From positions 1-64,000 of the forward strand of contig NZ_JAMQBK010000008.1 in the NCBI RefSeq assembly GCF_023701485.1: DNA of 64,000 bases, written 5' to 3'. The stretch comes from Aporhodopirellula aestuarii. GTDB taxonomy: Bacteria > Planctomycetota > Planctomycetia > Pirellulales > Pirellulaceae. Of this stretch, positions 1-64,000 are shown piece after piece. A program made the position numbers and the translations under genes. The notes beneath the pieces are model-generated. The model saw nothing but the letters and a program-made list of their open reading frames with translations. It ran no database searches and was not told the origin of the DNA. Each line of letters begins with the position of its first letter. Positions within the stretch are counted from its first letter, which is position 1.

Positions 1-445
1 GGCCTACAGTTCGCGGCAGTCTCGCCAGATGATTTCTGCATACCTGCTTAGCGGCGCGGCGCCTTTCATGCTTGCCTCCCGGCTGGACCCCTGGGGCGAG
101 CGGGCTGCACAGCGAGAAAGCCTGCAGCCAGACCCGCTGCGAGCTCGGCTCTCCCGAGACCTCCCGATCCGGGGCGAGATGAGAGCCGGTCTCGGAGGGA
201 CGTCGATTGTATTACTGAAGGATTGCAAATGAAGCGGAACGGCGCGAGCCGTCCGGTGACTCGGGACCGGACGGCTTGCGCCGTTCCGCTAAAAAAGGCA
301 CTAAAACAATCGATGTCCCATCGAGCCAATCGAGGCGTTTGCAAAGTCGCACGGCCTCGCAGGGCAGGGGAGTGCGGTTGAGCCCGCTTTCCGCGATCTC
401 GGTAGAGGCGGGCAGAAGTAGGCCAGGGCAGCGGCCCCAGAGCCG
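1..445. other. Left-edge stretch without a convincing gene
   Basis: No reading frame here looks like a protein: the open frames on both strands are short, Arg/Pro/Ser-rich and without recognisable motifs. The only structure seen is the palindromic element at 233-290, listed separately, which is followed by a run of six A. The tail of a gene lying to the left cannot be excluded, but nothing supports it. Confidence 0.5.
233..290. repeat. Inverted-pair palindromic repeat, copy A
   Basis: Two 25-bp arms (233-257 and 266-290) are inverted copies with one mismatch, separated by 8 bp. The left arm begins AGCGGAACGGCGCGAGCCGT. Each arm is itself a small hairpin: at 239-252 ACGGC and GCCGT enclose the loop GCGA. 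The same element recurs at 1519-1594 and 63171-63228, so it is a dispersed family. The layout (two self-complementary units in inverted orientation) resembles REP/BIME elements of other bacteria; that relationship is inferred. Confidence 0.85.
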
Positions 446-1312
446 CTATTCCGGTTGGCGAATCCAGTGCCGAATTCGAGATTGCTGGGCAGTCACCTCA
501 GGCTGTGACTCACGCGGGCGGGCTTCGCTGGCTAATCGCCCTTGCACCGATGTGGGCTGCGGAGCGAACTGAGGCCGGGTTGACGGTGCCGGGGTAGCCA
601 CCGTCGCTGGAGACTCAGACGTGGGGCTGCCGGTGTAAGCCCGCTCGCTCGCGTCGGCAAGAATGGACTGGGGCAGGTCGCTCGCCATTTCCCAAGGGGC
701 GCGACGTTGATTGGCCTGTGGACCCGCGCCAGCGGTGATTCGCATCGCCTCGTATCCCCGCGAGATCGCGTTTGGGTCGGACCCCCGGTTCGCGATCGTA
801 TCGAAAGACGGGTAGGCGGCCGGGGCGTTTCGCTGGGCGCGTGAGTCTTGGTGCGTTGCCAATGCGTCGAATCGGCCGTCAGTGAAATGGGGCGTCGAAA
901 GCGGCACGGCGAGATCGTCGTACGTCAGCGGCACGCGGAGGTCACGACGCGGGCGAGCGACTGCGTCGGACGGGATGCCACGAGGCACATTCGGGGCAAA
1001 CGCCTGCGAGGCCAGCGTCATGGGTTGGTTCGGTTGGCCGTGGTTGTTGGCACTGCCCGGATCGGATTCCGGGTTGACGAACAGTTGCTCGAACGTGATC
1101 GATTCACCCGTGATGGCGAGATCCGATGACGGACCGGTCGCCAGAAGCGAATCGTTGTGTTCGGGGCCGGACTCGACAGGAGCTCGTCGAAAGGGCAGGG
1201 CTGCGACGGTGCCGCCGATGATGATCAGGGCGCCGATAGTGAGATTTCGCACGATAGGGGACTCGTAAGCTGGATGGTGGATGAGACCAGCTTCGTCCTT
1301 GAAACGGCACAT
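446..1312 (-). CDS. Hypothetical membrane-anchored protein
   Basis: The 288-aa protein has a short N-terminal segment followed by one hydrophobic stretch at about residues 23-42 ([18 protein letters not shown]). The remainder is a long hydrophilic, Pro/Ala/Ser/Thr-rich region with no recognised domain. This fits a single-pass membrane protein with a mostly disordered extracytoplasmic part, or an uncleaved signal anchor. The start at 1312 is an ATG with only a weak ribosome-binding site; a GTG about 20 codons downstream, just before the hydrophobic segment, is an alternative. I do not recognise the family. It stands alone, 229 bp after the next minus-strand gene upstream of it in transcription. 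Confidence 0.6.
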
Positions 1313-1425
1313 TTTTTCGCTTCATGCGTGTGCTTGTCTCTCCTTCATCGGCTTCGTCCCCAGCGAAAATCCCGAGATTTTAGTTCCGGCGGCAGAACCC
1401 GGGCATTCGCGAAAGTTGCCGGGTT

Positions 1426-1499
1426 GGGAGTTGGGAGTTGGGAGTTGGGAGTTGGGAGTTGGGAGTTGGGAGTTGGGAGTTGGGAGTTGGGAGTTGGGG
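1426..1499. repeat. Heptanucleotide tandem repeat (GGGAGTT)10
   Basis: Ten perfect copies of GGGAGTT occupy 1426-1495, followed by GGGG. Runs of three G every 7 bp match the G3N4 G-quadruplex pattern, so this strand could fold into several adjacent quadruplexes. It lies upstream of the minus-strand gene 446-1312 and next to palindrome copy B. The same unit in the same orientation recurs eight times at 52599-52654. Heptanucleotide STRR repeats are known from cyanobacteria; any link is only by analogy. Confidence 0.95.
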
Positions 1500-1518
1500 C
1501 AAATCCTGCTGCTTTGTT

Positions 1519-1594
1519 AGCGGTGCGGCGCGAGCCGCCCGGTGAATCGCGAACAACTTACTCGCTGGGACCGGGCGGCTCGCGCCGCTCCGCT
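1519..1594. repeat. Inverted-pair palindromic repeat, copy B
   Basis: Arms 1519-1543 and 1570-1594 are 25-bp inverted copies with one mismatch and a 26-bp spacer. It is the same family as 233-290, but here the inner stem reads GCGGC-GCGA-GCCGC instead of ACGGC-GCGA-GCCGT: the outer pair changed from A:T to G:C on both sides, a compensatory change. It is preceded by TTTGTTAGCGG, a string also seen after each hairpin of the array at 57403-58000. Confidence 0.85.
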
Positions 1595-1710
1595 ATTAAA
1601 GACACCCGGCTCGTGCGGGAGTCGATGGTAACGAGCGGGTGCCACCGCGATCGGCTTGGGGCGATGGGCCGGCTTGCTTGGAGGCGGATTACAGATTCGC
1701 GGCGCCGTGG

Positions 1711-2481
1711 TTAGGCAGCTCGATTGACCTGTTCGGCGGAGAGACTGCCGATCGCTTCGCCGAGTTTGTCGAGCACGATGTCGCGGAGGACCACGGGGCG
1801 GGCCATCCAGGCCCGGTTGAGCACTAGCTCGATGCCGAGGTAGACGTCTTCGGAAAAAATCGCACGCATCGACTTGGTTAATGAATCGTTGGTGCCGCGG
1901 CCGGGATGGTTGCGTCTGACTTTCAGGTCCGGCGCCGTCACGTAAAGTTCTTCCACAAGATCGAGGCACCAGTCCAATTCGTCAGGACGTGCAGGATCGT
2001 ATAGCAATCCGACGTCGCCGCGACGCCAACGCCCCTCGCTGGTCTTGGCGTCGAAGGTTCGCACGGAGAGATGAACGACATAGGTCCAGCTCCTGAGCAG
2101 GTCGAGGATTTGGCGTTCGATCCGGTTCCGATACGGGGTGTAGATCTCTTCGACGATCGCATCCCGCGTCGATTGAGGAAGTGCCCGCGCGGCGGGAGAA
2201 TGCAGTTCGCGGTGATGCAGCGATCGACCGACGTCGATTAAGTCGGCTCGGTATTCGTTGCAGATGATCGTCGCGCCGCTTCGGTAGGCGAGACGTCGGG
2301 CGGCAAGGTTGGATTCTCGGTCGATGCCCGCTCTCGCCAATGGGGCGTGATGGACGGCTCCCGCGACGATCGACTGATCTCGCAGGATGGTTGCCGATTC
2401 GAGTTGGGTACCTTCGAGGCGTGAGCGAAGACGCGACGGGGTTTTCCATCCGCCGGTGTCGCATGTGATCAGCAGGCTCAT
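1711..2481 (-). CDS. N-formylglutamate amidohydrolase-like protein, possibly degenerate
   Basis: The 256-aa protein resembles the N-formylglutamate amidohydrolase (FGase) family, metal-dependent enzymes that release formate from N-formylglutamate in histidine degradation. Seen: an N-terminal [10 protein letters not shown] segment, VVHLSVRTF near the middle, and [10 protein letters not shown], the family's typical DxGLLYDP segment. As I remember the family, the first motif is usually CEHGG and the second SVHSF; here the His residues are Thr and Arg, so metal binding may be altered or lost. The start is set at 2481 because its ATG overlaps the aroA stop as ATGA (2478-2481), implying translational coupling. 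No histidine-utilisation genes are nearby, so the substrate is unknown. Confidence 0.7.
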
Positions 2482-3914
2482 GGTGCACTCGCCCCGCCGG
2501 GCAGGCCGGTCGTCCAAACGTGAGCACGGCCGGTCAAGGATTCGAGGTCAGCCCAAAAGTCCGGGTAGGTCTTGCGGGTGCAGGCGGGGTCAGCGATTTC
2601 GATTCCGGCCAGACGCAGTCCGAGCAGTGCGAAGCTCATGGCCATCCGGTGGTCGTTGTATGTCTCGAATACGACCCCCTGCGGATTGCGGGTGGAGAGC
2701 GTGCCGGATAGATCGCCGAGTGGGTGAATCGTCAGCCCGTCGTCATGCTCGTCGATCCGGCCGCCAAGCTTTCTCAGTTCGATCGCGAGGTTGCCGATCC
2801 GGTCGGTCTCTTTGAATCGGTTGTGGGCGACTCCCCGGACGCGAGTCGGGCCGTCGGCGAAAAGTGCGACAACAGCGAGTGTTTGAACGGTGTCGCTGAT
2901 TTCACCCATCTCGACGTCGATCCCGCGAAGAGGGCCGCCGACGATCTCAATGCCGGTGTCCTGCGCGATGTATTCGCAGCCCATCATCTCGAGCACTCGT
3001 GCGAATTGAACGTCGCCTTGCGAAGCGTTCTCGTCGAGACCTTCGACCAAGACTCGGCCACCCGTGATCGCGGCGGCCGCCCAAAAGTAACTGGCCGCCG
3101 AGGCGTCTGGTTCGACGTCGAATTCGCAGCCATGGAAAGAACCGTCAACGGTGACGCAGCGGAGGTTGCTCCAGGAATCGTCGCCTTCGAATTCCCAATG
3201 CGTTGAGCCGCCGAATGCTTTGATCAGTTGAGCGGTCATCCGCACGTAGGGGACGGAGACCAGTTCACCGATGATTTCGATCCGTACTGGTTTGCCAGCA
3301 ATGGGGCCGGCCATCATCAGGCCGCTGAGGTATTGGCTGCTGACGTCACCGCCGACTCGCATCGGTTGTCCCGTCCAGCCCATCGAATCGATTTCGACGG
3401 GAGGGCATTTTCCGTCCGAAGTGGCGACGATCCATCCGTCCAGAGCCGGAGCGATCGCGTCGACCAAGTCGCCGATCGGCCGTTCGTGCATCCGCTCGGT
3501 GCCCGACAATCGGTATTTGCCACCAAAGGCGGACAGAGCGGCAGTCAAGAATCGGACCGTCGTGCCGCTGTTGGCGATGAACATATCGACGGGCTCATCG
3601 GAGCTGATTTTCCTGGCGTCGTCGCTGACGACTCCGCCGACGCCCTCGACGACGAGCGTCCGGCCGCCGTCAACAGGTTTGATCGAGACGCCGATTTTAG
3701 CCAGCGAGTCGATCATGACTTCGGTGTCTTCGCTGACCAGCGTGCCCGCCAGACGGCTGGTTCCGCTGGCGAAGGCGGCACAGATCAATGCCCGGTTGGT
3801 AAGGCTTTTGCTACCCGGGGGACGCATCTTGCCTTCGACGGGTCCGCCTGGAATGACGCAAATTCTCGTTGTAGGCGAGGCGACGGGTGCATCATTGGCG
3901 GCGGGCTGTGTCAT
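2478..3914 (-). CDS. aroA: 3-phosphoshikimate 1-carboxyvinyltransferase (EPSP synthase)
   Basis: EPSP synthase transfers the enolpyruvyl group of PEP to shikimate 3-phosphate, the sixth step of the shikimate pathway, in the cytoplasm. The 478-aa protein carries the PEP-binding PGSKSLTNRAL motif at about residues 33-43, NSGTTVRFL near 115, SSQYLSGLMMAGP in the middle and ETDRIGNLAIELRKLGG towards the C-terminus, the last including the second active-site loop. It is somewhat longer than the usual ~430-450 residues because of a short N-terminal extension. It appears to be first in a pair with the FGase-like gene (ATGA overlap) and follows a small membrane-protein gene by 3 bp, so all three are probably cotranscribed on the minus strand. 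Confidence 0.97.
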   Translation of the reverse strand: MTQPAANDAPVASPTTRICVIPGGPVEGKMRPPGSKSLTNRALICAAFASGTSRLAGTLVSEDTEVMIDSLAKIGVSIKPVDGGRTLVVEGVGGVVSDDARKISSDEPVDMFIANSGTTVRFLTAALSAFGGKYRLSGTERMHERPIGDLVDAIAPALDGWIVATSDGKCPPVEIDSMGWTGQPMRVGGDVSSQYLSGLMMAGPIAGKPVRIEIIGELVSVPYVRMTAQLIKAFGGSTHWEFEGDDSWSNLRCVTVDGSFHGCEFDVEPDASAASYFWAAAAITGGRVLVEGLDENASQGDVQFARVLEMMGCEYIAQDTGIEIVGGPLRGIDVEMGEISDTVQTLAVVALFADGPTRVRGVAHNRFKETDRIGNLAIELRKLGGRIDEHDDGLTIHPLGDLSGTLSTRNPQGVVFETYNDHRMAMSFALLGLRLAGIEIADPACTRKTYPDFWADLESLTGRAHVWTTGLPGGASAP

Positions 3915-3917
3915 GAT

Positions 3918-4211
3918 TTATCCCGCGAAAAACGGGTCGTTCGATTCGCTAAGTGTTTGTTGGCCAGGGATCCACAACGACCCGACCACCATCAACGACA
4001 AGGTCGTCGTGTGGATCAGCCACGCCGCATTCTGCATCATAACAGTGTGGGCCGTCACGAGCGTCATTACGATCAAAACAGCGAGAAAACGCCGTTCCGC
4101 TTTCCGAGCGGCCATTCCGGTGGTCAACTTCGCCAACATCAGGGCCAGCAGGGCAATGATGGGGAGCCCGAGGGCGCTGAATGCCGACGCGATAAATACG
4201 ATTTGAGCCAT
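3918..4211 (-). CDS. Small hypothetical membrane protein
   Basis: The 97-aa protein has a long hydrophobic segment at residues 1-25 (beginning MAQIVFIASAFSALGLP), a basic stretch (AARKAERR) and two further hydrophobic segments, so it likely spans the membrane two or three times. The ATG at 4211 was chosen over a longer frame because it starts directly at the first hydrophobic segment and has AAGGA about 9 bp upstream. It ends 3 bp before aroA on the same strand and probably leads that transcript. I recognise no family; no link to the shikimate pathway is visible in the protein itself. Confidence 0.65.
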   Translation of the reverse strand: MAQIVFIASAFSALGLPIIALLALMLAKLTTGMAARKAERRFLAVLIVMTLVTAHTVMMQNAAWLIHTTTLSLMVVGSLWIPGQQTLSESNDPFFAG

Positions 4212-4502
4212 TACTTTACATCCTTGTGCTGAGCAGAAAAGACTCGAGCGATCGTGCTCGAGGGTCGGGCGAACGATCCTTGCTGGCCGCGACAATTTCT
4301 TTCTCTCGTATTTTGCCCCCCGCTGGAAAGGTCGAACTTGAGCGAAATTTGAAAAAAAGAGCCAGAAAAATCGATGCGACCGGATTAACCCTCAAATTCT
4401 TCCCATTTTGACTCATCGCCAACGGGATCGATCGCCGAAAAACGAGAAGGATGCGTCGTCTGTCGATTTTGCCTCAAAAATACCAACGTTTTCGGTCCTC
4501 TC

Positions 4503-5033
4503 ATGGCTATTACCCAACTTCGCAACGCTGCCGGTCGCGTTTCGAGCCGGATGATCCCTTCGCGTCATCCGTCGCGACGTGTGAATCTGTGTTTCACCCT
4601 GGTCGCCGTCATCGCGATGCCCTGCGTTTCGCTGGTCGGCGGATGCCGGTTGTGTGCCGATTGCGATTTGGAATCGTATCCTTCGTACGGCGGCGTGTGG
4701 CAGCGGACGTTGCGAGATTCCGGACGCGTCGGCAGTATCTTCGATCCTGGCGGCAGTCGCGCGGCGGACTTGTCTGCACGCGTCGACGCGGACGACGCCG
4801 ATGCGAGAAGACAGCAGGGAATGCGGAGTGGTGGTGACGACGAAATGTCGGACGGCGAAGGTGCCGAACTCAATGATGACGAACGATCGCTTGACGACAG
4901 AGAGATGAACGATTCGGAGCGTCGTGAGCTCGACGAAAATAATCTGAGAGAAATGGAGGATCGATTCCGCGACCTCGATTTGCAAGATATCAACTACCAA
5001 GCTCCCAGCGATGAGTCGCTGGGTTGGGAATAA
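4503..5033 (+). CDS. Hypothetical lipoprotein, acidic
   Basis: The 176-aa protein starts with a basic region, then a hydrophobic segment (about residues 28-47) ending in LVGGC, a lipobox-like sequence, so Cys48 is probably lipidated. The mature part contains CRLCADC immediately after the lipobox and then an extremely acidic, Asp/Glu/Arg-rich helical region of about 100 residues (for example DDREMNDSERRELDENNLR). No domain is recognised. The two extra Cys next to the anchor could form a disulphide. It is a single gene closed by a clear terminator at 5102-5127. Confidence 0.65.
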   Translation: MAITQLRNAAGRVSSRMIPSRHPSRRVNLCFTLVAVIAMPCVSLVGGCRLCADCDLESYPSYGGVWQRTLRDSGRVGSIFDPGGSRAADLSARVDADDADARRQQGMRSGGDDEMSDGEGAELNDDERSLDDREMNDSERRELDENNLREMEDRFRDLDLQDINYQAPSDESLGWE

Positions 5034-5101
5034 CGAGTCGAGGCGGTCAATGCGGTCGCCACGTCGCATTGAAACACCACTCGATCGAATCACTCGATCA
5101 C

Positions 5102-5127
5102 AAACCGGCCGTATGGGCCGGTTTTTT
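5102..5127 (+). terminator. Rho-independent terminator
   Basis: A perfect 9-bp stem (AAACCGGCC at 5102-5110 with GGCCGGTTT at 5116-5124) encloses the loop GTATG and runs into six T (5122-5127). It lies about 70 bp after the stop of the lipoprotein gene ending at 5033. Confidence 0.85.
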
Positions 5128-5339
5128 GATGCGCGGGCCTCTCCCTCCGTCATCGTCCTTGGATGAAAATTCCTTGCGAGTTGCGAAAATTGGGGGAAAC
5201 CGATTTCGATCGCCGAACGCCGTATGGTTTTTCCACCTACAATTGGCGTCGCAGCAACGGCGTGAATTGGTGCTCTCGCGTAACCCGCCCTACGAGAATC
5301 ATGCTTGGGGTGTTATGAAAGTGGCCGTATTACAGTTCA

Positions 5340-6392
5340 TTGCTGGACTGGTCACGCTTCCCCCAAGGCAACCCTCAATTGTTCAAGGTCGATCCGCGCA
5401 AACTCGTCGGGCCCGCGATGGCGCTGGTCCTGTTCGCATTCGCAATCAGGTTGCTGATCAGCGAAGCGGGAAAAATTTCTCGCGAGGAATTCATGGGCGG
5501 CTTGACCAGCATCGAGCCCGCCTACTTGGTGATCGCCGCGTTCTTGATCGCGCTCAACTATGGGCTGTTGACCTGTTACGATCTGCTGGCGCTGCGATAC
5601 GTTTGCCGAGTGTTGCCTCTGCGACGCGTCGCACTGGTCGCGTTTTTGGGCTATTCGCTCGGCAATAATCTCGGCACGTTGATCGCTGCGGCGCCGATTC
5701 GATATCGCTTCTATCATCGTTGGGGACTGACTCACACGCAGATCGTGGCGTTAATGTCAGTGCTCGCGTTGACGTTCTGGTCGGGGGTCTGCGTGCTCGG
5801 TGGTATCGCGTTGACGTTGGCTCCGATCGAGTTGCCGGCCAAATATGCGTTGCCATTTGGAACCAGAACGCTGGGCATCATCCTCTTATCGGTGACGTGT
5901 TTCTATGGGCTGGTATGTTTGTTTTGGCACAAGCCGTGGCCGATCGGAAAGTTGCATTTGCGTCCACCTTCGGTGGGGTTGGCATCGGTGCAGGCTGCGG
6001 TCGCGGCTGTCGATTTGCTGATCTCGGCGACGGCGCTTTATCTGGTCATGCCCGGCTATGCGGTCGTGCCGTTTCCGATGGTGCTCGCGGCGTACCTTGT
6101 GGCTATCGTGGTCTCACTGATCTCTCAAGTGCCCGGTGGTTTGGGCGTGCTTGAACTGATCCTCTGGACATTGCTTAAAGATACAGTTGGGCAACCCGTG
6201 CTCGCGTCGGTGTTGATTTTCCGAATCCTGTACTACATCTTGCCTCTGTTTGTGGGCATGATCGTGTTGGTCGGTCACGAAATTTACGCTGGCGCGATCG
6301 AAGCTCAGACGGATGCCAAGATCGAACGGAGTCGGCCACCCGAACCGCCACGTCCGAAAAATCCTGACCCACCTTTTATAGACGCATCATGA
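5340..6392 (+). CDS. YbhN/UPF0104-type integral membrane protein (LPG synthase TM-domain family)
   Basis: The 350-aa protein has about eight hydrophobic helices and the hallmarks of the lysylphosphatidylglycerol synthase transmembrane family: [27 protein letters not shown] in the middle (conserved N/G/R-rich core) and [14 protein letters not shown] near the C-terminus. In MprF this region flips or organises lipids; here no synthetase domain is attached, so it is a stand-alone membrane protein whose substrate is unknown. The C-terminal tail is Pro-rich and cytoplasmic. The start is uncertain: the frame opens after a stop at 5316-5318 and the first candidate is a TTG at 5340. The stop overlaps the msrB start as ATGA, so the two are translationally coupled. 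Confidence 0.8.
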
Positions 6393-6805
6393 CGCAAGAA
6401 TCCAACAAAGAATCGTCACCCAAGTACAACGAACTCGACGCCAAAGCGGCACGGGTGATCCTGCACAAAGGAACCGAGGCTCCCGGGCCGGGCGGTTACA
6501 CGCTGACGACCGACAGCGGCACGTATATCTGTCGCCGCTGCAACGCGCCGCTTTATCGCAGCGAAGATAAGTTCAACAGTCATTGCGGATGGCCGAGTTT
6601 CGACGACGAAATCGAAGGAGCTGTACGGCGTGAACCCGACGCCGATGGGCGACGGATCGAGATCGTGTGTAACAACTGCGGCGGTCACCTCGGTCACGTG
6701 TTCCACGGCGAACGCCTAACCGAGAAAAACACGCGTCACTGCGTCAACAGCATCTCGATGCGGCTGATCCCCGCCGGCGAACCGTTGCCCGAGAAGATCG
6801 TCTAA
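6389..6805 (+). CDS. msrB: Peptide-methionine (R)-S-oxide reductase
   Basis: MsrB reduces the R-epimer of methionine sulfoxide in proteins. The 138-aa protein is the normal single-domain length. It shows both zinc-binding Cys pairs (CRRC near residue 48 and CNNC near 94), the substrate-binding HCGWPSF motif, GGHLGHVF, and the catalytic Cys in RHCVNS with SISM after it. There is no signal peptide, so it is cytoplasmic. ATG 6389 overlaps the preceding stop by ATGA. Pairing with a YbhN-type membrane protein has no obvious metabolic explanation. Confidence 0.96.
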
Positions 6806-6894
6806 CGCTGCTCCCGAACAAAACGCAGCCGCCAACGCCTAAAATGATTCGAAAAAGGGGCCAGGCATCTGAGCCATGCCAATCGCACTGCGTC

Positions 6895-6929
6895 AGAAGC
6901 TAGAAGCTAGAAGCTAACAGCTAACAGCT
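6895..6929. repeat. Heptanucleotide tandem repeat (AGAAGCT)3(AACAGCT)2
   Basis: Three copies of AGAAGCT (6895-6915) are followed by two of AACAGCT (6916-6929). The unit length is exactly 7 bp, as in the GGGAGTT repeats at 1426 and 52599, but the sequence differs. It fills the convergent space between msrB and the oxidase subunit III gene and abuts the stop codon of the latter. Confidence 0.9.
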
Positions 6930-6932
6930 AAC

Positions 6933-7520
6933 TTAAAACCCGCCGGTCGTGATCATAAACGCGGCGAGCATGCAGAGCCAAACGAGGTCGAGAAAGTGCC
7001 AGTAGTGGGCGGCGAAATCGACCGGCCAATATCGTTCGTGGTCGTAGCGTCCACGTGCTGCTCGCACACCAACGATCCCCAGCGAGATGACTCCACCGGC
7101 GACGTGCAACGCGTGCAGGAACGCCAGGACGACGACCATGCCGGCCACGCCTTTTCCGGTTCCGCCCTGCATCGCCGGTCCGCTCAGCAGGTCCAACATC
7201 GACTGATACTGGATCAACATGAACAACACCGCCGACACGGCGCAGGCGGCGAGCAACACGGCCGTGATCACGCGTTTGCTTCGCCGAACGGTTCGCGTGG
7301 CGACGTGAACCATCGCGCTGATTCCGATCAAGATCAGCGTGCTCAACAGAAAACTCGACGGTAGCTGCACCGCACTCTGTGGGTCACCTTGCCGAGACGC
7401 CGCGTAAAGACCGTAGAGCAACAGGCTGCTCACGAAGAAGACCAACAACGTACCGAGAAACAGCCAACCGCCTTGACGGTAACGCAGGTCTGTCGGCAAG
7501 CGAGATGCAGAATTGGGCAC
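6933..7520 (-). CDS. Haem-copper oxidase subunit III family protein
   Basis: The 195-aa protein has about five transmembrane helices and matches subunit III of cytochrome c/quinol oxidases, an inner-membrane subunit supporting the proton-pumping core. Diagnostic parts are GGWLFLGTLLVFF at the N-terminus, FLHALHVAGGVISL in the middle and YWPVDFAAHYWHFLDLVWL near the C-terminus, where the HYWHFLD..W motif is typical. The length fits the five-helix CyoC/CtaE-like type. No subunit I, II or assembly gene is present in the window, so it is either an orphan subunit or part of an oxidase encoded elsewhere. The U32 gene lies upstream of it on the same strand, 24 bp away. Confidence 0.88.
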   Translation of the reverse strand: MPNSASRLPTDLRYRQGGWLFLGTLLVFFVSSLLLYGLYAASRQGDPQSAVQLPSSFLLSTLILIGISAMVHVATRTVRRSKRVITAVLLAACAVSAVLFMLIQYQSMLDLLSGPAMQGGTGKGVAGMVVVLAFLHALHVAGGVISLGIVGVRAARGRYDHERYWPVDFAAHYWHFLDLVWLCMLAAFMITTGGF

Positions 7521-7544
7521 TGAAATCTTTGGATCGGTGTGTGT

Positions 7545-10226
7545 TTACAGAATCGCTAATGGGTCGCGTTTCGCTTCCAACGTTCCCCGTGTCACGCCGA
7601 CGCGGTTGTCCGCCGCCAAGCGTCGCCAAACTTCCGGCCCACTCACCTGACCGCATAACAGCTCGCGATACAACCGAATAATCTCACCAGCCTCGGTGGC
7701 GTTTTCTTCGAGCAGTTCGATTCGGAACCAGCCAACGCCGCGCTCGATTAACGAACCCACCACGTCGGCGGCGCTTTGCGGCGTCGCATTGTAGAGCGTG
7801 TTTCGGCAGGCGATGTCGGCTTGCAAGACATGCAATTTGCCAACCCGATCTCGCAGTTGCACCACGTGCCGGTCGCATGGGCGGCCGCAATTCGTTTTGT
7901 TCGTTCCGGGCGACAAAACGCTGCAAAACACACAGTGCTCCATGTGGAACATCGGCATGTGTTGATGCATGACGACTTCCAACCACTCACCTGGCGTTGC
8001 CGCGACGAGGCCATCGAGCTGGTCCGCGTTCAAGTCATAAGACGTCGTCACCCGGCGAACTCCGCGTTCCATCAACCACTCGGCCGAACGATGGTTGGCG
8101 ATGTTCAATGAGAAGTCCGCGACCGTTTCCAGGCCCGCGGACACGGCGGCATCGAGGGCAGCCAAGTTTCGAGCTAGGACGGCATCGGGTTGGTATTTCA
8201 AGATTTGCCGGATCAGCCCCATCTCACCGGGCTTTTGCATCCGGATCGACGCGAGCATCACGTGCGCACCGCCTTCGCGAGCGACTCGAACGGCATCTCG
8301 ATGCGTTCGAACGTCGTGGAAGTCCGCGATCACCGTGTCAACGCCGGCAGCCACGGAGGCTTCGAGTTGCTCCATCGTGCGGCATAACACGGATAGCTTA
8401 GGTGTTGACGGTTTGTCCGGTGCAACGTCTGGTATCTCAGCGAACGGTGCACTTTGAGCGGAAGGAGCACGCAGTCCGGTCACCAACGCGGCACCGGTCT
8501 CGGTGTTAACCGTGCGAGATGGTGTTTGCTCGAGACGCGTGGTGAGTTTTTCGATCAGGTCGCGGCGGAGGGCATTGAGAAGCCCGAGCGGAACAAGGGG
8601 GGCACCCATGATTGTCGCATCGATGCTGGACAAGTGGAACGGGGTTCCGCCAAGTCGGCCGAGTTTGTCCGCCAACACTTCCTTGGTGATTGCGTGTTTG
8701 TTAGCGACTTCGAGTGAAGTGTCCGCAACGACGGAGACTTCGATCGGCTCATTGCAGTTGGTGGACTGGACGTCGTCACCGATCGCGGCAATTCGCGCGA
8801 TGACGCGGAGCGGTTTACCAGTTCGAGCGGCGACGCGGATGTCGATGCCACGTGTTCGACGCGGCTTACCGCCGAAGGTCGCCGCGAGTTTCTTGTTGAG
8901 TTTGGGATCATCGTTCTTGAAGACCGCGGCGCCTTCGTCGATCCGTGAAAAGTCGATCGCGTCGCGTCCGAATCCGATCCAAACGTCGCTACCCGGTGTC
9001 GCCGTCTTTAGCTTTTCTGTTTTCTTGGTGCGGCCGGCAAGTTTGATGGAGTAGATTCGACCGCCCTGGTGATTGTCAGCGAATCCGCTGCCCGCGTACG
9101 CATCCTCTCCCCAAGTTCGGCGGGGTTCGGTAGCTGATGCGATCGCCAGCCCGTCACCGAGCGACACGTCGGCAGAGATCCTGACGCGAATTTCGTCGCC
9201 ACGGATCTCATCGATCTCACCGAGGGCGATGCCTTGCTTGGCCGCACGCACGCCCGGGACCAAACGTTTGTGGTCGTTGCCTTCCAACCAGCCCGGTGCG
9301 AAACCCCGGGAGAATGACAGTTCCATCTCCTGTCGATCCCGCTGGCTGACCCGTACCGTGCCCGTCGACACGGCTTGATCGATCGCGTGTCGGTAATGAC
9401 CGGTGATGTTCGCGACGTACTCGGGTGTTTTCAAACGGCCTTCGATCTTGAGACTGTCGATCCCCGCGTTGATCATGTCGGGGATCGCGGCATAACCGGC
9501 GAGGTCCTGGGGTGAGAGCAAGTATCGCACGTCACCAAGGTTGCGGTCTTCGCCGTCGCAGACCAATTCGTAGGGCAATCGGCAGGCTTGGGCACATTGA
9601 CCACGATTCGCACTACGTCCTCCCAACGATTCGCTGGTCAAGCATTGCCCCGAATAGGCGACGCACAACGCCCCGTGAATGAAGGCTTCCAGCGGCATTG
9701 GCGTCGCTGAGCGGATCTTGGCGATCTCACCAATCGAGAGCTCACGGGCCAGCACGACCCGCGACAGTCCGAGTTCCTCGGCGACAGCGATCGTTTCGGC
9801 GGATGTCAGACTCATTTGGGTCGAGGCGTGAATTTCGAGTTCGGAACACATCGACCGCACCACGCGAGCGACACCGAAATCTTGGACCAGCACCGCGTCG
9901 ACGCCCGCCCTCGCGATCGCATCGACGACTTCCACGAGCGAACGCATTTCATCGGGAAACACGAGTGTGTTAAGCGTCACGTATCCACGCACGCCGCGCA
10001 GACGGAGCATCCGCATCAGATCGGGGAGATCGCCGAGCCCAAAGTTCGCCGCCCGCGAGCGAGCGTTGAATCCTCGATCGACCCCGAAGTAGATCGCATC
10101 GGCCCCGTTTTCGACCGCCGCTTCAGCGCATTGCCAGCTGCCTGCGGGGGAAAGCAGTTCGGGCACACGAACCGGGTTCGCGGGCTGTGGGAGACGATTC
10201 GAGGCGACTGATTGGTTCATCTCCAC
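7545..10226 (-). CDS. Peptidase U32 family protein with DUF3656, RlhA-like
   Basis: The 893-aa protein starts with PELLSPAGSWQCAEAAVENGADAIYFG, typical of U32 family proteins, and contains the U32 signature EAFIHGALCVAYSGQCLTS at about residues 185-203, followed by NRGQCAQACRLPY. In RlhA (YdcP), the conserved Cys of this region serve in 5-hydroxylation of C2501 of 23S rRNA. The middle, rich in beta segments, fits DUF3656, and the C-terminus contains another Cys cluster, EHCVFC and NCGRPC, about 135 residues from the end. It is longer than E. coli RlhA (about 650 aa), so the C-terminal half is an addition resembling a second U32-like barrel. The start is GTG 10226 or ATG 10220. It may be cotranscribed with the oxidase subunit III gene. 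Confidence 0.85.
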   Translation of the reverse strand: MEMNQSVASNRLPQPANPVRVPELLSPAGSWQCAEAAVENGADAIYFGVDRGFNARSRAANFGLGDLPDLMRMLRLRGVRGYVTLNTLVFPDEMRSLVEVVDAIARAGVDAVLVQDFGVARVVRSMCSELEIHASTQMSLTSAETIAVAEELGLSRVVLARELSIGEIAKIRSATPMPLEAFIHGALCVAYSGQCLTSESLGGRSANRGQCAQACRLPYELVCDGEDRNLGDVRYLLSPQDLAGYAAIPDMINAGIDSLKIEGRLKTPEYVANITGHYRHAIDQAVSTGTVRVSQRDRQEMELSFSRGFAPGWLEGNDHKRLVPGVRAAKQGIALGEIDEIRGDEIRVRISADVSLGDGLAIASATEPRRTWGEDAYAGSGFADNHQGGRIYSIKLAGRTKKTEKLKTATPGSDVWIGFGRDAIDFSRIDEGAAVFKNDDPKLNKKLAATFGGKPRRTRGIDIRVAARTGKPLRVIARIAAIGDDVQSTNCNEPIEVSVVADTSLEVANKHAITKEVLADKLGRLGGTPFHLSSIDATIMGAPLVPLGLLNALRRDLIEKLTTRLEQTPSRTVNTETGAALVTGLRAPSAQSAPFAEIPDVAPDKPSTPKLSVLCRTMEQLEASVAAGVDTVIADFHDVRTHRDAVRVAREGGAHVMLASIRMQKPGEMGLIRQILKYQPDAVLARNLAALDAAVSAGLETVADFSLNIANHRSAEWLMERGVRRVTTSYDLNADQLDGLVAATPGEWLEVVMHQHMPMFHMEHCVFCSVLSPGTNKTNCGRPCDRHVVQLRDRVGKLHVLQADIACRNTLYNATPQSAADVVGSLIERGVGWFRIELLEENATEAGEIIRLYRELLCGQVSGPEVWRRLAADNRVGVTRGTLEAKRDPLAIL

Positions 10227-10585
10227 AGAATAGCAGCCGTCGATCTCGCTTAATACCGCTTCCTTGGGGCGTGGGGATTCGCCTCGACTGCATCGAGTTT
10301 CACGGCGGTTTCACGTCGTCCAAGTAATGTGCCTGCCGTTTGGATAGCGGGCCGTTGCCCCGATTAAAAGCGAGAAACGCAATTTCACAACTTTCGCATT
10401 TAGTCAGTCGTCCCATTGTCCAATTGCTCTGATGGAACCGCCGTAGGGCCGAATCTGCCTTTCGTGATACAAGGCCAATTTGTTAACACTCGGGCTAGCC
10501 TGTGGATGGGTGTGTTTGTACATGAGTTCACTGGTCGCCGCCCGGTAAATCGCCGGTGGCGTTATATCAATACTCGAGGACTGTC
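10227..10585. other. Divergent intergenic region
   Basis: These 359 bp separate the U32 gene (minus) from the DUF481-like gene (plus) and must hold the promoters of both. I see no convincing coding frame, repeat, terminator or well-spaced sigma70 promoter. Confidence 0.5.
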
Positions 10586-11665
10586 ATGCAAGCCGCTTGC
10601 ATTCACCGCCGAACGTTCGCTGCCTTGTCTCTCGCGAGCTTCCTTTCGTGCTTCTGCGCGACGTCAGTCTTTGGCCAATATTCCTTGCCTGCCCCCGCTC
10701 CGTCGTGGCAAACCGGCCAATCCACGTGGAACGGTTCCGGTTACGAATCTCTGCCCGCGGCGCCACCGATCAACGAACTGCCAGACGAATGGGTCGAAAA
10801 CTTCGGTTTGTCGCAGGCCCCGCTGCAGCAACCGATCGTTGACTTGCCGCTGACCGATCCCAGCGGTGGGAAATCTTCGGCGTCCTCGATCGCTCCGATT
10901 CCTGAGCGCCAATTGCCGATCGGTGCGGCGATTTCGGAGGGGGCAACGCTTGATGAACCCCCGCTCGAACAGGAAGTCGTGCGCTGGTACCAGGTGCCGT
11001 GGCGGTGGATGTCCAAAGGGTGGGAGAACCACGCCGAGTTCGGGCTCGACGGCAGCACAGGGAACGCGGAAACGCTCGCGATCCAAACCGGGCTAGAAAT
11101 GAAACGAAAAACCGACCGCTACACACTCGCGCTCGATATCGATTATCGCCAAGCGAGTGCACAGAACCGGACGACCGAAGACAACGCCCGACTCAACCTC
11201 GACTACGACCGATTGTTGGGCGATTCCAACTGGACGACGTTCGGTAAGCTCGGGATGGAGTATGACGAGTTCAAAGCGTTTGACTTGCGTTTGAACCTGA
11301 ACGCTGGTCTGGGTTACTACTGGATCCGCAACGACAATACCAACCTCGTGACACGCATTGGTGCCGGTGCGTCGCGTGAATTCGATTCACCGGTCGATGA
11401 GTGGACACCGGAAGCCGTGTTCGGACTTGAAGCCGACCACAAGCTATCGTCTCGTCAGAAATTGAAAGCCAAGATCGACTACTTCCCTACCTTTGAGGAC
11501 TTCGGAGACTACCGAGTCGTCACCGACGTTTCCTGGGAGTCGCTGATTGACAACTCTAAGAACCTGTCACTGCGTCTTTCGGTCACCGACCGTTATGACA
11601 GCACACCGCAAGGAGCACTGGCAAACGACTTCTACTATTCGGCGCTGTTGCTCTACAAATTCTAA
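10586..11665 (+). CDS. DUF481-like outer-membrane beta-barrel protein
   Basis: The 359-aa protein has a signal peptide (basic start, hydrophobic LAALSLASFLSCFC-like core, cleavage probably after SVFG), a Pro/Ser-rich linker to about residue 140, and then a C-terminal region of alternating beta strands (for example AEFGLDGSTGNAETLAIQTG and TFGKLGMEYDEFKAFDLRLN) ending in LLLYKF, with the terminal Phe typical of outer-membrane barrels. This matches the DUF481 (YdiY-like) family, whose function is unknown. ATG 10586 is preferred over an upstream ATG because GAGGA (10576-10580) lies 5 bp before it and it begins the signal peptide. It is probably monocistronic. Confidence 0.8.
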   Translation: MQAACIHRRTFAALSLASFLSCFCATSVFGQYSLPAPAPSWQTGQSTWNGSGYESLPAAPPINELPDEWVENFGLSQAPLQQPIVDLPLTDPSGGKSSASSIAPIPERQLPIGAAISEGATLDEPPLEQEVVRWYQVPWRWMSKGWENHAEFGLDGSTGNAETLAIQTGLEMKRKTDRYTLALDIDYRQASAQNRTTEDNARLNLDYDRLLGDSNWTTFGKLGMEYDEFKAFDLRLNLNAGLGYYWIRNDNTNLVTRIGAGASREFDSPVDEWTPEAVFGLEADHKLSSRQKLKAKIDYFPTFEDFGDYRVVTDVSWESLIDNSKNLSLRLSVTDRYDSTPQGALANDFYYSALLLYKF

Positions 11666-11799
11666 GTACGCTCAACGGATCGCACCCGCCCAGACAAATG
11701 AAACAGCTCTCGTGCTGAGGTTGGGTTGACGAGGCGATGACACGGCGAGATGTTTGAGGTCAGCTTGTTTCGCTGTCTTGCTCGAGAGTCTTTGTCGCT

Positions 11800-12762
11800 G
11801 TGAATGAAAACGATCCGTCTTTGGCTGACTCGCCCGCTTCCGGCTCCACGCCTTCGGCGCCTTTATTTCGAGGCGAAGTCGTTCTCGGGCTGTGGCCGAT
11901 TGCGGGGGTGACAACGGTTGGCGTTACCGATCGGGATGCTGATGAAACGATCGCGACGGCGATTGAGCTAGGGGTTACGACGTTTGATACCGCGTACAGC
12001 TACGGATTGAGCGGCGAGTCGGACCGGTATCTTGCGCGAGCGATCCACGGTGACACCGATCGGTTTCACATCGTCAGTAAGGTGGGCCAGCGTTATCTCG
12101 ACGATGGGAAACGTGTTGTCGATTCGCGTCCGGAGACGCTGTGTGCCGATGCCGAGGAATCGCTCCGTCGCCTCGGTATCGAACGGTTCAACACTTTGAT
12201 GCTGCACAGCATTGACGAGAGCGTACCGATTGAACGTAGCGCCGAGGCGTTGCTCAAGCTGCGCGAGCGTGGTTTGGCCGAGCGGATCGGGTTGTGCAAT
12301 GCAAGCGAGGCCGAGCGAGCCCGGTTCGACGCGGTGTGCGATTGCCGAGCGATCCAGTGTCCGCTGAATTTGCTCGAGCAAGGAACCCTTGGCACCGTGA
12401 TCGCGGATTCCGCGAGTCAGGGTTGCGACGTGCTGGTTTACTGGACGTTGATGAAGGGGTTGTTAGCCGGGAAAATCTCGCCGGACCATGTGTTCCCTCC
12501 TGGCGATAGCCGGCCGGGGTATGCGGTTTTCCAAGGTGAACGGCGGGCGGCGGCGCACCGAGTCGTGGATGGATTGAAAGAGATTGCCAGCGAAACGGGA
12601 CGAACGGTCGCCAATTTGAGTGTGTCGTGGACACTGTCCCAGGCGGGTGTGACCGGAGCCCTTGTCGGTGCGCGACGTCCCGAGCAAATTCGCGAGGTGG
12701 CGGGCGCGGGACCGCTCGAGGCGGAGACGCTCACGAGAATCAATGCCTTAGTCGCGAGTTAA
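11800..12762 (+). CDS. Aldo/keto reductase
   Basis: The 320-aa protein is a standard-length (alpha/beta)8 NADPH-dependent oxidoreductase. The catalytic tetrad is visible: Asp and Tyr in FDTAYSYGLSGESDRYL, Lys in VSKVG, and His in LMLHSID. The C-terminal cofactor segment ALVGARRPEQIREVAGA is the usual family signature. A 24-residue Ser/Pro-rich N-terminal stretch precedes the barrel. The start is a GTG at 11800; there is no signal peptide, so the protein is cytoplasmic. The substrate cannot be told from sequence, and its convergent neighbour, the DUF1080 gene, gives only a loose hint towards sugar metabolism. Confidence 0.92.
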   Translation: MNENDPSLADSPASGSTPSAPLFRGEVVLGLWPIAGVTTVGVTDRDADETIATAIELGVTTFDTAYSYGLSGESDRYLARAIHGDTDRFHIVSKVGQRYLDDGKRVVDSRPETLCADAEESLRRLGIERFNTLMLHSIDESVPIERSAEALLKLRERGLAERIGLCNASEAERARFDAVCDCRAIQCPLNLLEQGTLGTVIADSASQGCDVLVYWTLMKGLLAGKISPDHVFPPGDSRPGYAVFQGERRAAAHRVVDGLKEIASETGRTVANLSVSWTLSQAGVTGALVGARRPEQIREVAGAGPLEAETLTRINALVAS

Positions 12763-12795
12763 TCTCGGCCCCTCGAAGTCCCGCCTTGATTGCGG

Positions 12796-14394
12796 TCATT
12801 CTGTGACGGGCTGCAACACCTCGACGCTGCGGAAATCGATTTCGAGGTTTTGATTGCCGTGCAGTTGCAACGCAACCACTCCGCTATCCGCGAGGTCGTC
12901 GACTACGAAATCGGACGCCAGGCAATCGTTCAAATGTGTCACGATACGTTTGCCGTGAACGTTGACGATCATCGTGTGCCACGGAGGATCTTGCGCGGCT
13001 GCCTGAGCGGCTTGTTCGGCCGATTCAGGGGTTGGTGGTTTGGTCGCTAGTTCGGACAGGTCGACACCATTGCGGGCTTGGTTCCACTGGAAACGCACGA
13101 CATCGCGTCGATCGGGTGGGAATCGGGTTTCGAGATAGTGCAGTGGTTTGGCTACCCAACCTTTGCCACCGGTTTGATACAGCCCCGCGACTTCATCGGA
13201 ACCATCGATTTCGCATTGCACGCCAACGACGAACGGGTTCGCTTGCGTGATCCTGCTCCGCACAAAGAAACCGCTGTCTCCCTGTTTGAAACGGTAGACG
13301 ATTCGAAACGTCGCGTTGGTGAATTCTTTGGTCGAATAGAGCAACCCGTTGGGTTCGTTTGCCTCGATGCTGGCGCGGCCCTGCAAGATGCCATCGGCGA
13401 CCGTCCAGTTGCCGCCACCAATCGTTTTCCACCCGGGAATGATTTCTCCTTCGCCGAGTTCACCGGTGGCGGTCTCGGCGTTGAAGAGGGGCACCCATTG
13501 TTGTTTGCCGAGTTCGCGAACGATCAGATTGCGGAAACGATACGTTTGTCCCTTTTCGCCGTGGTGTTGCAGCCCGATTCGGCCGCTGAGATCGGCGGTG
13601 TCAAAGTAATCGGTGGTGGGAACGTCATTGACGAAGAATTGCAAGTGGTTGCCGACGCAGCGGATGCGGAACCGGTTCCAACGGTTTCGATCGAACGCCG
13701 CTTGAGCTTCGCTCTGCTTCCAAAGCGGGTTGAGCCATTGCCGGCGGCTCTCGTCATATAGGCCACCCGACCAACGACGTTCGGTCGGATCGGCTTCGGC
13801 CTGATAGCCGTAAACCCGATTGGGCAGGACTTGGCCGCGGGCCATGAAGCCGCTGTTCGATTTTCCTTCGGGCAGTTTCAGTTCGCCTTCGAATTCGTAG
13901 TCGTAAAACTCCTGCTCGGTGACGAGGAAGAACTCGCGGTCGCTCGTCAGATGGATTTCACCATCGACGACTTCGACTTTGCCCCATTCGTACGGGTTGG
14001 TCCATCCGGTCAAGGATTTTCCGTCAAACAGCGGTCGACGCTGGCCGTTGGTGACCGGTTTGGGTTGTGCGGCTTCGTTGGTAGTGTCGGTGGGGACTTG
14101 CGAAGGCGAGGTCGCAGCGGGGGTGTCGGTGCTTGCAGTGGCATCGGCGGTCGGAGCCGCGCTCGGGGAGTCCGAGGAGTCCGGTGGCGTTTTCGGGGCG
14201 GGATCGTTTTCAGATTCCTGAGCCGCTTCCTGGGCTGTCGAGGCGGGCTCAGCCGCGGATGTGGACGGGGTGAGGCAGCAGAAAGTGGTGACAAGGAATG
14301 TGCCCAACACAGCGGTCGCTGTGCGGAGAATCGCGACTGGGGTGATCGTTCGAGCCGGGGAGCAGCGAGCGAGATTCCGTTGCGGAAAATTCAT
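12796..14394 (-). CDS. Secreted protein with two DUF1080 (3-keto-disaccharide hydrolase-type) domains
   Basis: The 532-aa protein has a signal peptide (hydrophobic AVLGTFLVTTFCCLTP near residue 28) and a low-complexity Ala/Pro/Ser/Thr/Asp linker to about residue 120, followed by two concanavalin-like jelly-roll domains. Domain 1 begins PLFDGKSLTGWTNP and contains NSGFMARGQ; domain 2 begins WVPLFNAET and contains DSGFFVRSRI. Both match DUF1080, an expanded planctomycete family, some members of which hydrolyse 3-keto sugars. Two copies in one chain suggest a bivalent binder or one active plus one binding domain. It is transcribed divergently from 14483-14992. Confidence 0.88.
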   Translation of the reverse strand: MNFPQRNLARCSPARTITPVAILRTATAVLGTFLVTTFCCLTPSTSAAEPASTAQEAAQESENDPAPKTPPDSSDSPSAAPTADATASTDTPAATSPSQVPTDTTNEAAQPKPVTNGQRRPLFDGKSLTGWTNPYEWGKVEVVDGEIHLTSDREFFLVTEQEFYDYEFEGELKLPEGKSNSGFMARGQVLPNRVYGYQAEADPTERRWSGGLYDESRRQWLNPLWKQSEAQAAFDRNRWNRFRIRCVGNHLQFFVNDVPTTDYFDTADLSGRIGLQHHGEKGQTYRFRNLIVRELGKQQWVPLFNAETATGELGEGEIIPGWKTIGGGNWTVADGILQGRASIEANEPNGLLYSTKEFTNATFRIVYRFKQGDSGFFVRSRITQANPFVVGVQCEIDGSDEVAGLYQTGGKGWVAKPLHYLETRFPPDRRDVVRFQWNQARNGVDLSELATKPPTPESAEQAAQAAAQDPPWHTMIVNVHGKRIVTHLNDCLASDFVVDDLADSGVVALQLHGNQNLEIDFRSVEVLQPVTE

Positions 14395-14445
14395 GTTGGA
14401 CAGGCAGTGGAAATTGGTCGAGGTGAGTAACGACAGATCGAGTAG

Positions 14446-14451
14446 TATAAT
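14446..14451 (+). promoter_or_regulatory. Candidate -10 element TATAAT
   Basis: A perfect TATAAT lies 31 bp before the ATG at 14483, in the 88-bp divergent spacer. No good -35 box is seen at 16-18 bp (GTGAGT at 17 bp), so this is only a candidate. Confidence 0.35.
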
Positions 14452-14482
14452 CTGCGACCTTTCTTGTTCCGAACAGCCCTCT

Positions 14483-14992
14483 ATGGCGGCAATGGCAATT
14501 TATCAGAAGCTATTTCAAAAACTGATGCAATCCGCGGCGAATGAACTCGCCAAGGGTGAACGCGGGATGTTCGGAAAGGCGCCCGCGGGTGACGGTCGGG
14601 AATCATCGGGGCGTGAGCGGGCGGCCACCACGGCGGCTAAGAATTGGGCGTTTCGTCGTCGACTCGTTGGCGGCGTGGCATCGATTTTGCTAATCGGTGC
14701 GGCGATCGGACACTTCAGCGGCGCGGTCGCCCAGTGGACCGGATCGGTGTCGACGAGCCAGTTCTTGCTGGCGGCGATGACCCGAATCGGGTTGGTGCTC
14801 GGAGCGATGTGGCTGGCTTGGGATTCGTTGCGAAAGCCGGTGCGGTGGCTGCCTCCCGGGCTCGCCGTGCTGGGCGTGATCGCAATCGTAATGGTCGCCG
14901 CTCAACCCAAACTGATTATCGCGATCCTACCGATGTTCGGCTTTGTCGCTGTTCTGACGTCTGTGCTGAGGGTGTTCCGCCGCGAAGGATAA
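14483..14992 (+). CDS. Hypothetical membrane protein
   Basis: The 169-aa protein has a cytoplasmic, charged N-terminus of about 55 residues and then three or four hydrophobic segments: LVGGVASILLIGAAIGHFSG, FLLAAMTRIGLVLGAMWLAW, and LAVLGVIAIVMVAAQPKLIIAILPMFGFVAVLTSVL. Short basic loops between them suggest an inner-membrane protein. The ATG at 14483 was chosen over a longer frame overlapping the divergent gene because a -10 box lies just upstream. I do not recognise the family. Confidence 0.65.
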   Translation: MAAMAIYQKLFQKLMQSAANELAKGERGMFGKAPAGDGRESSGRERAATTAAKNWAFRRRLVGGVASILLIGAAIGHFSGAVAQWTGSVSTSQFLLAAMTRIGLVLGAMWLAWDSLRKPVRWLPPGLAVLGVIAIVMVAAQPKLIIAILPMFGFVAVLTSVLRVFRREG

Positions 14993-15165
14993 TGACCGCG
15001 AACACGGATCACACATTGTCGCGGCTTAGGTGGCCACAGCGACCGTTAGATATTCGTTATGATGGGACGTTGTGCACTAATTGCCGCGTGGTCGTTCGGT
15101 TGACGGCCGGGGCGGGTTAGGTCGCAACTCTTCAATCTTGTCCCATAAAACGATAAGGAAGTCCT

Positions 15166-15480
15166 ATGAGTAGGTACCTCGAAAACGTCAAAAAGTACGT
15201 CGACTCGCCTAATGAAACGGCTGTGGAGGCGTTGGTCGGACATTTGGGCCTGGCGTTGGATAGTCACGATTCGTCGATGGTGGCGGCGACGGATCCCGAT
15301 GAACTGGCCCGGATCAAGAGCGGCTATTGCTCCACAACGCTCGACCTGACGCCCGAAGAGGCCGAAAAGGCCATTACTGCGGTTTGCGAAAAGATGGCTG
15401 GCGACACCGCGAAATGTCGTGTGACGTTTTATTATCTGCTGGCCGATGTGAGTGGTTCCATGCACCGATTGGCTGCGTAG
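15166..15480 (+). CDS. DUF2853 family protein
   Basis: The 104-aa protein begins MSRYLENVKKYVDSPNETAV and contains the small-family features I associate with DUF2853: a helical N-terminus, HLGLALDSHDSSMVAATDPDELARIKSG, and a C-terminal segment with VTFYYLLAD. The family is a small helical protein of unknown function; length matches. AAGGAAG about 7 bp before the ATG is a strong ribosome-binding site. It has no signal peptide or membrane segment, so it is probably cytoplasmic. Two Cys (near 54 and 73) may be incidental. Confidence 0.8.
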   Translation: MSRYLENVKKYVDSPNETAVEALVGHLGLALDSHDSSMVAATDPDELARIKSGYCSTTLDLTPEEAEKAITAVCEKMAGDTAKCRVTFYYLLADVSGSMHRLAA

Positions 15481-15519
15481 GCCCTCTAAATCGTATTTTC
15501 AGATTGGGGCTGTGAAATG

Positions 15520-15540
15520 AAGTGCCTGCGGAGGCACTTT
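15520..15540 (+). terminator. Weak intrinsic terminator candidate
   Basis: A perfect 8-bp stem (AAGTGCCT with AGGCACTT, loop GCGG) ends in only TTT. It lies 40 bp after the DUF2853 gene. The short T run makes termination doubtful. Confidence 0.4.
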
Positions 15541-15637
15541 AGCGAATTTGGGATGAAATGAACGCCGATGCGAGACGAGAGGGCGGACCTTTGCCCGCCT
15601 CCCGTATTCTCCATTTTGTTCCTTTAGGTCCACCGTG

Positions 15638-17248
15638 ATGTCGCAGCGCCCCCAGACGCCATCGGTTGCTTCCCCGTCCGCTCCACCCAAGATCCGCCCT
15701 CGCCGCGTTGCCCCACGCGACGATTCGCTAGCGGAACCGACCGCGACAAACGCGTTGCTGTTGTCAGAGGGTGGGGCGGTCCATCGGGTCGATTCGTCTC
15801 GTGGGACGCATTCGAGTCGTGGTGCGGCGCGAGATGCGAACGAAGATCGTGGCGACGCGCCGGTCGAAATGGCCGTGCGTTTGATCAGCGAAACGGCTCA
15901 CGACTTGCGCTCTCCGTTGGCCAGCGTTGCGGCGACGATGGAATTGATCCGCGACGGGCAATTGGGCCAAGTCACGTCGATGCAATCTGATGTGTTGCAG
16001 GCGGCGTTGAAGCAGTGTGATTATCTCAATGCTCTCGTCGGCGAAATGTTGCACGCCGACGGACTCATCGGCGGAACGACCACGCTGCATCGCCGTGTCG
16101 TCAGGCGGAGTGACATTCGGACGATGGTCAGTGATGCGACTGCCGCGGTTTTGGCGACCAAACGCATCGAGCTGTTGTTTGACGGTATGGAAGGCGACGC
16201 GGCAGCCATCTTTGTTGACCCGATGTTGTTGTGTCGGTTGTTGGTCAATCTGGTCGTAAACGCCGAACGGGCGTCTGGTGAGGACACCACCATTCTGATT
16301 AAAGCTCACGATGAGAACGAATTGGGCGTGGTTCGTTGGTCGGTCGTCGATTGCGGCGGTGGCATGTCGGGTGAGCGGCTACGGCAATTGGCAGATCGGG
16401 ATGCGGTATCCAAACGCTCCTCCCGTGACTTCCATGACCGAGGTGCCGGAACGGGCCTGGGGCTGATGATTTGTCGGCAACTCGCCACACTGCATTACTC
16501 CGATCTGAAGATTCGGTCACGCGTTGGTAGCGGAACGGATGTGATGTTCGAGACGCCGCTGGCCCACCCCACGGCGGTCGCGACGGCGTATGCACGGTTC
16601 CGCAATCAGTTGTTTGGCCCGACCATGCGGCCGACCGCGACGACGCCAAGCTCATTCGACTCGGACTCATCGGGGCGGGCGGACGCGTCGTCCTCCTGGG
16701 AAGAAGTCTCGCTCGGTTTTGTTGGCAGCGGCCCGCGGCGAGATAGTCGAGTCGCGATCGGTGCGACCACGATCACGGGAGAGAAATCCGCGGCCGTTAT
16801 CGATACGTTTGACCGTCTGTTGCAGAGTCGACTGGGACGGTTCGAGATGAGTTATCGAACCACGCGGCGGACCTGGGTGTGGGTGCTCGATGCTGATCAT
16901 CGCAGCGCCGCGGAACGATTGCGGCAAATGGAACGGTCGGTCGGCAAACAGCTCGAAAACGTCGAGATCGTCTGGAGTGAACCGACGATCGTGCCGGTGG
17001 GACATCGTTCATTGCAGAGCTTGTTGATCGACCGGATGACGACGCAAGCGTTGTCAGCGGCAACGTCAGAGATCTTTGGAGGAAGCGTCGATCGGGATAC
17101 GGTCCGCCCCGGTACCAATCCGATTGTGGCGACACCGGTCGCCGCAACACGTCTAGACCAGGAACTCCGGCGACTGACGGTCAGAATGAAACAGAACTCC
17201 GAGCGGTTGAAGTCGCAATCTGCCTCGATTCGCCCGCCAGTGCGCTGA
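15638..17248 (+). CDS. Soluble sensor histidine kinase
   Basis: The 536-aa protein contains a HisKA dimerisation/phosphoacceptor helix (ISETAHDLRSPLASVAATMEL, His at about 88), an N box (LLVNLVVNAERAS), a D box (VVDCGGGMSG) and a G box (GAGTGLGLMICRQL), so the ATP-binding domain is complete. The first 75 residues are low-complexity and no transmembrane helix exists anywhere, so it must sense a cytoplasmic signal or a partner protein. Residues from about 350 to the end form an additional alpha/beta region (VSLGFVGSG..., WVWVLDADHRSAAERL) that I do not recognise. No response regulator is adjacent. ATG 15638 is used; a GTG one codon upstream is possible. Confidence 0.88.
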   Translation: MSQRPQTPSVASPSAPPKIRPRRVAPRDDSLAEPTATNALLLSEGGAVHRVDSSRGTHSSRGAARDANEDRGDAPVEMAVRLISETAHDLRSPLASVAATMELIRDGQLGQVTSMQSDVLQAALKQCDYLNALVGEMLHADGLIGGTTTLHRRVVRRSDIRTMVSDATAAVLATKRIELLFDGMEGDAAAIFVDPMLLCRLLVNLVVNAERASGEDTTILIKAHDENELGVVRWSVVDCGGGMSGERLRQLADRDAVSKRSSRDFHDRGAGTGLGLMICRQLATLHYSDLKIRSRVGSGTDVMFETPLAHPTAVATAYARFRNQLFGPTMRPTATTPSSFDSDSSGRADASSSWEEVSLGFVGSGPRRDSRVAIGATTITGEKSAAVIDTFDRLLQSRLGRFEMSYRTTRRTWVWVLDADHRSAAERLRQMERSVGKQLENVEIVWSEPTIVPVGHRSLQSLLIDRMTTQALSAATSEIFGGSVDRDTVRPGTNPIVATPVAATRLDQELRRLTVRMKQNSERLKSQSASIRPPVR

Positions 17249-17378
17249 GGTCCGTACGTCGATCCGCATCGCAATTGCTCTCAAACGTGCCACCCGCTCC
17301 ACCGGGATTTCAGTTATCGTGGTCTTTGATCGAGAAGGTATCGAATATGATTCGTGACACTTTCCATTGGAGACCGGC

Positions 17379-19469
17379 ATGTCACGTAAGAAGAACACCG
17401 TATTTAGGATTGGCGTTTCTGTTGTCGCGATAGCGGTGGTGGGGGTTGGGGCACTTGTGTGCGTGGCGCAGTTCCGGTTCCGGGCTGCCCAAACCGGCGA
17501 GAGTGTTTCGTTCGAACACGACGGTGTGGAACGAGAATACCGAATCCATGTTCCCGAAAAAATTCCACCGGGCCAAGATGTTCCGCTCGTGGTTTGTCTG
17601 CACGGAGGCGGTGGCAACTCGCGGACGGCGTCGATGATGGGGCTGACCCCGGTTGCCGATCGTGAGGGGTTCATTGTCGTGTACCCCAACGCGATCGACA
17701 AACATTGGAACGACGGCCGCGATTCGCCGATGTATGCCGAACATGACGAAGCGATCGATGACGTCGCGTTTGTAATGGAAGTAATCAGGCGTGTCGGTGA
17801 GGAACACGCCATCGATCGCAATCGAATCTTCGCGACCGGGTTGTCCAACGGCGGTTTCATGACCCAACGTTTGGCGATCGAGCATTCAGAAACCTTTGCG
17901 GCAGTCGGCGTCGTCATTGCAACGATGGGCGAACCGATAAGCGAACGGTTTGTACCCAAATTGCCCGTCTCAGTCCTTTATCTCAATGGGACCAAGGACA
18001 CCTTCGTTCCCTACGAAGGTGGGCCGGTGGGAATGCCGCTGGTGCACCGTTTCAATCAAGTCGAAGGGCATGAAGACGCACCGAGAGGGCGAGCAATCTC
18101 AACCGATGACGCCGTATTGAAGTGGGTGACACGCAATCAGACCGATACCGAGCCAATCGTTAAGCGGCTCGCTGACACCGACAAAGAGGACGGTTCCTAC
18201 ATCGAAAGTAGTCTTTGGGACAACGGAGAACGTGGCACCGCGGTCATGCTCTACAAGGTCGTCGGCGGTGGTCATGGCCTCCCCGGTGGATCCCAATACC
18301 TTCCCGCCCGATTGATCGGCTATGCCAATCAGGACGTCGATGGCTTTGATCTGATTTGGGACTTCTTCCAAAATCACGCACGCATACCTGTCGCGGTCGG
18401 CGATGAACCCAACCCCGGTGTAGCACCGGCTGTTCCCGGTGTGGACTCATCCTCAACGCAGAAGCCTCCGTCGGTCTTCCCCGGCGATACTTGGCAGACC
18501 GTGGATCCTGAGACGATCGGAGTCGATGCGAAGGCGCTCGATGCGGCGCTCGACTTCGGCATGCGGCGTCAATCGTCCAGCATCGTGATCGTGGTCGGCG
18601 GGAAGGTGGTGGCGCAGCGTCACGCGGCAGTGACATCGCCCGGGTTAGCCTATCGACGCGCTCTTCAAGGGGTGACCGACGAAGGGCATGCGCTCGAAGA
18701 CGTGGCGTCGGTGCAAAAAAGCATCACTAGCATCTTGATGGGGATCGCACTGAGCCGGGGCTTGTTGCAGTTGGACGACCCGGTGGACCAATACCTGGGA
18801 AAAGGGTGGTCCAAGACGGCGTCCGAACAGGAATCCGCGATCACGCTGCGGCACCTGATCACGATGACAACGGGGTTGGACGAACGATTGAATTTCCGAT
18901 CGCCGCCCGGCACGCAGTGGAAATACAACACGAAGGCGTATCAGTTGACAATGGATGTCATTGTTGAGGTAGCGGGAATGTCACGTGCTGAACTGACACG
19001 GCGGTGGCTGACTGACCCGCTGAAAATGCATGAATCGGAATGGGTTGCTCGTCAAAGCATTCTGGGATCGACCAACAGTCACGGATTTGTGACGTCCGCT
19101 CTCGATCTCGCCCGCGTGGGTTTGCTGATCCTCAATCATGGTCAGTGGGACGGTCGGGACATCGTTAACAACAAGGCATATTTGTCTGCGGCGACGTCGC
19201 CTTCTCAAGCTTTGAATCCGTCGTACGGTTATCTCTGGTGGCTCAACGGGCAGCAGTTTGTGATCCATCCGTCGAAGGGGAAGCTGCCGCGACCGTTGAT
19301 CGAAAACGCACCGAGCGATCTGGTCGCCGCCGAGGGGATGCTCGGTAGGAAACTGCACGTGGTGCCGTCGATGCAACTCATCGTCACGCGGTTGGGCGAC
19401 AGTCCCGAGGTGCGAGGTGAGGCCGGGTTTGATGACGAGTTTTGGCGACTATTGATGAAAGCGTTCTAG
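17379..19469 (+). CDS. Fusion of PHB depolymerase/feruloyl-esterase-type hydrolase and class C beta-lactamase-fold hydrolase
   Basis: The 696-aa protein is anchored or exported by an N-terminal hydrophobic segment (residues 9-30). Domain 1 (about 45-330) is an alpha/beta hydrolase of the LpqC/PHB-depolymerase type: VVCLHGGGGNSRT forms the oxyanion region, GLSNGG holds the nucleophile Ser, KDTFVPYEGG the acidic residue and GGGHGLPGG the His. A Pro-rich linker follows. Domain 2 (about 380-690) is a serine beta-lactamase-like fold: SVQKS provides S-x-x-K, and WKYNTKAY aligns with the usual Y-S-N motif but reads Y-N-T. Ester or peptide-like bonds in an extracytoplasmic polymer are plausible substrates. 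ATG 17379 has GGAGA 6 bp upstream. Confidence 0.85.
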   Translation: MSRKKNTVFRIGVSVVAIAVVGVGALVCVAQFRFRAAQTGESVSFEHDGVEREYRIHVPEKIPPGQDVPLVVCLHGGGGNSRTASMMGLTPVADREGFIVVYPNAIDKHWNDGRDSPMYAEHDEAIDDVAFVMEVIRRVGEEHAIDRNRIFATGLSNGGFMTQRLAIEHSETFAAVGVVIATMGEPISERFVPKLPVSVLYLNGTKDTFVPYEGGPVGMPLVHRFNQVEGHEDAPRGRAISTDDAVLKWVTRNQTDTEPIVKRLADTDKEDGSYIESSLWDNGERGTAVMLYKVVGGGHGLPGGSQYLPARLIGYANQDVDGFDLIWDFFQNHARIPVAVGDEPNPGVAPAVPGVDSSSTQKPPSVFPGDTWQTVDPETIGVDAKALDAALDFGMRRQSSSIVIVVGGKVVAQRHAAVTSPGLAYRRALQGVTDEGHALEDVASVQKSITSILMGIALSRGLLQLDDPVDQYLGKGWSKTASEQESAITLRHLITMTTGLDERLNFRSPPGTQWKYNTKAYQLTMDVIVEVAGMSRAELTRRWLTDPLKMHESEWVARQSILGSTNSHGFVTSALDLARVGLLILNHGQWDGRDIVNNKAYLSAATSPSQALNPSYGYLWWLNGQQFVIHPSKGKLPRPLIENAPSDLVAAEGMLGRKLHVVPSMQLIVTRLGDSPEVRGEAGFDDEFWRLLMKAF

Positions 19470-19680
19470 TCGTCCAAGGAATGCGAATATCTCTCGTGCG
19501 GACGAAGATGAGTTCGCTGTCTTAATCCTCACATTCACACCGACCGGTATGTCGCGTTGTGATTGCCGGTGTGTGCGGTTGGAAACGCGTGCCCGCCGAG
19601 TGGATCCGTGACCCAGGATTCCAAGAGCGAAGTTCTTCGCTCTGAAATTGTGAGTCAGTTGGATTACGGAAACGATAGTG

Positions 19681-20184
19681 ATGAAGTGCGAATCTTGCGG
19701 TGCACCGGTGATGAGTTTGGGGCGTTCGGGACGCTATTTTTGTGATTATTGCGACACCGAAGCGGTCGTCACTCCGCTCGACGAGTCGCTTGATGGGCTC
19801 GTGTTGACGGGGACGTTTTCGGAGACTCCGTGCCTCACGTGCGGCGACACGCATCTCGAGATCGGTTCGCTCGACCGGCATGCGATCAAGGGCTGCCGGC
19901 GCTGCCAAGGCATTCTGATATCGCGATCGTCGTTCGCGTTGCTCGTGCATGAGCGGCGAGCCGCGTACGGAGGGGCGGACATCACGCCCGAGTTCGATCC
20001 TGCACTCGATGGACCGCGTGATCATCACTCCCGATTAATGTGCCCAAACTGTTGCGTTCCGATGGATTCTTTCTTTTATGCGGGCCCCGGTCGCGTCGCG
20101 ATTGACTCCTGTGACCGCTGTGAACGGGTATGGTTGGATTGTGGTGAAATCACCGCAATCACCGAAGCCCCGGGGCGACGCTAG
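19681..20184 (+). CDS. Zinc-ribbon protein with zf-TFIIB-like domains
   Basis: The 167-aa protein has three zinc-ribbon-like parts: CESCGAPV with CDYC at the N-terminus, CLTCGDTHLEI with CRRCQGI in the middle, and CPNCCVPMDSF with CDRCERVWLDCGEI at the C-terminus. The last matches the zf-TFIIB pattern, in which the second CxxC is followed by a W-x-D-x-GE motif. Together up to three zinc ions could be bound. It is cytoplasmic and lacks any enzymatic motif; nucleic acid or protein binding is likely. It is convergent with rex. ATG 19681 immediately follows an alternative GTG. Confidence 0.8.
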   Translation: MKCESCGAPVMSLGRSGRYFCDYCDTEAVVTPLDESLDGLVLTGTFSETPCLTCGDTHLEIGSLDRHAIKGCRRCQGILISRSSFALLVHERRAAYGGADITPEFDPALDGPRDHHSRLMCPNCCVPMDSFFYAGPGRVAIDSCDRCERVWLDCGEITAITEAPGRR

Positions 20185-20249
20185 GACAGTATCGCCCAAT
20201 TTTGTGGCGGGATGTGATCCGCTGTGTGTGGGGCAACGGCAACGCGTTG

Positions 20250-20927
20250 TCAGCCGTTTTGGATTCGGAACGCGAGTTGTTGCAGCTCGCTAGCGAGGTC
20301 CACATTGATCACGGCCACCGAGGACGAAACCCGCAGCGTCGTGGGTGCGAAATTCAAAATGCCTTGGATGCCTAACGCGACGACACGCGACGCGACGTCC
20401 ATCGCCTGTTCGCTCGGTACGGCGAGAATCGCCAGTTCGGGTTTGAGCTCGCGTAAAACCGGCTCAAGTTGATCCATCGCGAGGATTCGCGTATCGCCTA
20501 CAACGCGGTTGATCTTGGACGGATCGGTATCAAAAGCGGCGGCGAGCGAAAACCCGAGGCGTTCAAAACCGCGGTATCTCAACAGGGCGTTGCCGAGGTA
20601 GCCGACTCCGATCATGACCGCCTTCCAGTGCACGCCGCTGCCCAGAACCATGCCGATGTGGTCGGCCAGCGAGGCGACGTCGTATCCGACCCCCCGCCGA
20701 CCGATTGATCCGATCGAGCTGAGATCACGGCGAACGACGGCGGCCGAGACATTGACCATCGCGGCCAAATCTCGGCTGTTGGTCGACGTTTGGCCGGCAT
20801 CGAGCAGGCGGTGCAGCTCTCGGTAATAAAGGCTCAGACGCCCCACTGCCGGTGTAGAAAGATCCGCCCGAGCGACGTTGGGTGGTTCGCCATCGGTAGG
20901 GTTTAGTGGCGGTTTGGGCGGCATCAT
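20250..20927 (-). CDS. rex: Redox-sensing transcriptional repressor Rex
   Basis: Rex binds DNA when NAD+ dominates and leaves it when NADH rises, controlling respiration and fermentation genes. The 225-aa protein shows the N-terminal winged helix (VGRLSLYYRELHRLLDAG, VVRRDLSSIGSIGRRGVGYD) and the Rossmann-fold NAD(H) domain with GVGYLGNALL and AAFDTDPSKIN, plus the C-terminal domain-swapped helix. Length and order match the family. ATG 20927 has GGAGAA 7 bp upstream. Divergent with the YTV gene, 445 bp apart. An orphan oxidase subunit III lies 13 kb away, but no direct target is shown here. Confidence 0.95.
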   Translation of the reverse strand: MMPPKPPLNPTDGEPPNVARADLSTPAVGRLSLYYRELHRLLDAGQTSTNSRDLAAMVNVSAAVVRRDLSSIGSIGRRGVGYDVASLADHIGMVLGSGVHWKAVMIGVGYLGNALLRYRGFERLGFSLAAAFDTDPSKINRVVGDTRILAMDQLEPVLRELKPELAILAVPSEQAMDVASRVVALGIQGILNFAPTTLRVSSSVAVINVDLASELQQLAFRIQNG

Positions 20928-21372
20928 CAAGCGATTCTCCCCGAATCAATGCGGCATAATCGATACAGGTGTTGTACGTGTAACGGACAGCAAATTCACA
21001 CAACCTAGCCATCCTATTTTGCCTGGACGGTCACGTTTACGTGTTCAACGGTTACTCCGTAGACGATTAAGTCTGTGCATCGGAATCGCTTTCGCTATCC
21101 CGCAAGCTTTGTGCATGCGTTACTGGCGAGTGATTGCTACTCGACCCTCCCGCTCTTGTCAGCGACCGAACGGCTTTAGTGTGGCTGACGGACTCCACGC
21201 CGACAAGAGAGTTATCGGGGACGCGACACGGCACCTGCCGCTGACGCAACACAGGGAACGGGCTGGTGAAATTTGGTTTCGATCGAAAAGGGCTATGCCG
21301 GGGGGTTCCGGCGGCCAGTGGAAAGCTATGTCTTACGACGCTCGAAGCGTTGTTCCAAGAGAGGATTATGAT
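20928..21372. other. Divergent spacer and long leader between rex and the YTV gene
   Basis: The 445 bp between rex and the YTV gene remain open in the YTV frame back to 20878, but the translation there is Arg/Ser-rich with no signal peptide, while ATG 21373 begins a perfect one with GAGAGGA about 7 bp upstream. I therefore treat it as promoter plus untranslated leader. No riboswitch or terminator was recognised. A TTCACACAA string at 20995-21003 resembles half of a Rex site, but the other half is missing. Confidence 0.5.
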
Positions 21373-23184
21373 ATGAAAAGGTTGTGGTTATTGCCCGCCC
21401 TCGCGATCATTGCGATCGTATCGGGCGCCAATGCTGCTCACGCTGCGTATAGCAGCGCGATCAGCTATCAAGGCTGTAGTAGCTGTGGTGGCGGCGGAAC
21501 GGTTGTTAGCGGTGACTCGGTTGTCACAGCAGCTCCCGAAGCCGTCGTTAGCGAAGGTTCAGCTGCCGGCAGCGGATCTTACACCGTGATGCGAACCGTT
21601 CGCGAAACCGTGATGGAGCAAGTCCAAGAGACTCGCACTCGCGTTCGCAACGAAACGTATTACGAAGATCAAGTCGTTAACCGCGTGCGGATGGTTCCTG
21701 AAACTGTTCAACGCGAAGTTCAGTACACGGTCATGGTGCCGACGTACGAAACACGCGAAAAAACGATCAACTACACGGTCAACAAACCTGTGTACGAAAC
21801 TCGCACGCGAGTGATCAATTACACGGTTAAAAAACCAGTGTACGAAACACGTCAAAAGACGATCAACTACACCGTTTGCAAGCCTGTTTACGAACAGCAC
21901 GAACGCGTGATCAACTACACGGTCAAGAAGCCCGTGTATGAGACTCGTCAACGGACGATCAACTACACCGTCAACAAACCAGTGTACGAAACTCGTCAAA
22001 AGACGATCAACTACACCGTGATGGTGCCAGTGTACGAAACACGTACACGCAACATCAACTACACGGTTTACAACACCGTGCGGGAAGAAAAAGTTCGTAC
22101 TGAGAACTACACCGTTCGCGTTCCCCAAACGTACACCAAGACCGTCACGGTCAACGGTGGCCATTGGGACACGGTTACGGAAACCGTTCCTGGTCCGATG
22201 ATTCGTCGTACCGTGCGTGAGCCCGGCACTTCGTACTTCGACCCTGCGACCTGCAAGACCGTGTACTGCCCAGGCAAGTGCCGCGTTGAGTGTGTCCAAG
22301 GTTGCCCAAAGACGATCTGCAAGAAAGTTTGGGTTCCTACCTGTGAGCAAAAAGAAGTTTGCTGCACCAAGTACGTAACGGAATGCCGCACCCGCGAAAT
22401 TCCTTACACCGTGTGCCGTAAGGTTCCTGAGTGCCGCACCAAGGTTTGCGAATACAAAGTTTGCAAGATGGTTCCTGAGTGCCGCACAAAGACCTGCAAC
22501 TACACCGTTTGCAAGATGGTTCCTGAGTGCCACACGAAGGTTTGCGAGTACAAAGTCTGCACGATGGTTTGCGAAAACCGTCAGAAGGTTTGCAAGTACA
22601 CGACCTGCAAGATGGTACCTGAGTGCCGCACGAAGGTCTGCAACTACACCGTCTGCAAGATGGTTTGCGAAAACCGTCAAAAGACTTGCAACTACACCGT
22701 TTGCAAGATGGTTCCTGAATGCCGCACCAAGGTTTGCACCTACAAGGTCTGCAAAATGGTTCCTGAGTGCCGCACCAAGACCGTTTGCCACACCGTGTGC
22801 CGCAAAGAGTGCTACCAAGAAACGATCAAGGTTGCTAAGTGCCGCAAAGTTTGCGAGCCTTACACCGTGACCAAGTGTGTTCCACGAGTAATCTGCCGTC
22901 AAGTTCCTGTCACCGTCTGCTGCCCAGCTCCTTGCTGCAGTGCACCAGCTTGCTGCGAACCTTGCGACACTTGCGGTTCGTCTTCAGACTGTGGCTGCTG
23001 CGATGCAGCTCCAGCTTGCGGATGTGCCGATGCTTGCTGCGAGCCAGCTCCTTGCTGTGCACCTAAGAAGCCATGCTGCCTGAAAGGCTTGTTCGACAAG
23101 CTGTTCAGCAAGCCAGCTGCTTGTGGTTGCGGATGCGAAGTTGTTGAGCCTTGCTGCGACGTTGCACCAGCTTGCGGTTGCTAA
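21373..23184 (+). CDS. YTV-repeat, Cys-rich cell envelope protein
   Basis: The 603-aa protein has a signal peptide (KRLWLLPALAIIAIVSGANAAHA). Two blocks follow, each with an exact 16-residue period. Block 1 (about residues 116-259) repeats INYTVNKPVYETRTRV-like units nine times; it matches the Pfam YTV family described from Rhodopirellula. Block 2 (about 348-475) repeats CKMVPECRTKVCNYTV-like units eight times, with Cys at positions 1, 7 and 12 of most units. The C-terminus has dense CC, CGC and CDC motifs. Extended beta repeats with many Cys suggest a disulphide-crosslinked surface layer, consistent with the protein cell wall of planctomycetes; function in this strain is inferred. A strong terminator follows at 23371. 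Confidence 0.93.
   Translation: MKRLWLLPALAIIAIVSGANAAHAAYSSAISYQGCSSCGGGGTVVSGDSVVTAAPEAVVSEGSAAGSGSYTVMRTVRETVMEQVQETRTRVRNETYYEDQVVNRVRMVPETVQREVQYTVMVPTYETREKTINYTVNKPVYETRTRVINYTVKKPVYETRQKTINYTVCKPVYEQHERVINYTVKKPVYETRQRTINYTVNKPVYETRQKTINYTVMVPVYETRTRNINYTVYNTVREEKVRTENYTVRVPQTYTKTVTVNGGHWDTVTETVPGPMIRRTVREPGTSYFDPATCKTVYCPGKCRVECVQGCPKTICKKVWVPTCEQKEVCCTKYVTECRTREIPYTVCRKVPECRTKVCEYKVCKMVPECRTKTCNYTVCKMVPECHTKVCEYKVCTMVCENRQKVCKYTTCKMVPECRTKVCNYTVCKMVCENRQKTCNYTVCKMVPECRTKVCTYKVCKMVPECRTKTVCHTVCRKECYQETIKVAKCRKVCEPYTVTKCVPRVICRQVPVTVCCPAPCCSAPACCEPCDTCGSSSDCGCCDAAPACGCADACCEPAPCCAPKKPCCLKGLFDKLFSKPAACGCGCEVVEPCCDVAPACGC
21718..22149 (+). repeat. 48-bp tandem repeat, block 1 of the YTV gene
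   Basis: Nine units of exactly 48 bp begin at 21718, 21766, 21814, 21862, 21910, 21958, 22006, 22054 and 22102. They encode 16-residue units with the pattern xNYTVxxPVYETRxxx. The first and last two units are the most diverged. No unit carries a frame change. Confidence 0.95.
22414..22797 (+). repeat. 48-bp tandem repeat, block 2 (Cys-rich) of the YTV gene
   Basis: Eight units of exactly 48 bp start at 22414 and recur at 22462, 22510, 22558, 22606, 22654, 22702 and 22750. Two unit types are mixed: CKMVPECRTK... and CKMVCENRQK.... Same period as block 1, different sequence. Confidence 0.95.
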
Positions 23185-23370
23185 TCACGAATCCTCACGG
23201 ATTTCAGCTTAGCGAAGTGAAATAGGACGCTTTCCACGCTGCCACCTTTTTCCCCACAACGAATCTCGCCGACCGTGCTTGCTCGGACAACTCAACGAAC
23301 AACGAGCAGCCGGCGGCGGATTCACCGGGGGAACTAAGGCAGCGACGAAAGGGCGTCTCCAATCCAAATC

Positions 23371-23414
23371 GGGGTCGAGTTTCTTTGAACAAGGAACTCG
23401 CCCCGTTTTTTTTT
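23371..23414 (+). terminator. Strong rho-independent terminator
   Basis: GGGGTCGAGTTTC (23371-23383) pairs with GGAACTCGCCCC (23393-23404) with one bulged T, and is followed by G and nine T (23406-23414). It ends the YTV transcript about 190 bp after its stop. Confidence 0.85.
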
Positions 23415-23438
23415 GCGCATTGAACCGAATTCTGGCCG

Positions 23439-24356
23439 TCACTGCCGACCGGATGCCGCCCCAAAAGTGTAGGCGGTGGGACCGAGTAAGAATCCCACCA
23501 ACAGACACCACGCCAATACCGCCTGCGAATAGGTCGGCCCGTCCGGAAAGACCGGAGGCCCGTCACGCAGCATCACGATCATCGCGTCGTTCGCCGACGT
23601 TAGATCAAAATCTTCGATCGACATCGCAACGGCAAACTCGAAAAAGTGGCGATGAAGATATCGCGTGGAAACGATGTAGGCGAATCGATCTTTCGAATCG
23701 ATGACCTCTCCGTCGCGATGCACGACCCAGACGGTTGTGGTTCGCTCCGGACTCCAAGTCTCGTCCGCTAACGGGTCGGCGAAGTAAGTTCTTTGGTATT
23801 TTCTGGGGTTCCCGGTAACGCTCTTGGCACCGAAGTCGTGTTTGGGAGAACCGTTCGTCAGCTCGATCATCCCGCTTGACATTGTTCGATCCACCTCCGA
23901 GATCTTCATCGGACCGAGCGTCGGGCCGTCGGCAAAGAGCGGCACCGAAGAGGACTCCTGCATGGAAGCGATGGTCAGCCCAGGGGTGAGCAGACAGGCA
24001 ATCAGTCCGGCGACAACGAGTGCGGAAACCATTCGCTTGAAAAAACGTCCTCGTGAGGAGAGGTCACGACGTGGGAAACACGCCAGCCATTTCGCGAATT
24101 GACTCAGTACCGCGCATTCAATGAAAAGAAAGCCGATCGCAAATGCAATCAGCCGGCCCTGGGACGCTGTGGTCGAGGTGATCGCCAACCAGCCCACGTA
24201 GAACAGCAGTTGAAACGATATCAGGATGAGCCAGATAGATTTCCAGTTGGCCAACCAGCGTGGTGTCCGCGACGGATGATCTGTCGATGAAACGCGTGGC
24301 CCGTCGATGCTGATATTATTTGCGCGGTCGTGAGTGTCGGAGGAGGAATGGGTCAC
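23439..24356 (-). CDS. Hypothetical membrane protein paired with the caspase gene
   Basis: The 305-aa protein has an N-terminal hydrophilic tail of about 40 residues, two adjacent transmembrane helices (WLILISFQLLFYVGWLAIT and LIAFAIGFLFIECAVLSQF), a basic loop, a third helix (ALVVAGLIACLLTPGLTIA), a roughly 150-residue soluble region probably outside the cytoplasm, and a C-terminal helix (AVLAWCLLVGFLLGPTAYTFG). The frame runs open back into the caspase gene, but GTG 24356, 17 bp after the caspase stop, is the likely start; translational coupling is probable because no clear ribosome-binding site is seen. I know no family for it. Its position suggests it works with the caspase protein. Confidence 0.65.
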   Translation of the reverse strand: MTHSSSDTHDRANNISIDGPRVSSTDHPSRTPRWLANWKSIWLILISFQLLFYVGWLAITSTTASQGRLIAFAIGFLFIECAVLSQFAKWLACFPRRDLSSRGRFFKRMVSALVVAGLIACLLTPGLTIASMQESSSVPLFADGPTLGPMKISEVDRTMSSGMIELTNGSPKHDFGAKSVTGNPRKYQRTYFADPLADETWSPERTTTVWVVHRDGEVIDSKDRFAYIVSTRYLHRHFFEFAVAMSIEDFDLTSANDAMIVMLRDGPPVFPDGPTYSQAVLAWCLLVGFLLGPTAYTFGAASGRQ

Positions 24357-24372
24357 ATTGGAGGCTTCATGA

Positions 24373-27300
24373 CTACGGTGCGGTGTCGGCCAACATCGTC
24401 GCGAGCTTAAAATTGCCGATCGTGCTGGGTTTTGCCGTCGAGGGCGTTTGCTGACCCTCGGTGAGCTTCTGCACGCGGTTGCTAATCTGTTGGTCAAGTT
24501 CGATGAGATTGATGTAGCCGTCGCCATCGATGTCGCTCGAGGTTTCGGTCATCCCGTCGATGATGGCGCGTGTGAAGGCGCCGTGTCCCCAAATATCCGA
24601 CTCCATGCTGAGTTGTCGCGGCATGCTGCTGGCAAACAGAACCGCGCCGATTTCATCCGACACAATATCACTCCATGGTTCGTCACCGAATGAACGCGTT
24701 GCACCGAGTGCACCGGTTGCAGCGCCCGAGTGACAGGTGTCGGCAAACAGCAAAACTTTGCAGGGGAGGTCCTGAATCAACTGCACAATTTCGCTGTAGG
24801 GCAACGCGGTCGACCGAAGACGTTTGGGGTCCATTTCGTGCGTGCAAAAGTAGTATTTGTTACGGGTGTCCATTGTCGCGTGCCCGGCAATGAAGACCAT
24901 GGCGAGATCACGTTGGGTCACCGAGCGGACCAGCCAGTCCATTCCGTCGAGGATTTCCGTCCGGTTAGCGTGTTCGTCCACCAGGATCTTCGCTTGGACC
25001 TCGCGGTAGAACGGTCCTTGCTGTGGCTCCCAAAGCTTCGCAAAAGACGTTGCATCAATGGACGGATACTTCAAATCGAATTCTTCTTTGGCGTATTTGG
25101 AAACGCCGATCGACAAGATGAACAATCTTGGTTGCAATTCTCCTGAGGCGAGCTGACGTGCTGTGCAGGTCACGTTAACCGTTCGACGTGGGCTCGATGC
25201 GGCTTCATTGGTCGCGATGAATGAGAGTTCGTTTTCGCCCGGATTGAGTTTGACACGTGTTGTCAAAACGACCTTTCCATCGTCGAGTCGTTGGACGTTG
25301 TCCATTGTTCCGGTCGGGCGGCCGCCTGAGAGCACGATAATCTCGTGCACCCGCAAGTTATTTTGCGGCGCGGCGGTGATGACCAACTCGATTTCCCGTT
25401 TGTTGGTTTTGCCCGATTCAGGAATGCCCTCGATACGCAGTCTCGGTGGCAAAATTTCATTGAACGACGCCGGTTCTCTGAGGTCGGGAGCCGGCTCACG
25501 ACTGATGTTTGAGGCGAGATTGGCATCGCTGGTCGCATCGGGAATCGATGTCGCGTTATCGCCCGGTGCCGGCGTGGTGGTCGCGGGACGCCCGAGGATT
25601 TCGCGGACGCGTTCTTGGATCAGGTCGGGGCGAAGCAGTTTGCGACGCAACGAATCGGCGGCAAAAAACTCGGCCGTTTGGTCAAAGTCGCGGTTGCGTT
25701 GCCAACCAATCAAACGGCTGGCACTCGGTGACGCGTCGAAGAACCCCTCCGGCGTGAATAAGATCCAGTCGTCTCGCGATGTCGAAAGAAAGCTCAGCAC
25801 GGGTGAAACGGAGCGAATGAAATGGTCGTCGTATGCGGCGTAGGAGGTTTTCACCACTTCGCCGTTCTCGCGAGTGACCAGCAAAGGACTGCCCGGAACG
25901 ACGTCGGCTTCAAAACCGTATTCGCTGTTGGACCGACGACTGAATAGCATCGGTTCGAGACCGTTGACGGCGGTAATCACATCGCCGACCCGCAGTCCGC
26001 CGGCGGCTTTCGCATCGCGGATTTCGATGATCTCGATTTTGTCGGAGTCGTCGGCGTAGTCAAACACGAACGGAGTTTGGAACCCTTTCTGGGGTGTCAA
26101 ATCGGAGTTGCGATAAATCCGCACGATCCCATCAGACCACGCCGTGACGAGGTGTCGAAGGTCTTTGGTTGATGTGATGTCGGTAGCAATCGCCTCACAC
26201 TCTCCCGACAACATGGCGATGATGCTGGTATTCGAAGGGTGGGTTGACCCAAGCGTTTCTGCTTGCAGAAAACTCGTCCCGCCATACAGAATCAGAGCCT
26301 CGTCCGCTGGCCCCGGTTGAAGGTGCCAACTAAAAACCATACTGCCTTGCGGTTCGGTTTTTAGGATGGACTTGGTGGGTGTTTTGAGTTGCAAGCGATA
26401 GTATCCATCCTCCGTTTTAGTTTGGTGGACCGACAGATCGACTGGTGCGGGAAGCGACGTGATTGGTTCTTGGAATTGCCCGTTGCTCGAATCAACGAAT
26501 TGTCGTTTGACGAGATCGAAAGCTTGATCGATGTCTGCATAGTCGTTTTGCCGCCACGCCGATCCGGTGTGAGTTCGATGTCCAAAGCCGAGCAAACCCG
26601 AGTCGACGTCGAGCGACGCGGCATAAAGAGGTCGTAACGTCGGTTGCTTGTAAAACAGTCGCTTGCCGGTCGCCACATCGATGACTTGGAAGTTGCCCAA
26701 CGCATCACCGATCGCCAGCCGTTTGCAATCGGTCGAAATGTCCAGGGCGGTAACTTCCCAGCTCACACGTTTGTAAGTGCGGAAAGGTGTGAGTGAATCG
26801 CCACGATACAAATCGACTTGATAGCGTGCCGCGCCGCTGCTTCCGACCGTGACCGCAACCGCGGCGAGTCGGCTTCGCACGTCCGCGTCGAACCAAACCA
26901 GTTCGCTATCGGTCGCTTCTGCTCGGGACGACGTATGTTTGTACAAGCGGCTGAGCCACTGCGTGTCACTACCGACCGCGCCGGGTACCCACCTTTTTCC
27001 AGCGACGTCGAGCGTTCGGTCTCCCAAGGCATCGTATGCGTAGCGATCCGAACCATAGAAGGTCGCCGCCCCCGTGGTTTCATCGGATGAGTCGATGTCT
27101 TCGAAAACAATGGGATCCACCTCCTCTCCGACGGGGTTCTCGATGAACCCATAAAGTGTCTGCTGGTACACCGTCTCGGTGGTGTAGTCGTCAGGATCGT
27201 CGTTGATGTATTCTTCGAAATAGGTTTGCGTAATGAAGTGGTTGCCATCGCCTGAGAAATCGAGTGAGTAGCCACCGCGGGCGTACTCCATTTCGGCGCC

Positions 27301-27849
27301 TGTGTACCCGAAGGTCGTGGTGTAATCATCCGTGCGGCAGCAACGCACGTAGCTACCGCGGGTCGTTTCGATGCCGATCAACAACCAAGTGCCCCCGGGG
27401 CTGTAGGCGACGTCGTAGATGCCCCCCGAGTTCGTGTCGATCGCACCACGGATTTTTGTCACGAGATGATCGTTCTCAATATCCCAGATTTGAATCTCGT
27501 TGGCGCATGCGACCGCGATGTGTTTGCCGTCGGGATGAAAGCCGATGTCCATGATGAGGCTTGAGAATCCATCGAGATTCGTCACCAGCCGAGGCAGCTC
27601 GGTGATCGGCCCCGCAGGGACGGCATCGAAGCGTTCTTCTTCGAAGCGTATTTTGTCAATCTTTTCCTTTTTCGAAGAGCCGAAATCGAGATCGGACTGC
27701 GCCGTTGCGATCGCCTTTTCCTCGTCGGCCGTTGCGAGTCGGTCGTGCCAGAGGCCAGCCGAAAAAAGGATCAGCATGAAGGTGAGGAGGCAAATTGGCT
27801 GTCGGATGGTCGCGTTGGAGTGTCCGGTACGTGGCATCGCGTGGCTCAT
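24373..27849 (-). CDS. WD40 - PDZ-like - caspase (peptidase C14) protein
   Basis: The 1158-aa exported protein has a signal peptide (LLTFMLILFSAGLW near residue 22), a beta-propeller region with WD40-like repeats over roughly the first half (SLIMDIGFHPDGKHIAVACANEIQIWDIEND is clearest), a PDZ-like segment near 590-660 (GLRVGDVITAVNG), a beta-sandwich near 800-890, and a caspase-fold domain from about 920. Catalytic His is at about 990 (FIAGHATMD) and Cys at about 1039 (LLFADTCHSGAATG). Near 1106-1117 is an EF-hand-like loop, DIDGDGYINLIE. This suggests a calcium-responsive metacaspase-type protease in the periplasm. It heads a two-gene unit with a membrane protein. Such fusions are frequent in planctomycetes, targets unknown. 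Confidence 0.9.
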   Translation of the reverse strand: MSHAMPRTGHSNATIRQPICLLTFMLILFSAGLWHDRLATADEEKAIATAQSDLDFGSSKKEKIDKIRFEEERFDAVPAGPITELPRLVTNLDGFSSLIMDIGFHPDGKHIAVACANEIQIWDIENDHLVTKIRGAIDTNSGGIYDVAYSPGGTWLLIGIETTRGSYVRCCRTDDYTTTFGYTGAEMEYARGGYSLDFSGDGNHFITQTYFEEYINDDPDDYTTETVYQQTLYGFIENPVGEEVDPIVFEDIDSSDETTGAATFYGSDRYAYDALGDRTLDVAGKRWVPGAVGSDTQWLSRLYKHTSSRAEATDSELVWFDADVRSRLAAVAVTVGSSGAARYQVDLYRGDSLTPFRTYKRVSWEVTALDISTDCKRLAIGDALGNFQVIDVATGKRLFYKQPTLRPLYAASLDVDSGLLGFGHRTHTGSAWRQNDYADIDQAFDLVKRQFVDSSNGQFQEPITSLPAPVDLSVHQTKTEDGYYRLQLKTPTKSILKTEPQGSMVFSWHLQPGPADEALILYGGTSFLQAETLGSTHPSNTSIIAMLSGECEAIATDITSTKDLRHLVTAWSDGIVRIYRNSDLTPQKGFQTPFVFDYADDSDKIEIIEIRDAKAAGGLRVGDVITAVNGLEPMLFSRRSNSEYGFEADVVPGSPLLVTRENGEVVKTSYAAYDDHFIRSVSPVLSFLSTSRDDWILFTPEGFFDASPSASRLIGWQRNRDFDQTAEFFAADSLRRKLLRPDLIQERVREILGRPATTTPAPGDNATSIPDATSDANLASNISREPAPDLREPASFNEILPPRLRIEGIPESGKTNKREIELVITAAPQNNLRVHEIIVLSGGRPTGTMDNVQRLDDGKVVLTTRVKLNPGENELSFIATNEAASSPRRTVNVTCTARQLASGELQPRLFILSIGVSKYAKEEFDLKYPSIDATSFAKLWEPQQGPFYREVQAKILVDEHANRTEILDGMDWLVRSVTQRDLAMVFIAGHATMDTRNKYYFCTHEMDPKRLRSTALPYSEIVQLIQDLPCKVLLFADTCHSGAATGALGATRSFGDEPWSDIVSDEIGAVLFASSMPRQLSMESDIWGHGAFTRAIIDGMTETSSDIDGDGYINLIELDQQISNRVQKLTEGQQTPSTAKPSTIGNFKLATMLADTAP

Positions 27850-28053
27850 TGGTTTGAAAAGTGGCCTCTCGGTGAGTCAGCCCCCTGTAGGAAATCGTAG
27901 TCTCGGCACGAGAGGGGCGTCAACGATTTCATACCTCATCCATGAAATGCGTTTTCGGAGCGGACAGCGGACATCTTCGCACCGATGCGATCGGCGACCA
28001 TCTCGCTCGGTCATGATTACCCGCAACGTTGTCTCGACTCCGAGTCGGAGGAG

Positions 28054-29163
28054 CTACGCGGGCGAATCGCCGGAATTGGGTCGTGGTTCCGAATCGCTCT
28101 CGGTACGCAGGCGGATGCCACGTCGGGTGGCGCGTTCTTCCCAGCGTTTTCTTGCGTAGGATTGCATGTCGACTTGCTCGTCTGATTCGTCGACGATCTC
28201 GAGACCGAGCAGGGTTTCAACCAAATCTTCGAGCGTGACGAGTCCCACGACGCTGCCGTACTGATCACTGACCATCGCCATGTGAAACCGTCCTTCGAGC
28301 AGCATTTCGAGCAACGTTGGCAGTGGCGTGCTGGCCTGGACCGTTTTGAGTGGGCGTGCGAATTCGTTTAGTTTCCGATCCGCTTCCCCATTCGCGCGGG
28401 CGAGCAGCAGGTCGTTTTTCAAAACGAAGCCGGTCACCTCGTCAAGTTTTTGATGGAAGATTGGGATCCGTGATACCGGCAAGTCTTCCGTGGAATCGAA
28501 TACCTCGGCAACGGTCATGTCGTCCCGGAAAGCGATCACAACGACTCTCGGCGTCATGATATCGTTGGCGCACAATTCGGGTAGTTTGAGCAGCGACCGA
28601 AATACTCGGGATTCGTGATCCTCGAGCACACCTTGCTGCACACCGATTTCCGCCATCGCGGACAACTCATCTCGCGTGAGTGCATGAGTCGCGTGGCCGC
28701 CGGAGAGTAACTTGGTCAGGATTTCGCTTAACCAAACGAGTGGATACAGAACCCAGATCAACCACTCAACCGACAAGGCGATCGATGGGCCGAGTCGCCG
28801 CCAATGCAAGGCACCAATTGTCTTGGGGATGATTTCGCTAAAGACGAGGATCAGCAACGTCATCACCGCACTCGCGATGCCGACTGCGTGCTCGCCGTAC
28901 ATGCCTTGGCCGTACACCACGGCGGCTTGGGCACCGACGCCCGCCGCACCGATCGTATGAGCGATCGTGTTTAGGCTCAGGATGGCGGCGAGTGGACGAT
29001 CCACATTGGCCTTCAACCGTTTAAGCCGCTCGGCCGCTTTGGGGTTGGTGTTGCGGAGCGTCGCGATGAAGGAGGGAGTGATCGATAACAGGACCGCCTC
29101 GGCGACGCTGCAATAAAACGAAAACCCGATTGCCGCGATGAGATACGTCAGCAGTAGAAACAT
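28054..29163 (-). CDS. CNNM/CorC-type hemolysin-family membrane protein with CBS domains
   Basis: The 369-aa protein has an N-terminal DUF21 (CNNM) domain with about four helices (MFLLLTYLIAAIGFSFYCSVAEA..., AVMTLLILVFSEIIPKTIGA with the conserved E-I-x-PK-x-G) and a pair of CBS domains (DIMTPRVVVIAF; MVSDQYGSVVGLVTLEDLVETLLG). The FSEIIPKTIGA motif is diagnostic. CNNM proteins carry Mg2+ or regulate its transport, and the CBS pair binds nucleotides such as ATP. A C-terminal CorC_HlyC domain is lacking; instead a short charged tail follows. Monocistronic by spacing. Confidence 0.92.
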   Translation of the reverse strand: MFLLLTYLIAAIGFSFYCSVAEAVLLSITPSFIATLRNTNPKAAERLKRLKANVDRPLAAILSLNTIAHTIGAAGVGAQAAVVYGQGMYGEHAVGIASAVMTLLILVFSEIIPKTIGALHWRRLGPSIALSVEWLIWVLYPLVWLSEILTKLLSGGHATHALTRDELSAMAEIGVQQGVLEDHESRVFRSLLKLPELCANDIMTPRVVVIAFRDDMTVAEVFDSTEDLPVSRIPIFHQKLDEVTGFVLKNDLLLARANGEADRKLNEFARPLKTVQASTPLPTLLEMLLEGRFHMAMVSDQYGSVVGLVTLEDLVETLLGLEIVDESDEQVDMQSYARKRWEERATRRGIRLRTESDSEPRPNSGDSPA

Positions 29164-29270
29164 AAATAACCCAATATCCCCCGGTTTCCGCTACCGCCGT
29201 CGAGAAGGCTTGCGTGGTAGCAAGTGACGACGACAGTGTAGCAGGAAAGGGTTTCGGTGGTGACCGTGGG

Positions 29271-30122
29271 TCAGGCCGCCATGCGGGCTTGCTCGCTCGC
29301 GGTCGGTTCGGGTGTGTCCATTTCAGCACGGGATGCTTCTTGGGCGATTACCTCTTCGGCCAGCGATTGGTAGTCAATCGCTCCGTTACTTTCGGCCGAG
29401 TAGTCGAAGATCGATTTACCGAAACTCGGTGCCTCGGCCAGACGAATGTTTCGACGGATACGGGTGTCAAAGAAGCGAGCGTTGCGGAAGAATTCCCGCG
29501 AGTCTTTCGACACAGTGAAGAATTCGTCGATGTCCGTGCTGACTTCCGCAGCCAAGCGGGTGTTCGAGTCGTACATACACAACACCACGCCCGACAGACG
29601 CAAGCGGCTGTTCATGCGACGTGAAACGACTTCAATCGTTCGCAACAGCTTGCTCAATCCGTGCAAGGCGAGGAAGTGTGGTTGCAGTGGCAGAAAGACT
29701 TCGCTGACCGCGACGAGTGCGTTGATGGTCAACACACCCAAACTTGGTGGACAGTCGAGGATCAGGTAGTCGAAATCTTCGGTGTCGTCGGCGAGTTTGT
29801 CGCTGAGGATCATCTCGCGACCGACTTCGCAGGCGAGTTCCATTTCGGCGGCAGCGAGGTCGAGATTCGAGGGCACGACGAACAGGTTCTCGTCGACTTG
29901 TTGACGGGCGTCGGCAATCGATGCGTCGCCACAAAGCACCTCGTACATGGTCGCTTCACCGTCGATTGCGGTGATTCCGAGATGCAGAGAAGCGTGAGCT
30001 TGCGGGTCCAAATCCATCACGCAAACACGCCGTCCGGCGCGAGCGAGTGCAGCGGCCAGGTTGACGCTGCTGGTTGTTTTTCCCACGCCGCCTTTTTGAT
30101 TGATAACAGCGATCGAACGCAT
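29271..30122 (-). CDS. ParA family ATPase (solo)
   Basis: The 283-aa protein starts [14 protein letters not shown], the deviant Walker A motif of ParA/Soj ATPases, followed by [13 protein letters not shown] (A') and [15 protein letters not shown] (Walker B). This set, with the absence of a C-terminal amphipathic helix, fits ParA rather than MinD. ATG 30122 begins exactly at the conserved start of the family; the frame upstream is unrelated Arg/Pro-rich sequence. There is no parB or parS-like cluster alongside, so it is a solo ParA that may position something other than the chromosome. An 83-aa gene lies 59 bp upstream on the same strand and is a candidate partner. Confidence 0.95.
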
Positions 30123-30181
30123 GACAATTCTCCGATTTGAGGGCTGGCTTGATGGACAGAGCCGGTGGTGTGGTGGGAGGT

Positions 30182-30433
30182 CTATGAAACCGATGAGTGT
30201 CGGAGCGATTGATAGGCTAGTAGCACCTCGTACAGGTCCGCGTCGATTTTCACGCAGTCGTCGGCAAAGTCGGTCAGCCAAGTGCGGTTGGTCGCCGCCG
30301 CGTCGATCAACAAACGAGTGATCTGTGCGAGCGGGATGGAAACCGTTTTGGGCTGGGCCGTACCCGCTACTCGGTCAATCTCCAATTCACGAACAAATGA
30401 GTGGTTCTTGATTCGAGCGGGTTGCGTTTTCAC
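30182..30433 (-). CDS. Small hypothetical protein upstream of parA
   Basis: The 83-aa product starts at GTG 30433 ([20 protein letters not shown]) and contains two short helices rich in Leu/Ile/Asp ([47 protein letters not shown]). No family is recognised. It reads like a genuine small soluble protein and precedes parA by 59 bp on the same strand. It could be a partner or regulator of the ATPase, by position only. The lack of an ATG and of a clear ribosome-binding site keeps confidence moderate. Confidence 0.5.
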
Positions 30434-30830
30434 GGCGATTCAATCTTTCGGCTATTACGAGGCGTATTCGCTCGGTACTCCCGAGAGGAGTCATCCTTCG
30501 GTCGGTACGTTGCTGTTTAGCAAGGCATGACGATTCAACGCCAGAGCGTCCTGCCAAGGAAGTATCGACTTTGACGATTGGGGGACTTAATTCGATTTTG
30601 CCGATTCTTCCTGTTTATGGGGAAATGCCGTTCTGGCCCGCTAGGCTTGGCTTGAGGGGCCGAATTCCACCGGCGAGGTGCCGTCCTCGCTGTGAGCTGG
30701 CATTTTGCCTAGAATTAATTTAAGGAAGGGGAATGATGCGTTCCGCAAACCAGCTCGCCGTCGAAACTATTTTCACGAAATTTTGACGTCCCGAGAAAAA
30801 CGAATTCCCCGCCCGTCTGGGGAACGTACA
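30434..30830. other. Divergent intergenic region
   Basis: 397 bp lie between the small gene upstream of parA and the 810-aa gene. The frame of the latter stays open back to 30705, but ATG 30831 with GGGGA 7 bp upstream is preferred. TTGACG at 30571-30576 could be a -35 box, but no matching -10 is found at normal spacing. No repeats seen. Confidence 0.4.
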
Positions 30831-33263
30831 ATGGTCCCCAATGGATCAATGATGCCATCCGAACCCATTCCCGCTGACGACCTGCCGAAAAAGGATCCGC
30901 CCGTGCGTGTTCCAGGCTCGGACCGTCCTCCGTTGTCACCGACCAGCGACAATGGGCGGTTTGTGACAGGGGCGGGTGGGCAAAGTGAGACGATGAGCGA
31001 GAGTGGTTTGGGCCGGTCGCCTGAGTCAGCTCCCGATGCGGTCTTCGATGACGCGGAACCGTCACCCACGGACCTCGATCCGTCCGCCGACGATACCGAA
31101 GAGTCGGAGGCCGGTGGCGAGGATCGATCGGAGGAGGAATATTCCTTTGACGACATCGCTGTCGATGAGATGGTCCGCGATCTCGAGCTCGAAGCCGAAG
31201 TGGAATCGCTCGATGTCTTTGACGAACAGCCGATTGGTGCTAGCGAAGATGACTTTGCGCTGATCGGCGTTCGTAATCTGGAATGGCGGCTCTCCGTGAT
31301 CCGTGTCGCCGCCCACCGCAGTGCCGACGCGATCGCTGCCAGTCAACTCGTCGAGCCTTCGGACGACAAGGAAGAGAGGCTGGCGCAGATCGTTCTATCG
31401 ACTTACCGATTGATCGACCCTCGGTTTCGAGGCAGTTATTTTCAACAGGTTCGCGTTGGGCGGTTGATGCCGCTCGTGTTGCAGCAGGCTGCATGCATCG
31501 ACTACACGCCCTCAACGGTGCAAACTCGCCGCCGGATCGCACGGCAAAATCATGTGCGATTGTTTGGGCATCCGTTTCCGGTTCAGAACGGATCGCGAGC
31601 ACGTAAGAAAAAGCGTCGACGACACTGGCAGGAAGACACGCTTTCCGGGCGTGCTGAAGCCCTGGAGGTGCTCGCCGAATTGCGTGCACGCTCGACCACC
31701 GCGATCGTGCGACGCTGGCTTCATGACACACGGTTTCTGGCCGGCATGATTTTCGTCATCGCTTCGACGACGATTGGTTTAGGTCTGTTTGCCGCCCGTC
31801 GGAATTTAACGGGGCCACGACCGTTGATCGATCAAGCGGTAGGCTCGGCGGGCGGTGAGACGATGGTCGCTTCGATGGCCGATGCTCAGACGCCTAGTGT
31901 TCTTTCGGCGTCGGACGATGAAGATGACTTCCTGCCCGTCGAACCGATGGAATCGGAAGCGTTGGAGTTGACCGACTATGCAATGCCGCATGCGGAAGAT
32001 CTGAGTCCCGAAATCACCAATCCCGGTATGACGACGGATGAGCTCATGGCCTCGCTCGCCGAGGCCGCGAACGAATCCACGATCGTTCTTCCAGAGGTGG
32101 CAACTTTTAGTCACGAATTGCCCGAAGTGGCGCCGATCACGGACATCGCGATGCCGTCGACTGAGCTGCCGAAGCGGACTGCCGAAGATTCGTATGACCC
32201 GTTTGCCGAACCGGGCGAAACCGTTGCCGCCGCTTTGGAGATGTCAGGCGTTCCAAAGCCTAGTGGCGGTCGCCCACGCGACAGGATGCCCGAATCTCCG
32301 TCTCCCAAGCTGCCAAAACATTCGCCCGCAGACGTTGCCGCAGCGGCATCCGAATTGTGGGCGGAAACGGAATCGGCAGCACGGCGATTCACTCAGTCCT
32401 CGATCGCGGACCTGATCGAACAATGGGAATTGGTTGCCGAAATCGCCGGCCCCGATTCACTCGAGAGTGCCGCCGCGAGGCATCTGATTTTGCAAGCCGC
32501 GTGGCTGGAGCAGCCGCTTTCGAGCATCGTCGCGTTCCTGCGTAAGGCAGACGCGGGCCAAGCGATTCGTTTTGCTGACGTGTCGTTGATGGATTCCGAC
32601 CTCAAGAACACCGCCAATCTCGACGTCGATGAGATTAAGGTAATGCTCGAGTCTTGGCGATCGTCACTGAGACGCGTTGTCGCCTCCAACGATATCGAAC
32701 GAATGCTCGAGCAAGCCAACGTGTTGCTCGATCGCATCGTCGTGAGCGACCAGTTGGTGGCTTCCAAACGCAGCGATGTGCTGTTGTCGTTTCGTACGGA
32801 CGTCGAACGGTTGGTGAAAATTGTCAGTGACAAAGAAACGCTCGCCGAGACCAACTATTTGTTAACGGCGATCGATAGCCTTCCCAACGCGACGGAGTGG
32901 GCGCGTTTGCAAGCTGCCGACAAACCGTCTGGTTTATTGGGCTCGATCTACTGTTTGCATCAACGCCGTTGGGAAGAGGGCATCGTCTGGTTGGGGCAGT
33001 CCAGCAATCTTGTCGTTGCCGCCTGTGCGAAGGCGGAGTGTGAGTTGCGTCAATCCGGCGACCCGGTCGATGGCCATGCTGAATGGATCGCACTCGCGGA
33101 GCGATGGGTGAAAGTAGCCCAGCGACTTGAGGGGCGAGAAGCGGCCGCCATCCGGCTGCACGCTCTTGAGATTCTTGGCACTGCAACAACCACGCTTGAA
33201 AAACGCAAAGAGCTGATTGCATTGCTGCCCAAGTATCTGCAGATCGAGCTTCCGGAAAATTGA
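30831..33263 (+). CDS. Large hypothetical single-pass membrane protein
   Basis: The 810-aa protein has a very acidic, Pro/Ser/Asp/Glu-rich N-terminus of about 150 residues, a soluble helical region, one transmembrane helix at about residues 303-325 (FLAGMIFVIASTTIGLGLFAA), an acidic Pro-rich linker, and a C-terminal helical domain of about 300 residues (ESAARRFTQSSIADLIEQWELV onwards) that may be TPR-like. N-terminus in the cytoplasm and C-terminus outside is the likely topology. A Lys/Arg-rich patch (ARKKKRRRHW) precedes the helix by about 45 residues, fitting positive-inside. I recognise no family; it may be a planctomycete-specific envelope protein. Confidence 0.7.
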   Translation: MVPNGSMMPSEPIPADDLPKKDPPVRVPGSDRPPLSPTSDNGRFVTGAGGQSETMSESGLGRSPESAPDAVFDDAEPSPTDLDPSADDTEESEAGGEDRSEEEYSFDDIAVDEMVRDLELEAEVESLDVFDEQPIGASEDDFALIGVRNLEWRLSVIRVAAHRSADAIAASQLVEPSDDKEERLAQIVLSTYRLIDPRFRGSYFQQVRVGRLMPLVLQQAACIDYTPSTVQTRRRIARQNHVRLFGHPFPVQNGSRARKKKRRRHWQEDTLSGRAEALEVLAELRARSTTAIVRRWLHDTRFLAGMIFVIASTTIGLGLFAARRNLTGPRPLIDQAVGSAGGETMVASMADAQTPSVLSASDDEDDFLPVEPMESEALELTDYAMPHAEDLSPEITNPGMTTDELMASLAEAANESTIVLPEVATFSHELPEVAPITDIAMPSTELPKRTAEDSYDPFAEPGETVAAALEMSGVPKPSGGRPRDRMPESPSPKLPKHSPADVAAAASELWAETESAARRFTQSSIADLIEQWELVAEIAGPDSLESAAARHLILQAAWLEQPLSSIVAFLRKADAGQAIRFADVSLMDSDLKNTANLDVDEIKVMLESWRSSLRRVVASNDIERMLEQANVLLDRIVVSDQLVASKRSDVLLSFRTDVERLVKIVSDKETLAETNYLLTAIDSLPNATEWARLQAADKPSGLLGSIYCLHQRRWEEGIVWLGQSSNLVVAACAKAECELRQSGDPVDGHAEWIALAERWVKVAQRLEGREAAAIRLHALEILGTATTTLEKRKELIALLPKYLQIELPEN

Positions 33264-33509
33264 GGTCGCGGTTTCTTGAAACCGAAACCGGACGCATGGC
33301 AACCATCGGCTGGCAATAGAGTGCTTTTAAAAGCGACCCGGGAACATCAGTTCAGCTGACGTGGGTCGCCTGCGTGCTGCGTGAATCTCCGGCGTGCTGG
33401 TTGAACCTTTGACGCACTGATAGAGTCTCTGAAGTTCCATTTGTTGCTTCGATTCTCGCGCTAGCACCAGATTTGCTGCCGCTGCGTCTATCTTTGAAAA
33501 GTCCCTCTC

Positions 33510-34505
33510 TTGCTCCGTGACACCCAACGTTCTGCTGATCTGGAATCATCGGGCAATCAATCGTCCGTCGATCGTGTTGGGTTGGTCTGTGCGATCGCCG
33601 CACACACGATGTGGGGTTTGTTTCCGATCTATTGGCGTCAGATCGAAGGTGCGGATTCGCTCGAGTTGGCATGTCATCGAATCGTTTGGTCGTTTGTCAC
33701 GCTGCTAATTGTGCTTCCCGTTTTGTTGCGGATGGGGTGGTGGGGTGGTTGGCGCGTCATCGCAAAGAGTCTTCGCGACAAACGCGTGTGGATGCTTTAC
33801 GGCGTCGCGGCGATCATGATCGGCATCAACTGGCTGGCGTTCTTGTGGGCGGTGAATCACGGTCGCGTGCTTGAGGCGTCGCTCGGGTATTACATCAACC
33901 CGCTTTTCAGCGTCGTGCTCGGGGTCACCGTTCTGGGTGAACGGTTGGGGATCTGGCAATGGGGAGCCGTCGCGATCGCGACCGTCGGTGTCAGCGTGAT
34001 GGCGATGGGCAGTGGTGGGATTCCGTGGGTATCTCTCGCGATGGCGGGATCGTTTGCGATCTATGGTTTGGTCAAGAAAAAGGTTTATCTTCCTGTGCTC
34101 GTCGGTTTGATGATGGAGGTTTCCATCCTGTTGCTGCCCGCGGCGATCTATCTCGGGTTGCGGGTCAACGCTGGTGTCAGCGCGTTACAGTTCGGTTCCC
34201 CGATGGTGACGAGCATGTTGTTGATGGCCGGTTTTATCACGATCGCACCGTTAGCGCTTTTTGCCGTGGCGGTACGGCGGGTGGATTTGTCGCTGATCGG
34301 AATCTTGCAATACGTTGGTCCGACGCTGCAGTTTCTTGTCGGCGCGGTTTTGTACAGCGAACCGCTCGACCGAACCCGCATGATCGGATTCGCATTCGTG
34401 TGGGTGGCTCTGGTGATCTTTGTGACCGCCACCCACCGCTCATCAAAAAAGGCCTCCGCGAATCGAGTCGCGGAGGCCAAGAAGGCGGCGTTGTTAGCCG
34501 AATAG
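33510..34505 (+). CDS. rarD: RarD-type EamA permease
   Basis: The 331-aa protein has about ten transmembrane helices forming two EamA halves and the RarD-specific start GLVCAIAAHTMWGLFPIYWR, followed by LACHRIVWSFV, NWLAFLWAVNHGRVLEASLGYYINPLFSVVLG and ILQYVGPTLQFLVGA. RarD proteins are inner-membrane drug/metabolite exporters of unclear substrate. The usual family start lies 12-20 residues before MWGLF; TTG 33510 gives a 16-residue extension. The C-terminal tail is basic and Ala-rich. Its last codons overlap a hairpin at 34451-34478 that serves the opposite strand (see the terminator entry). Confidence 0.9.
   Translation: MLRDTQRSADLESSGNQSSVDRVGLVCAIAAHTMWGLFPIYWRQIEGADSLELACHRIVWSFVTLLIVLPVLLRMGWWGGWRVIAKSLRDKRVWMLYGVAAIMIGINWLAFLWAVNHGRVLEASLGYYINPLFSVVLGVTVLGERLGIWQWGAVAIATVGVSVMAMGSGGIPWVSLAMAGSFAIYGLVKKKVYLPVLVGLMMEVSILLLPAAIYLGLRVNAGVSALQFGSPMVTSMLLMAGFITIAPLALFAVAVRRVDLSLIGILQYVGPTLQFLVGAVLYSEPLDRTRMIGFAFVWVALVIFVTATHRSSKKASANRVAEAKKAALLAE
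34445..34478 (-). terminator. Rho-independent terminator of the ROK gene, inside rarD
   Basis: Read on the minus strand, an 11-bp perfect stem (GGCCTCCGCGA at 34478-34468 with TCGCGGAGGCC at 34461-34451, 6-nt loop) is followed by six T (plus-strand AAAAAA at 34445-34450). It sits 62 bp beyond the ROK kinase stop and lies within the last codons of the convergent rarD. Confidence 0.8.
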
Positions 34506-34539
34506 AATGTCAGGAGCTCTTGCCGAACTCCGCACGTGA

Positions 34540-35649
34540 TCAAGACATGGCGTCGACGTAGGCGCCGATCACGGAGGCCTGGTCGCCGCAGTGTGAGAAC
34601 GAGATTGCATCAAAGCTGCGGAAGCCGTCGAGGGCTCGTTGGTAGAACGCCTTTTTCACCTTGGCGAGATACCGATCGCGAACATTTGGAGCAAGGTCGC
34701 AGACACCGCCGCCGATCACGAGGTCGTCAAAGTCTCCGATGTACTGAATCATCAGCAAGGCGACGCCGAGTGCAGTAGCTTGGTCGTCAAAAAGCTCCAA
34801 CGCGAGTTCATCGCCATCCGCCGCAAGTTCACGCAGGCGTTTGGCACGATCCTTGGCGGTTCCATCGACCTGGTGCAGGGAGTGTTTTTTCCACTGATCG
34901 AGTTCCAATCGATAGGCGAGTTGGTGAGTCAACGCCGTCAGTGAAACAGCGGACTCGACAGTCGAAAAAGCGTTGCCGACCTGGAGTTCTTGATCGTGTT
35001 GGTAGCGGAACACATCCACGGGAAGCATGATGTGTCCGGCGTGTCCGGCGCGACCTTCGCTGCCCCTGACGACTTCGCGATTGCGAACTTCGCCACCACC
35101 TAATCCCGTCCCGACGGCGACCATGAACAACGAGTTCAAATCCGCTTCGGGATCCTGGATGTTGATGTTCCAACGGTTTGCGATTTCCGATTTGACTTGG
35201 ATATCGCCGCGACGCACGGCAAATTCCCCGAGCGCTGCGGCTTGGCCGTCACCGAGGTAGCGTACCGAAAGTTCACCGCCGTCAATTTTCGCATCGACGC
35301 GATCATCTTTGCGGGCTTCTTCACGAAGCTTTTTCTCGAGCAGTTCGCGAACCGGGCAGTTGTTCCACTCGGGGTGTTTGAGGTTCGGCGTCGACAGGAG
35401 GACGCCTTCGCAGGTCGCCGGGCCTGGGGTTGCGATCGTGACCATTTTCACGTCGCTGAGTTGTTTTCCGTTGCTGCCAAGTACCCGGACGATTTCGGCG
35501 GCGATATCCGCGATGGTCGCTGACGGTCCTTCGTCGCTGCGAGTCGGGAATTGTGGCGTGATCTCGATCAGTTGCCCGTTTCCGTCGCCCACACAAACCG
35601 TCGAGGTCGTTCCCCCGACGTCCACACCAATGTAAATCCCCACGCGCAC
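34540..35649 (-). CDS. ROK family sugar kinase
   Basis: The 369-aa protein begins VGIYIGVDVGGTTSTVCVGD, the phosphate-binding start of ROK/actin-fold kinases, with a TIATPGPA segment, an active-site DGQAAALGE segment (family N-D-x-N-x-A region), FMVAVGTGLGGGEV (ATP-binding Gly-rich loop) and EGRAGHAGHIML. The usual zinc motif CxCGxxGC of bacterial ROK glucokinases is missing; the region carries only the HAGH start, so the structure may be stabilised without zinc. It likely phosphorylates glucose or a related sugar, substrate uncertain. GTG 35649 has GGAG 5 bp upstream. Monocistronic, closed by the terminator at 34445-34478. Confidence 0.88.
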   Translation of the reverse strand: MRVGIYIGVDVGGTTSTVCVGDGNGQLIEITPQFPTRSDEGPSATIADIAAEIVRVLGSNGKQLSDVKMVTIATPGPATCEGVLLSTPNLKHPEWNNCPVRELLEKKLREEARKDDRVDAKIDGGELSVRYLGDGQAAALGEFAVRRGDIQVKSEIANRWNINIQDPEADLNSLFMVAVGTGLGGGEVRNREVVRGSEGRAGHAGHIMLPVDVFRYQHDQELQVGNAFSTVESAVSLTALTHQLAYRLELDQWKKHSLHQVDGTAKDRAKRLRELAADGDELALELFDDQATALGVALLMIQYIGDFDDLVIGGGVCDLAPNVRDRYLAKVKKAFYQRALDGFRSFDAISFSHCGDQASVIGAYVDAMS

Positions 35650-35740
35650 TGATCTCCGTTATTGCGGCCGTTTAGCCAAGAAATGGAACCAGCCAGAAGG
35701 TTAGCGGTTCGGCGGGAGATTTCTAGAGGGAGCAAGGGGG

Positions 35741-36394
35741 TTAAAGGGTGACCCATCCAGGGCGGCTCGGTCGTGTTCCTCTGAGACGATGCGTCGATTG
35801 CAGCGCGGGCATCCAGAGCAATGGTTCACTGACGGCGATCAATGCTGATGGATCGATCGGTTTGAACAGGCACCGTGTCGCCGCCGTTAGTTTTTCGGTC
35901 TTCTTTTCCAGCCCCGCCCATTTCGATTCTGCTAGCAGGATTGCGGGCAATTCAGGGAATTGTTCTCGGATCTTTTTGAGTGTGTTGAGCACTAAGTGCA
36001 CGTTATTGCCGACATCCCAAACGATCAGCTCGACGTTACCGTGTTTGGCCGACGGGTTTGCCGCGTGCATGCCCGGGTTCGGTTGGTCGACTCGGACGGG
36101 CTCGATCGCCCGTGCGACTTCGCCCGCGATTTCTTCCACGTCCGACAACAGTGTTTCAGCGCTCGGTGGCCTTGGCATTCCACAGGCACGCATGACGGCG
36201 TCTGCGGTACGTGCGCAGATGCATCGCATTCCGGCGTGATGCAGAATCCCGGCCGTCGTGAGCAGCGAGAGCGGCTTTTCGTCGGCGACCACCACCGTCG
36301 CATGGGTTGCTGAATTCGAGGGCGGTTGCGGGATCGCGGGTGACGATTCGGCAGAAGAATCGGGAGGTTGTGGATTCATGGCTGACGCGATCAT
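35741..36394 (-). CDS. Response-regulator receiver-like protein with an internal insertion
   Basis: The 217-aa protein has a Pro/Ser-rich N-terminus and then a CheY-like order: VVVADEKPLSLL (acidic pair D38-E39), VELIVWDVGNN with D127 at the phosphorylation position, ILLAES with Ser157 at the Thr/Ser switch position, and CLFKPIDPSALI with K178, the invariant KP motif. Between the first and third beta strands about 45 extra residues are inserted. No output domain is attached. It looks like a stand-alone receiver able to be phosphorylated, or a pseudo-receiver. It ends 91 bp before the ROK kinase on the same strand. The nearest kinase is the orphan at 15638, far away. Confidence 0.6.
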   Translation of the reverse strand: MIASAMNPQPPDSSAESSPAIPQPPSNSATHATVVVADEKPLSLLTTAGILHHAGMRCICARTADAVMRACGMPRPPSAETLLSDVEEIAGEVARAIEPVRVDQPNPGMHAANPSAKHGNVELIVWDVGNNVHLVLNTLKKIREQFPELPAILLAESKWAGLEKKTEKLTAATRCLFKPIDPSALIAVSEPLLWMPALQSTHRLRGTRPSRPGWVTL

Positions 36395-36470
36395 TTCGGT
36401 GGGGACGCGAACACGAGTATTTTGCCGATAGCAAAAAGATTCCTGTCACCGCAAGGCCGATGTCGAAGAT

Positions 36471-36486
36471 TTTGTGGACCCACAAA
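36471..36486. promoter_or_regulatory. Candidate operator dyad between divergent genes
   Basis: TTTGTGG and CCACAAA form a perfect 7-bp inverted repeat with a 2-bp centre (AC). It lies between the divergent receiver-like gene (start 36394) and the SDR gene (start 36554), the usual place for an operator. No regulator gene is adjacent. Confidence 0.35.
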
Positions 36487-36553
36487 CGCAACGTGAGATC
36501 CGCTATCTTATGCTCGGACGTTCACACGCTATTTACTCTTTGGTGCTTTCCCC

Positions 36554-37402
36554 ATGGCTGCTGATTCATCTGGCGACGGATCTCCTTCGAAACCGCTGCA
36601 AGGACAACGTGCTGTTATCTCGGGCAGTTCGCTGGGGATAGGTCGCGGGATCGCGATTTCGCTCGCCCGGGCGGGGGCGGACGTGACGATCAACTATCGT
36701 TCTCACGGAGAGTCGGCGGAGCAGGTCGCCGAAGAGTGCCGCCGTCACGGGGTGGAGGCACATCTCGTTGAGGCTGACATGGCCGACGTCGGCGCCGTCG
36801 AACGATTGGTGGACGAAGCGGCGCTGCGAATGGGAGGTCTTGATATCGTTGTCAGCAACGCGGCCTACAGCGACCGGCATTTGATGTTGGAGTCGGATCT
36901 CAACGAAATCCGCAAAACGATCGACGTCAGCATGTGGGGTGCCTTTCATCTCGTTCGCTGTGGCGCAAGAAAAATGGTCGACGCGGGAGCGGGTGGCAAT
37001 ATTGTTGTCATCAGCAGCCCAATGGCCAAAATCGCGATGCCCGGGGCGATGGCTTACAACATGGCCAAAGCCGCCAGCGACCAGATGGCACGGACCGCGG
37101 CGGTGGAACTGGCGTCGCATCGGATTCGCGTCAATGTGGTGCATCCGGGCTGGATCGACACGCCCGGTGAACGGAAGTTTTTCACCGAAGAAAAATTGCA
37201 GGAAGAGGCGTTGAAGTTGCCATGGGGACGCCTCGGTCGTCCCGACGAAATCGGCCGTGGGGTGGTGTTCCTTTGTGATCCGGCGAGCGAGTACATCACG
37301 GGCTCGACCCTGACCATCGACGGCGGGATTCAGTTGCCATTTGGCGACATGTTCCGCGTCGAAGAAACCCGTCGGATGGAAGCTGAAGCCGAGAAACGGT
37401 GA
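36554..37402 (+). CDS. Short-chain dehydrogenase/reductase (SDR)
   Basis: The 282-aa protein is a classical SDR with an extended N-terminus (about 16 residues). The NAD(P)-binding motif is SGSSLGIGRGIA (TGxxxGxG type), the NNAG motif is replaced by SNAAY, the catalytic Ser is in VVISSPMAK, and Tyr and Lys are in YNMAK (Y-x-x-x-K). The C-terminus has GSTLTIDGG, as in glucose 1-dehydrogenase-like members. Cytoplasmic and monomer size standard; the cofactor and substrate are not determinable. The short C-terminal extension is Glu/Arg-rich. Confidence 0.92.
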   Translation: MAADSSGDGSPSKPLQGQRAVISGSSLGIGRGIAISLARAGADVTINYRSHGESAEQVAEECRRHGVEAHLVEADMADVGAVERLVDEAALRMGGLDIVVSNAAYSDRHLMLESDLNEIRKTIDVSMWGAFHLVRCGARKMVDAGAGGNIVVISSPMAKIAMPGAMAYNMAKAASDQMARTAAVELASHRIRVNVVHPGWIDTPGERKFFTEEKLQEEALKLPWGRLGRPDEIGRGVVFLCDPASEYITGSTLTIDGGIQLPFGDMFRVEETRRMEAEAEKR

Positions 37403-37587
37403 ATGGATCTGACGTTTTGCGGGCGGGGCCGGGCTGCCTGCTCAGATCGCTCGCATTTTCGTATCCCCATTTCGAATCCTGCATCTAGATTGGCCTTGGA
37501 ACCTGGGAAGCGTTTTTGGTAACCACGCTGGTTGTGGCAAGTCGGCTTGCTGCCGTTTTCCTTTCTTCCCATTCTCGGAACCTCCCC

Positions 37588-38367
37588 ATGGCGTCCGAAA
37601 AACGTATCGCGACTCGTTTGCGTGCATTTATGACACCGACATCCGCCTCCGGTCGACATCGAACTTCTCAATGTCTCGGCAGAGCCCTGCTGATGAGCTT
37701 GTGCGCGGCCGGATTGGCATGCGCGACAACCGGGTGCAAAGATGGACCACTGTACGCGCTCAAGCACGCGAACCCGTACTTTCCAATGCGTCAGTGGGCG
37801 CGAGATGAGGAGATTGGTGTCACCGACCACCAACGCCGCCAAGAATTACAGTCGCTCGCTGAGACGATGCCGAGCCTGCCACCGGACCGCCAACAATATT
37901 GGTCAGGGCACTTGGAACAAATTTTTGAGAACGACGAAAGCGCCGAGATGCGTCGCCTCGCCGTGCTCGCGGCCGGGAAATCGTCGGATCCCGGTGTTTT
38001 GAAATTGATCGAAAAAGGCCTCTCCGACGACGTGATCAAGGTCCGGATGGAGGCTTGTCGGGCGTTGGGTAATCGCACCGAAGATGACGCCGCGCGGTTG
38101 CTCGCAACGACGATCGGATCATCGCAGGACAAAGACGTCCGGCACGCGGCGATCGCGGCACTGGCACAGCATCCTGGGCAGATTGCTGCCGATTCACTCA
38201 AACTCGCCCTCCAAGACCGCGATCCGGCCACACAAAGTCTCGTTATCGGATCGCTTCGGCGTAGTACCGGGAAAGACTTTGGGAACGATCCTGAAACCTG
38301 GATCGCCGCTCTTGACGGCAAGGACGTCGATGAGAAACCGGCCGGCGGATTTCGTTCGTTCTTCTAA
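37588..38367 (+). CDS. HEAT-repeat lipoprotein
   Basis: The 259-aa protein has a basic N-terminus, a hydrophobic segment (LLMSLCAAGLACATTGC) ending in a lipobox-like ATTGC, and a mature region with HEAT-like helical repeats: MRRLAVLAAGKSSDPGVLKLIEKGL, VIKVRMEACRALGNRTEDDAARLLA and DVRHAAIAALAQHPGQIAADSLKLA. HEAT-repeat lipoproteins bind other proteins in the periplasm; the partner is unknown. ATG 37588 was chosen because the residues upstream (starting at 37516) do not resemble a signal peptide and this start gives a normal lipoprotein leader. Confidence 0.8.
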   Translation: MASEKRIATRLRAFMTPTSASGRHRTSQCLGRALLMSLCAAGLACATTGCKDGPLYALKHANPYFPMRQWARDEEIGVTDHQRRQELQSLAETMPSLPPDRQQYWSGHLEQIFENDESAEMRRLAVLAAGKSSDPGVLKLIEKGLSDDVIKVRMEACRALGNRTEDDAARLLATTIGSSQDKDVRHAAIAALAQHPGQIAADSLKLALQDRDPATQSLVIGSLRRSTGKDFGNDPETWIAALDGKDVDEKPAGGFRSFF

Positions 38368-38716
38368 AACGTACGGCTCTCGCCGCAAGCGTCTTCGCCC
38401 AACAGGGCGATGCACCTAAACGATCGTGATCGGACGCTCCGTCACGTCTTTGCGGCCATCATTACATCGCCCGCGGCTCGCTCTATGTTGGCGTGCCCGC
38501 GTGGTTGGCGAAGCCGATCGCGTTGTTCCGGTGTGATTTCACTACACGTGACAGGTGCAACAGCCCGCGGGGCGTCCTGTTGCTGGTCCGCGATTTCTGA
38601 ATCCCGCGGGTCGCAGGGGGGAGGCAACGGGTGCCATGATTCGACGAGCTCGATTATGATGCCGCCGCAACTTGTAAATAACGCGTCCGATTCCCCTCAT
38701 AATTCCCGCACTGAAC
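38368..38716. other. Intergenic stretch before hom
   Basis: 349 bp between the HEAT lipoprotein gene and hom. The minus-strand frame from about 38696 to 38442 translates to something protein-like but lacks an ATG (see the entry at 38442). No leader-peptide attenuator, riboswitch or terminator was recognised upstream of hom. Confidence 0.4.
38442..38627 (-). CDS. Possible small protein, weak
   Basis: The frame encodes about 61 residues from TTG 38627 (or about 80 if an upstream non-ATG start is used) and contains SEITPEQRDRLRQPRGHANIERA, which looks like a helical segment of a real protein. The frame opens at about 38696. There is no ATG start and no known family. It would be divergent from hom. 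Kept only because the stretch is otherwise empty and the translation is better than chance. Confidence 0.22.
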   Translation of the reverse strand: MPPPCDPRDSEIADQQQDAPRAVAPVTCSEITPEQRDRLRQPRGHANIERAAGDVMMAAKT

Positions 38717-40072
38717 ATGTCTTCACCGCGTGCTGCTCGCGATTCTTCCCGCACCAATGTCGCTATTTTGGGGATGGGAACCGTCGGGGCCGGTGTCGCC
38801 CGATTGCTGATCGACCACGGCGACCGCACCGCCCGCCACGCCGGCAAAACCATCTGGTTGTCCAAGGCCGTTGTCCGTGACCTCAAAAAACCACGCGGCA
38901 TTGATCTGCCCGACGGTGTGCTGACCGACTCGATCGACGAGGTGCTCAACGATCCCGAAATCGATGTGGTGGTGCAGTTGATGGGCGGGCTCAGTCCGGC
39001 TCGCGAAGTCATGCTGCGGGCGATGGAAGCGGGCAAAGACATCGTCACGGCGAACAAGGCGTTATTGGCCGAGCACGGTGGAGAACTGTTTACCCGGGCC
39101 CGACAGCTTGGACGGAGTATCGCGTTCGAAGCAGCGGTTGCCGGTGGCGTCCCGATTATCGCCAACGTCAGCCAATGTTTGTCGGCGAATCAAATTTTAT
39201 CGCTCGAGGGGATCCTCAACGGCACCAGCAACTTCATCGTTTCCCAAATGGACGAAAAAGGTGCCGGCTACGCAGAAACGGTCAAGATCGCCCAGGAACT
39301 CGGCTACGCAGAAGCCGATCCGGCGATGGATGTCGACGGCACCGATGCGGCCCAGAAGCTCGCAATTCTTTCGCATCTCGCGTTTGGTGCGACCGTGGAT
39401 TGGCGTGACATCCCACGTAGCGGAATTGACAATCTCGATCCGGCGGACCTGCGATACGCCTCGCAACTCGGATACCGGATCAAGTTGCTTGCGATTGCGA
39501 GATTGATCGACGGCGAATTGGAATTGTCGGTCGGTCCCACCTTGGTACGCAAAGGCACGCCGATGGCTGAGGTGCGTGATGCGTACAACGCGATTCGAGT
39601 CGTCGGCGATGCTGTGGGGCCCGTCTTCTACCATGGTCTTGGTGCTGGCCAGATGCCGACCGCTTCGGCGGTCGTTGCGGATGTCATCGATACCGCCGTC
39701 GGTCGCACGCCGATCACATTCCAAACGCTTGAGTACTTTTCAGAAGATCGCCCCGCTCGGGCTGTCCAGCGAGACGTCGCGAAACTGCGCGGTCGGTATT
39801 ACTTGCGGCTCCACGTTGCCAACCACCCGGGCACGCTCGCAGCGATCACCGGCGTGCTGGCCGAGCACAAGATTTCAATCGCCTCGGTGATGCAGCACGA
39901 AGAGCATGAGGATGAAGTCAGCCGCAGCACGAGCGACGCCGATTCGAACTACGTGCCCTTGGTGATCATGACCCACGAAGCAAGCGAAGGCGCCGCGGCG
40001 GAAGCCACCAAGGCGATCTCGGCGCTGAAGTCAGTCGCTGGACGTGCTGTTCGCATGCCCGTTCGCGGTTAG
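38717..40072 (+). CDS. hom: Homoserine dehydrogenase
   Basis: The enzyme reduces aspartate semialdehyde to homoserine on the way to threonine, methionine and isoleucine. The 451-aa protein has the NAD(P)-binding motif VAILGMGTVGAGVA, VVVQLMGGLSPAREVMLRAMEAGKDIVTANK (conserved K in TANKAL), AAVAGGVPII, ILNGTSNFI and AEADPAMDVDGTDAAQKL with the catalytic Asp/Lys region. The C-terminus has an ACT domain (RYYLRLHVANHPGTLAAITGVLAEHKISIASV), so feedback inhibition by threonine is expected. Length is normal for the ACT-containing bacterial type. Confidence 0.97.
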   Translation: MSSPRAARDSSRTNVAILGMGTVGAGVARLLIDHGDRTARHAGKTIWLSKAVVRDLKKPRGIDLPDGVLTDSIDEVLNDPEIDVVVQLMGGLSPAREVMLRAMEAGKDIVTANKALLAEHGGELFTRARQLGRSIAFEAAVAGGVPIIANVSQCLSANQILSLEGILNGTSNFIVSQMDEKGAGYAETVKIAQELGYAEADPAMDVDGTDAAQKLAILSHLAFGATVDWRDIPRSGIDNLDPADLRYASQLGYRIKLLAIARLIDGELELSVGPTLVRKGTPMAEVRDAYNAIRVVGDAVGPVFYHGLGAGQMPTASAVVADVIDTAVGRTPITFQTLEYFSEDRPARAVQRDVAKLRGRYYLRLHVANHPGTLAAITGVLAEHKISIASVMQHEEHEDEVSRSTSDADSNYVPLVIMTHEASEGAAAEATKAISALKSVAGRAVRMPVRG

Positions 40073-40175
40073 ACACCCCAGCTTGCGGCCGAAAGGTTTT
40101 ACGAAACGACTGTTCTGACAAACGGGCGTTTATCAGGATTGCCCTGGCCGAAATCGATCTCCGCAGACGTTGCGC

Positions 40176-40790
40176 TTAGGCGAGTACCGCTGCAGGTTTG
40201 TGCAGTGGTGCCACGGGGAACGCGACCCCGCGCGGGGCGCGAACCATCTTGGTCGGAGCGTGTGGGGCAGTCGCGGCGGCGCGGTTGCGACGCGAGCGTG
40301 ACTGCGATACCCATGACCAGTCGACGTTGGTATCTCCGACCAGGACACGCTGTGTTTCGGCGTTGAAGCTCACGCGAGTTTGGTAGGTCACCGCAATGAT
40401 CGATTCGGCGGGAACGCGATGAAAATGGAGGTCCAGGGTGCGATTGAGGGAATGGTTGGTCGGTTGAGCTGATTTGCCGTTGATGAACGTTGACACCAAA
40501 CGATCGAAAACCAGGTTCGAGCCGAGGGTTCGGTTGAGGGTTATCTGGATGGAATCGGATTGTTCCGCTTCTCGATCAAATTCCAGAATGATCCGAAACT
40601 GCAAAACGTCCCGGGCCACGGCGATCCGCCTGTCGCAGGACTCTCTCCATCGCATCGGCCCCGATTGATCGTGGTGAACCCTCTGGGTGGTAGCGTGGTA
40701 GATGGACGATTGCATTTCATTGCAGACACTGACGATTCCATCCAAAACCGGCTCGCTACTCGTTGGCAAACCCGAGGCTTCTCTAATCAT
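40176..40790 (-). CDS. Hypothetical protein, last gene of the MoxR cluster strand
   Basis: The 204-aa product (ATG 40790) has a middle region with alternating hydrophobic pattern, for example DVLQFRIILEFDREAEQSDSIQITL and SIIAVTYQTRVSFNAETQRVLVGD, typical of a beta-rich domain, and a basic C-terminal tail. No family, signal peptide or transmembrane helix is seen. ATG 40790 overlaps the preceding frame's stop as ATGA (40787-40790). A TTG three codons upstream is an alternative. It may be the final member of the large minus-strand cluster, or an independent gene. The codon pattern looks coding, but the evidence is moderate. Confidence 0.5.
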   Translation of the reverse strand: MIREASGLPTSSEPVLDGIVSVCNEMQSSIYHATTQRVHHDQSGPMRWRESCDRRIAVARDVLQFRIILEFDREAEQSDSIQITLNRTLGSNLVFDRLVSTFINGKSAQPTNHSLNRTLDLHFHRVPAESIIAVTYQTRVSFNAETQRVLVGDTNVDWSWVSQSRSRRNRAAATAPHAPTKMVRAPRGVAFPVAPLHKPAAVLA

Positions 40791-41230
40791 TTCGTACAAA
40801 TCCTGTTACCGTCACAAGCAACGACTTCCGTAGAACCGGCGACCCGACCGTGATCCATCCGCTGCACAAAGAACAATGCGTTATGCATCGTGAATTGGGC
40901 CATAGGGGTACGCGAAAAAGAGTGGAAGATACCGCGCTCTGCGTTATCCAAATCACCTGCGACGATTACGACAGGGCTTCTGAAGAGGCTAAAGTTGAGG
41001 GCGATAGCGGCCGGGGGTACTACCGTTTTAACGCTCGAGGAAGCTTTGTCTCGTTGAAAAATGAGCGTTGCGCTCTTTATTTCCAACGACGCGCGGGTTG
41101 TCACACCGCAGCAGGAAATGCTAGCAAAACGCCGCGAGTAGAAGGTCGACCCAACGTTTTGGACGCATGTTGTCGATGGTGCCAGCTCGTTCGTCAGCAT
41201 GTCAGCGGTCGGACGAGGTTCCGAGTCCAC
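40787..41230 (-). CDS. Hypothetical protein of the MoxR cluster, weak
   Basis: A 147-aa frame lies 56 bp after the 437-aa gene's stop and ends with an ATGA overlap into the next gene. It starts at GTG 41230, or possibly at an ATG ten codons inside. The sequence (AIALNFSLFRSPVVIVAGDLDNAERGIF and similar) is protein-like but shows no known domain; Cys and Met are spread without pattern. The base composition is lower in GC than the flanking genes. I keep it because of the overlap and strand continuity; it could also be part of a decayed gene. Confidence 0.33.
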   Translation of the reverse strand: MDSEPRPTADMLTNELAPSTTCVQNVGSTFYSRRFASISCCGVTTRASLEIKSATLIFQRDKASSSVKTVVPPAAIALNFSLFRSPVVIVAGDLDNAERGIFHSFSRTPMAQFTMHNALFFVQRMDHGRVAGSTEVVACDGNRICTK

Positions 41231-41286
41231 GAAAGACTTGGCACCTCGTCCGCTACGGCGACGTTTGAGATGATGGCCGCAACTGG

Positions 41287-42600
41287 TTATTGCTGCTGCG
41301 TCGCCAGCTTTCGGAAATAAGCCTCGATCGCCTCGCGGTAGTGCGTCGGCAGATCACGGCTGATCTGTTGCAGTGACTCTTGGCGTTCTGCCGGCGGGAG
41401 ATTTCCCCATCCGTTCTTGTCGGACGCGTTTTTACGTTCGACGTCACCTTGGCCGTTGGCTCCGGCGATCCGGCTGTCCTGCATCGGTTGGGCCTCCCCG
41501 CCGCTTGGATTGCCTCCCTGGTCGGAGCTTTGTTGCTGTTGCTGCTGCTGTTGTTGCTGCTGCTGTTGTTCGATCTTATCGATCAACTTCGTTAGCTTGT
41601 CGATGATCTCTTGTTCTCGCTGTTGGGTCGATTCGTCGGCCCGTCCGAGATCCAGCCGGCGAGTGACATCGGTCATCAGTCGCGAGATTTCGTCGAGTGA
41701 GTCTTCCTTGAGCGGTTTGATGTCCGAGATCATCATCTCAGCCGTGCGGGCGTACCGAACCGGAATGTCCTCTTTGTTTTGGAGGAGTGTTCGTAAGTCC
41801 GCGAGAGCCTCGGTCGCTTTCAGCAGCGAGTGGTAGCAGACACCTCGATAGAACAAGAGCGCTGCGGCGTCAGGAGAAATCGCCGGATCGACCTCCGCAA
41901 AGATCGGGAGCGCTTCGTCATAGAATCTCGCCCGCACAAGTTCGCGGCCGATCCAGGTTCTCAATGCCGCCCGCATTTCGGGTGGCAGCGATTCGATACT
42001 CGCGTAATCGGGGCCGCTCGGGTCGAGTCGGGTGGCCAGTTCGAGCAACCGATCGTCCGCACGGGCGATCATTTCGTTGACCGCGTCGATTTGCAACGCG
42101 ATCGCGCGGACCCATGCGGTCAGCGGTTCGACGTCGTCCTGGCGAACGTCTGTCAGAAACTGCTCCGCGGAGATCCCGATTTTTTCGGGAGTAACGCCGA
42201 TCGTGTCGAGCGAGCGTCGCAGCATGTCTGACATGGCGGTCGCGTCGAGTGCCTGCCAATCCGCGTTCTTCTCGAGTGATTCGTCGATCATCCCCGACGA
42301 CGCGCCCATTTGATGGGTATCCAGTGGCGTGGCTTCGTGCTCCGGAATCAGCGATTTCGGTGGCGACTGCGGTTCAGCGGGAGCCTCGTCGGGTGACGCG
42401 GCATCCGGAGATGTCGAGTCAGCGACGAAAATCGATCTGGACTGTTTGAGCTGGGAGGGGAAATCTGCGAGAAGCGGTTGGGAGAAAAATGCCGATGTCA
42501 GTCCGGCGACGAGGACAAATTTTCCGAGCCCCGCAAGACGTTGTCTACGCGTTTGGTGTCGCCGTGGGCTGTGAGCCCGGGTCTCTATCACGCTTCGCAT
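41287..42600 (-). CDS. Exported helical (TPR-like) protein with polyglutamine tract
   Basis: The 437-aa protein has a signal peptide (FVLVAGLTSAFFSQPLLA near residue 35), an acidic Pro-rich segment, a helical central part (about 110-330) that looks TPR-like (ARFYDEALPIFAEVDPAISPDAAALLFYRGVCYHSLLKATEALADL) and then a run of exactly 13 Gln, followed by a Gly/Ser/Gln-rich spacer and a conserved-looking C-terminal helix (LQQISRDLPTHYREAIEAYFRKLA). It is 25 bp downstream of the 599-aa gene on the same strand. In Bat operons of Bacteroides a TPR protein (BatC) occupies a similar place, so a scaffold role is inferred. Confidence 0.75.
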   Translation of the reverse strand: MRSVIETRAHSPRRHQTRRQRLAGLGKFVLVAGLTSAFFSQPLLADFPSQLKQSRSIFVADSTSPDAASPDEAPAEPQSPPKSLIPEHEATPLDTHQMGASSGMIDESLEKNADWQALDATAMSDMLRRSLDTIGVTPEKIGISAEQFLTDVRQDDVEPLTAWVRAIALQIDAVNEMIARADDRLLELATRLDPSGPDYASIESLPPEMRAALRTWIGRELVRARFYDEALPIFAEVDPAISPDAAALLFYRGVCYHSLLKATEALADLRTLLQNKEDIPVRYARTAEMMISDIKPLKEDSLDEISRLMTDVTRRLDLGRADESTQQREQEIIDKLTKLIDKIEQQQQQQQQQQQQQSSDQGGNPSGGEAQPMQDSRIAGANGQGDVERKNASDKNGWGNLPPAERQESLQQISRDLPTHYREAIEAYFRKLATQQQ

Positions 42601-42625
42601 TCACCATTCTCCCAAACAGTCAGGT

Positions 42626-44425
42626 TCATCGGTTGCGCTTGGTAACCAGATCACGCGTGATTTGGTACAGCCGATCTTGTCGTTGCGCTAGGTCTCGTAG
42701 CAAGGGCAAAATTTCCTCGCCCGCGGAATCGCTGCCACCGGAATTATCCGTTTCGAGCAAGTTTCCGTAGCGATCGGTTGTCCCCTGAATCCGACTCTGC
42801 ATCGTTCGCAATAATTTTAGCTCAGCAAGTGCTTGCACGAGCGGTTCTTCTCCAGAACCCTGATTTGGCTGCTGCCCGCCGTCTTGTTGCTGCTGTTGCT
42901 GTTTTTTCTCGTTGTCACGCTGAGCCTTCGCAAGGGCGGCAATCATCTCTTCGAGGGCGGCCAGAATGTCATTCTGGATCCCTTGTGTGACCAAGTCGAT
43001 TTTGCTTTGGCCCAGTCGGGTGGCGACGCGTTTGGTGTCCTCGCGAAGTTGCAAAATTACTTCGGGAAACGCGACACTTGAGCCTTCTTCCTTCAACAGC
43101 AGCATCGCGCGGTCGGCCTCGAGCGTGATTTTCTGCTCTTCAAAAGCGAGATCGCCGGCCTTCAAGTCGGTCGCCCGGTCCCGCTGAGATTGAGGCGTTT
43201 TTGCGAGTTGAACGGTTTCGTCGAGCACCGCGGATTGCATCGCCGCCATTTTTCGCAGTCGCGATTCCAGCTTGGCGAGTTCACGTTGGATCTCTTCCTC
43301 GCGGAGCTGACGCAAGATTTTTTCGAGTTTGTCGATCGCTTTGCGGAGTTCTTCCTCTGCTTGTCGCTGTTCCTCGGTTGCCTCGCCCCGTTTCTTCTGC
43401 GCGAGTTTCTCTTGAGCCTGTTTCATCCGCTCGATCGCCTTCTCGAGCTGATCTTCGGCTTGCTGTTCAGGTGATTTCGGCTGTTGCGGCTGCTGATTCT
43501 GTTCGCCCTGTTGCTGTTCGCCCTGCTGTTGCTCGCCTTGTTGCTGTTCGCCCTGCTGTTGCTGCTCGGGCGATTGCATTTCACCCGATGGCGATTGAGC
43601 CGATTCTGGTGATTCCGATTGCTCGGGAGAGTTCTCCGGCTCACCCGATGGTGACTCTTCCTGTTTGGGTTCGCCCTGCTCGCTTTCTTTGCCCGACTTG
43701 GAAGGCTCTTCCGAGGACGGTGACTCTTTCGGTTCTCCTGACTGGGAAGATTCGGAAGACTCTTCCGATTGCGTGGACTCTTTCGATTCGGAATCTTCGC
43801 CTGATTCGTCATCCGAGTCTTGGTCCTCGTCGCCTTGCAACTCGTCTTTGAGTTGTTCGGCCCGTTTGGAAATTTCTTCTTGGTCCTTGAGGACTTCGTC
43901 GAGTTCAACGCCGTTTTCGGTGCGTGCTCTGACGCTGCGTTCGTTCCGCTCGGTCAAACGGAGTTGTTTGATGATCTCGCTGATACGTTTCTTTTCATCG
44001 CGGATCCGTGAACTGCGGTCTTCGCTGAGCAACAGCTTCAGCAACCCTTCGAGTTCGGAGGTCGCGGACTTCTGGCCCTCGAGGGCTTTGGACAATTGAC
44101 CGCTCGCAATCAGCTCGCCGGCATCGCGCAGTTTTTCGAGCACGAACCTTTCGCGGGATTGCTTAGCGACGCGTTTGAGCAGTGCCGCACGTTCGGGATT
44201 CTCTCGGGATTCGACATCAGCCAAACGAAGCAACAATTCTTCGAGTCTGGCGTATCTCGCGGCAACGCTGGTCTGCCGGGCGACCAACGGGTCGGTCTCC
44301 GTAGCGGCGTCGGATGGTTGTGCCGCCGCCGTCGTGCCCAACAGGTTCAACCATCCGACGCACAACACGATCACGATCGGAATGATGCCGAAGATGGAAA
44401 GCCGTTTGGGTGAGGGTCCGTGCAT
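42626..44425 (-). CDS. Exported Glu/Gln-rich coiled-coil protein with GEQQQ repeats
   Basis: The 599-aa protein has a signal peptide (FGIIPIVIVLCVGWLNLLGTTAAA) and a long, charged, helical sequence with coiled-coil character in the N-terminal 200 residues and again after about 330. Between them is a low-complexity acidic Ser/Glu-rich stretch followed by four GEQQQ units and QQPQQPKSPEQQ, and a further QQQQQQ near 540. No enzymatic domain is seen. Its gene lies between those of the 852-aa membrane protein and the 437-aa polyQ protein, all within 30 bp gaps. A filament- or scaffold-forming role in the envelope is inferred. Confidence 0.75.
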   Translation of the reverse strand: MHGPSPKRLSIFGIIPIVIVLCVGWLNLLGTTAAAQPSDAATETDPLVARQTSVAARYARLEELLLRLADVESRENPERAALLKRVAKQSRERFVLEKLRDAGELIASGQLSKALEGQKSATSELEGLLKLLLSEDRSSRIRDEKKRISEIIKQLRLTERNERSVRARTENGVELDEVLKDQEEISKRAEQLKDELQGDEDQDSDDESGEDSESKESTQSEESSESSQSGEPKESPSSEEPSKSGKESEQGEPKQEESPSGEPENSPEQSESPESAQSPSGEMQSPEQQQQGEQQQGEQQQGEQQQGEQNQQPQQPKSPEQQAEDQLEKAIERMKQAQEKLAQKKRGEATEEQRQAEEELRKAIDKLEKILRQLREEEIQRELAKLESRLRKMAAMQSAVLDETVQLAKTPQSQRDRATDLKAGDLAFEEQKITLEADRAMLLLKEEGSSVAFPEVILQLREDTKRVATRLGQSKIDLVTQGIQNDILAALEEMIAALAKAQRDNEKKQQQQQQDGGQQPNQGSGEEPLVQALAELKLLRTMQSRIQGTTDRYGNLLETDNSGGSDSAGEEILPLLRDLAQRQDRLYQITRDLVTKRNR

Positions 44426-44454
44426 ATGAGCAATCGTGCAAAGGATGAGTTGAG

Positions 44455-47013
44455 CTATTTGAACAGATCCAGGACGCGTTTCTTCTGTTCTTCCTCGGTT
44501 TCTTCCAACAAATTTTCTTGGTCCTGGATTAATCCACGCATCAGGTCCAATATCTCATTGAAACTTTCCAAGTCCAACATTTTTTCGAGGACAGCTGAAA
44601 GTTGCAGCAAGATTTCTTCATTGGTGGTGACCGCCGTCTGCACGGCCGTTCGCATCTGTTCGGCCGAAGTTTCCCCGGAGGAACCTGCCTGTTCGGGTGG
44701 GGCGGAAGACATCAGAATCCGTTCCAGCTCGACGATTTGACGCCGCAGATTTGGGAAAGGTTCCTCAACGACGTCTGCCAATGGTGTACGCACCCCCTCT
44801 TCAAGCCGTTCGCGGCGATCGACCGAGTCGATTCGGTTGTTCACCATCTCGAGCAGGAGGTCGTCGAGTCCGGCGACAATCCCGGCGAGTTCATCGGTGG
44901 TCTTGGCCGCCTGCAGTTCGGCTTGTCGGATTCGCAGTTGCACCCGTTGCCGCGAGCGGAAATTCTCCTGATCGGAGGTGCCTGCGGATTCGGACGCCGC
45001 ATCCCCACCTTCGATGTCGGCGTCGTCGGTTGCGGTGTTGTCGGTATCCCCATCTCCGCTTTGATCGTTCGAGTCACCGGTCGTCGCACTTGCCATCAGG
45101 TCGGTGGCTTCGCCTTCGATCGCCGTGAGACTTTGGCGCAATCGGCGGGTTTCATCAATCGCTTGTTCGAGTCGCGAGCGGAATTCGAGTTCGCGACGTT
45201 CCAGTGTCGCGAGCAATTCCTCCGGTGTAACGACTTGCAACCGAACCAGTTCGCCTTGCGTGATGTGCGATGAGCCCAAATCGAAACGATCTTGTGCCTG
45301 GGTATTGAGCGTGACGGTCGCCCCGGGGGCGATTGGTGTCAGCACCGACTCGTCGGCGAGTTCACGCAAGTCGATGGTCAATGACACGGCGCCTTGGCGA
45401 TCGAGTTCCGGCGAGACGGTGTAGTTCTGTTCGTCCGCGCCACCCGATCCATCAGGAGTCCCTTGCGAAGGCGTGACTTCGGCGAGCGGATTTTCCGTGG
45501 CTTGCTGGCGGACCGTCATCGTGATCGACATCGACTCGATTCCGTAGTCGTCTTTCGCGGTTGCTTCGATTGGCAGCATCGCGATCGGTGTAATCGATGA
45601 CCCGATGCCCGACAAACGCATCGTTGTTTCGGGGGCCTCATCACGTACCACGCCGATGAAATACCGATACGCGGCTTGAGCCGAAATGCCATCGTCGTCT
45701 CGAGGGACGATTCGAATCGAAGTGGCATCACGCACGTCATCGAGCGAGATCGTAAAGCTCATCGCATCCTCGGCGATGGTCGCCAATAGCTCGCGGTCGG
45801 TTTCCCCGGTCCCGGCAGTCGTGCCAGCACTACCACCCGAGCGTGCATCGGACGCAACAATATCGACAGCACCGAGTGGCGAGCTGGTCTTACCAACCAG
45901 TGTCAACGAACTACCTTCGCGGATCCGAACGCCGGCCTGGTAATCGAGTTGCTGATCAAACTCTTGCCCGTTTGAAAAGACTCGCAGGTAATCCGGGTAG
46001 CGAACCTTCATTTGCATTTGAGCGATCGCGGGCGGGTCGACGGCTTCGATGCGATATCCGCTCAATCGGTCATCGAGTCCGCGAATCGAGAGCGTGACCG
46101 ATTTGGCGAGCGAGGTCAGCGGCGGACCGTCGAGAACAAACGACTGGTATCCATCGATCACGCGACCCACACGGCGGAGATTGCTTTGCCCCCGGTTGCC
46201 TTCGTCATCGACGTAAGACACGGTGCACAGGTCAGGGATCTCGTGACCGAATTCTTCCCCGGCGGCGCGGATTCGCAAGGTTGCGTTACTACCGCGGGCC
46301 AATTGCACGACTCCGTTTTCGAATTTAACCAACTCGGTGGCACCGTCGTCTGCCTGCGAAGCCGCGATGATCGGGACTTCCACGCCGACCATTTCAAGGG
46401 CGGCGTTTCGCGGCCACGGCGAATCCGACAACAGCGTCAACCGGCCGACTGCGCGTCCAAACGTTTGCGGGCTCGCGATCGCCATCGCCACCGCTGCCAA
46501 TAGGAGCGGGATGACGATCGACAGTTTTTGGCGAATCGGTTCGGGGCGAAAGACACGGTCTAAATCGACACCGTCGACTTGGCGTTCCGCTTCGCGTTGG
46601 ACCTGTTTCAAGAACGTCGGGCTGTAGGAATCGCCCTTCCGCGAGGGATCGCCGAGTTGCACCGCGGTCACGAATCGACCGCCAATTTCAGGGTGATGAC
46701 GTTCGATCAAGAGTGCCAAGGAATCGTCTGGCAATTCCCGGCTCATCCGCGATACCAGGAACCGCCAAAACAGAACAAGGACCAGCACCAAGGTCGCGAT
46801 CAGAACAACGCCGCGTGCTGAGCGAGGCATCTCACTGCCACCGACCCGAACGGGCAGGTAATCAATCAGGAACGCGATCCAAAACACCGCCAATAGGGCC
46901 GCCGACAAGGCCAACACCGAATCCCAAACGATGTACCGACGCACCTGTTGACGCAGTCGCGACAACAACGACTCGACCGAGCGTGGCAGATGGTGGGATG
47001 AGGATTGTGGCAT
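44455..47013 (-). CDS. Large membrane protein of the MoxR cluster (DUF4175-like)
   Basis: The 852-aa protein has two N-terminal transmembrane helices (about 30-50 and 67-88), a soluble loop, a third helix near 163-183 (KLSIVIPLLLAAVAMAIAS), then a long beta-rich extracytoplasmic region (about 200-600) followed by a coiled-coil C-terminal region with QAELQAAKTTDELAGIVAGLDDLLL and a terminal helix. The N-terminal arrangement resembles DUF4175-type proteins found in aerotolerance-like gene clusters. No catalytic motif is seen. It stands between the VWA protein and the 599-aa gene, with short spacers, indicating cotranscription. Confidence 0.75.
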   Translation of the reverse strand: MPQSSSHHLPRSVESLLSRLRQQVRRYIVWDSVLALSAALLAVFWIAFLIDYLPVRVGGSEMPRSARGVVLIATLVLVLVLFWRFLVSRMSRELPDDSLALLIERHHPEIGGRFVTAVQLGDPSRKGDSYSPTFLKQVQREAERQVDGVDLDRVFRPEPIRQKLSIVIPLLLAAVAMAIASPQTFGRAVGRLTLLSDSPWPRNAALEMVGVEVPIIAASQADDGATELVKFENGVVQLARGSNATLRIRAAGEEFGHEIPDLCTVSYVDDEGNRGQSNLRRVGRVIDGYQSFVLDGPPLTSLAKSVTLSIRGLDDRLSGYRIEAVDPPAIAQMQMKVRYPDYLRVFSNGQEFDQQLDYQAGVRIREGSSLTLVGKTSSPLGAVDIVASDARSGGSAGTTAGTGETDRELLATIAEDAMSFTISLDDVRDATSIRIVPRDDDGISAQAAYRYFIGVVRDEAPETTMRLSGIGSSITPIAMLPIEATAKDDYGIESMSITMTVRQQATENPLAEVTPSQGTPDGSGGADEQNYTVSPELDRQGAVSLTIDLRELADESVLTPIAPGATVTLNTQAQDRFDLGSSHITQGELVRLQVVTPEELLATLERRELEFRSRLEQAIDETRRLRQSLTAIEGEATDLMASATTGDSNDQSGDGDTDNTATDDADIEGGDAASESAGTSDQENFRSRQRVQLRIRQAELQAAKTTDELAGIVAGLDDLLLEMVNNRIDSVDRRERLEEGVRTPLADVVEEPFPNLRRQIVELERILMSSAPPEQAGSSGETSAEQMRTAVQTAVTTNEEILLQLSAVLEKMLDLESFNEILDLMRGLIQDQENLLEETEEEQKKRVLDLFK

Positions 47014-47087
47014 GAAACTGATACGAACGAGATGCGAGAGTGTGAGGAGGAAACCGGTCGCTAAAAGCTAAATACGAACATGTGCCA

Positions 47088-49916
47088 TCACGCGAGCCTG
47101 TGTAAACGGCGAGTGACCCATTCGAACGTCAACACCGAGGCGATCAGCCACATCAGCACGGCGTTACGACGTTCACCAAACGGACGGTCCGGCGTCCCCG
47201 CGAGAACCGTGACTTGAGGTTGCGGCTGGATCGTTTTCGTGAGTGTCTCCGCGACGCTCGTAATCGAACCGGCGTTGTCGACCGGCAGGTACTTGCCCCG
47301 GGTCGTGGTCGCTAACTGCATCAGTTCATCGTCAGCCCGTCGCGGCCGTTCGAGTTCGCTGGTGGGCAGTCGCACCTGAACGGTTTGACGCAGAATCTGT
47401 TCATCGAGCGCGTCGCCGATCGTCAATTGGATCTCGTAACTGCCGCTCTTGGTCGCTACGAAATTCCCGGTGTAGGTTCCGCCGCGTGGTGAGTCGGCCG
47501 CTGGCGACAAGCGGAGGTCTTTGATGCGTCCGTCTGGCGAGAGCAGCTTGGCGGTGACAAACGGCTCGTTAAGCGGTTGGAACTGATCGTCGACGAGTAC
47601 CGCCCGCAGCGTCACGGTTTGGCCGACCATCGCACGTGCCGCGTCAACGAGGAGCATGCCCCGGTTACTGTCACGGAGCAATCGCCCTTCGCTCACCCAC
47701 CGCACGAGTTTGGTGTAGTAGTTGTCGAAGTACTGATCGCCGGCCGCGCGAAGACGCCACATCTCGCCGCTGCCTTGGAAATACACGCGACCTGCCCCGT
47801 AAAATTGGCTCGCCAAAAAGATCGGCAGACTGCCGCTGACTTCCGTCGTTGGATCCGAGAAGTACGCATACACCTTGGCACCCGGCTTGGCACTCTTGAC
47901 GCCGACATAGTCATACACGTTGCCGACTTCCTGCCAGATTTCGAAACTTTGTTCCGGCGTGTCGGCGACCCACAGGAATTCGGCACCGGCGGCTTCGGGC
48001 GTGAACTCGAGCGGCCAAGCGTTACGGCCTCCTTGGCGTCCACCGCCAAGCAACGGGCCACGTGTGGCGAGATTCACCGGAAAGAAGCCATTGATTTGAC
48101 TCGTGCGGGTGTCACCCCGTTTCGTCGTGATCTTTGGATGATAGACGGGGCCAGCGACCAGTACCAAACCGCCCGCTTGCTGCGTCAAGAAACGATCGAT
48201 CAGATCGAGTGACGCCGAATCGATCGCGGCCCAATCCGGATCGAACATCAGGATCGCATCGTATTCGAATAACTCTTCGGCGGTTTGCGGAAACGTAGTC
48301 AGCAGTTCGTCCGCGTCTTGGCTGATGCCCGTGCGGCCGGTTTGCAACCATACGTCCAATTGCACCGAGTCGTCGCGGTAAAGCAGGTTTCGCACAAAGC
48401 GGTATTCACGCGTCGGGCCACCGGCAATCGCCAGCACCTTCAGTTTGCGAGCGACAACTTCGTAGCGTGCGGTTTGCATGTCGTCGACACGATTGCGGTC
48501 TTCCGGCGGGGCGACGATGCGAACGCCAAGCCGACGTCGGCCGACGGTCTGCGGTTCGATCTCAAACCGGATCCCCGTCAACGTCGCATCCGGTTCCAAC
48601 CGCACACGTTGACTCTCGAGAACCTGCCCGCCCGGTAAACGGTTTTGATCGCCTTCATCTTCCACCGCCGGTCCATCTTCGTTGGCGTTGTCCAACGCAT
48701 CGATCAACTCCACGTCCACTTCCATCGCCGATTCACCGGTGGCCTGCAGGACGGCGGCAACGACAAACTTATCTCCCGGGTATACCCGCCGAGGTGCTTC
48801 CAAATCCACGACGCGAACATTGGTTGGCGGTTGGCTGCTGCCGAGTCCCACCGGGTAAAGCGAAACTTCATCGCGACGCGCCATCGCGAGCGCCGACGAC
48901 AGCGGTGTGCCCCCGTTGTTCTGTCCATCGGTGATTAACACGACGCCAGCGAGAGTCGTCGAATCGTGATCCACGAGAATCGATCGCAGTGCGTCACCGA
49001 TCGGGCTTTGTGCTTGGCTCGCTGCGAGCATGGTTTCCCAATCGATTGAAACCGGTTCGGGAGCGGTGACGTCGTCCGATTCAGCCTCGGTGTCGTTTGT
49101 GCTGTCGGTCTCACCGGAGTCAGCCGAATCGGTGAGTCCCACGATCGACAGCAACGATTGATCGGTGTGAACCATGTAAACGGCACCGAGCGAAATGATG
49201 CCCGAGACCATCGTGATCGCAGCGACGAGCAGTGTCCAACCGATGGTTTCTCCACGCCCTGTCGTCGCGTTTGATTTGGAGTTAACCGCGGCGGGGGATT
49301 TGGCTGGGCGGAGCGATGCCGTCGCGCCGAGAACTAATGACAAAACGCTCGCGATCGCAAACACGGCGAGACAAAATACGCCGAAGAGTGCGAAAGGACT
49401 CGTGGGCTCTTTCGCGATGTCGTTGGTCATGCCGCTCGTTGGACTCGAATCCGATTCGGTCTCGCCGTCGGACGCGTCATCGGGGGCTGAGGTCGCGATC
49501 AATTCCGGTCCACCGATCGCGTACACGCTCGTGCGGTGCTCGTCATCGAACTTGTCGAGCATCTCCGATTGTTCGAGTAGGTTCAACGCGAGTTGGGTGC
49601 GTGACGGCGAGTCCATCGCTCCGCTAGACGGCAGCGACATCGATTGGCTGGTGTCGACCAGAACCACGACTTCGCTCGCTCGCGTGATCCGGCGTTCGGT
49701 GCGTCGGACGAGGTCAAAGAACAGGAAGACGATCGCCAGGATCGCCGTCAATCGCAACGCGATTAGCGTCCAACGAACCGGACGAGGCAACTCCGACGCA
49801 TCGCGGCGATAGTAGATCACGCACACCGCGAGGGCCGCGATGATCGCTGCCAACAGAGCGGCCCAAATCCACCACCCGTCGATCGATGCCGCTCGTGCAA
49901 ATTCGTAAACGATCAT
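47088..49916 (-). CDS. VWA-domain membrane protein
   Basis: The 942-aa protein has two N-terminal helices (about 14-36 and 49-69) and a von Willebrand A domain in which the MIDAS motif is intact at about residues 88-92 (VVVLVDTSQSMS), with LITDGQNNGG later on. A pair of helices (ALFGVFCLAVFAIASVLSLVLG and GWTLLVAAITMVSGIISLGAVYMV) is inserted inside the VWA region, so part of it is membrane-bound. A long beta-rich C-terminus ends in a hydrophobic segment (AVLMWLIASVLTFEWVTRRLHRL). ATG 49916 overlaps the upstream stop as ATGA. Metal-dependent ligand binding in the periplasm is inferred, as for BatA/BatB. Confidence 0.85.
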   Translation of the reverse strand: MIVYEFARAASIDGWWIWAALLAAIIAALAVCVIYYRRDASELPRPVRWTLIALRLTAILAIVFLFFDLVRRTERRITRASEVVVLVDTSQSMSLPSSGAMDSPSRTQLALNLLEQSEMLDKFDDEHRTSVYAIGGPELIATSAPDDASDGETESDSSPTSGMTNDIAKEPTSPFALFGVFCLAVFAIASVLSLVLGATASLRPAKSPAAVNSKSNATTGRGETIGWTLLVAAITMVSGIISLGAVYMVHTDQSLLSIVGLTDSADSGETDSTNDTEAESDDVTAPEPVSIDWETMLAASQAQSPIGDALRSILVDHDSTTLAGVVLITDGQNNGGTPLSSALAMARRDEVSLYPVGLGSSQPPTNVRVVDLEAPRRVYPGDKFVVAAVLQATGESAMEVDVELIDALDNANEDGPAVEDEGDQNRLPGGQVLESQRVRLEPDATLTGIRFEIEPQTVGRRRLGVRIVAPPEDRNRVDDMQTARYEVVARKLKVLAIAGGPTREYRFVRNLLYRDDSVQLDVWLQTGRTGISQDADELLTTFPQTAEELFEYDAILMFDPDWAAIDSASLDLIDRFLTQQAGGLVLVAGPVYHPKITTKRGDTRTSQINGFFPVNLATRGPLLGGGRQGGRNAWPLEFTPEAAGAEFLWVADTPEQSFEIWQEVGNVYDYVGVKSAKPGAKVYAYFSDPTTEVSGSLPIFLASQFYGAGRVYFQGSGEMWRLRAAGDQYFDNYYTKLVRWVSEGRLLRDSNRGMLLVDAARAMVGQTVTLRAVLVDDQFQPLNEPFVTAKLLSPDGRIKDLRLSPAADSPRGGTYTGNFVATKSGSYEIQLTIGDALDEQILRQTVQVRLPTSELERPRRADDELMQLATTTRGKYLPVDNAGSITSVAETLTKTIQPQPQVTVLAGTPDRPFGERRNAVLMWLIASVLTFEWVTRRLHRLA

Positions 49917-52579
49917 TGCGTCACCTCCGTCGTTTCGTCTGACTCGACCGAAGAAACCGCACCGGCTCGTCGGGATCGAGATCGACCGCGCGGCCGAATC
50001 TCCATGGCCGATTCGTGTACGCCGCGAGCGGATCCGATTCCGGACACATGACGACGCCCTTGCCCGGCGGATCCCGGTTTCGCGTGATACGACGCCCAAG
50101 CGGCGAGTGCCTGTTCGATGCCCAGTAAAATCGCGAGCAACGCCAGTAAAATCAGCAAGAACGTCGACATGCCGCCGATATTACCGTCGCTTTCCCACGT
50201 TCCAGTGGACATGAATTCGATTCCCATTCCCGGCAAATCACGAAGCACTTCCGCGTGTGTGACTTGGGCCAGATCGCTTTCGCCGACTCGCAACACCGAC
50301 GCCAACGGCAACACGCTCGTTTGTCCGTCGGTACCCGTTCGCTGCCATTCGGCGATGCCTGGCATCAGAAAATCTTCCACCCCGGCTTGTTCGGAAATCA
50401 CCATTTCGGTCGGCGAAACAACAATGCTCGTTGATTGATCATCGGCCTCAAGTTCGATCGACATCCGTGGCGGTTCGTCGGCGGGTGGCAATAGCAGAGC
50501 CGTCGGCAGGTAACTGTCGCCTGGTATCGGTAATTCGGCGGGTTCATCGATCAACCGCGAGGTTGCCTGTGATGCGCCACTGAACAGCATCGCGTTGGTT
50601 TGGAGCAAGAAAACGACGAATGTCGGATCGCCCGGCCAATTGTTCCATTTCCCATCGAGCCCCGTGTTGACCGTCACGATACGTCCGCGGCCAAGCGTGT
50701 GACGAACGGCGACCGGAACACCGTCACCGCGTTCGAGCAAAATACGCAGGTCGAGCGGGTCATCCGTCGCGGGCGGGACCGGTCTTCCGGACGCATCCAA
50801 AGTCGCGTCGGCAGCCATGTCGTTCTCAGGTGCATCGTTTGGCAGTGAGTTTCCCGGGCTAGTATTCTCAGACGCCACGCTGATGGTCGACGGGGCCGGT
50901 GACCAAACCCTTTGCAGATTGACGAGTCCGAAGACGCCGTTCCCGGCACGTGAGATCGGTCCGAGCATTTCAGCGTCTTTACCGAACACGAGTGCACTTT
51001 CTCGTTTCGACTGGGCGGGATCGGTGTCGTCACCGCCGAAGCCCAAGTCGCTAGCGGTCTCGATGCGATCGAGTTCAAAGGGCAACAATTGCCGGTTGGG
51101 GCTCGCCAGATTGCGGTTATAGTTCTCTGCCGAAACGTTGTTGCCGAGAAACCATGCCAATCCTCCGCCGTCGCGAACGTATTGGCTCAGCGTATCGGAT
51201 GCCCTCTCGTTGATTTCTGGAACGTCGATCAAGTAAATCGCACGATAACGCTGCAGCGTTTCGAGCGTCGCATCACGCAGCATCGCGGCGGGTCGGACTT
51301 CCGGTATCGCTCCGATCCGAACTTGGCTGCCGGGATCGAGAACCGAAGACACGTGGTAGCCGCCGATCCCATCGGAATTGCCGTCAACGATCAAGACCCG
51401 CTGAGCGTCGGCGAGCGGTATCGTGCAAACGCGAGTGTTGTCGACCGCGAGTGCGTCGTCGGGCAAACCCACGCGGACGACGTGCGTGCCCTGTTTGTCG
51501 ATGTAAACCTGAAACGTTTTGGTGAGTTGTTGTCCGGCAGGAATCGACTCGATCATGATCGCCGGCAGGCTTTGTGGCGAACCGCTGAACGTTGATGTCG
51601 GATCGGCCACTTTCACGTCGTCACCGTAAGTGATCACGTTTGCGGTTAACGCAACGTTCTTGGCTTCCGAGTCCGAATAGTTCTTCACCGTGACGTTCAT
51701 CATCACGGGAACGCCGGCGACCCACACGTCGGGTTCGGGGGCGAGGTCCGTGATCGCCAGGTTGCGTGGCCGCGCCGTGCTGCCGGTCTCGACACAGTCG
51801 ATCATGCGAATTTCGGCGCCACTCTTTTTTGCTTTCTCCAACGACACAGCGATTCGTCGAGGCGATTGCCAATCACGCCGTGAGAAATCGCTGACCACGT
51901 ACAGCCTACGAGAATCGGCTGGGTTCGCCGTCAACAGATCGCTCGCCAAGTCAATCGCTGCGACCAAGTCCGTCCGCAGCGTCGAGGCACGTGTGCTCAT
52001 CAGTCGTTCGATTTGGCGAGCGTCACCGGTCACGGTTTGTGCGGCAAGGTCCGCGGCGGCATCCGCGGAACCCTTGTTCGCGTCGCCGATCAGCGCTGCC
52101 CGACTCGCTCGCATCACCGTCAGTTGATGGATGCCCTCGTCCGTGCTCAATCCACGAACGAGCGAAGCGATTGAAGCGAGGGCTCGGTCATAGGCTGTCG
52201 AATCGCGACCGCTCTCGGCGGGGGCTTCACCAACCGCTGCGCCGGAGCCCGCTCCGCCCGCAACCCGTTGTCGCATCGAATAGCTGTCGTCGAGCACGAT
52301 CACATGATGAGTCGTCTGGCCACCGATCACACCAATCAACCCACGACCCCCGATCAGTCCGGCGAGTACCGCGATCAACAACGCGGCAACCGCCAACCGG
52401 GTCAGCAGCAATAGCAATTGCCGAAGCACGATCCATCGGCGTTGCTTGCGATAACTCGCCAACAGAAAATCCATCGCCGCCCATTGCGTCCGTCGATGGC
52501 GCAGCAGATTGATCAGGTGAACCAGTAACGGAACACCGATGAAGAGGAAACCGGCGGCGAGGGAGGGATAGAGCAGCAA
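49913..52579 (-). CDS. BatA-type VWA membrane protein
   Basis: The 888-aa protein begins with a BatA-type N-terminus (LLYPSLAAGFLFIGVPLLVHLINLLRHRR, then WIVLRQLLLLLTRLAVAALLIAVLAG), followed by a VWA domain whose MIDAS reads DDSYSM (Asp97, Ser99, Ser101). A glutamine-amidotransferase-like segment (AQRVLIVDGNSDGIGGYHV...) lies in the middle, and the C-terminus has a final helix (FLLILLALLAILLGIEQALAAW). This fits a chaperoned envelope protein next to MoxR and DUF58. The start at 52579 begins the typical BatA leader; the GGGAGTT repeat lies about 20 bp upstream. Confidence 0.88.
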   Translation of the reverse strand: MLLYPSLAAGFLFIGVPLLVHLINLLRHRRTQWAAMDFLLASYRKQRRWIVLRQLLLLLTRLAVAALLIAVLAGLIGGRGLIGVIGGQTTHHVIVLDDSYSMRQRVAGGAGSGAAVGEAPAESGRDSTAYDRALASIASLVRGLSTDEGIHQLTVMRASRAALIGDANKGSADAAADLAAQTVTGDARQIERLMSTRASTLRTDLVAAIDLASDLLTANPADSRRLYVVSDFSRRDWQSPRRIAVSLEKAKKSGAEIRMIDCVETGSTARPRNLAITDLAPEPDVWVAGVPVMMNVTVKNYSDSEAKNVALTANVITYGDDVKVADPTSTFSGSPQSLPAIMIESIPAGQQLTKTFQVYIDKQGTHVVRVGLPDDALAVDNTRVCTIPLADAQRVLIVDGNSDGIGGYHVSSVLDPGSQVRIGAIPEVRPAAMLRDATLETLQRYRAIYLIDVPEINERASDTLSQYVRDGGGLAWFLGNNVSAENYNRNLASPNRQLLPFELDRIETASDLGFGGDDTDPAQSKRESALVFGKDAEMLGPISRAGNGVFGLVNLQRVWSPAPSTISVASENTSPGNSLPNDAPENDMAADATLDASGRPVPPATDDPLDLRILLERGDGVPVAVRHTLGRGRIVTVNTGLDGKWNNWPGDPTFVVFLLQTNAMLFSGASQATSRLIDEPAELPIPGDSYLPTALLLPPADEPPRMSIELEADDQSTSIVVSPTEMVISEQAGVEDFLMPGIAEWQRTGTDGQTSVLPLASVLRVGESDLAQVTHAEVLRDLPGMGIEFMSTGTWESDGNIGGMSTFLLILLALLAILLGIEQALAAWASYHAKPGSAGQGRRHVSGIGSARGVHESAMEIRPRGRSRSRRAGAVSSVESDETTEVTQ

Positions 52580-52598
52580 GGAATTTTATGGGCGGTAA

Positions 52599-52654
52599 GG
52601 GAGTTGGGAGTTGGGAGTTGGGAGTTGGGAGTTGGGAGTTGGGAGTTGGGAGTT
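52599..52654. repeat. Heptanucleotide tandem repeat (GGGAGTT)8
   Basis: Eight perfect copies of GGGAGTT, same unit and orientation as at 1426-1499. It lies between the BatA-type gene start (52579) and the DUF58 gene's stop (52784), so a transcript crossing from moxR-DUF58 into the rest of the cluster would pass it as its C-rich complement. Confidence 0.95.
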
Positions 52655-52783
52655 TTTCGGAGGGCGGTTGCTAGCTGGTTTGAGGTGCGCTTCTCAAGCT
52701 CATTTGAGTGATCAGTCGTCGTGTCGCAGGATCTCGTCTCTCTCCTACTCCCCCACTCCCTTCTCCCCTACTTCCACGCTTCC

Positions 52784-53671
52784 TCATCCTCGTTGTCTTG
52801 CGGAGAGGAACTTGGCGAGGACGGCGTCGAGGGGGTCGGAGGTGCGGACTTGCATCGTATCAATTTTCAAACGGCCACATGTGCGACGGACGTTTTCCAA
52901 GAAGCTATCGAGGGCTTCGAGGTATCCCTCACGAAGTGCCGCGGGGTTGCAGTTGAGGAAGGTCGGATCTTCGAGTCCTTCGAAACGTGTTGCCCCGGTG
53001 AACTCGAAGTCCCATTCGTCGTCGTGCAGGACATGAAACAGGGCAACGTCGTGACCTTGGGAACGCAGCAAGCGGAGTCCGTCGGTCAGCGAATCAATAC
53101 CGAGCAGATCTGAGATCACGCAAACCAAACCGCCACGAGGGATCGCCGCTGCGACTTGCCGGGTGACCTTGGGCAGTTGCGTTTGGCCGTCTGTCTTGGA
53201 GGCGGCCAACGCATTGAGCATGCGATTGAGTTGATGTTGATTGCTGCGAGCCGGGACGCTGTCGCGGATCTCGGTATCAAACGTGAACAGTCCCGCGGCG
53301 TCTTTCTGACGGAGGGCGAGATAGGCCAGCGAAGCGGCGATCGACGACGCGTAATGAAACTTGTTCTGTTCGCCTTCCCCATACGCCATGCTGCCGCTGC
53401 AATCGACGAGCAGGTGCAAACGAAGATTGGTTTCTTCTTCGAATTGCTTAATCGTCAAACGGTCTTGACGTGCGTACACCTTCCAATCGATGTGCCGCAA
53501 CTCATCACCGGCAACATATGGCCGGTGCTGGAGGAACTCGATCGATTGGCCGAAGTACGGGCTGCGGTGCATCCCGGACAAGAACCCTTCGACGACGCGT
53601 CGCGCCGTCAGTTCGAGTCGCCGGATGCGAGCCGTTACTTCAGGTCGCAAATATTTTTTGGAATCGGGCAT
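52784..53671 (-). CDS. DUF58 domain protein
   Basis: The 295-aa protein carries the DUF58 signature [26 protein letters not shown] and a VWA-like core, [24 protein letters not shown], with the DCSGS metal site. It has no transmembrane helix and is the normal length. DUF58 proteins are always next to MoxR ATPases and VWA proteins and are thought to be co-chaperone partners. The start overlaps the end of moxR by 32 bp, so the two are tightly linked and likely translated together. Confidence 0.93.
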
Positions 53672-54755
53672 CGCGTGACAATTCGTCTTCGGTCGTTGGG
53701 GTCGCGTCGATGATCCGATCGATCACGTCATCGCTCGTGATTCCTTCACTCTCGGCGGCAAAGTTCACCACCATGCGGTGACGCAGCACCGGTGGTGCGA
53801 GCGCCTGGATGTCTTCGACCTGGACATGATGTCGGCCCTGCAGTAACGCACGCGCTTTGCCACCGAGAATCATGAACTGCACGGCCCGTGGACCTGCACC
53901 CCAACCGACCAAATCGTTGACGAAGTCTGGCACGCCTTCGCCACCCACACGCGTTTGTCGGACGAGCGACAAGGCGTACCGAATCACGTGATCGCTGACC
54001 GGGACTTGGCGAACGAGATGTTGCAGACGAAGGATCTCCGCCCCCGTTAAAACGGGTTCGGCGGTTCCCGATACGGTTCCTGTTGTGCGACGTGCGACTT
54101 CGAATTCTTCGTCGAAACTCGGGTAATCGACAAAAATCTTGAACATGAACCGGTCTTGTTGAGCTTCCGGCAGCGGGTATGTGCCCTCTTGCTCGATCGG
54201 GTTCTGCGTCGCGAGTACAAAGAACGGATCATCCAGGACGTGTCGCTCACGACCCGCGGTGACTTGGCGTTCCTGCATCGCTTCGAGCAGCGATGCCTGC
54301 GTTTTGGGAGGCGTCCGGTTGATTTCGTCCGCCAGCACGATGTTGGCGAACAACGGGCCGGGCATGAATCGCAATTCGCGATGCCCCGAAGCCCGGTCCT
54401 CTTCGATGATTTCGGTACCCGTCACGTCGGCGGGCATCAAGTCGGGCGTGAACTGAATCCGGCTGAACGAAAGATCAAGTGTTTTGGCCAAAGTGCTGAT
54501 CATCAGCGTCTTGGCGAGCCCCGGAACGCCCTCGAGCAACACGTGTCCGCGGCTGAAAAGACAGATCAGGATCTCGTCGATCACATGCTCTTGACCGACG
54601 ATGATTTTGCCGAGTTCGGCCAAAACACGTTGTCGGGCGGTATGCAGGAGACCGGCATCAGCCTCGCTAACGGGGGCGTCGACGGGCGATCCGGCGCCAC
54701 CGGGTTGGCCGTTTCCGGTTTCCTGAGCGTGATCAGAGTGCTCGGGTTGATTCAT
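53640..54755 (-). CDS. moxR: MoxR family AAA+ ATPase
   Basis: The 371-aa protein has an acidic N-terminal tail of about 35 residues and a MoxR-type AAA+ core: [14 protein letters not shown] (Walker A), [27 protein letters not shown] (Walker B and sensor region), [27 protein letters not shown] (sensor 1 and Arg finger). A C-terminal lid ends with DARFQKIF. MoxR ATPases load or remodel protein complexes, typically for VWA proteins. It is the first gene of the minus-strand cluster, 239 bp after the Rieske gene upstream, and overlaps DUF58 by 32 bp. Confidence 0.95.
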
Positions 54756-54994
54756 TCAGACGGTCTCGAAGAGGGCGTTTTCATAAAAACAGTTAAGGCA
54801 GTTTAACCCACGCGGCAACTTTGTGATGCCAGGGGCAACGCGATTTGAAGATCTCACGTCTTGGCTAAACACCGCCGTACCACAAAAACCGGTACCCCCC
54901 AAGCTGTGTCAGACGCGTGCATTGCCGGTGGAGTTCACCGTTTCGCCACCGCAAGGCGAAGATTCACGCCGGTTTGTAAATCGCTCGCATTGGT

Positions 54995-55330
54995 TTACGA
55001 ACTGCTCGCGTCGGATTCTCGGGGTTTGGCACGTACCCAAACTTCATCGTTTTCGATTTTGACGTCAAAGCAATCGACTTTCGTGCGAGGATTGTCTTCC
55101 CAAGTTCCGTCGACGATGCAAAAACGCCACGCGTGCCATGGACACGTCACCGAGTTGCCTTCGACATGTCCCTCGGCTAAGGAGGCACCCATGTGTGGGC
55201 ACATGTCGTCGATCGCGTGCCAATCGTCTCCTTTGCGGAACACCGCAATCATTCGATCTTGGACCGAAAACGCTCGGCCGACGTTCTCTTCGAAATCAGT
55301 GACTTTTCCGACACGCTCGTATTCACTCAT
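54995..55330 (-). CDS. Rieske [2Fe-2S] ferredoxin-type protein
   Basis: The 111-aa protein is a small Rieske domain with both cluster motifs: CPHMGASLAEG (C-x-H) and CPWHAWRF (C-x2-H). The length and lack of a signal peptide match the soluble ferredoxin or NirD-like type that donates electrons to oxygenases or reductases. No partner enzyme is adjacent, and the MoxR cluster downstream starts 239 bp away. Divergent from the radical SAM gene. Confidence 0.92.
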   Translation of the reverse strand: MSEYERVGKVTDFEENVGRAFSVQDRMIAVFRKGDDWHAIDDMCPHMGASLAEGHVEGNSVTCPWHAWRFCIVDGTWEDNPRTKVDCFDVKIENDEVWVRAKPRESDASSS

Positions 55331-55490
55331 AATGATCTTGTTGGGGGGCGGAAGGGGGCAGGCTACCGGTTGCCGGCGATTGCGGGGGTGCGGTGGTTTG
55401 TCTCAGCGTTAAACCTTATCCTAGATGGCCCTTTCCGGCGACCTGCGGTTCGCAACGCCGACAAATCTTCTGCAACTCAAACGGATTGCC

Positions 55491-57326
55491 ATGATCAACG
55501 CAGCTCTCAAACGAAAGCTCGAGTCGGTCGTCTTGCCCTACGTTCAAATGCCGGCGCAGTACGTGGGTGGCGAACGCAATATCGTTGTCAAAAATCACGC
55601 GGACGTTCGTGGGCGATTGGCGATCGGTTTCCCCGACGCCTACACGATCGGAATGAGCCACCACGGGTTGCAGGTATTGTACTCGATGATCAATCGTCGA
55701 GACGACTGGTGTGCCGAGCGAGTGTTCACTCCGTGGCCGGACATGGAAGCCAAGCTGCGTGAGCATGATCTGCCTCTGTACACCCTCGAAACGTTCACTC
55801 CGCTGAATGAATTCGATGTCGTCGGGTTGTCACTGCAGTACGAGATCAGTTCGCCCAACGTTCTGACGATGATCGATCTTGGCGGCATCCCGCTCGAAGC
55901 GGTCGATCGCACGATGGCCGATCCGTTGTTGCTCGCCGGTGGGCCGTGTTGCCAAAACCCCGAGCCGATGGCGGACTATTTTGACGTGATGGTTACCGGC
56001 GACGGGGAACCGGCACTGCCCGTGATCTGCGACGCTTGGCTAAAACTCCGCAACGAATCCCGGTTGCCCGACGGGAGCTATACGCCGGGCGAAGCGGGCC
56101 GCCGCGAACGCGAAGAGGCCCTTGCCAAAATCGCCGCCGAATTCGAGTTTGCTTACGTCCCTCGTTTCTACACGCCGGAGTATGTCAACGGTCGAGTTTC
56201 CGCAAACACACCCACCCGCGACGACGTTCCCGCGACGATCGCGCCGAGCGTGATCTCGGATCTCGATGGCATCCCGCTACCGACCGCCCCGATCGTGCCT
56301 TACGTCAAATGTGTTCACGACCGGATCGCGATCGAAATCATGCGGGGTTGCCCGCACCTTTGCCGGTTCTGTCAAAGCACGGTGATCAAACGGCCGTTGC
56401 GGATTCGCGAAGTCGATACGATTGTTGACGCCGCGTTGGAAAGCTATCGCAACACCGGCTACAACGAAATCAGCGTGTTGTCGCTCTCGAGTAGTGACTA
56501 CCCGCATTTCGAACCGTTGATCAAACGCTTGCACGAAGTCTTCCGCCCGCTGGGTGTGAACATCACCGTACCGAGTTTGCGAGTGAATGACCAATTACGC
56601 AGTCTTCCTGAATTGATCGGCAGCGACCGACGTCGTTCGCTGACGCTCGCACCCGAAGTCGCACGTGATGACATGCGTGAGCAAATCCGCAAAAAGATCA
56701 AAAACAGCGACTTGATTGAAGGTTGCCGGGCCGCGTTCCAAAACGGATTTGAAAGCGTGAAGTTGTACTTCATGTGCGGTCTACCCGGAGAACGCCAAGT
56801 GGATCTGGATGGTATCGTTGATTTGGCCGAAACGATCGCGACGGTGGGCAAAGAGGTCAACGGTCGCAACGCGCGAGTGACCGCGAGTGTTTCGAACTTT
56901 GTGCCCAAAGCTCACACGCCTTATCAATGGAATGGCATGCAGTCGCGTGAGTATTTCGATTGGGCGCACAGGTATCTGTACAGCCGCCGGACGATTCGTA
57001 GCGTCAACATCAAGTGCCACGACATCGAAACGAGTTTGCTCGAGGGCGTGCTCAGTCGCGGTGATCGCCGGACGGGGAAAGCGATCCGGCTTGCGTGGGA
57101 CCGTGGTGCGAGAATGGACGGTTGGACCGAGCATCTCGATGCGGAGCGTTGGTGGACGGCGATCGCCGATTCCGGACTCGACGTTCAGAACTTGCTCCAC
57201 GACAAGTACGACTTGATGGACAAACTGCCCTGGGATCACGTCAACGTCAAGTTCGGACGGACGTACCTCGAGAAAGAGCAAACGCGAGCCACGATCCAGC
57301 TCGCCGATATGGCCGCCGCGATTTAG
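55491..57326 (+). CDS. Radical SAM protein, TIGR03960-type, with B12-binding-like N-terminus
   Basis: The 611-aa protein has a B12-binding-like Rossmann N-terminus (RLAIGFPDAYTIGMSHHGLQVLY; GLSLQYEISSPN; PLLLAGGPCCQNPEPMADYFD) and a radical SAM barrel with the cluster motif CPHLCRFC at about residues 287-294. DRIAIEIMRGCPH before it and LYFMCGLPGE after it are typical. It matches the uncharacterised radical SAM family TIGR03960, often next to or fused with DUF2344, thought to act in RNA or cofactor modification. No DUF2344 gene is nearby. ATG 55491 is used because the preceding residues (from 55425) are not conserved; no strong ribosome-binding site decides. Confidence 0.9.
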   Translation: MINAALKRKLESVVLPYVQMPAQYVGGERNIVVKNHADVRGRLAIGFPDAYTIGMSHHGLQVLYSMINRRDDWCAERVFTPWPDMEAKLREHDLPLYTLETFTPLNEFDVVGLSLQYEISSPNVLTMIDLGGIPLEAVDRTMADPLLLAGGPCCQNPEPMADYFDVMVTGDGEPALPVICDAWLKLRNESRLPDGSYTPGEAGRREREEALAKIAAEFEFAYVPRFYTPEYVNGRVSANTPTRDDVPATIAPSVISDLDGIPLPTAPIVPYVKCVHDRIAIEIMRGCPHLCRFCQSTVIKRPLRIREVDTIVDAALESYRNTGYNEISVLSLSSSDYPHFEPLIKRLHEVFRPLGVNITVPSLRVNDQLRSLPELIGSDRRRSLTLAPEVARDDMREQIRKKIKNSDLIEGCRAAFQNGFESVKLYFMCGLPGERQVDLDGIVDLAETIATVGKEVNGRNARVTASVSNFVPKAHTPYQWNGMQSREYFDWAHRYLYSRRTIRSVNIKCHDIETSLLEGVLSRGDRRTGKAIRLAWDRGARMDGWTEHLDAERWWTAIADSGLDVQNLLHDKYDLMDKLPWDHVNVKFGRTYLEKEQTRATIQLADMAAAI

Positions 57327-57402
57327 TAGGGCGGTGTCGTTTGTGCCTGCCCGGGTAATTGCCTTAGTAGCCAAGTGTCTGTGTTGGTGTTGGTGCGCGA
57401 CT

Positions 57403-58000
57403 AGGCCCGGAGGGCCGATACAACGAATGCCGGTGGCGCGAGCCACCGGTTTTGTTAGCGGGAAATCATTTGAGGCCTGGAGGGCCGGTACAAACTCAGT
57501 TGTGTCGGCCCTTCAGGCCTTGAGTGACTGGAACAGGGCGGTAACCGGGCCTTTGCAGGCCCGGCATTGGTTGTGCCGGCCCGTTGGGCCTTTTGGTGGG
57601 GTGCTACCAGGCCCGGAGGGCCGATACAACGAATGCCGGTGGCGCGAGCCACCGGTTTTGTTAGCGGGAAATTATTTGAGGCCTGAAGGGCCGGTACAAG
57701 CTCAATTGTGTCGGCCCTTCAGGCCTTGAGTGGCTGGAACGTGGTAACCGGGCCTTTTCAGGCCCGGCATTGGTTGTGTCGGCCCGCTGGGCCTTTTGGT
57801 GGCGTGCTACCAGGCCCGGAGGGCCGATACAACGAATGCCGGTGGCGCGAGCCACCGGTTCTGTTAGCGGGAAATCATTTGAGGCCTGAAGGGCCGGTAC
57901 AAACTCAGTTGTGTCGGCCCGCTGGGCCTTTTGGTGGGGTGCTACCAGGCCCGGAGGGCCGATACAACAAATGCCGGTGGTGTTAACCACCGGTTTTGTT
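57403..58000. repeat. ~205-bp structured tandem repeat array
   Basis: Units start at 57403, 57609, 57812 and 57947, at AGGCCCGGAGGGCC. The first two are 206 and 203 bp. The third is 135 bp, missing about 68 bp between two internal TGTGTCGGCCC copies, and the fourth is truncated. Each full unit packs several hairpins, among them CCGGTGGC-GCGA-GCCACCGG, a 21-bp imperfect dyad starting AGGCCTGAAGGGCC (57679 on), and CCGGGCCTTTTCAGGCCCGG. In unit 4 the hairpin reads CCGGTGGT-GTTA-ACCACCGG, a compensated change. The array fills the convergent gap between the radical SAM and secretin genes. Confidence 0.9.
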
Positions 58001-58020
58001 GACGACTGCTTCCCCAGTCA

Positions 58021-58061
58021 ACGAAAAGAACCCTCCACCAGGCGAGCTGATGGAGGGTTCT
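58021..58061 (-). terminator. Rho-independent terminator of the secretin gene
   Basis: On the minus strand AGAACCCTCCA and TGGAGGGTTCT pair perfectly over 11 bp (58061-58051 with 58037-58027, 13-nt loop), followed by TTTTCG. It lies about 35 bp after the secretin stop at 58096. Confidence 0.7.
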
Positions 58062-58095
58062 GATCTTTTGATCGGAAAGCGGTTTGCTTTCGCGG

Positions 58096-61000
58096 TTAGT
58101 TTCTCGGGTCGAAACCGGTTTGAGCGATTTCTTCCTCTTCTTGGATGATGATCCGTGGGGTCACCATCAGCATCAGGCTGGTCGAAGTCCGACCCACACC
58201 GGTGTTTCGGAACAAGCGACTGACGTAAGGGATCTTGCTCAGGAATGGCACGCCGCGTTCGTTGCGACCTTCGCTCATTCGCTTGATACCACCAAGAAGG
58301 ATCGTGCCGCCGTCTGGAACGCTCACGGTCGTGCTGACCGAAGTGGACGCAAACGTTGGTTGCTGAACCGTCGTACCTTGGATGATGTCCTCTTCTTCGT
58401 TCTCATCCTGTTCGTCGATCACACCGTCGCCGTTGGTATCGGTTTCGGTGGTGCTTGAGTTACGCGTCGTGCGACTTCCTTCGTAGGTGAACGTGTTTAC
58501 TTCACCGATCTGGCTGAACGTCGGGACGAGCGTCAAGCGAACGAATCGTTTGTCATCGCTGACAACACCTTGCACGTTCAACCGTGTGCCTTCGTCGAGA
58601 ACGACGATGACGGGTTGTTGGGCGACGGCGAAGTCACCGACGACGGGCACGATACTGGTCACGAATGGACGCGACACGGTGTCGTTGATCGAAGCGATCT
58701 GTCCGTCGAACAGCGTTACCTTCGGTGCCTGCATGATATTGCTACGGTTGTCACCTTGAGCGGCCTGCAAGAAGAAGAACGCTTCGATGTCACTTAAGAT
58801 CGCAAAGCCGATCGTTGAAATCGAACCGGTGTCACCACCGAACGGAGCAACGGCACCGCTGATCGTTTGCTGGTCGAACCGAATGTCGAGGTCAGCGGTC
58901 GGGATGCCTTGGGCGTCCAAACCGATCGTGACGGCAGATCCCGAGTCGTCAGCCGGGATGCTTTGAGCGTTATCATCGAACCGGACGTCGAAGTCGATTC
59001 CGATTTGTTCGAAGAACGTGTCGGCGAGCGTGATGAACCGGACTTCGATCGTGATCTGCAGGTTCTGCAGGCGACGAAGCGATTCGAGCAAGTCGACGAT
59101 TTGGTCGTGCACGTCACTCGTCGTGCTGATAACCAGCGACAAGTTTTGTGGGTAGGGAGCCATCGTTCCAACACCACCGAGGGCTTCCCAGCTGTCGGGC
59201 TCAATGGTTTGTTGAATCAATTGCATCAGCGAGTCGAAGTCAGCCATCGATCCACCACCACGGCCCGATTGGGCCATGCCGGAGGTGCCGAGTCCGCCTG
59301 CGAATCCAGAGCCGCTGCCCATCGGGTTGTATTGTCCGAGCATATTGCGGCCGAGGTTGTTGGCCGCATTGTTTGCCATGCCGCCGCCGAGATCGGTCAT
59401 CGAAACCGGCACAACTTGAACGTCCGTGGTTGGACGAATCATTTGGTAGGCCGACTTCAATGCTCCGGCCAAGCCGTGTTCGTAACCCGAGATGAAGTTC
59501 GGGATCGGAGTCACGAGGTCAGCGACGCGGTACGTTCGTGGGAACGTCATCGTGCGTCGTGCTTCGCGGCTGGTCACGTTGAGCACGTCGTTCTGAAGCA
59601 CGTAGGTCAAGTCGAGGTCTTCGAGCAAGATGTTCAGCGCACTCTTGAGTGGCAAACGACTCGAGATCGATTTCGAGACCGGTGTATCGCGGCTGACGCG
59701 GATCGCTGAGAGGGCACGTTGGTCCAAGACAATTGGCACACCGGTGACGGCGGACAGGTCGTCAAGGACTTCACCGAGCGGGCTGTTGCGATACTTCAAT
59801 TCCACGTCGGTTTCGAGTTTGCGTTTGATTTCCTGTTCGCGGATGCTCAGTCGTGAGTTGCTGTCACGTGAAGCGAGACGACGACGAGAGATGGCTTCCC
59901 AGTCTTTCGGGTCTGCGAATTGGAACGGACGATCCGGATCAGGAGCGACGGCGGTGCGGCCGATGTCGAGCATCGTGCGTGCGAACCCGTTTTCGCTGTC
60001 TGCGCGGATGTCTTCGTCCATTTGCAGGCGAACTTGCGTCCGGCTGTTGTGGAACATCGTCATTGCGATCGTCGAGTCAGGTTTGAGTTCACCAACCTGT
60101 TTGGCGATCACTTCGGCTTCTTGATAGCGTTTTTGATCCATCAGATCGTTGAAGCTGTCAACCAAGAGCGAGATCTCTTGATCGATACGAGCTTCCCGAG
60201 CATCTTCGGTCGACATTTCGGTGCGAATGCGTTCGTTTTCGAGATCGAGGTCGATCTTGGCGCGGTTGGCTTCGACGTAGCGTTGTTGTTCGGCGAGGGC
60301 TCGGCCTACCAACGCTCCCAGAGATGCACGCGAGGCTTCATCGATGTTGGCGCCTTCAACCTTGCGGGCGAGGCGTTCGAGGTCGTTGACAGCTTCGAGT
60401 GGCGCTTCGGTTTTCTTTTCGTTGGCTTTGGCGAGTTCTGAAGTGATCTCGCGGTACAGTCGTTTGACTTGTTGAGCGGCAGCGAGGTCTGCTTTTTCGA
60501 TTGCTGACAACGGCTGAGCAGGATCTTGCGGCATTGGCATCCGAGCGGGTTGCAAAAGCGTCAACTTGTCTTGCAGGGCACGACGGGTGTCGACGGACAT
60601 GTCGGCTTCGAATTCCCAAGCCTTGACGAACTTCGCACGAGCGTCGCTCTGTTTGCCTGCGGAGAGCAGCTGCATACCTTCTTCGAACAGTCGTTCGCCT
60701 TCGGTTTCGGTGGACTGGTTGTCGCCCACGAAGTTCGATGCGGTCGCTTGGACTTGTTGCACGTTCGACGGTCCACCCGGAGTGAACGTTCCGCCAGCTT
60801 GTGAGACTTCCGAATACGAAGGCTGTTGACCGGCTTGACCGATCGGCATCACGCCGTTCGTTTGGGCGATGTTGTTCGGATACGCAATCGGCGTTTGGGC
60901 CAATTGGTTGAGGTCGAGTCCACTACGGCGTGCGACCGACTGGACGTCGAGCAGCAATTGCCAGGGGCGGGCGTCGCCAGGGTTGAATTCATGTTGGGCC

Positions 61001-61506
61001 AAACCGAGGCGTTGGGCCGCGGTGGCGTATTGGTACGCGCCACGAACGTCACCACGATCCAAGGCTGTTCGGCCCATTGCGGTCAGACGCCGGGTTTCTT
61101 GCTGGCGTCGTTCGAGTGGCCACGTTTGTGGATCAACCGGTGCAGTGGGTTGGTTGGTGTCGATCGCGTCGAGCGATGAGGAGACCGGGTTGATCGGGGT
61201 AAGGTTCAGCAGGCTGCCGTCGATCCCGCGGGCGACCAAACGGTCGTAGCGTTGGCGAAGCTCAGGGCTGGACGGTGCGATCTGGTGTGCTGCGCGGTAG
61301 GACTGCACCGCGGAGGTGAATTTTCCTGACGCGACAGCCGCGTCGATGGCTTGCAGGTGCGACGTGATGCTCTTGGCACCGCCATCATTCCCGCTCGGGG
61401 TTCCCGTCGAACCGGGCAGTGTGAACTGGCCAGACGCGGTCGGGGTCAATACGAACAGGCATCCGATCAAGCACAGAGGCATGACCGAACCTTTCGGGAT
61501 AGTCAT
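58096..61506 (-). CDS. Type II/III secretion-type secretin, GspD/PilQ-like
   Basis: The 1136-aa protein has a signal peptide (VMPLCLIGCLFVLTPTASGQ), a long N-terminal half with TPR-like helical regions (AYQYATAAQRLGL, ANRAKIDLDLENERIR and others), secretin N-domains from about 650, and a C-terminal secretin pore with VPDGGTILLGG and GVPFLSKIPYVSRLFRNTGVGRTSTSLMLMVTPRII. Near 1023-1034 an EF-hand-like loop, DTNGDGVIDEQD, is inserted in an acidic segment before the pore's conserved end. Start at 61506 has AAGGAGAT 6 bp upstream, while the frame continues open to 61776. No other secretion genes are near, so it may serve an apparatus encoded elsewhere or be an outer-membrane channel of its own. 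Confidence 0.92.
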   Translation of the reverse strand: MTIPKGSVMPLCLIGCLFVLTPTASGQFTLPGSTGTPSGNDGGAKSITSHLQAIDAAVASGKFTSAVQSYRAAHQIAPSSPELRQRYDRLVARGIDGSLLNLTPINPVSSSLDAIDTNQPTAPVDPQTWPLERRQQETRRLTAMGRTALDRGDVRGAYQYATAAQRLGLAQHEFNPGDARPWQLLLDVQSVARRSGLDLNQLAQTPIAYPNNIAQTNGVMPIGQAGQQPSYSEVSQAGGTFTPGGPSNVQQVQATASNFVGDNQSTETEGERLFEEGMQLLSAGKQSDARAKFVKAWEFEADMSVDTRRALQDKLTLLQPARMPMPQDPAQPLSAIEKADLAAAQQVKRLYREITSELAKANEKKTEAPLEAVNDLERLARKVEGANIDEASRASLGALVGRALAEQQRYVEANRAKIDLDLENERIRTEMSTEDAREARIDQEISLLVDSFNDLMDQKRYQEAEVIAKQVGELKPDSTIAMTMFHNSRTQVRLQMDEDIRADSENGFARTMLDIGRTAVAPDPDRPFQFADPKDWEAISRRRLASRDSNSRLSIREQEIKRKLETDVELKYRNSPLGEVLDDLSAVTGVPIVLDQRALSAIRVSRDTPVSKSISSRLPLKSALNILLEDLDLTYVLQNDVLNVTSREARRTMTFPRTYRVADLVTPIPNFISGYEHGLAGALKSAYQMIRPTTDVQVVPVSMTDLGGGMANNAANNLGRNMLGQYNPMGSGSGFAGGLGTSGMAQSGRGGGSMADFDSLMQLIQQTIEPDSWEALGGVGTMAPYPQNLSLVISTTSDVHDQIVDLLESLRRLQNLQITIEVRFITLADTFFEQIGIDFDVRFDDNAQSIPADDSGSAVTIGLDAQGIPTADLDIRFDQQTISGAVAPFGGDTGSISTIGFAILSDIEAFFFLQAAQGDNRSNIMQAPKVTLFDGQIASINDTVSRPFVTSIVPVVGDFAVAQQPVIVVLDEGTRLNVQGVVSDDKRFVRLTLVPTFSQIGEVNTFTYEGSRTTRNSSTTETDTNGDGVIDEQDENEEEDIIQGTTVQQPTFASTSVSTTVSVPDGGTILLGGIKRMSEGRNERGVPFLSKIPYVSRLFRNTGVGRTSTSLMLMVTPRIIIQEEEEIAQTGFDPRN

Positions 61507-62074
61507 ACGCGATCTCCTTGGCGGATGTGGTTTTGAGGTCGGACAATGCCGAGCTATCTCACCGGGGTCGATGGTACGGTCGACACCTTGCCGCTCGCGG
61601 TGAGTGGTAAGGTTGGGTTCGACACAAGATGAACTCTTCTGCCTTGACGGCTTATTCGAGCGGTTCAACGCGACTCTCCTTCTTCGCGGTGAGACATTGG
61701 ACAAATTTCGGAAAGCTCTCGAATCAGCTCGAAATCCTTTCGAGGCGATACGGAAACCTTCCGAGTGGTCTGGCAATACGAACTGATCGCTTGCGGAGTC
61801 AAGCCGGTTTTAGGTGTTTTTTATATAGCGAATTCTTCAAAGATTGACTCAAGTCACCGTTTTTGCCGGCGAAAACAGGCGAATCGAATGACGCCTCCGG
61901 TCCCCCGCTGGCAGGCCAGCGACAAAGGATCAGAAAAAAAGTGGAAAAAAAGTTTTTGGGACGCGGAAGATGGTCGGGCAATCCGAGTGCGATCGGGCGG
62001 GGGTGAAAGCCATCTCTCAGAAAGTCGCTCGGTCGGGTAGAATCGAGGCTTCGAAAACAATTGGAAAGCGTGTG
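61507..62074. other. Divergent intergenic region of the secretin and aspartoacylase-type genes
   Basis: 568 bp with no convincing gene; open frames extending both neighbours upstream are not protein-like. A candidate promoter is listed at 61823-61852. No repeats were seen. Confidence 0.45.
61823..61852 (-). promoter_or_regulatory. Candidate promoter of the secretin gene
   Basis: On the minus strand TTGAGT (61852-61847) and CTATAT (61828-61823) are separated by 18 bp, a plausible sigma70 pair, giving a leader of about 310 nt. Both hexamers differ from consensus at two or more positions. Confidence 0.3.
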
Positions 62075-63136
62075 ATGAAAGACTGGAAGACACAGACTTG
62101 GTTTGGGCACGACGTTGACGCCGGTACCCATCGGAACACCGAACTCGAGATCACCGAAAGCTACAGCGGTCGGAATATCACCATTCCCATTCGCGTGATA
62201 CGTGGTGTTGAGCCTGGACCCACGGTGTTCGTGACGGGGGCTCTCCACGGCGATGAACTCAATGGAACCGGAGCGATTCGGTCCCTGCTCGCCAATCCCG
62301 AATGGGGGCCGGTTCGGGGAAATGTGTTGGCGGTTCCGGTCTTGAATATCCTCGGATTTGAGCGACATTCCCGCTACCTCCCCGACCGCCGCGATCTCAA
62401 TCGTTGCTTCCCCGGAAACGCGTCGGGCAGCATGGCGACGCGGATGGCGAAAGTGATCTTCGACGCCATCGTGTTGCAGTCGGACTATGGGATCGATTTG
62501 CACACCGCTGCGGTGCGGCGGACCAACTACCCCAACGTCCGCTGCGATTTCAAAAATCAAGCATGCAAACGACTTGCCACGGCATTTGGTGCCGGAGTGG
62601 TTCTCGACGGCCGTGGACCCAAAGGTGCCTTCCGACGGGAAGCGACCGCGGCCGGATGCCCAACGATTGTGGTCGAAGGTGGCGAAGTTTGGAAAGTCGA
62701 GCCGTCCGTACTCGAATGCATGACCCGTGGGGTCGTGAACGTGCTGAAGGAACTCGACATGATGGATGGTGAACCGGAATTGCCGGAACATCAGGTTATG
62801 CTGCGACAAACCAAATGGGTGCGTGCCGAACGAGGCGGGTTCATGGACATGCATGTGTCACCGGGTTCCACCGTCGTCGCCGGGCAACCGCTCGCCACCA
62901 ACAGCAGTCTCGTTCATGAAGAGCACAACCGATTGGAGGCCCCCTTTGATGGCATCGTGATCGGCATGAGCACGTTGCCCGCCGTTCAACCCGGCGAACC
63001 CGTGATCCATCTCGGAAAACTGTCTAGCCCGCGCCGAGCGAAGTTCGTTGAAAAGCATACGCAGGCCGACGACATGCAACGAACCACTCAGGAACACTTG
63101 TCAACAAACATCCAAGTAACCGAACCGATGGACTGA
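62075..63136 (+). CDS. Succinylglutamate desuccinylase/aspartoacylase family metalloenzyme
   Basis: The 353-aa protein shows the M14-like zinc site of the AstE/AspA family: GALHGDELNG (H-x-x-E ligands), a DRRDLNRCFPG segment and a DLHTA motif with the third ligand, plus Glu in VVEGGEVWK near the active site. A biotinyl-lipoyl-like C-terminal beta domain (PGSTVVAGQPLATNSS...; APFDGIVIGMSTLPAVQPGEPV) is typical of the longer members. It hydrolyses an N-acyl or peptide bond of an amino acid; the substrate is unknown. ATG 62075 was chosen because GGAAAG lies 8 bp upstream and homology to the family begins right after it. Confidence 0.9.
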   Translation: MKDWKTQTWFGHDVDAGTHRNTELEITESYSGRNITIPIRVIRGVEPGPTVFVTGALHGDELNGTGAIRSLLANPEWGPVRGNVLAVPVLNILGFERHSRYLPDRRDLNRCFPGNASGSMATRMAKVIFDAIVLQSDYGIDLHTAAVRRTNYPNVRCDFKNQACKRLATAFGAGVVLDGRGPKGAFRREATAAGCPTIVVEGGEVWKVEPSVLECMTRGVVNVLKELDMMDGEPELPEHQVMLRQTKWVRAERGGFMDMHVSPGSTVVAGQPLATNSSLVHEEHNRLEAPFDGIVIGMSTLPAVQPGEPVIHLGKLSSPRRAKFVEKHTQADDMQRTTQEHLSTNIQVTEPMD

Positions 63137-63170
63137 GTGAGGTTAGTCGAGCCGTTTCGTTGATCTTTCT

Positions 63171-63228
63171 AGCGGAACGGCGCAAGCCGTCCAGTGTCGG
63201 GTTACCGGACGGCTCGCGCCGTTCCGCT
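63171..63228. repeat. Inverted-pair palindromic repeat, copy C
   Basis: Arms 63171-63195 and 63204-63228 are inverted 25-bp copies with two mismatches and 8 bp between, as in copy A. The left arm contains ACGGC-GCAA-GCCGT, so the tetraloop changed from GCGA to GCAA, another GNRA-type loop; the two arm mismatches are of the G/A type. Confidence 0.85.
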
Positions 63229-63299
63229 ACTTTCAAACCCCGCAGTAACTAAATCGACGTCCGGAGAGACCGAGTTACGTGAAAAGTGACGCTGTCCTG

Positions 63300-63392
63300 C
63301 TAGAGCAGTTGTGTCTTTCATGTAGTGGTGGCTTCCAGCCGCCATCGGTTGTGCACTGGCGGCTGGAAGCCACCACTACTGAAATGCTCTAG
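63300..63392. repeat. Nested composite palindrome, second family
   Basis: An outer 8-bp pair (CTAGAGCA at 63300-63307 with TGCTCTAG at 63385-63392) encloses a perfect 23-bp inverted repeat (63322-63344 and 63357-63379). Each arm again contains a small self-complementary unit (GGCT-TCC-AGCC). The architecture resembles the family at 233/1519/63171, but the sequence is different. It lies between the aspartoacylase-type gene and the convergent ATPase gene. Confidence 0.9.
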
Positions 63393-63407
63393 AGACCAAA
63401 ACCTCAC

Positions 63408-64000
63408 CTAGCCGTCGGATTCGACTGGGCTGTCGGCTCGGATCTCTTCGATTCCGACACCTTCGCCACGATCAGGCGACAAGCGATAAACGCGATCGGC
63501 GTGACGGATGAAGTGATTGACATCGTGGTGGCTGATCATGAGGACTTGAAAGCCAAGTGCCGTGCCCGCTTCCTGAACGATCCGCGTGAGTTTGGGAACG
63601 AGGTCGGGGTGCAACCAGCAGTCTTGCTCATCGAGCACGAGGAACTTGCGGTGGCGTCGTTCGTCGAGTGTCGTGATCGCCAGCATTCGCAATCCGACCG
63701 AGACCACGTTGGCGACCGAGCCGCCTTGGCCTTTCATAATGTCTTCGCTGTTTTCACCACGAGAAATCGAAAATTCGACGCTGGCCGCTCCCCTCGCAAA
63801 CGAGGCACTGGCTTTGAACTCGATGTCCTGTTCGAGTACTTCCTGCAACGCCTTCGTCATCGTGTTTTCGATCAGCGTCAATTGTCGCTGGAACACGTCG
63901 TTGCCGAGCTGTTCGAGGGCGTTGGTGACATTGTCGGCGATCGCTAAGAACTGGTTCTCTTTCTCGAGCTGCGCGACGACCTTTTGTTGTCGAGACACGA
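63408..64000 (-). CDS. SMC/RecF-like ATPase, 3' part (5' end outside the window)
   Basis: About 197 residues of the C-terminal end are present and the frame is open to the right edge. Seen: a helical segment that could end a coiled coil (QQKVVAQLEKENQFLAIADNVTNALEQLG), GQGGSVANVVSVGLRMLAI (ABC-type signature-like), RKFLVLDEQDCWLHPDLVPKL (Walker B with the D-E pair) and QVLMISHHD (switch His). These are the ATPase end of an SMC/RecN/RecF-like or AAA_23 protein, probably in DNA repair or chromosome structure. A GTG at 63998 could be a start but is most likely internal. Confidence 0.82.
   Translation of the reverse strand, partial: VSRQQKVVAQLEKENQFLAIADNVTNALEQLGNDVFQRQLTLIENTMTKALQEVLEQDIEFKASASFARGAASVEFSISRGENSEDIMKGQGGSVANVVSVGLRMLAITTLDERRHRKFLVLDEQDCWLHPDLVPKLTRIVQEAGTALGFQVLMISHHDVNHFIRHADRVYRLSPDRGEGVGIEEIRADSPVESDG

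Follow-up and report, generated by a model that had tools for sequence, protein, structure and literature searches.

Hairpin doublets of a REP type in Aporhodopirellula aestuarii, probably orphan partners of a class 3 single-tyrosine transposase found in its relatives

Three inverted hairpin pairs in the 64,000-nucleotide stretch of Aporhodopirellula aestuarii DNA analysed here (the window) belong to a much larger family, which numbers several hundred hairpins. We interpret these hairpins, with a probability of about 0.8, as REPs paired in inverted orientation (REPINs), which are non-autonomous and have a class 3 RAYT (an HUH single-tyrosine transposase) as their partner; the copies in A. aestuarii itself are probably orphans. 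The family is abundant, its hairpin structure is conserved, its doublets nearly always lie outside long open reading frames (ORFs), and in relatives the RAYT genes flanked by the same arms are co-inherited with loop type. It falls among the known REP/REPIN systems, with a peculiar variant in this genome.

The earlier note on this DNA had placed inverted-pair copies at 233-290, 1519-1594 and 63171-63228, and all three were confirmed at those positions. Searching the window with a 22-nt arm pattern at ≤3 mismatches recovered six places, which are exactly the six arms of these copies, each with 0 mismatches (shuffled control: mean 0.23, maximum 2). With DNA parameters, the predicted fold is a single long hairpin for every doublet (z −8.7 to −10.6) and a small hairpin for each arm taken alone (z −2.0 to −2.9). 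The differences claimed between copies were also borne out: the stem is GCGGC/GCCGC in 1519-1594 versus ACGGC/GCCGT in the other two, and the loops are GCGA or GCAA. The features are listed below, each arm being supported by both pattern search and folding.

233..257, + strand: REP arm of copy 1, loop GCGA, stem ACGGC/GCCGT
266..290, − strand: REP arm of copy 1, partner of 233-257, loop GCAA, stem ACGGC/GCCGT
1519..1543, + strand: REP arm of copy 2 (54-nt doublet), loop GCGA, stem GCGGC/GCCGC
1570..1594, − strand: REP arm of copy 2, partner, loop GCGA, stem GCGGC/GCCGC
63171..63195, + strand: REP arm of copy 3, loop GCAA, stem ACGGC/GCCGT
63204..63228, − strand: REP arm of copy 3, partner, loop GCGA, stem ACGGC/GCCGT
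197..319, + strand: copy 1, the complete palindromic element of ~123 bp, GGGACGTCGATT ... ATGTCCC, built around the REP doublet
63141..63262, − strand: copy 3, the ~123-bp element with its probable limits (end at 63243-63262 clear; end near 63141 decayed and placed by eye)

The ~123-bp element around copy 1, and in part around copy 3, had been missed by the earlier note. Copy 2 is a different type of doublet (54-nt spacing), without the ends of that element.

Across the 9.07-Mb genome, 636 arms (317+319) were found at ≤2 mismatches, compared with 4 (2+2) for a reversed-pattern control, and a 24-nt form of the arm gave 377 exact matches against 0 in its control. Each arm is a hairpin of ~24 nt that has a GCRA loop and a single unpaired base, and inverted doublets are frequent: 32 pairs were spaced at 36 nt, 9 pairs, in the opposite arrangement, at 31 nt, and 4 pairs at 54 nt, while 37/145 arms had no partner within 120 nt. 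ORFs of ≥300 aa (crude ORFs, called without annotation) contained 6/145 arms while covering 74% of the sample. When sites were picked by nothing but their foot and the ends of their loop, 279 of the 316 had Watson-Crick pairing at each of the four free stem positions, and stem covariation lay above every one of 500 shuffles, which upholds the claim of structural selection on each hairpin; a permuted-anchor control returned 0 sites and hence informs on anchor specificity only. The third loop base was a purine in 309/316 of these arms, and the foot was CGGA in 187, CGGC in 86 and CGGT in 43. The check proposed in the earlier note, on excess of copies and on covariation, was thus run, and both many copies and significant covariation were found.

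Intergenic location, strong folding, covarying stems and the purine at the third loop base would also fit arms selected as RNA, that is, transcript-end hairpins that stabilise or terminate mRNA and are spread by recombination. We consider this very improbable. The arms are linked to, and co-inherited with, a transposase; copy number is patchy between close relatives; the element consensus has no T-run after the hairpin on either strand (poly-A follows on one strand); and an Rfam search of the 64-kb window gave 0 matches at gathering score. On any single strand of a doublet, one arm displays the complement of a GNRA loop. Moreover, a sister RAYT clade is paired with REPs whose loop is GCTA, which breaks the GNRA rule. 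The RNA reading, and with it the words ‘probably as RNA’ in the earlier note, is unsupported. The same structural constraint is explained by a transposase whose relatives bind hairpins of single-stranded DNA (ssDNA), and the reading of the arms as mobile ssDNA hairpins is supported.

That the family is a REP/BIME-like mobile repeat, as had also been proposed, is supported by its copy number, its placement outside long ORFs, its doublets and the empty sites found within the genome, and chiefly by a flanking, co-inherited RAYT. The RAYT gene whose presence had been suggested exists in relatives, where it is flanked by the same arms, but was not found in A. aestuarii. Its Pfam score is low (25.2 bits, cut-off 23), which is why it was missed among 30 Y1_Tnp loci (of 115 matches in 12 other genomes), none of which had arms at ≤3 mismatches; it was located through 20 further fetched neighbourhoods. 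At ≥60% RAYT identity, 15 of 16 fetched loci carried arms at ≤2 mismatches, and the sixteenth (G086) had variant arms at 3, whereas GCRA arms at ≤2 mismatches were present in 0/14 more distant RAYT loci. Among named genomes, a set that overlaps in part with the fetched loci, arms lay ≤500 bp from the RAYT in 12/13 cases at ≥60% identity, 1/5 at 50–59% and 2/62 below 50%. Mapped onto a tree of 67 selected RAYTs, the loop type of the REPs (GCRA, GCTA or none) required 3 changes, compared with 25.8 when shuffled; the GCTA-loop group formed a single clade (support 99/94), sister to the GCRA-loop clade. The 17 genomes that contain a close RAYT had a median of 79 arms and 224 others a median of 3, a comparison that ignores kinship, and four of the 17 had few arms (7 to 13). 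Raw arm counts across genomes mix two families, G079 and G193 being of the GCTA kind with 0 exact GCRA arms; G155 has 107 arms and a RAYT that is only 46% identical, with no arms adjoining it. It is very probable that the class 3 RAYT spreads these hairpins in the relatives.

Judged by the features (HUH, W[TA], Y----Q) that Quentin et al. 2018 (PMC6006769) give for their ‘class 3’, the relatives' RAYT appears to fit there. In an alignment of 24 rows, N86, H87 and H89 (NHxH), Y154 and Q159 were invariant, with WT or WA after W132/W133 in most rows, and the 30 best PDB matches to the predicted fold were IS200/IS605-type transposases or TnpA_REP (4er8). The parts of that paper available to us describe class 3 TnpA_Y1 ‘REPtron-like’ genes in Planctomycetes, of ~178 aa, with high-copy, atypical flanking hairpins whose foot is CnGA, and present class 3 single-tyrosine transposases as possible intermediates between insertion sequences (ISs) and REP systems, for which experiment is needed. 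The system seen here is alike in its planctomycete hosts, protein length (~178 aa), NH-x-H, W followed by T/A, Y----Q and hairpin-flanked genes. The foot agrees with CnGA in the 187/316 arms that have CGGA, but departs from it in the 129/316 that have CGGC or CGGT. The main text of the paper does not name Rhodopirellula or Pirellula, and, as far as its available parts go, the loop-specific RAYT clades (GCRA and GCTA) are an addition to the class 3 account.

By analogy with in vitro reports on TnpA_REP, movement might proceed as follows. At a single-stranded stage, for example on the lagging-strand template, each arm would fold, exposing the unpaired base and the GCRA loop; the RAYT would recognise foot, stem and loop, cut beside the hairpin, and then move or copy the doublet. 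The GCRA-loop and GCTA-loop RAYT clades are natural matched pairs of enzyme and hairpin, and recognition of the loop is therefore testable by loop swaps.

Protein and profile searches of the A. aestuarii genome (a 165-contig assembly) found no class 3 RAYT (0/74 candidates at E ≤ 1), and for this reason its copies are probably orphan. In the G150 genome the RAYT neighbours a gene that is presumably a heavy-metal ATPase; the two best matches to that gene in A. aestuarii, looked at as a possible empty locus, adjoin neither arms nor a RAYT. Other genomes rich in GCRA arms are also without a close RAYT: G209 (499 exact arms), G211 (564), G212 (813) and G106 (149), of which G209 is one contig, its best RAYT match reaching only 23.8 bits. 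These genomes, like the failure to find a class 3 RAYT in A. aestuarii, the low arm numbers of some close-RAYT genomes, the case of G155 and the minority share of the GTAG tag, count against the RAYT-partner interpretation. Hundreds of orphan copies without a close RAYT, including those of a single-contig genome, bear on how long repeats of this sort can last in the absence of their transposase. Those of A. aestuarii were probably inherited and have since become orphans, part of them having been amplified as the ~123-bp element with its extra inverted ends.

The same genome has four Y1_Tnp genes (three IS200-like, and one 340-aa REP_Tyr-like), and its repeats could instead be moved in trans by one of these, as might be suggested by a Y1_Tnp gene of G055 that is, by eye, like the fourth and has a REP doublet of the same family ~210 bp away. 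This is improbable: the flanks of the four genes, covered to 1.5 kb each way except for one flank of the fourth (128 bp), had 0 arms at ≤4 mismatches, on which ground all four were rejected as partners; the fourth protein falls under its NCBIfam cut-off (61.6 vs 80 bits); and none of the 30 Y1_Tnp loci fetched from other genomes had arms at ≤3 mismatches.

Many REP pairs of A. aestuarii form the core of the ~123-bp palindromic element, whose inverted ends, although imperfect, are conserved across many copies; within the genus, the element is full length in this genome only. It sits at the apex of other palindromes, of several kinds, and matched empty target sites occur within the same genome. 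Most of its joins have 2–3 extra bases, which could represent either a duplication or misplaced ends, and there is no clear target duplication. The apex insertions suggest that hairpins formed in the cell serve as targets. The maintenance of the ends, the confinement to one genome of the genus, the choice of palindrome apices and the absence of a class 3 RAYT would be consistent with the ~123-bp element being a MITE, related to a DDE transposon with specificity for GGGACGTYGATT ends, that carries the REP doublet as cargo. In that case a RAYT would remain the source of the REP family, but not of its amplification in A. aestuarii. REP loops of this genome also harbour another palindromic insert, whose end (GGGCTGTTGATTTAGTG) is somewhat similar, and G206 has an IS, which we take to be IS1182-like, within a REP hairpin; the ends of this IS are similar too, and it carries a 617-aa ORF. 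We regard the MITE as possible but doubtful, since no larger element with such ends was recognised in an unsystematic comparison of 85 end-like sites from a 1.25-Mb sample, the extra bases at the joins are ambiguous as target duplications, and a search of A. aestuarii for the G206-type transposase, rejected as a candidate here, gave only a 27-bit fragment. It is unlikely, in our estimate, that a REPIN itself became the core of a RAYT-independent ~123-bp palindromic element that targets hairpin apices and so nests palindromes, the cognate RAYT having been lost.

Compared with other systems, as described in the available parts of the papers cited, the family as a whole, read as RAYT-partnered REPINs, has both familiar and unusual features. 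Like the REPINs of Bertels and Rainey 2011 (PMC3116915), it consists of inverted, spaced REP doublets that are extragenic, number hundreds of copies, are linked to a RAYT and occur in tandem clusters; unlike them, its conserved unit extends in many copies ~30 nt past the REPs on each side and has inverted-repeat ends, and the assembly that holds it is without the cognate RAYT. For E. coli TnpA_REP, the loop or the bulge is reported to be recognised, and enzymes and REPs to have co-evolved in pairs (PMC8266576). The present system resembles E. coli REP/BIME in its unpaired base within the hairpin and in the predicted RAYT fold, which matches 4er8, but its enzyme is of another class, its enzyme–hairpin pair is a computational prediction, and the GTAG tag is not general. 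A 5′ foot tag of GTAG (or CGTC) is likewise no general property of the stem-anchored arms of A. aestuarii, GTAG being in the minority; in 81 such arms the letters preceding AGCGG included AGT (12), TGT (7) and CGT (3). REP dimers within longer palindromes are also described from A. variabilis, T. roseum and H. neapolitanus, and empty target palindromes from T. roseum (PMC3733652). In A. aestuarii, by contrast, what is inserted is the 123-bp element with the REP dimer inside it, and several kinds of target palindrome, together with matched empty sites, are found in one genome.

All three inverted doublets described in the earlier note, at 233-290, 1519-1594 and 63171-63228 (copies 1 to 3), are present in the window. 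Each consists of two ~24-nt REP arms in inverted orientation (a REPIN), and the arm pattern used for searches, AGCGGNNCGGCGCNAGCCGNCC, gave six matches in the window at ≤3 mismatches, all of them exact, compared with a mean of 0.23 in shuffled sequence. On folding, every doublet forms a single long hairpin and every arm alone a small one. The copies are placed between likely genes; two of four adjoining ORFs tested with Pfam were recognised (FGase, AstE_AspA_cat).

In the own genome, an assembly of 9.07 Mb in 165 contigs, 317 + 319 arms occur at ≤2 mismatches, against 2 + 2 for the reversed pattern. At this threshold 179/241 genomes of the family Pirellulaceae (G-numbers below) showed a match, many of the low counts being at or under the reversed-control level, and only 36 held ≥40 arms. 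Counts in the ten top genomes were 909, 752, 694, 685, 636 (own), 617, 598, 567, 327 and 311, and those in the 12 remaining members of the genus 94, 73, 63, 47, 9, 107, 12, 5, 2, 6, 2 and 109; such unevenness among close relatives is consistent with mobile repeats. At 2 mismatches AGCGGNNCGGCGCNAGCCGNCC also picks up a sister family with loop GCTA. The exact GCRA form (loop GCAA or GCGA), AGCGGNNNGGCGCRAGCCNNCCGG, counted in 11 genomes, occurred 377 times in the own genome, 589 in G206, 499 in G209, 564 in G211, 813 in G212, 601 in G162, 149 in G106, 201 in G014, 45 in G055 and 0 in G193 and G079, and its reversed control 0 times in 11/11.

Within a 1.25-Mb sample (1.19 Mb in addition to the window), holding 145 arms at ≤3 mismatches, the commonest doublet was an inverted pair spaced 36 nt start to start (n = 32), followed by a 31-nt spacing in the opposite arrangement (n = 9) and a 54-nt spacing (n = 4, including copy 2). 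Pairing was scored at 316 sites, each in a different context and together representing 54 distinct arms. They were drawn from the sample plus other loci, part of the latter fetched via the arm pattern. Only the foot, the loop ends and CCGG served as selection criteria; this anchoring fixes four of the eight stem pairs, which are therefore invariant. All four free pairs were Watson-Crick at 279/316 sites, three at 31, and fewer at 6; loops were GCAA at 167 sites, GCGA at 138 and others at 11. The covariation proposed in the earlier note was borne out in two measures: among the 54 distinct arms, 31 cells had both sides changed (shuffled 10.6, sd 2.4), and covariation scored 0.214 (shuffled 0.090), each value reached by 0/500 shuffles. 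Three pairs showed any two-sided change, a number not above that in shuffles (159/500). These comparisons support selection on hairpin structure, short of proof because related copies inflate such scores. Doublets in G206, and beside the RAYT (transposase) gene of G162, regularly have unlike stems, ACGGC/GCCGT in one arm and AGGGC/GCCCT in the other; each hairpin therefore keeps its own pairing.

Among Y1_Tnp matches of high-copy genomes, 0/30 fetched loci (of 115) had arms at ≤3 mismatches. Twenty further neighbourhoods yielded one RAYT locus, in G206, where an ORF of 175 aa has 4 arms near its left side and 14 on its right (≤3 mismatches). This RAYT scored 25.2 bits with Y1_Tnp and 20.9, against a cut-off of 55, with the NCBIfam model for IS200; REP_Tyr_transpos gave no match at E≤1. 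N86-H87-x-H89, Y154 and Q159 are invariant in a 24-row alignment, and the 30 best PDB matches of an AlphaFold model (mean pLDDT 84) were ISDra2, IS608, other IS200-type transposases and TnpA_REP 4er8. The RAYT of relatives fits the description of class 3 in PMC6006769.

Relatives of the G206 RAYT occur in 101/241 family genomes, the best match having ≥60% identity in 17 (two partial). Loci were obtained for 16 of these 17, and arms were present at ≤2 mismatches in 15, with variant arms at 3 in G086; 14 other RAYT loci (identity ≤53%) had GCRA arms at ≤2 mismatches in no case and GCTA-loop arms in one, G156. In named genomes, scanned for the best 80 of 234 RAYT relatives, arms lay within 500 bp in 12/13 at ≥60% identity (many of these 13 being genomes already counted in the family survey), 1/5 at 50–59% and 2/62 below 50%, both of the last in GCTA-type neighbourhoods. 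In a maximum-likelihood tree of 67 RAYT rows, a chosen set from the family and named loci, a single clade (99/94) comprises the 11 GCTA-flanked rows. Two changes account for the 18 GCRA-flanked rows, and 3 for the loop labels as a whole, versus 25.8 shuffled. Median arm counts were 79 in the 17 close-RAYT genomes and 3 in the 224 others (raw medians, uncorrected for kinship); four of the 17 hold 7 to 13 arms only.

The RAYT/TnpA_REP gene that the earlier note proposed to seek was thus found beside arms in relatives and not in the own genome, where a protein search gave no RAYT relative at E≤1e-5 and the RAYT profile 0/74 candidates at E≤1. Across the genus the profile had members at E≤1 in 12/13 genomes, G158 reaching no better than 0.08. 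A RAYT gene surrounded by repeats may be absent from the 165-contig assembly. Orphan REP populations do occur, since G209, a single contig with 499 exact arms, has only a 23.8-bit RAYT match.

In G014 (fetched loci L210/L267) the RAYT match is split into two parts, separated by REP arms, in a frame without a stop; apparently a REP doublet has inserted into the gene for its own transposase. G055 (L342, contig C44) has a class-3 RAYT remnant with stops, N-terminal pieces of which recur at ~1-kb steps, and no GCRA arms adjoin it. In G206 an insertion sequence at L193:54-2045, presumably IS1182-like and carrying a 617-aa ORF, lies within a REP hairpin, with GCAAGC on either side.

Aligned 36-nt pairs with their flanks are conserved past the arms, from GGGACGTYGATT to RAYGTCCC, in a palindromic 123-bp element (copy 1, ~197-319). 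A query of window 198-325, for which 40 of 388 candidates were scored, had at least 88 matches in the own genome. Of these, ~40 were almost full length, at 89–100% identity; among the matches listed for other members of the genus, mainly the REP core was covered, at most query 16-109. For 11 of the sample's 30 near-full-length copies, the two flanks put together align over their junction with another place in the sample, in one case with a gap of 24 nt. These empty sites are, on inspection, mostly centres of other palindromes, for example CTCGGTCTC-GAGACCGAG. Flank-to-flank complementarity scored ≥6 in 16/30 copies (the window copy only 4), versus 12% of re-paired flanks and 10% of random positions, and the observed mean was reached by 0/400 re-pairings. 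A common offset was seen in 13 of the 16, which are not all independent because five lie within one host repeat. REP dimers within palindromes were already noted in three other bacteria (PMC3733652). At C46:2247 of the own genome (L105) a copy has both outer ends without the REP doublet; it may be the product of a deletion or of an excision, or else the empty outer shell.

The arms are abundant, with conserved hairpins, doublets outside long ORFs and empty sites, and they are linked to and co-inherited with a transposase that has the fold expected of such an enzyme. By analogy with TnpA_REP (PMC8266576), the RAYT would recognise foot, unpaired base and loop on single-stranded DNA, and would cleave and move the doublet. 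The 123-bp unit, a local variant worth closer study, may have been moved by the RAYT or by another enzyme. In the main texts of open-access literature on Rhodopirellula and planctomycete palindromic repeats, searched also with the arm letters, no description of the GCRA family was found.

Other repeats in the window.
63322-63379, a further inverted repeat, 23-nt arms, 100% complementary, GTAG-tagged, GTAGTGGTGGCTTCCAGCCGCCA
57334-58000, direct repeats of ~203-206 bp built from hairpin units GGCCCGGAGGGCC and GGTGGCGCGAGCCACC
1424-1498 and 52586-52654, tandem heptamer GGGAGTT, two places 51 kb apart
21697-22857, 48-bp tandem repeats within long ORFs

The repeat at 63322-63379 is probably a second REP family, GTAGTGGTGGCTTCCAGCCGCCA giving 10 matches at ≤4 mismatches in the 1.25-Mb sample versus 0 for the reversed control; the unit at 57334-58000 gave 8 at ≤5 mismatches. 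The 21697-22857 repeats apparently encode a repetitive protein, and the GGGAGTT tract at 1424-1498 lies immediately upstream of copy 2. Elsewhere in the own genome (L011-L014 and C75:57632-58001), lone REP arms stand in tandem with periods of ~116-119 bp.
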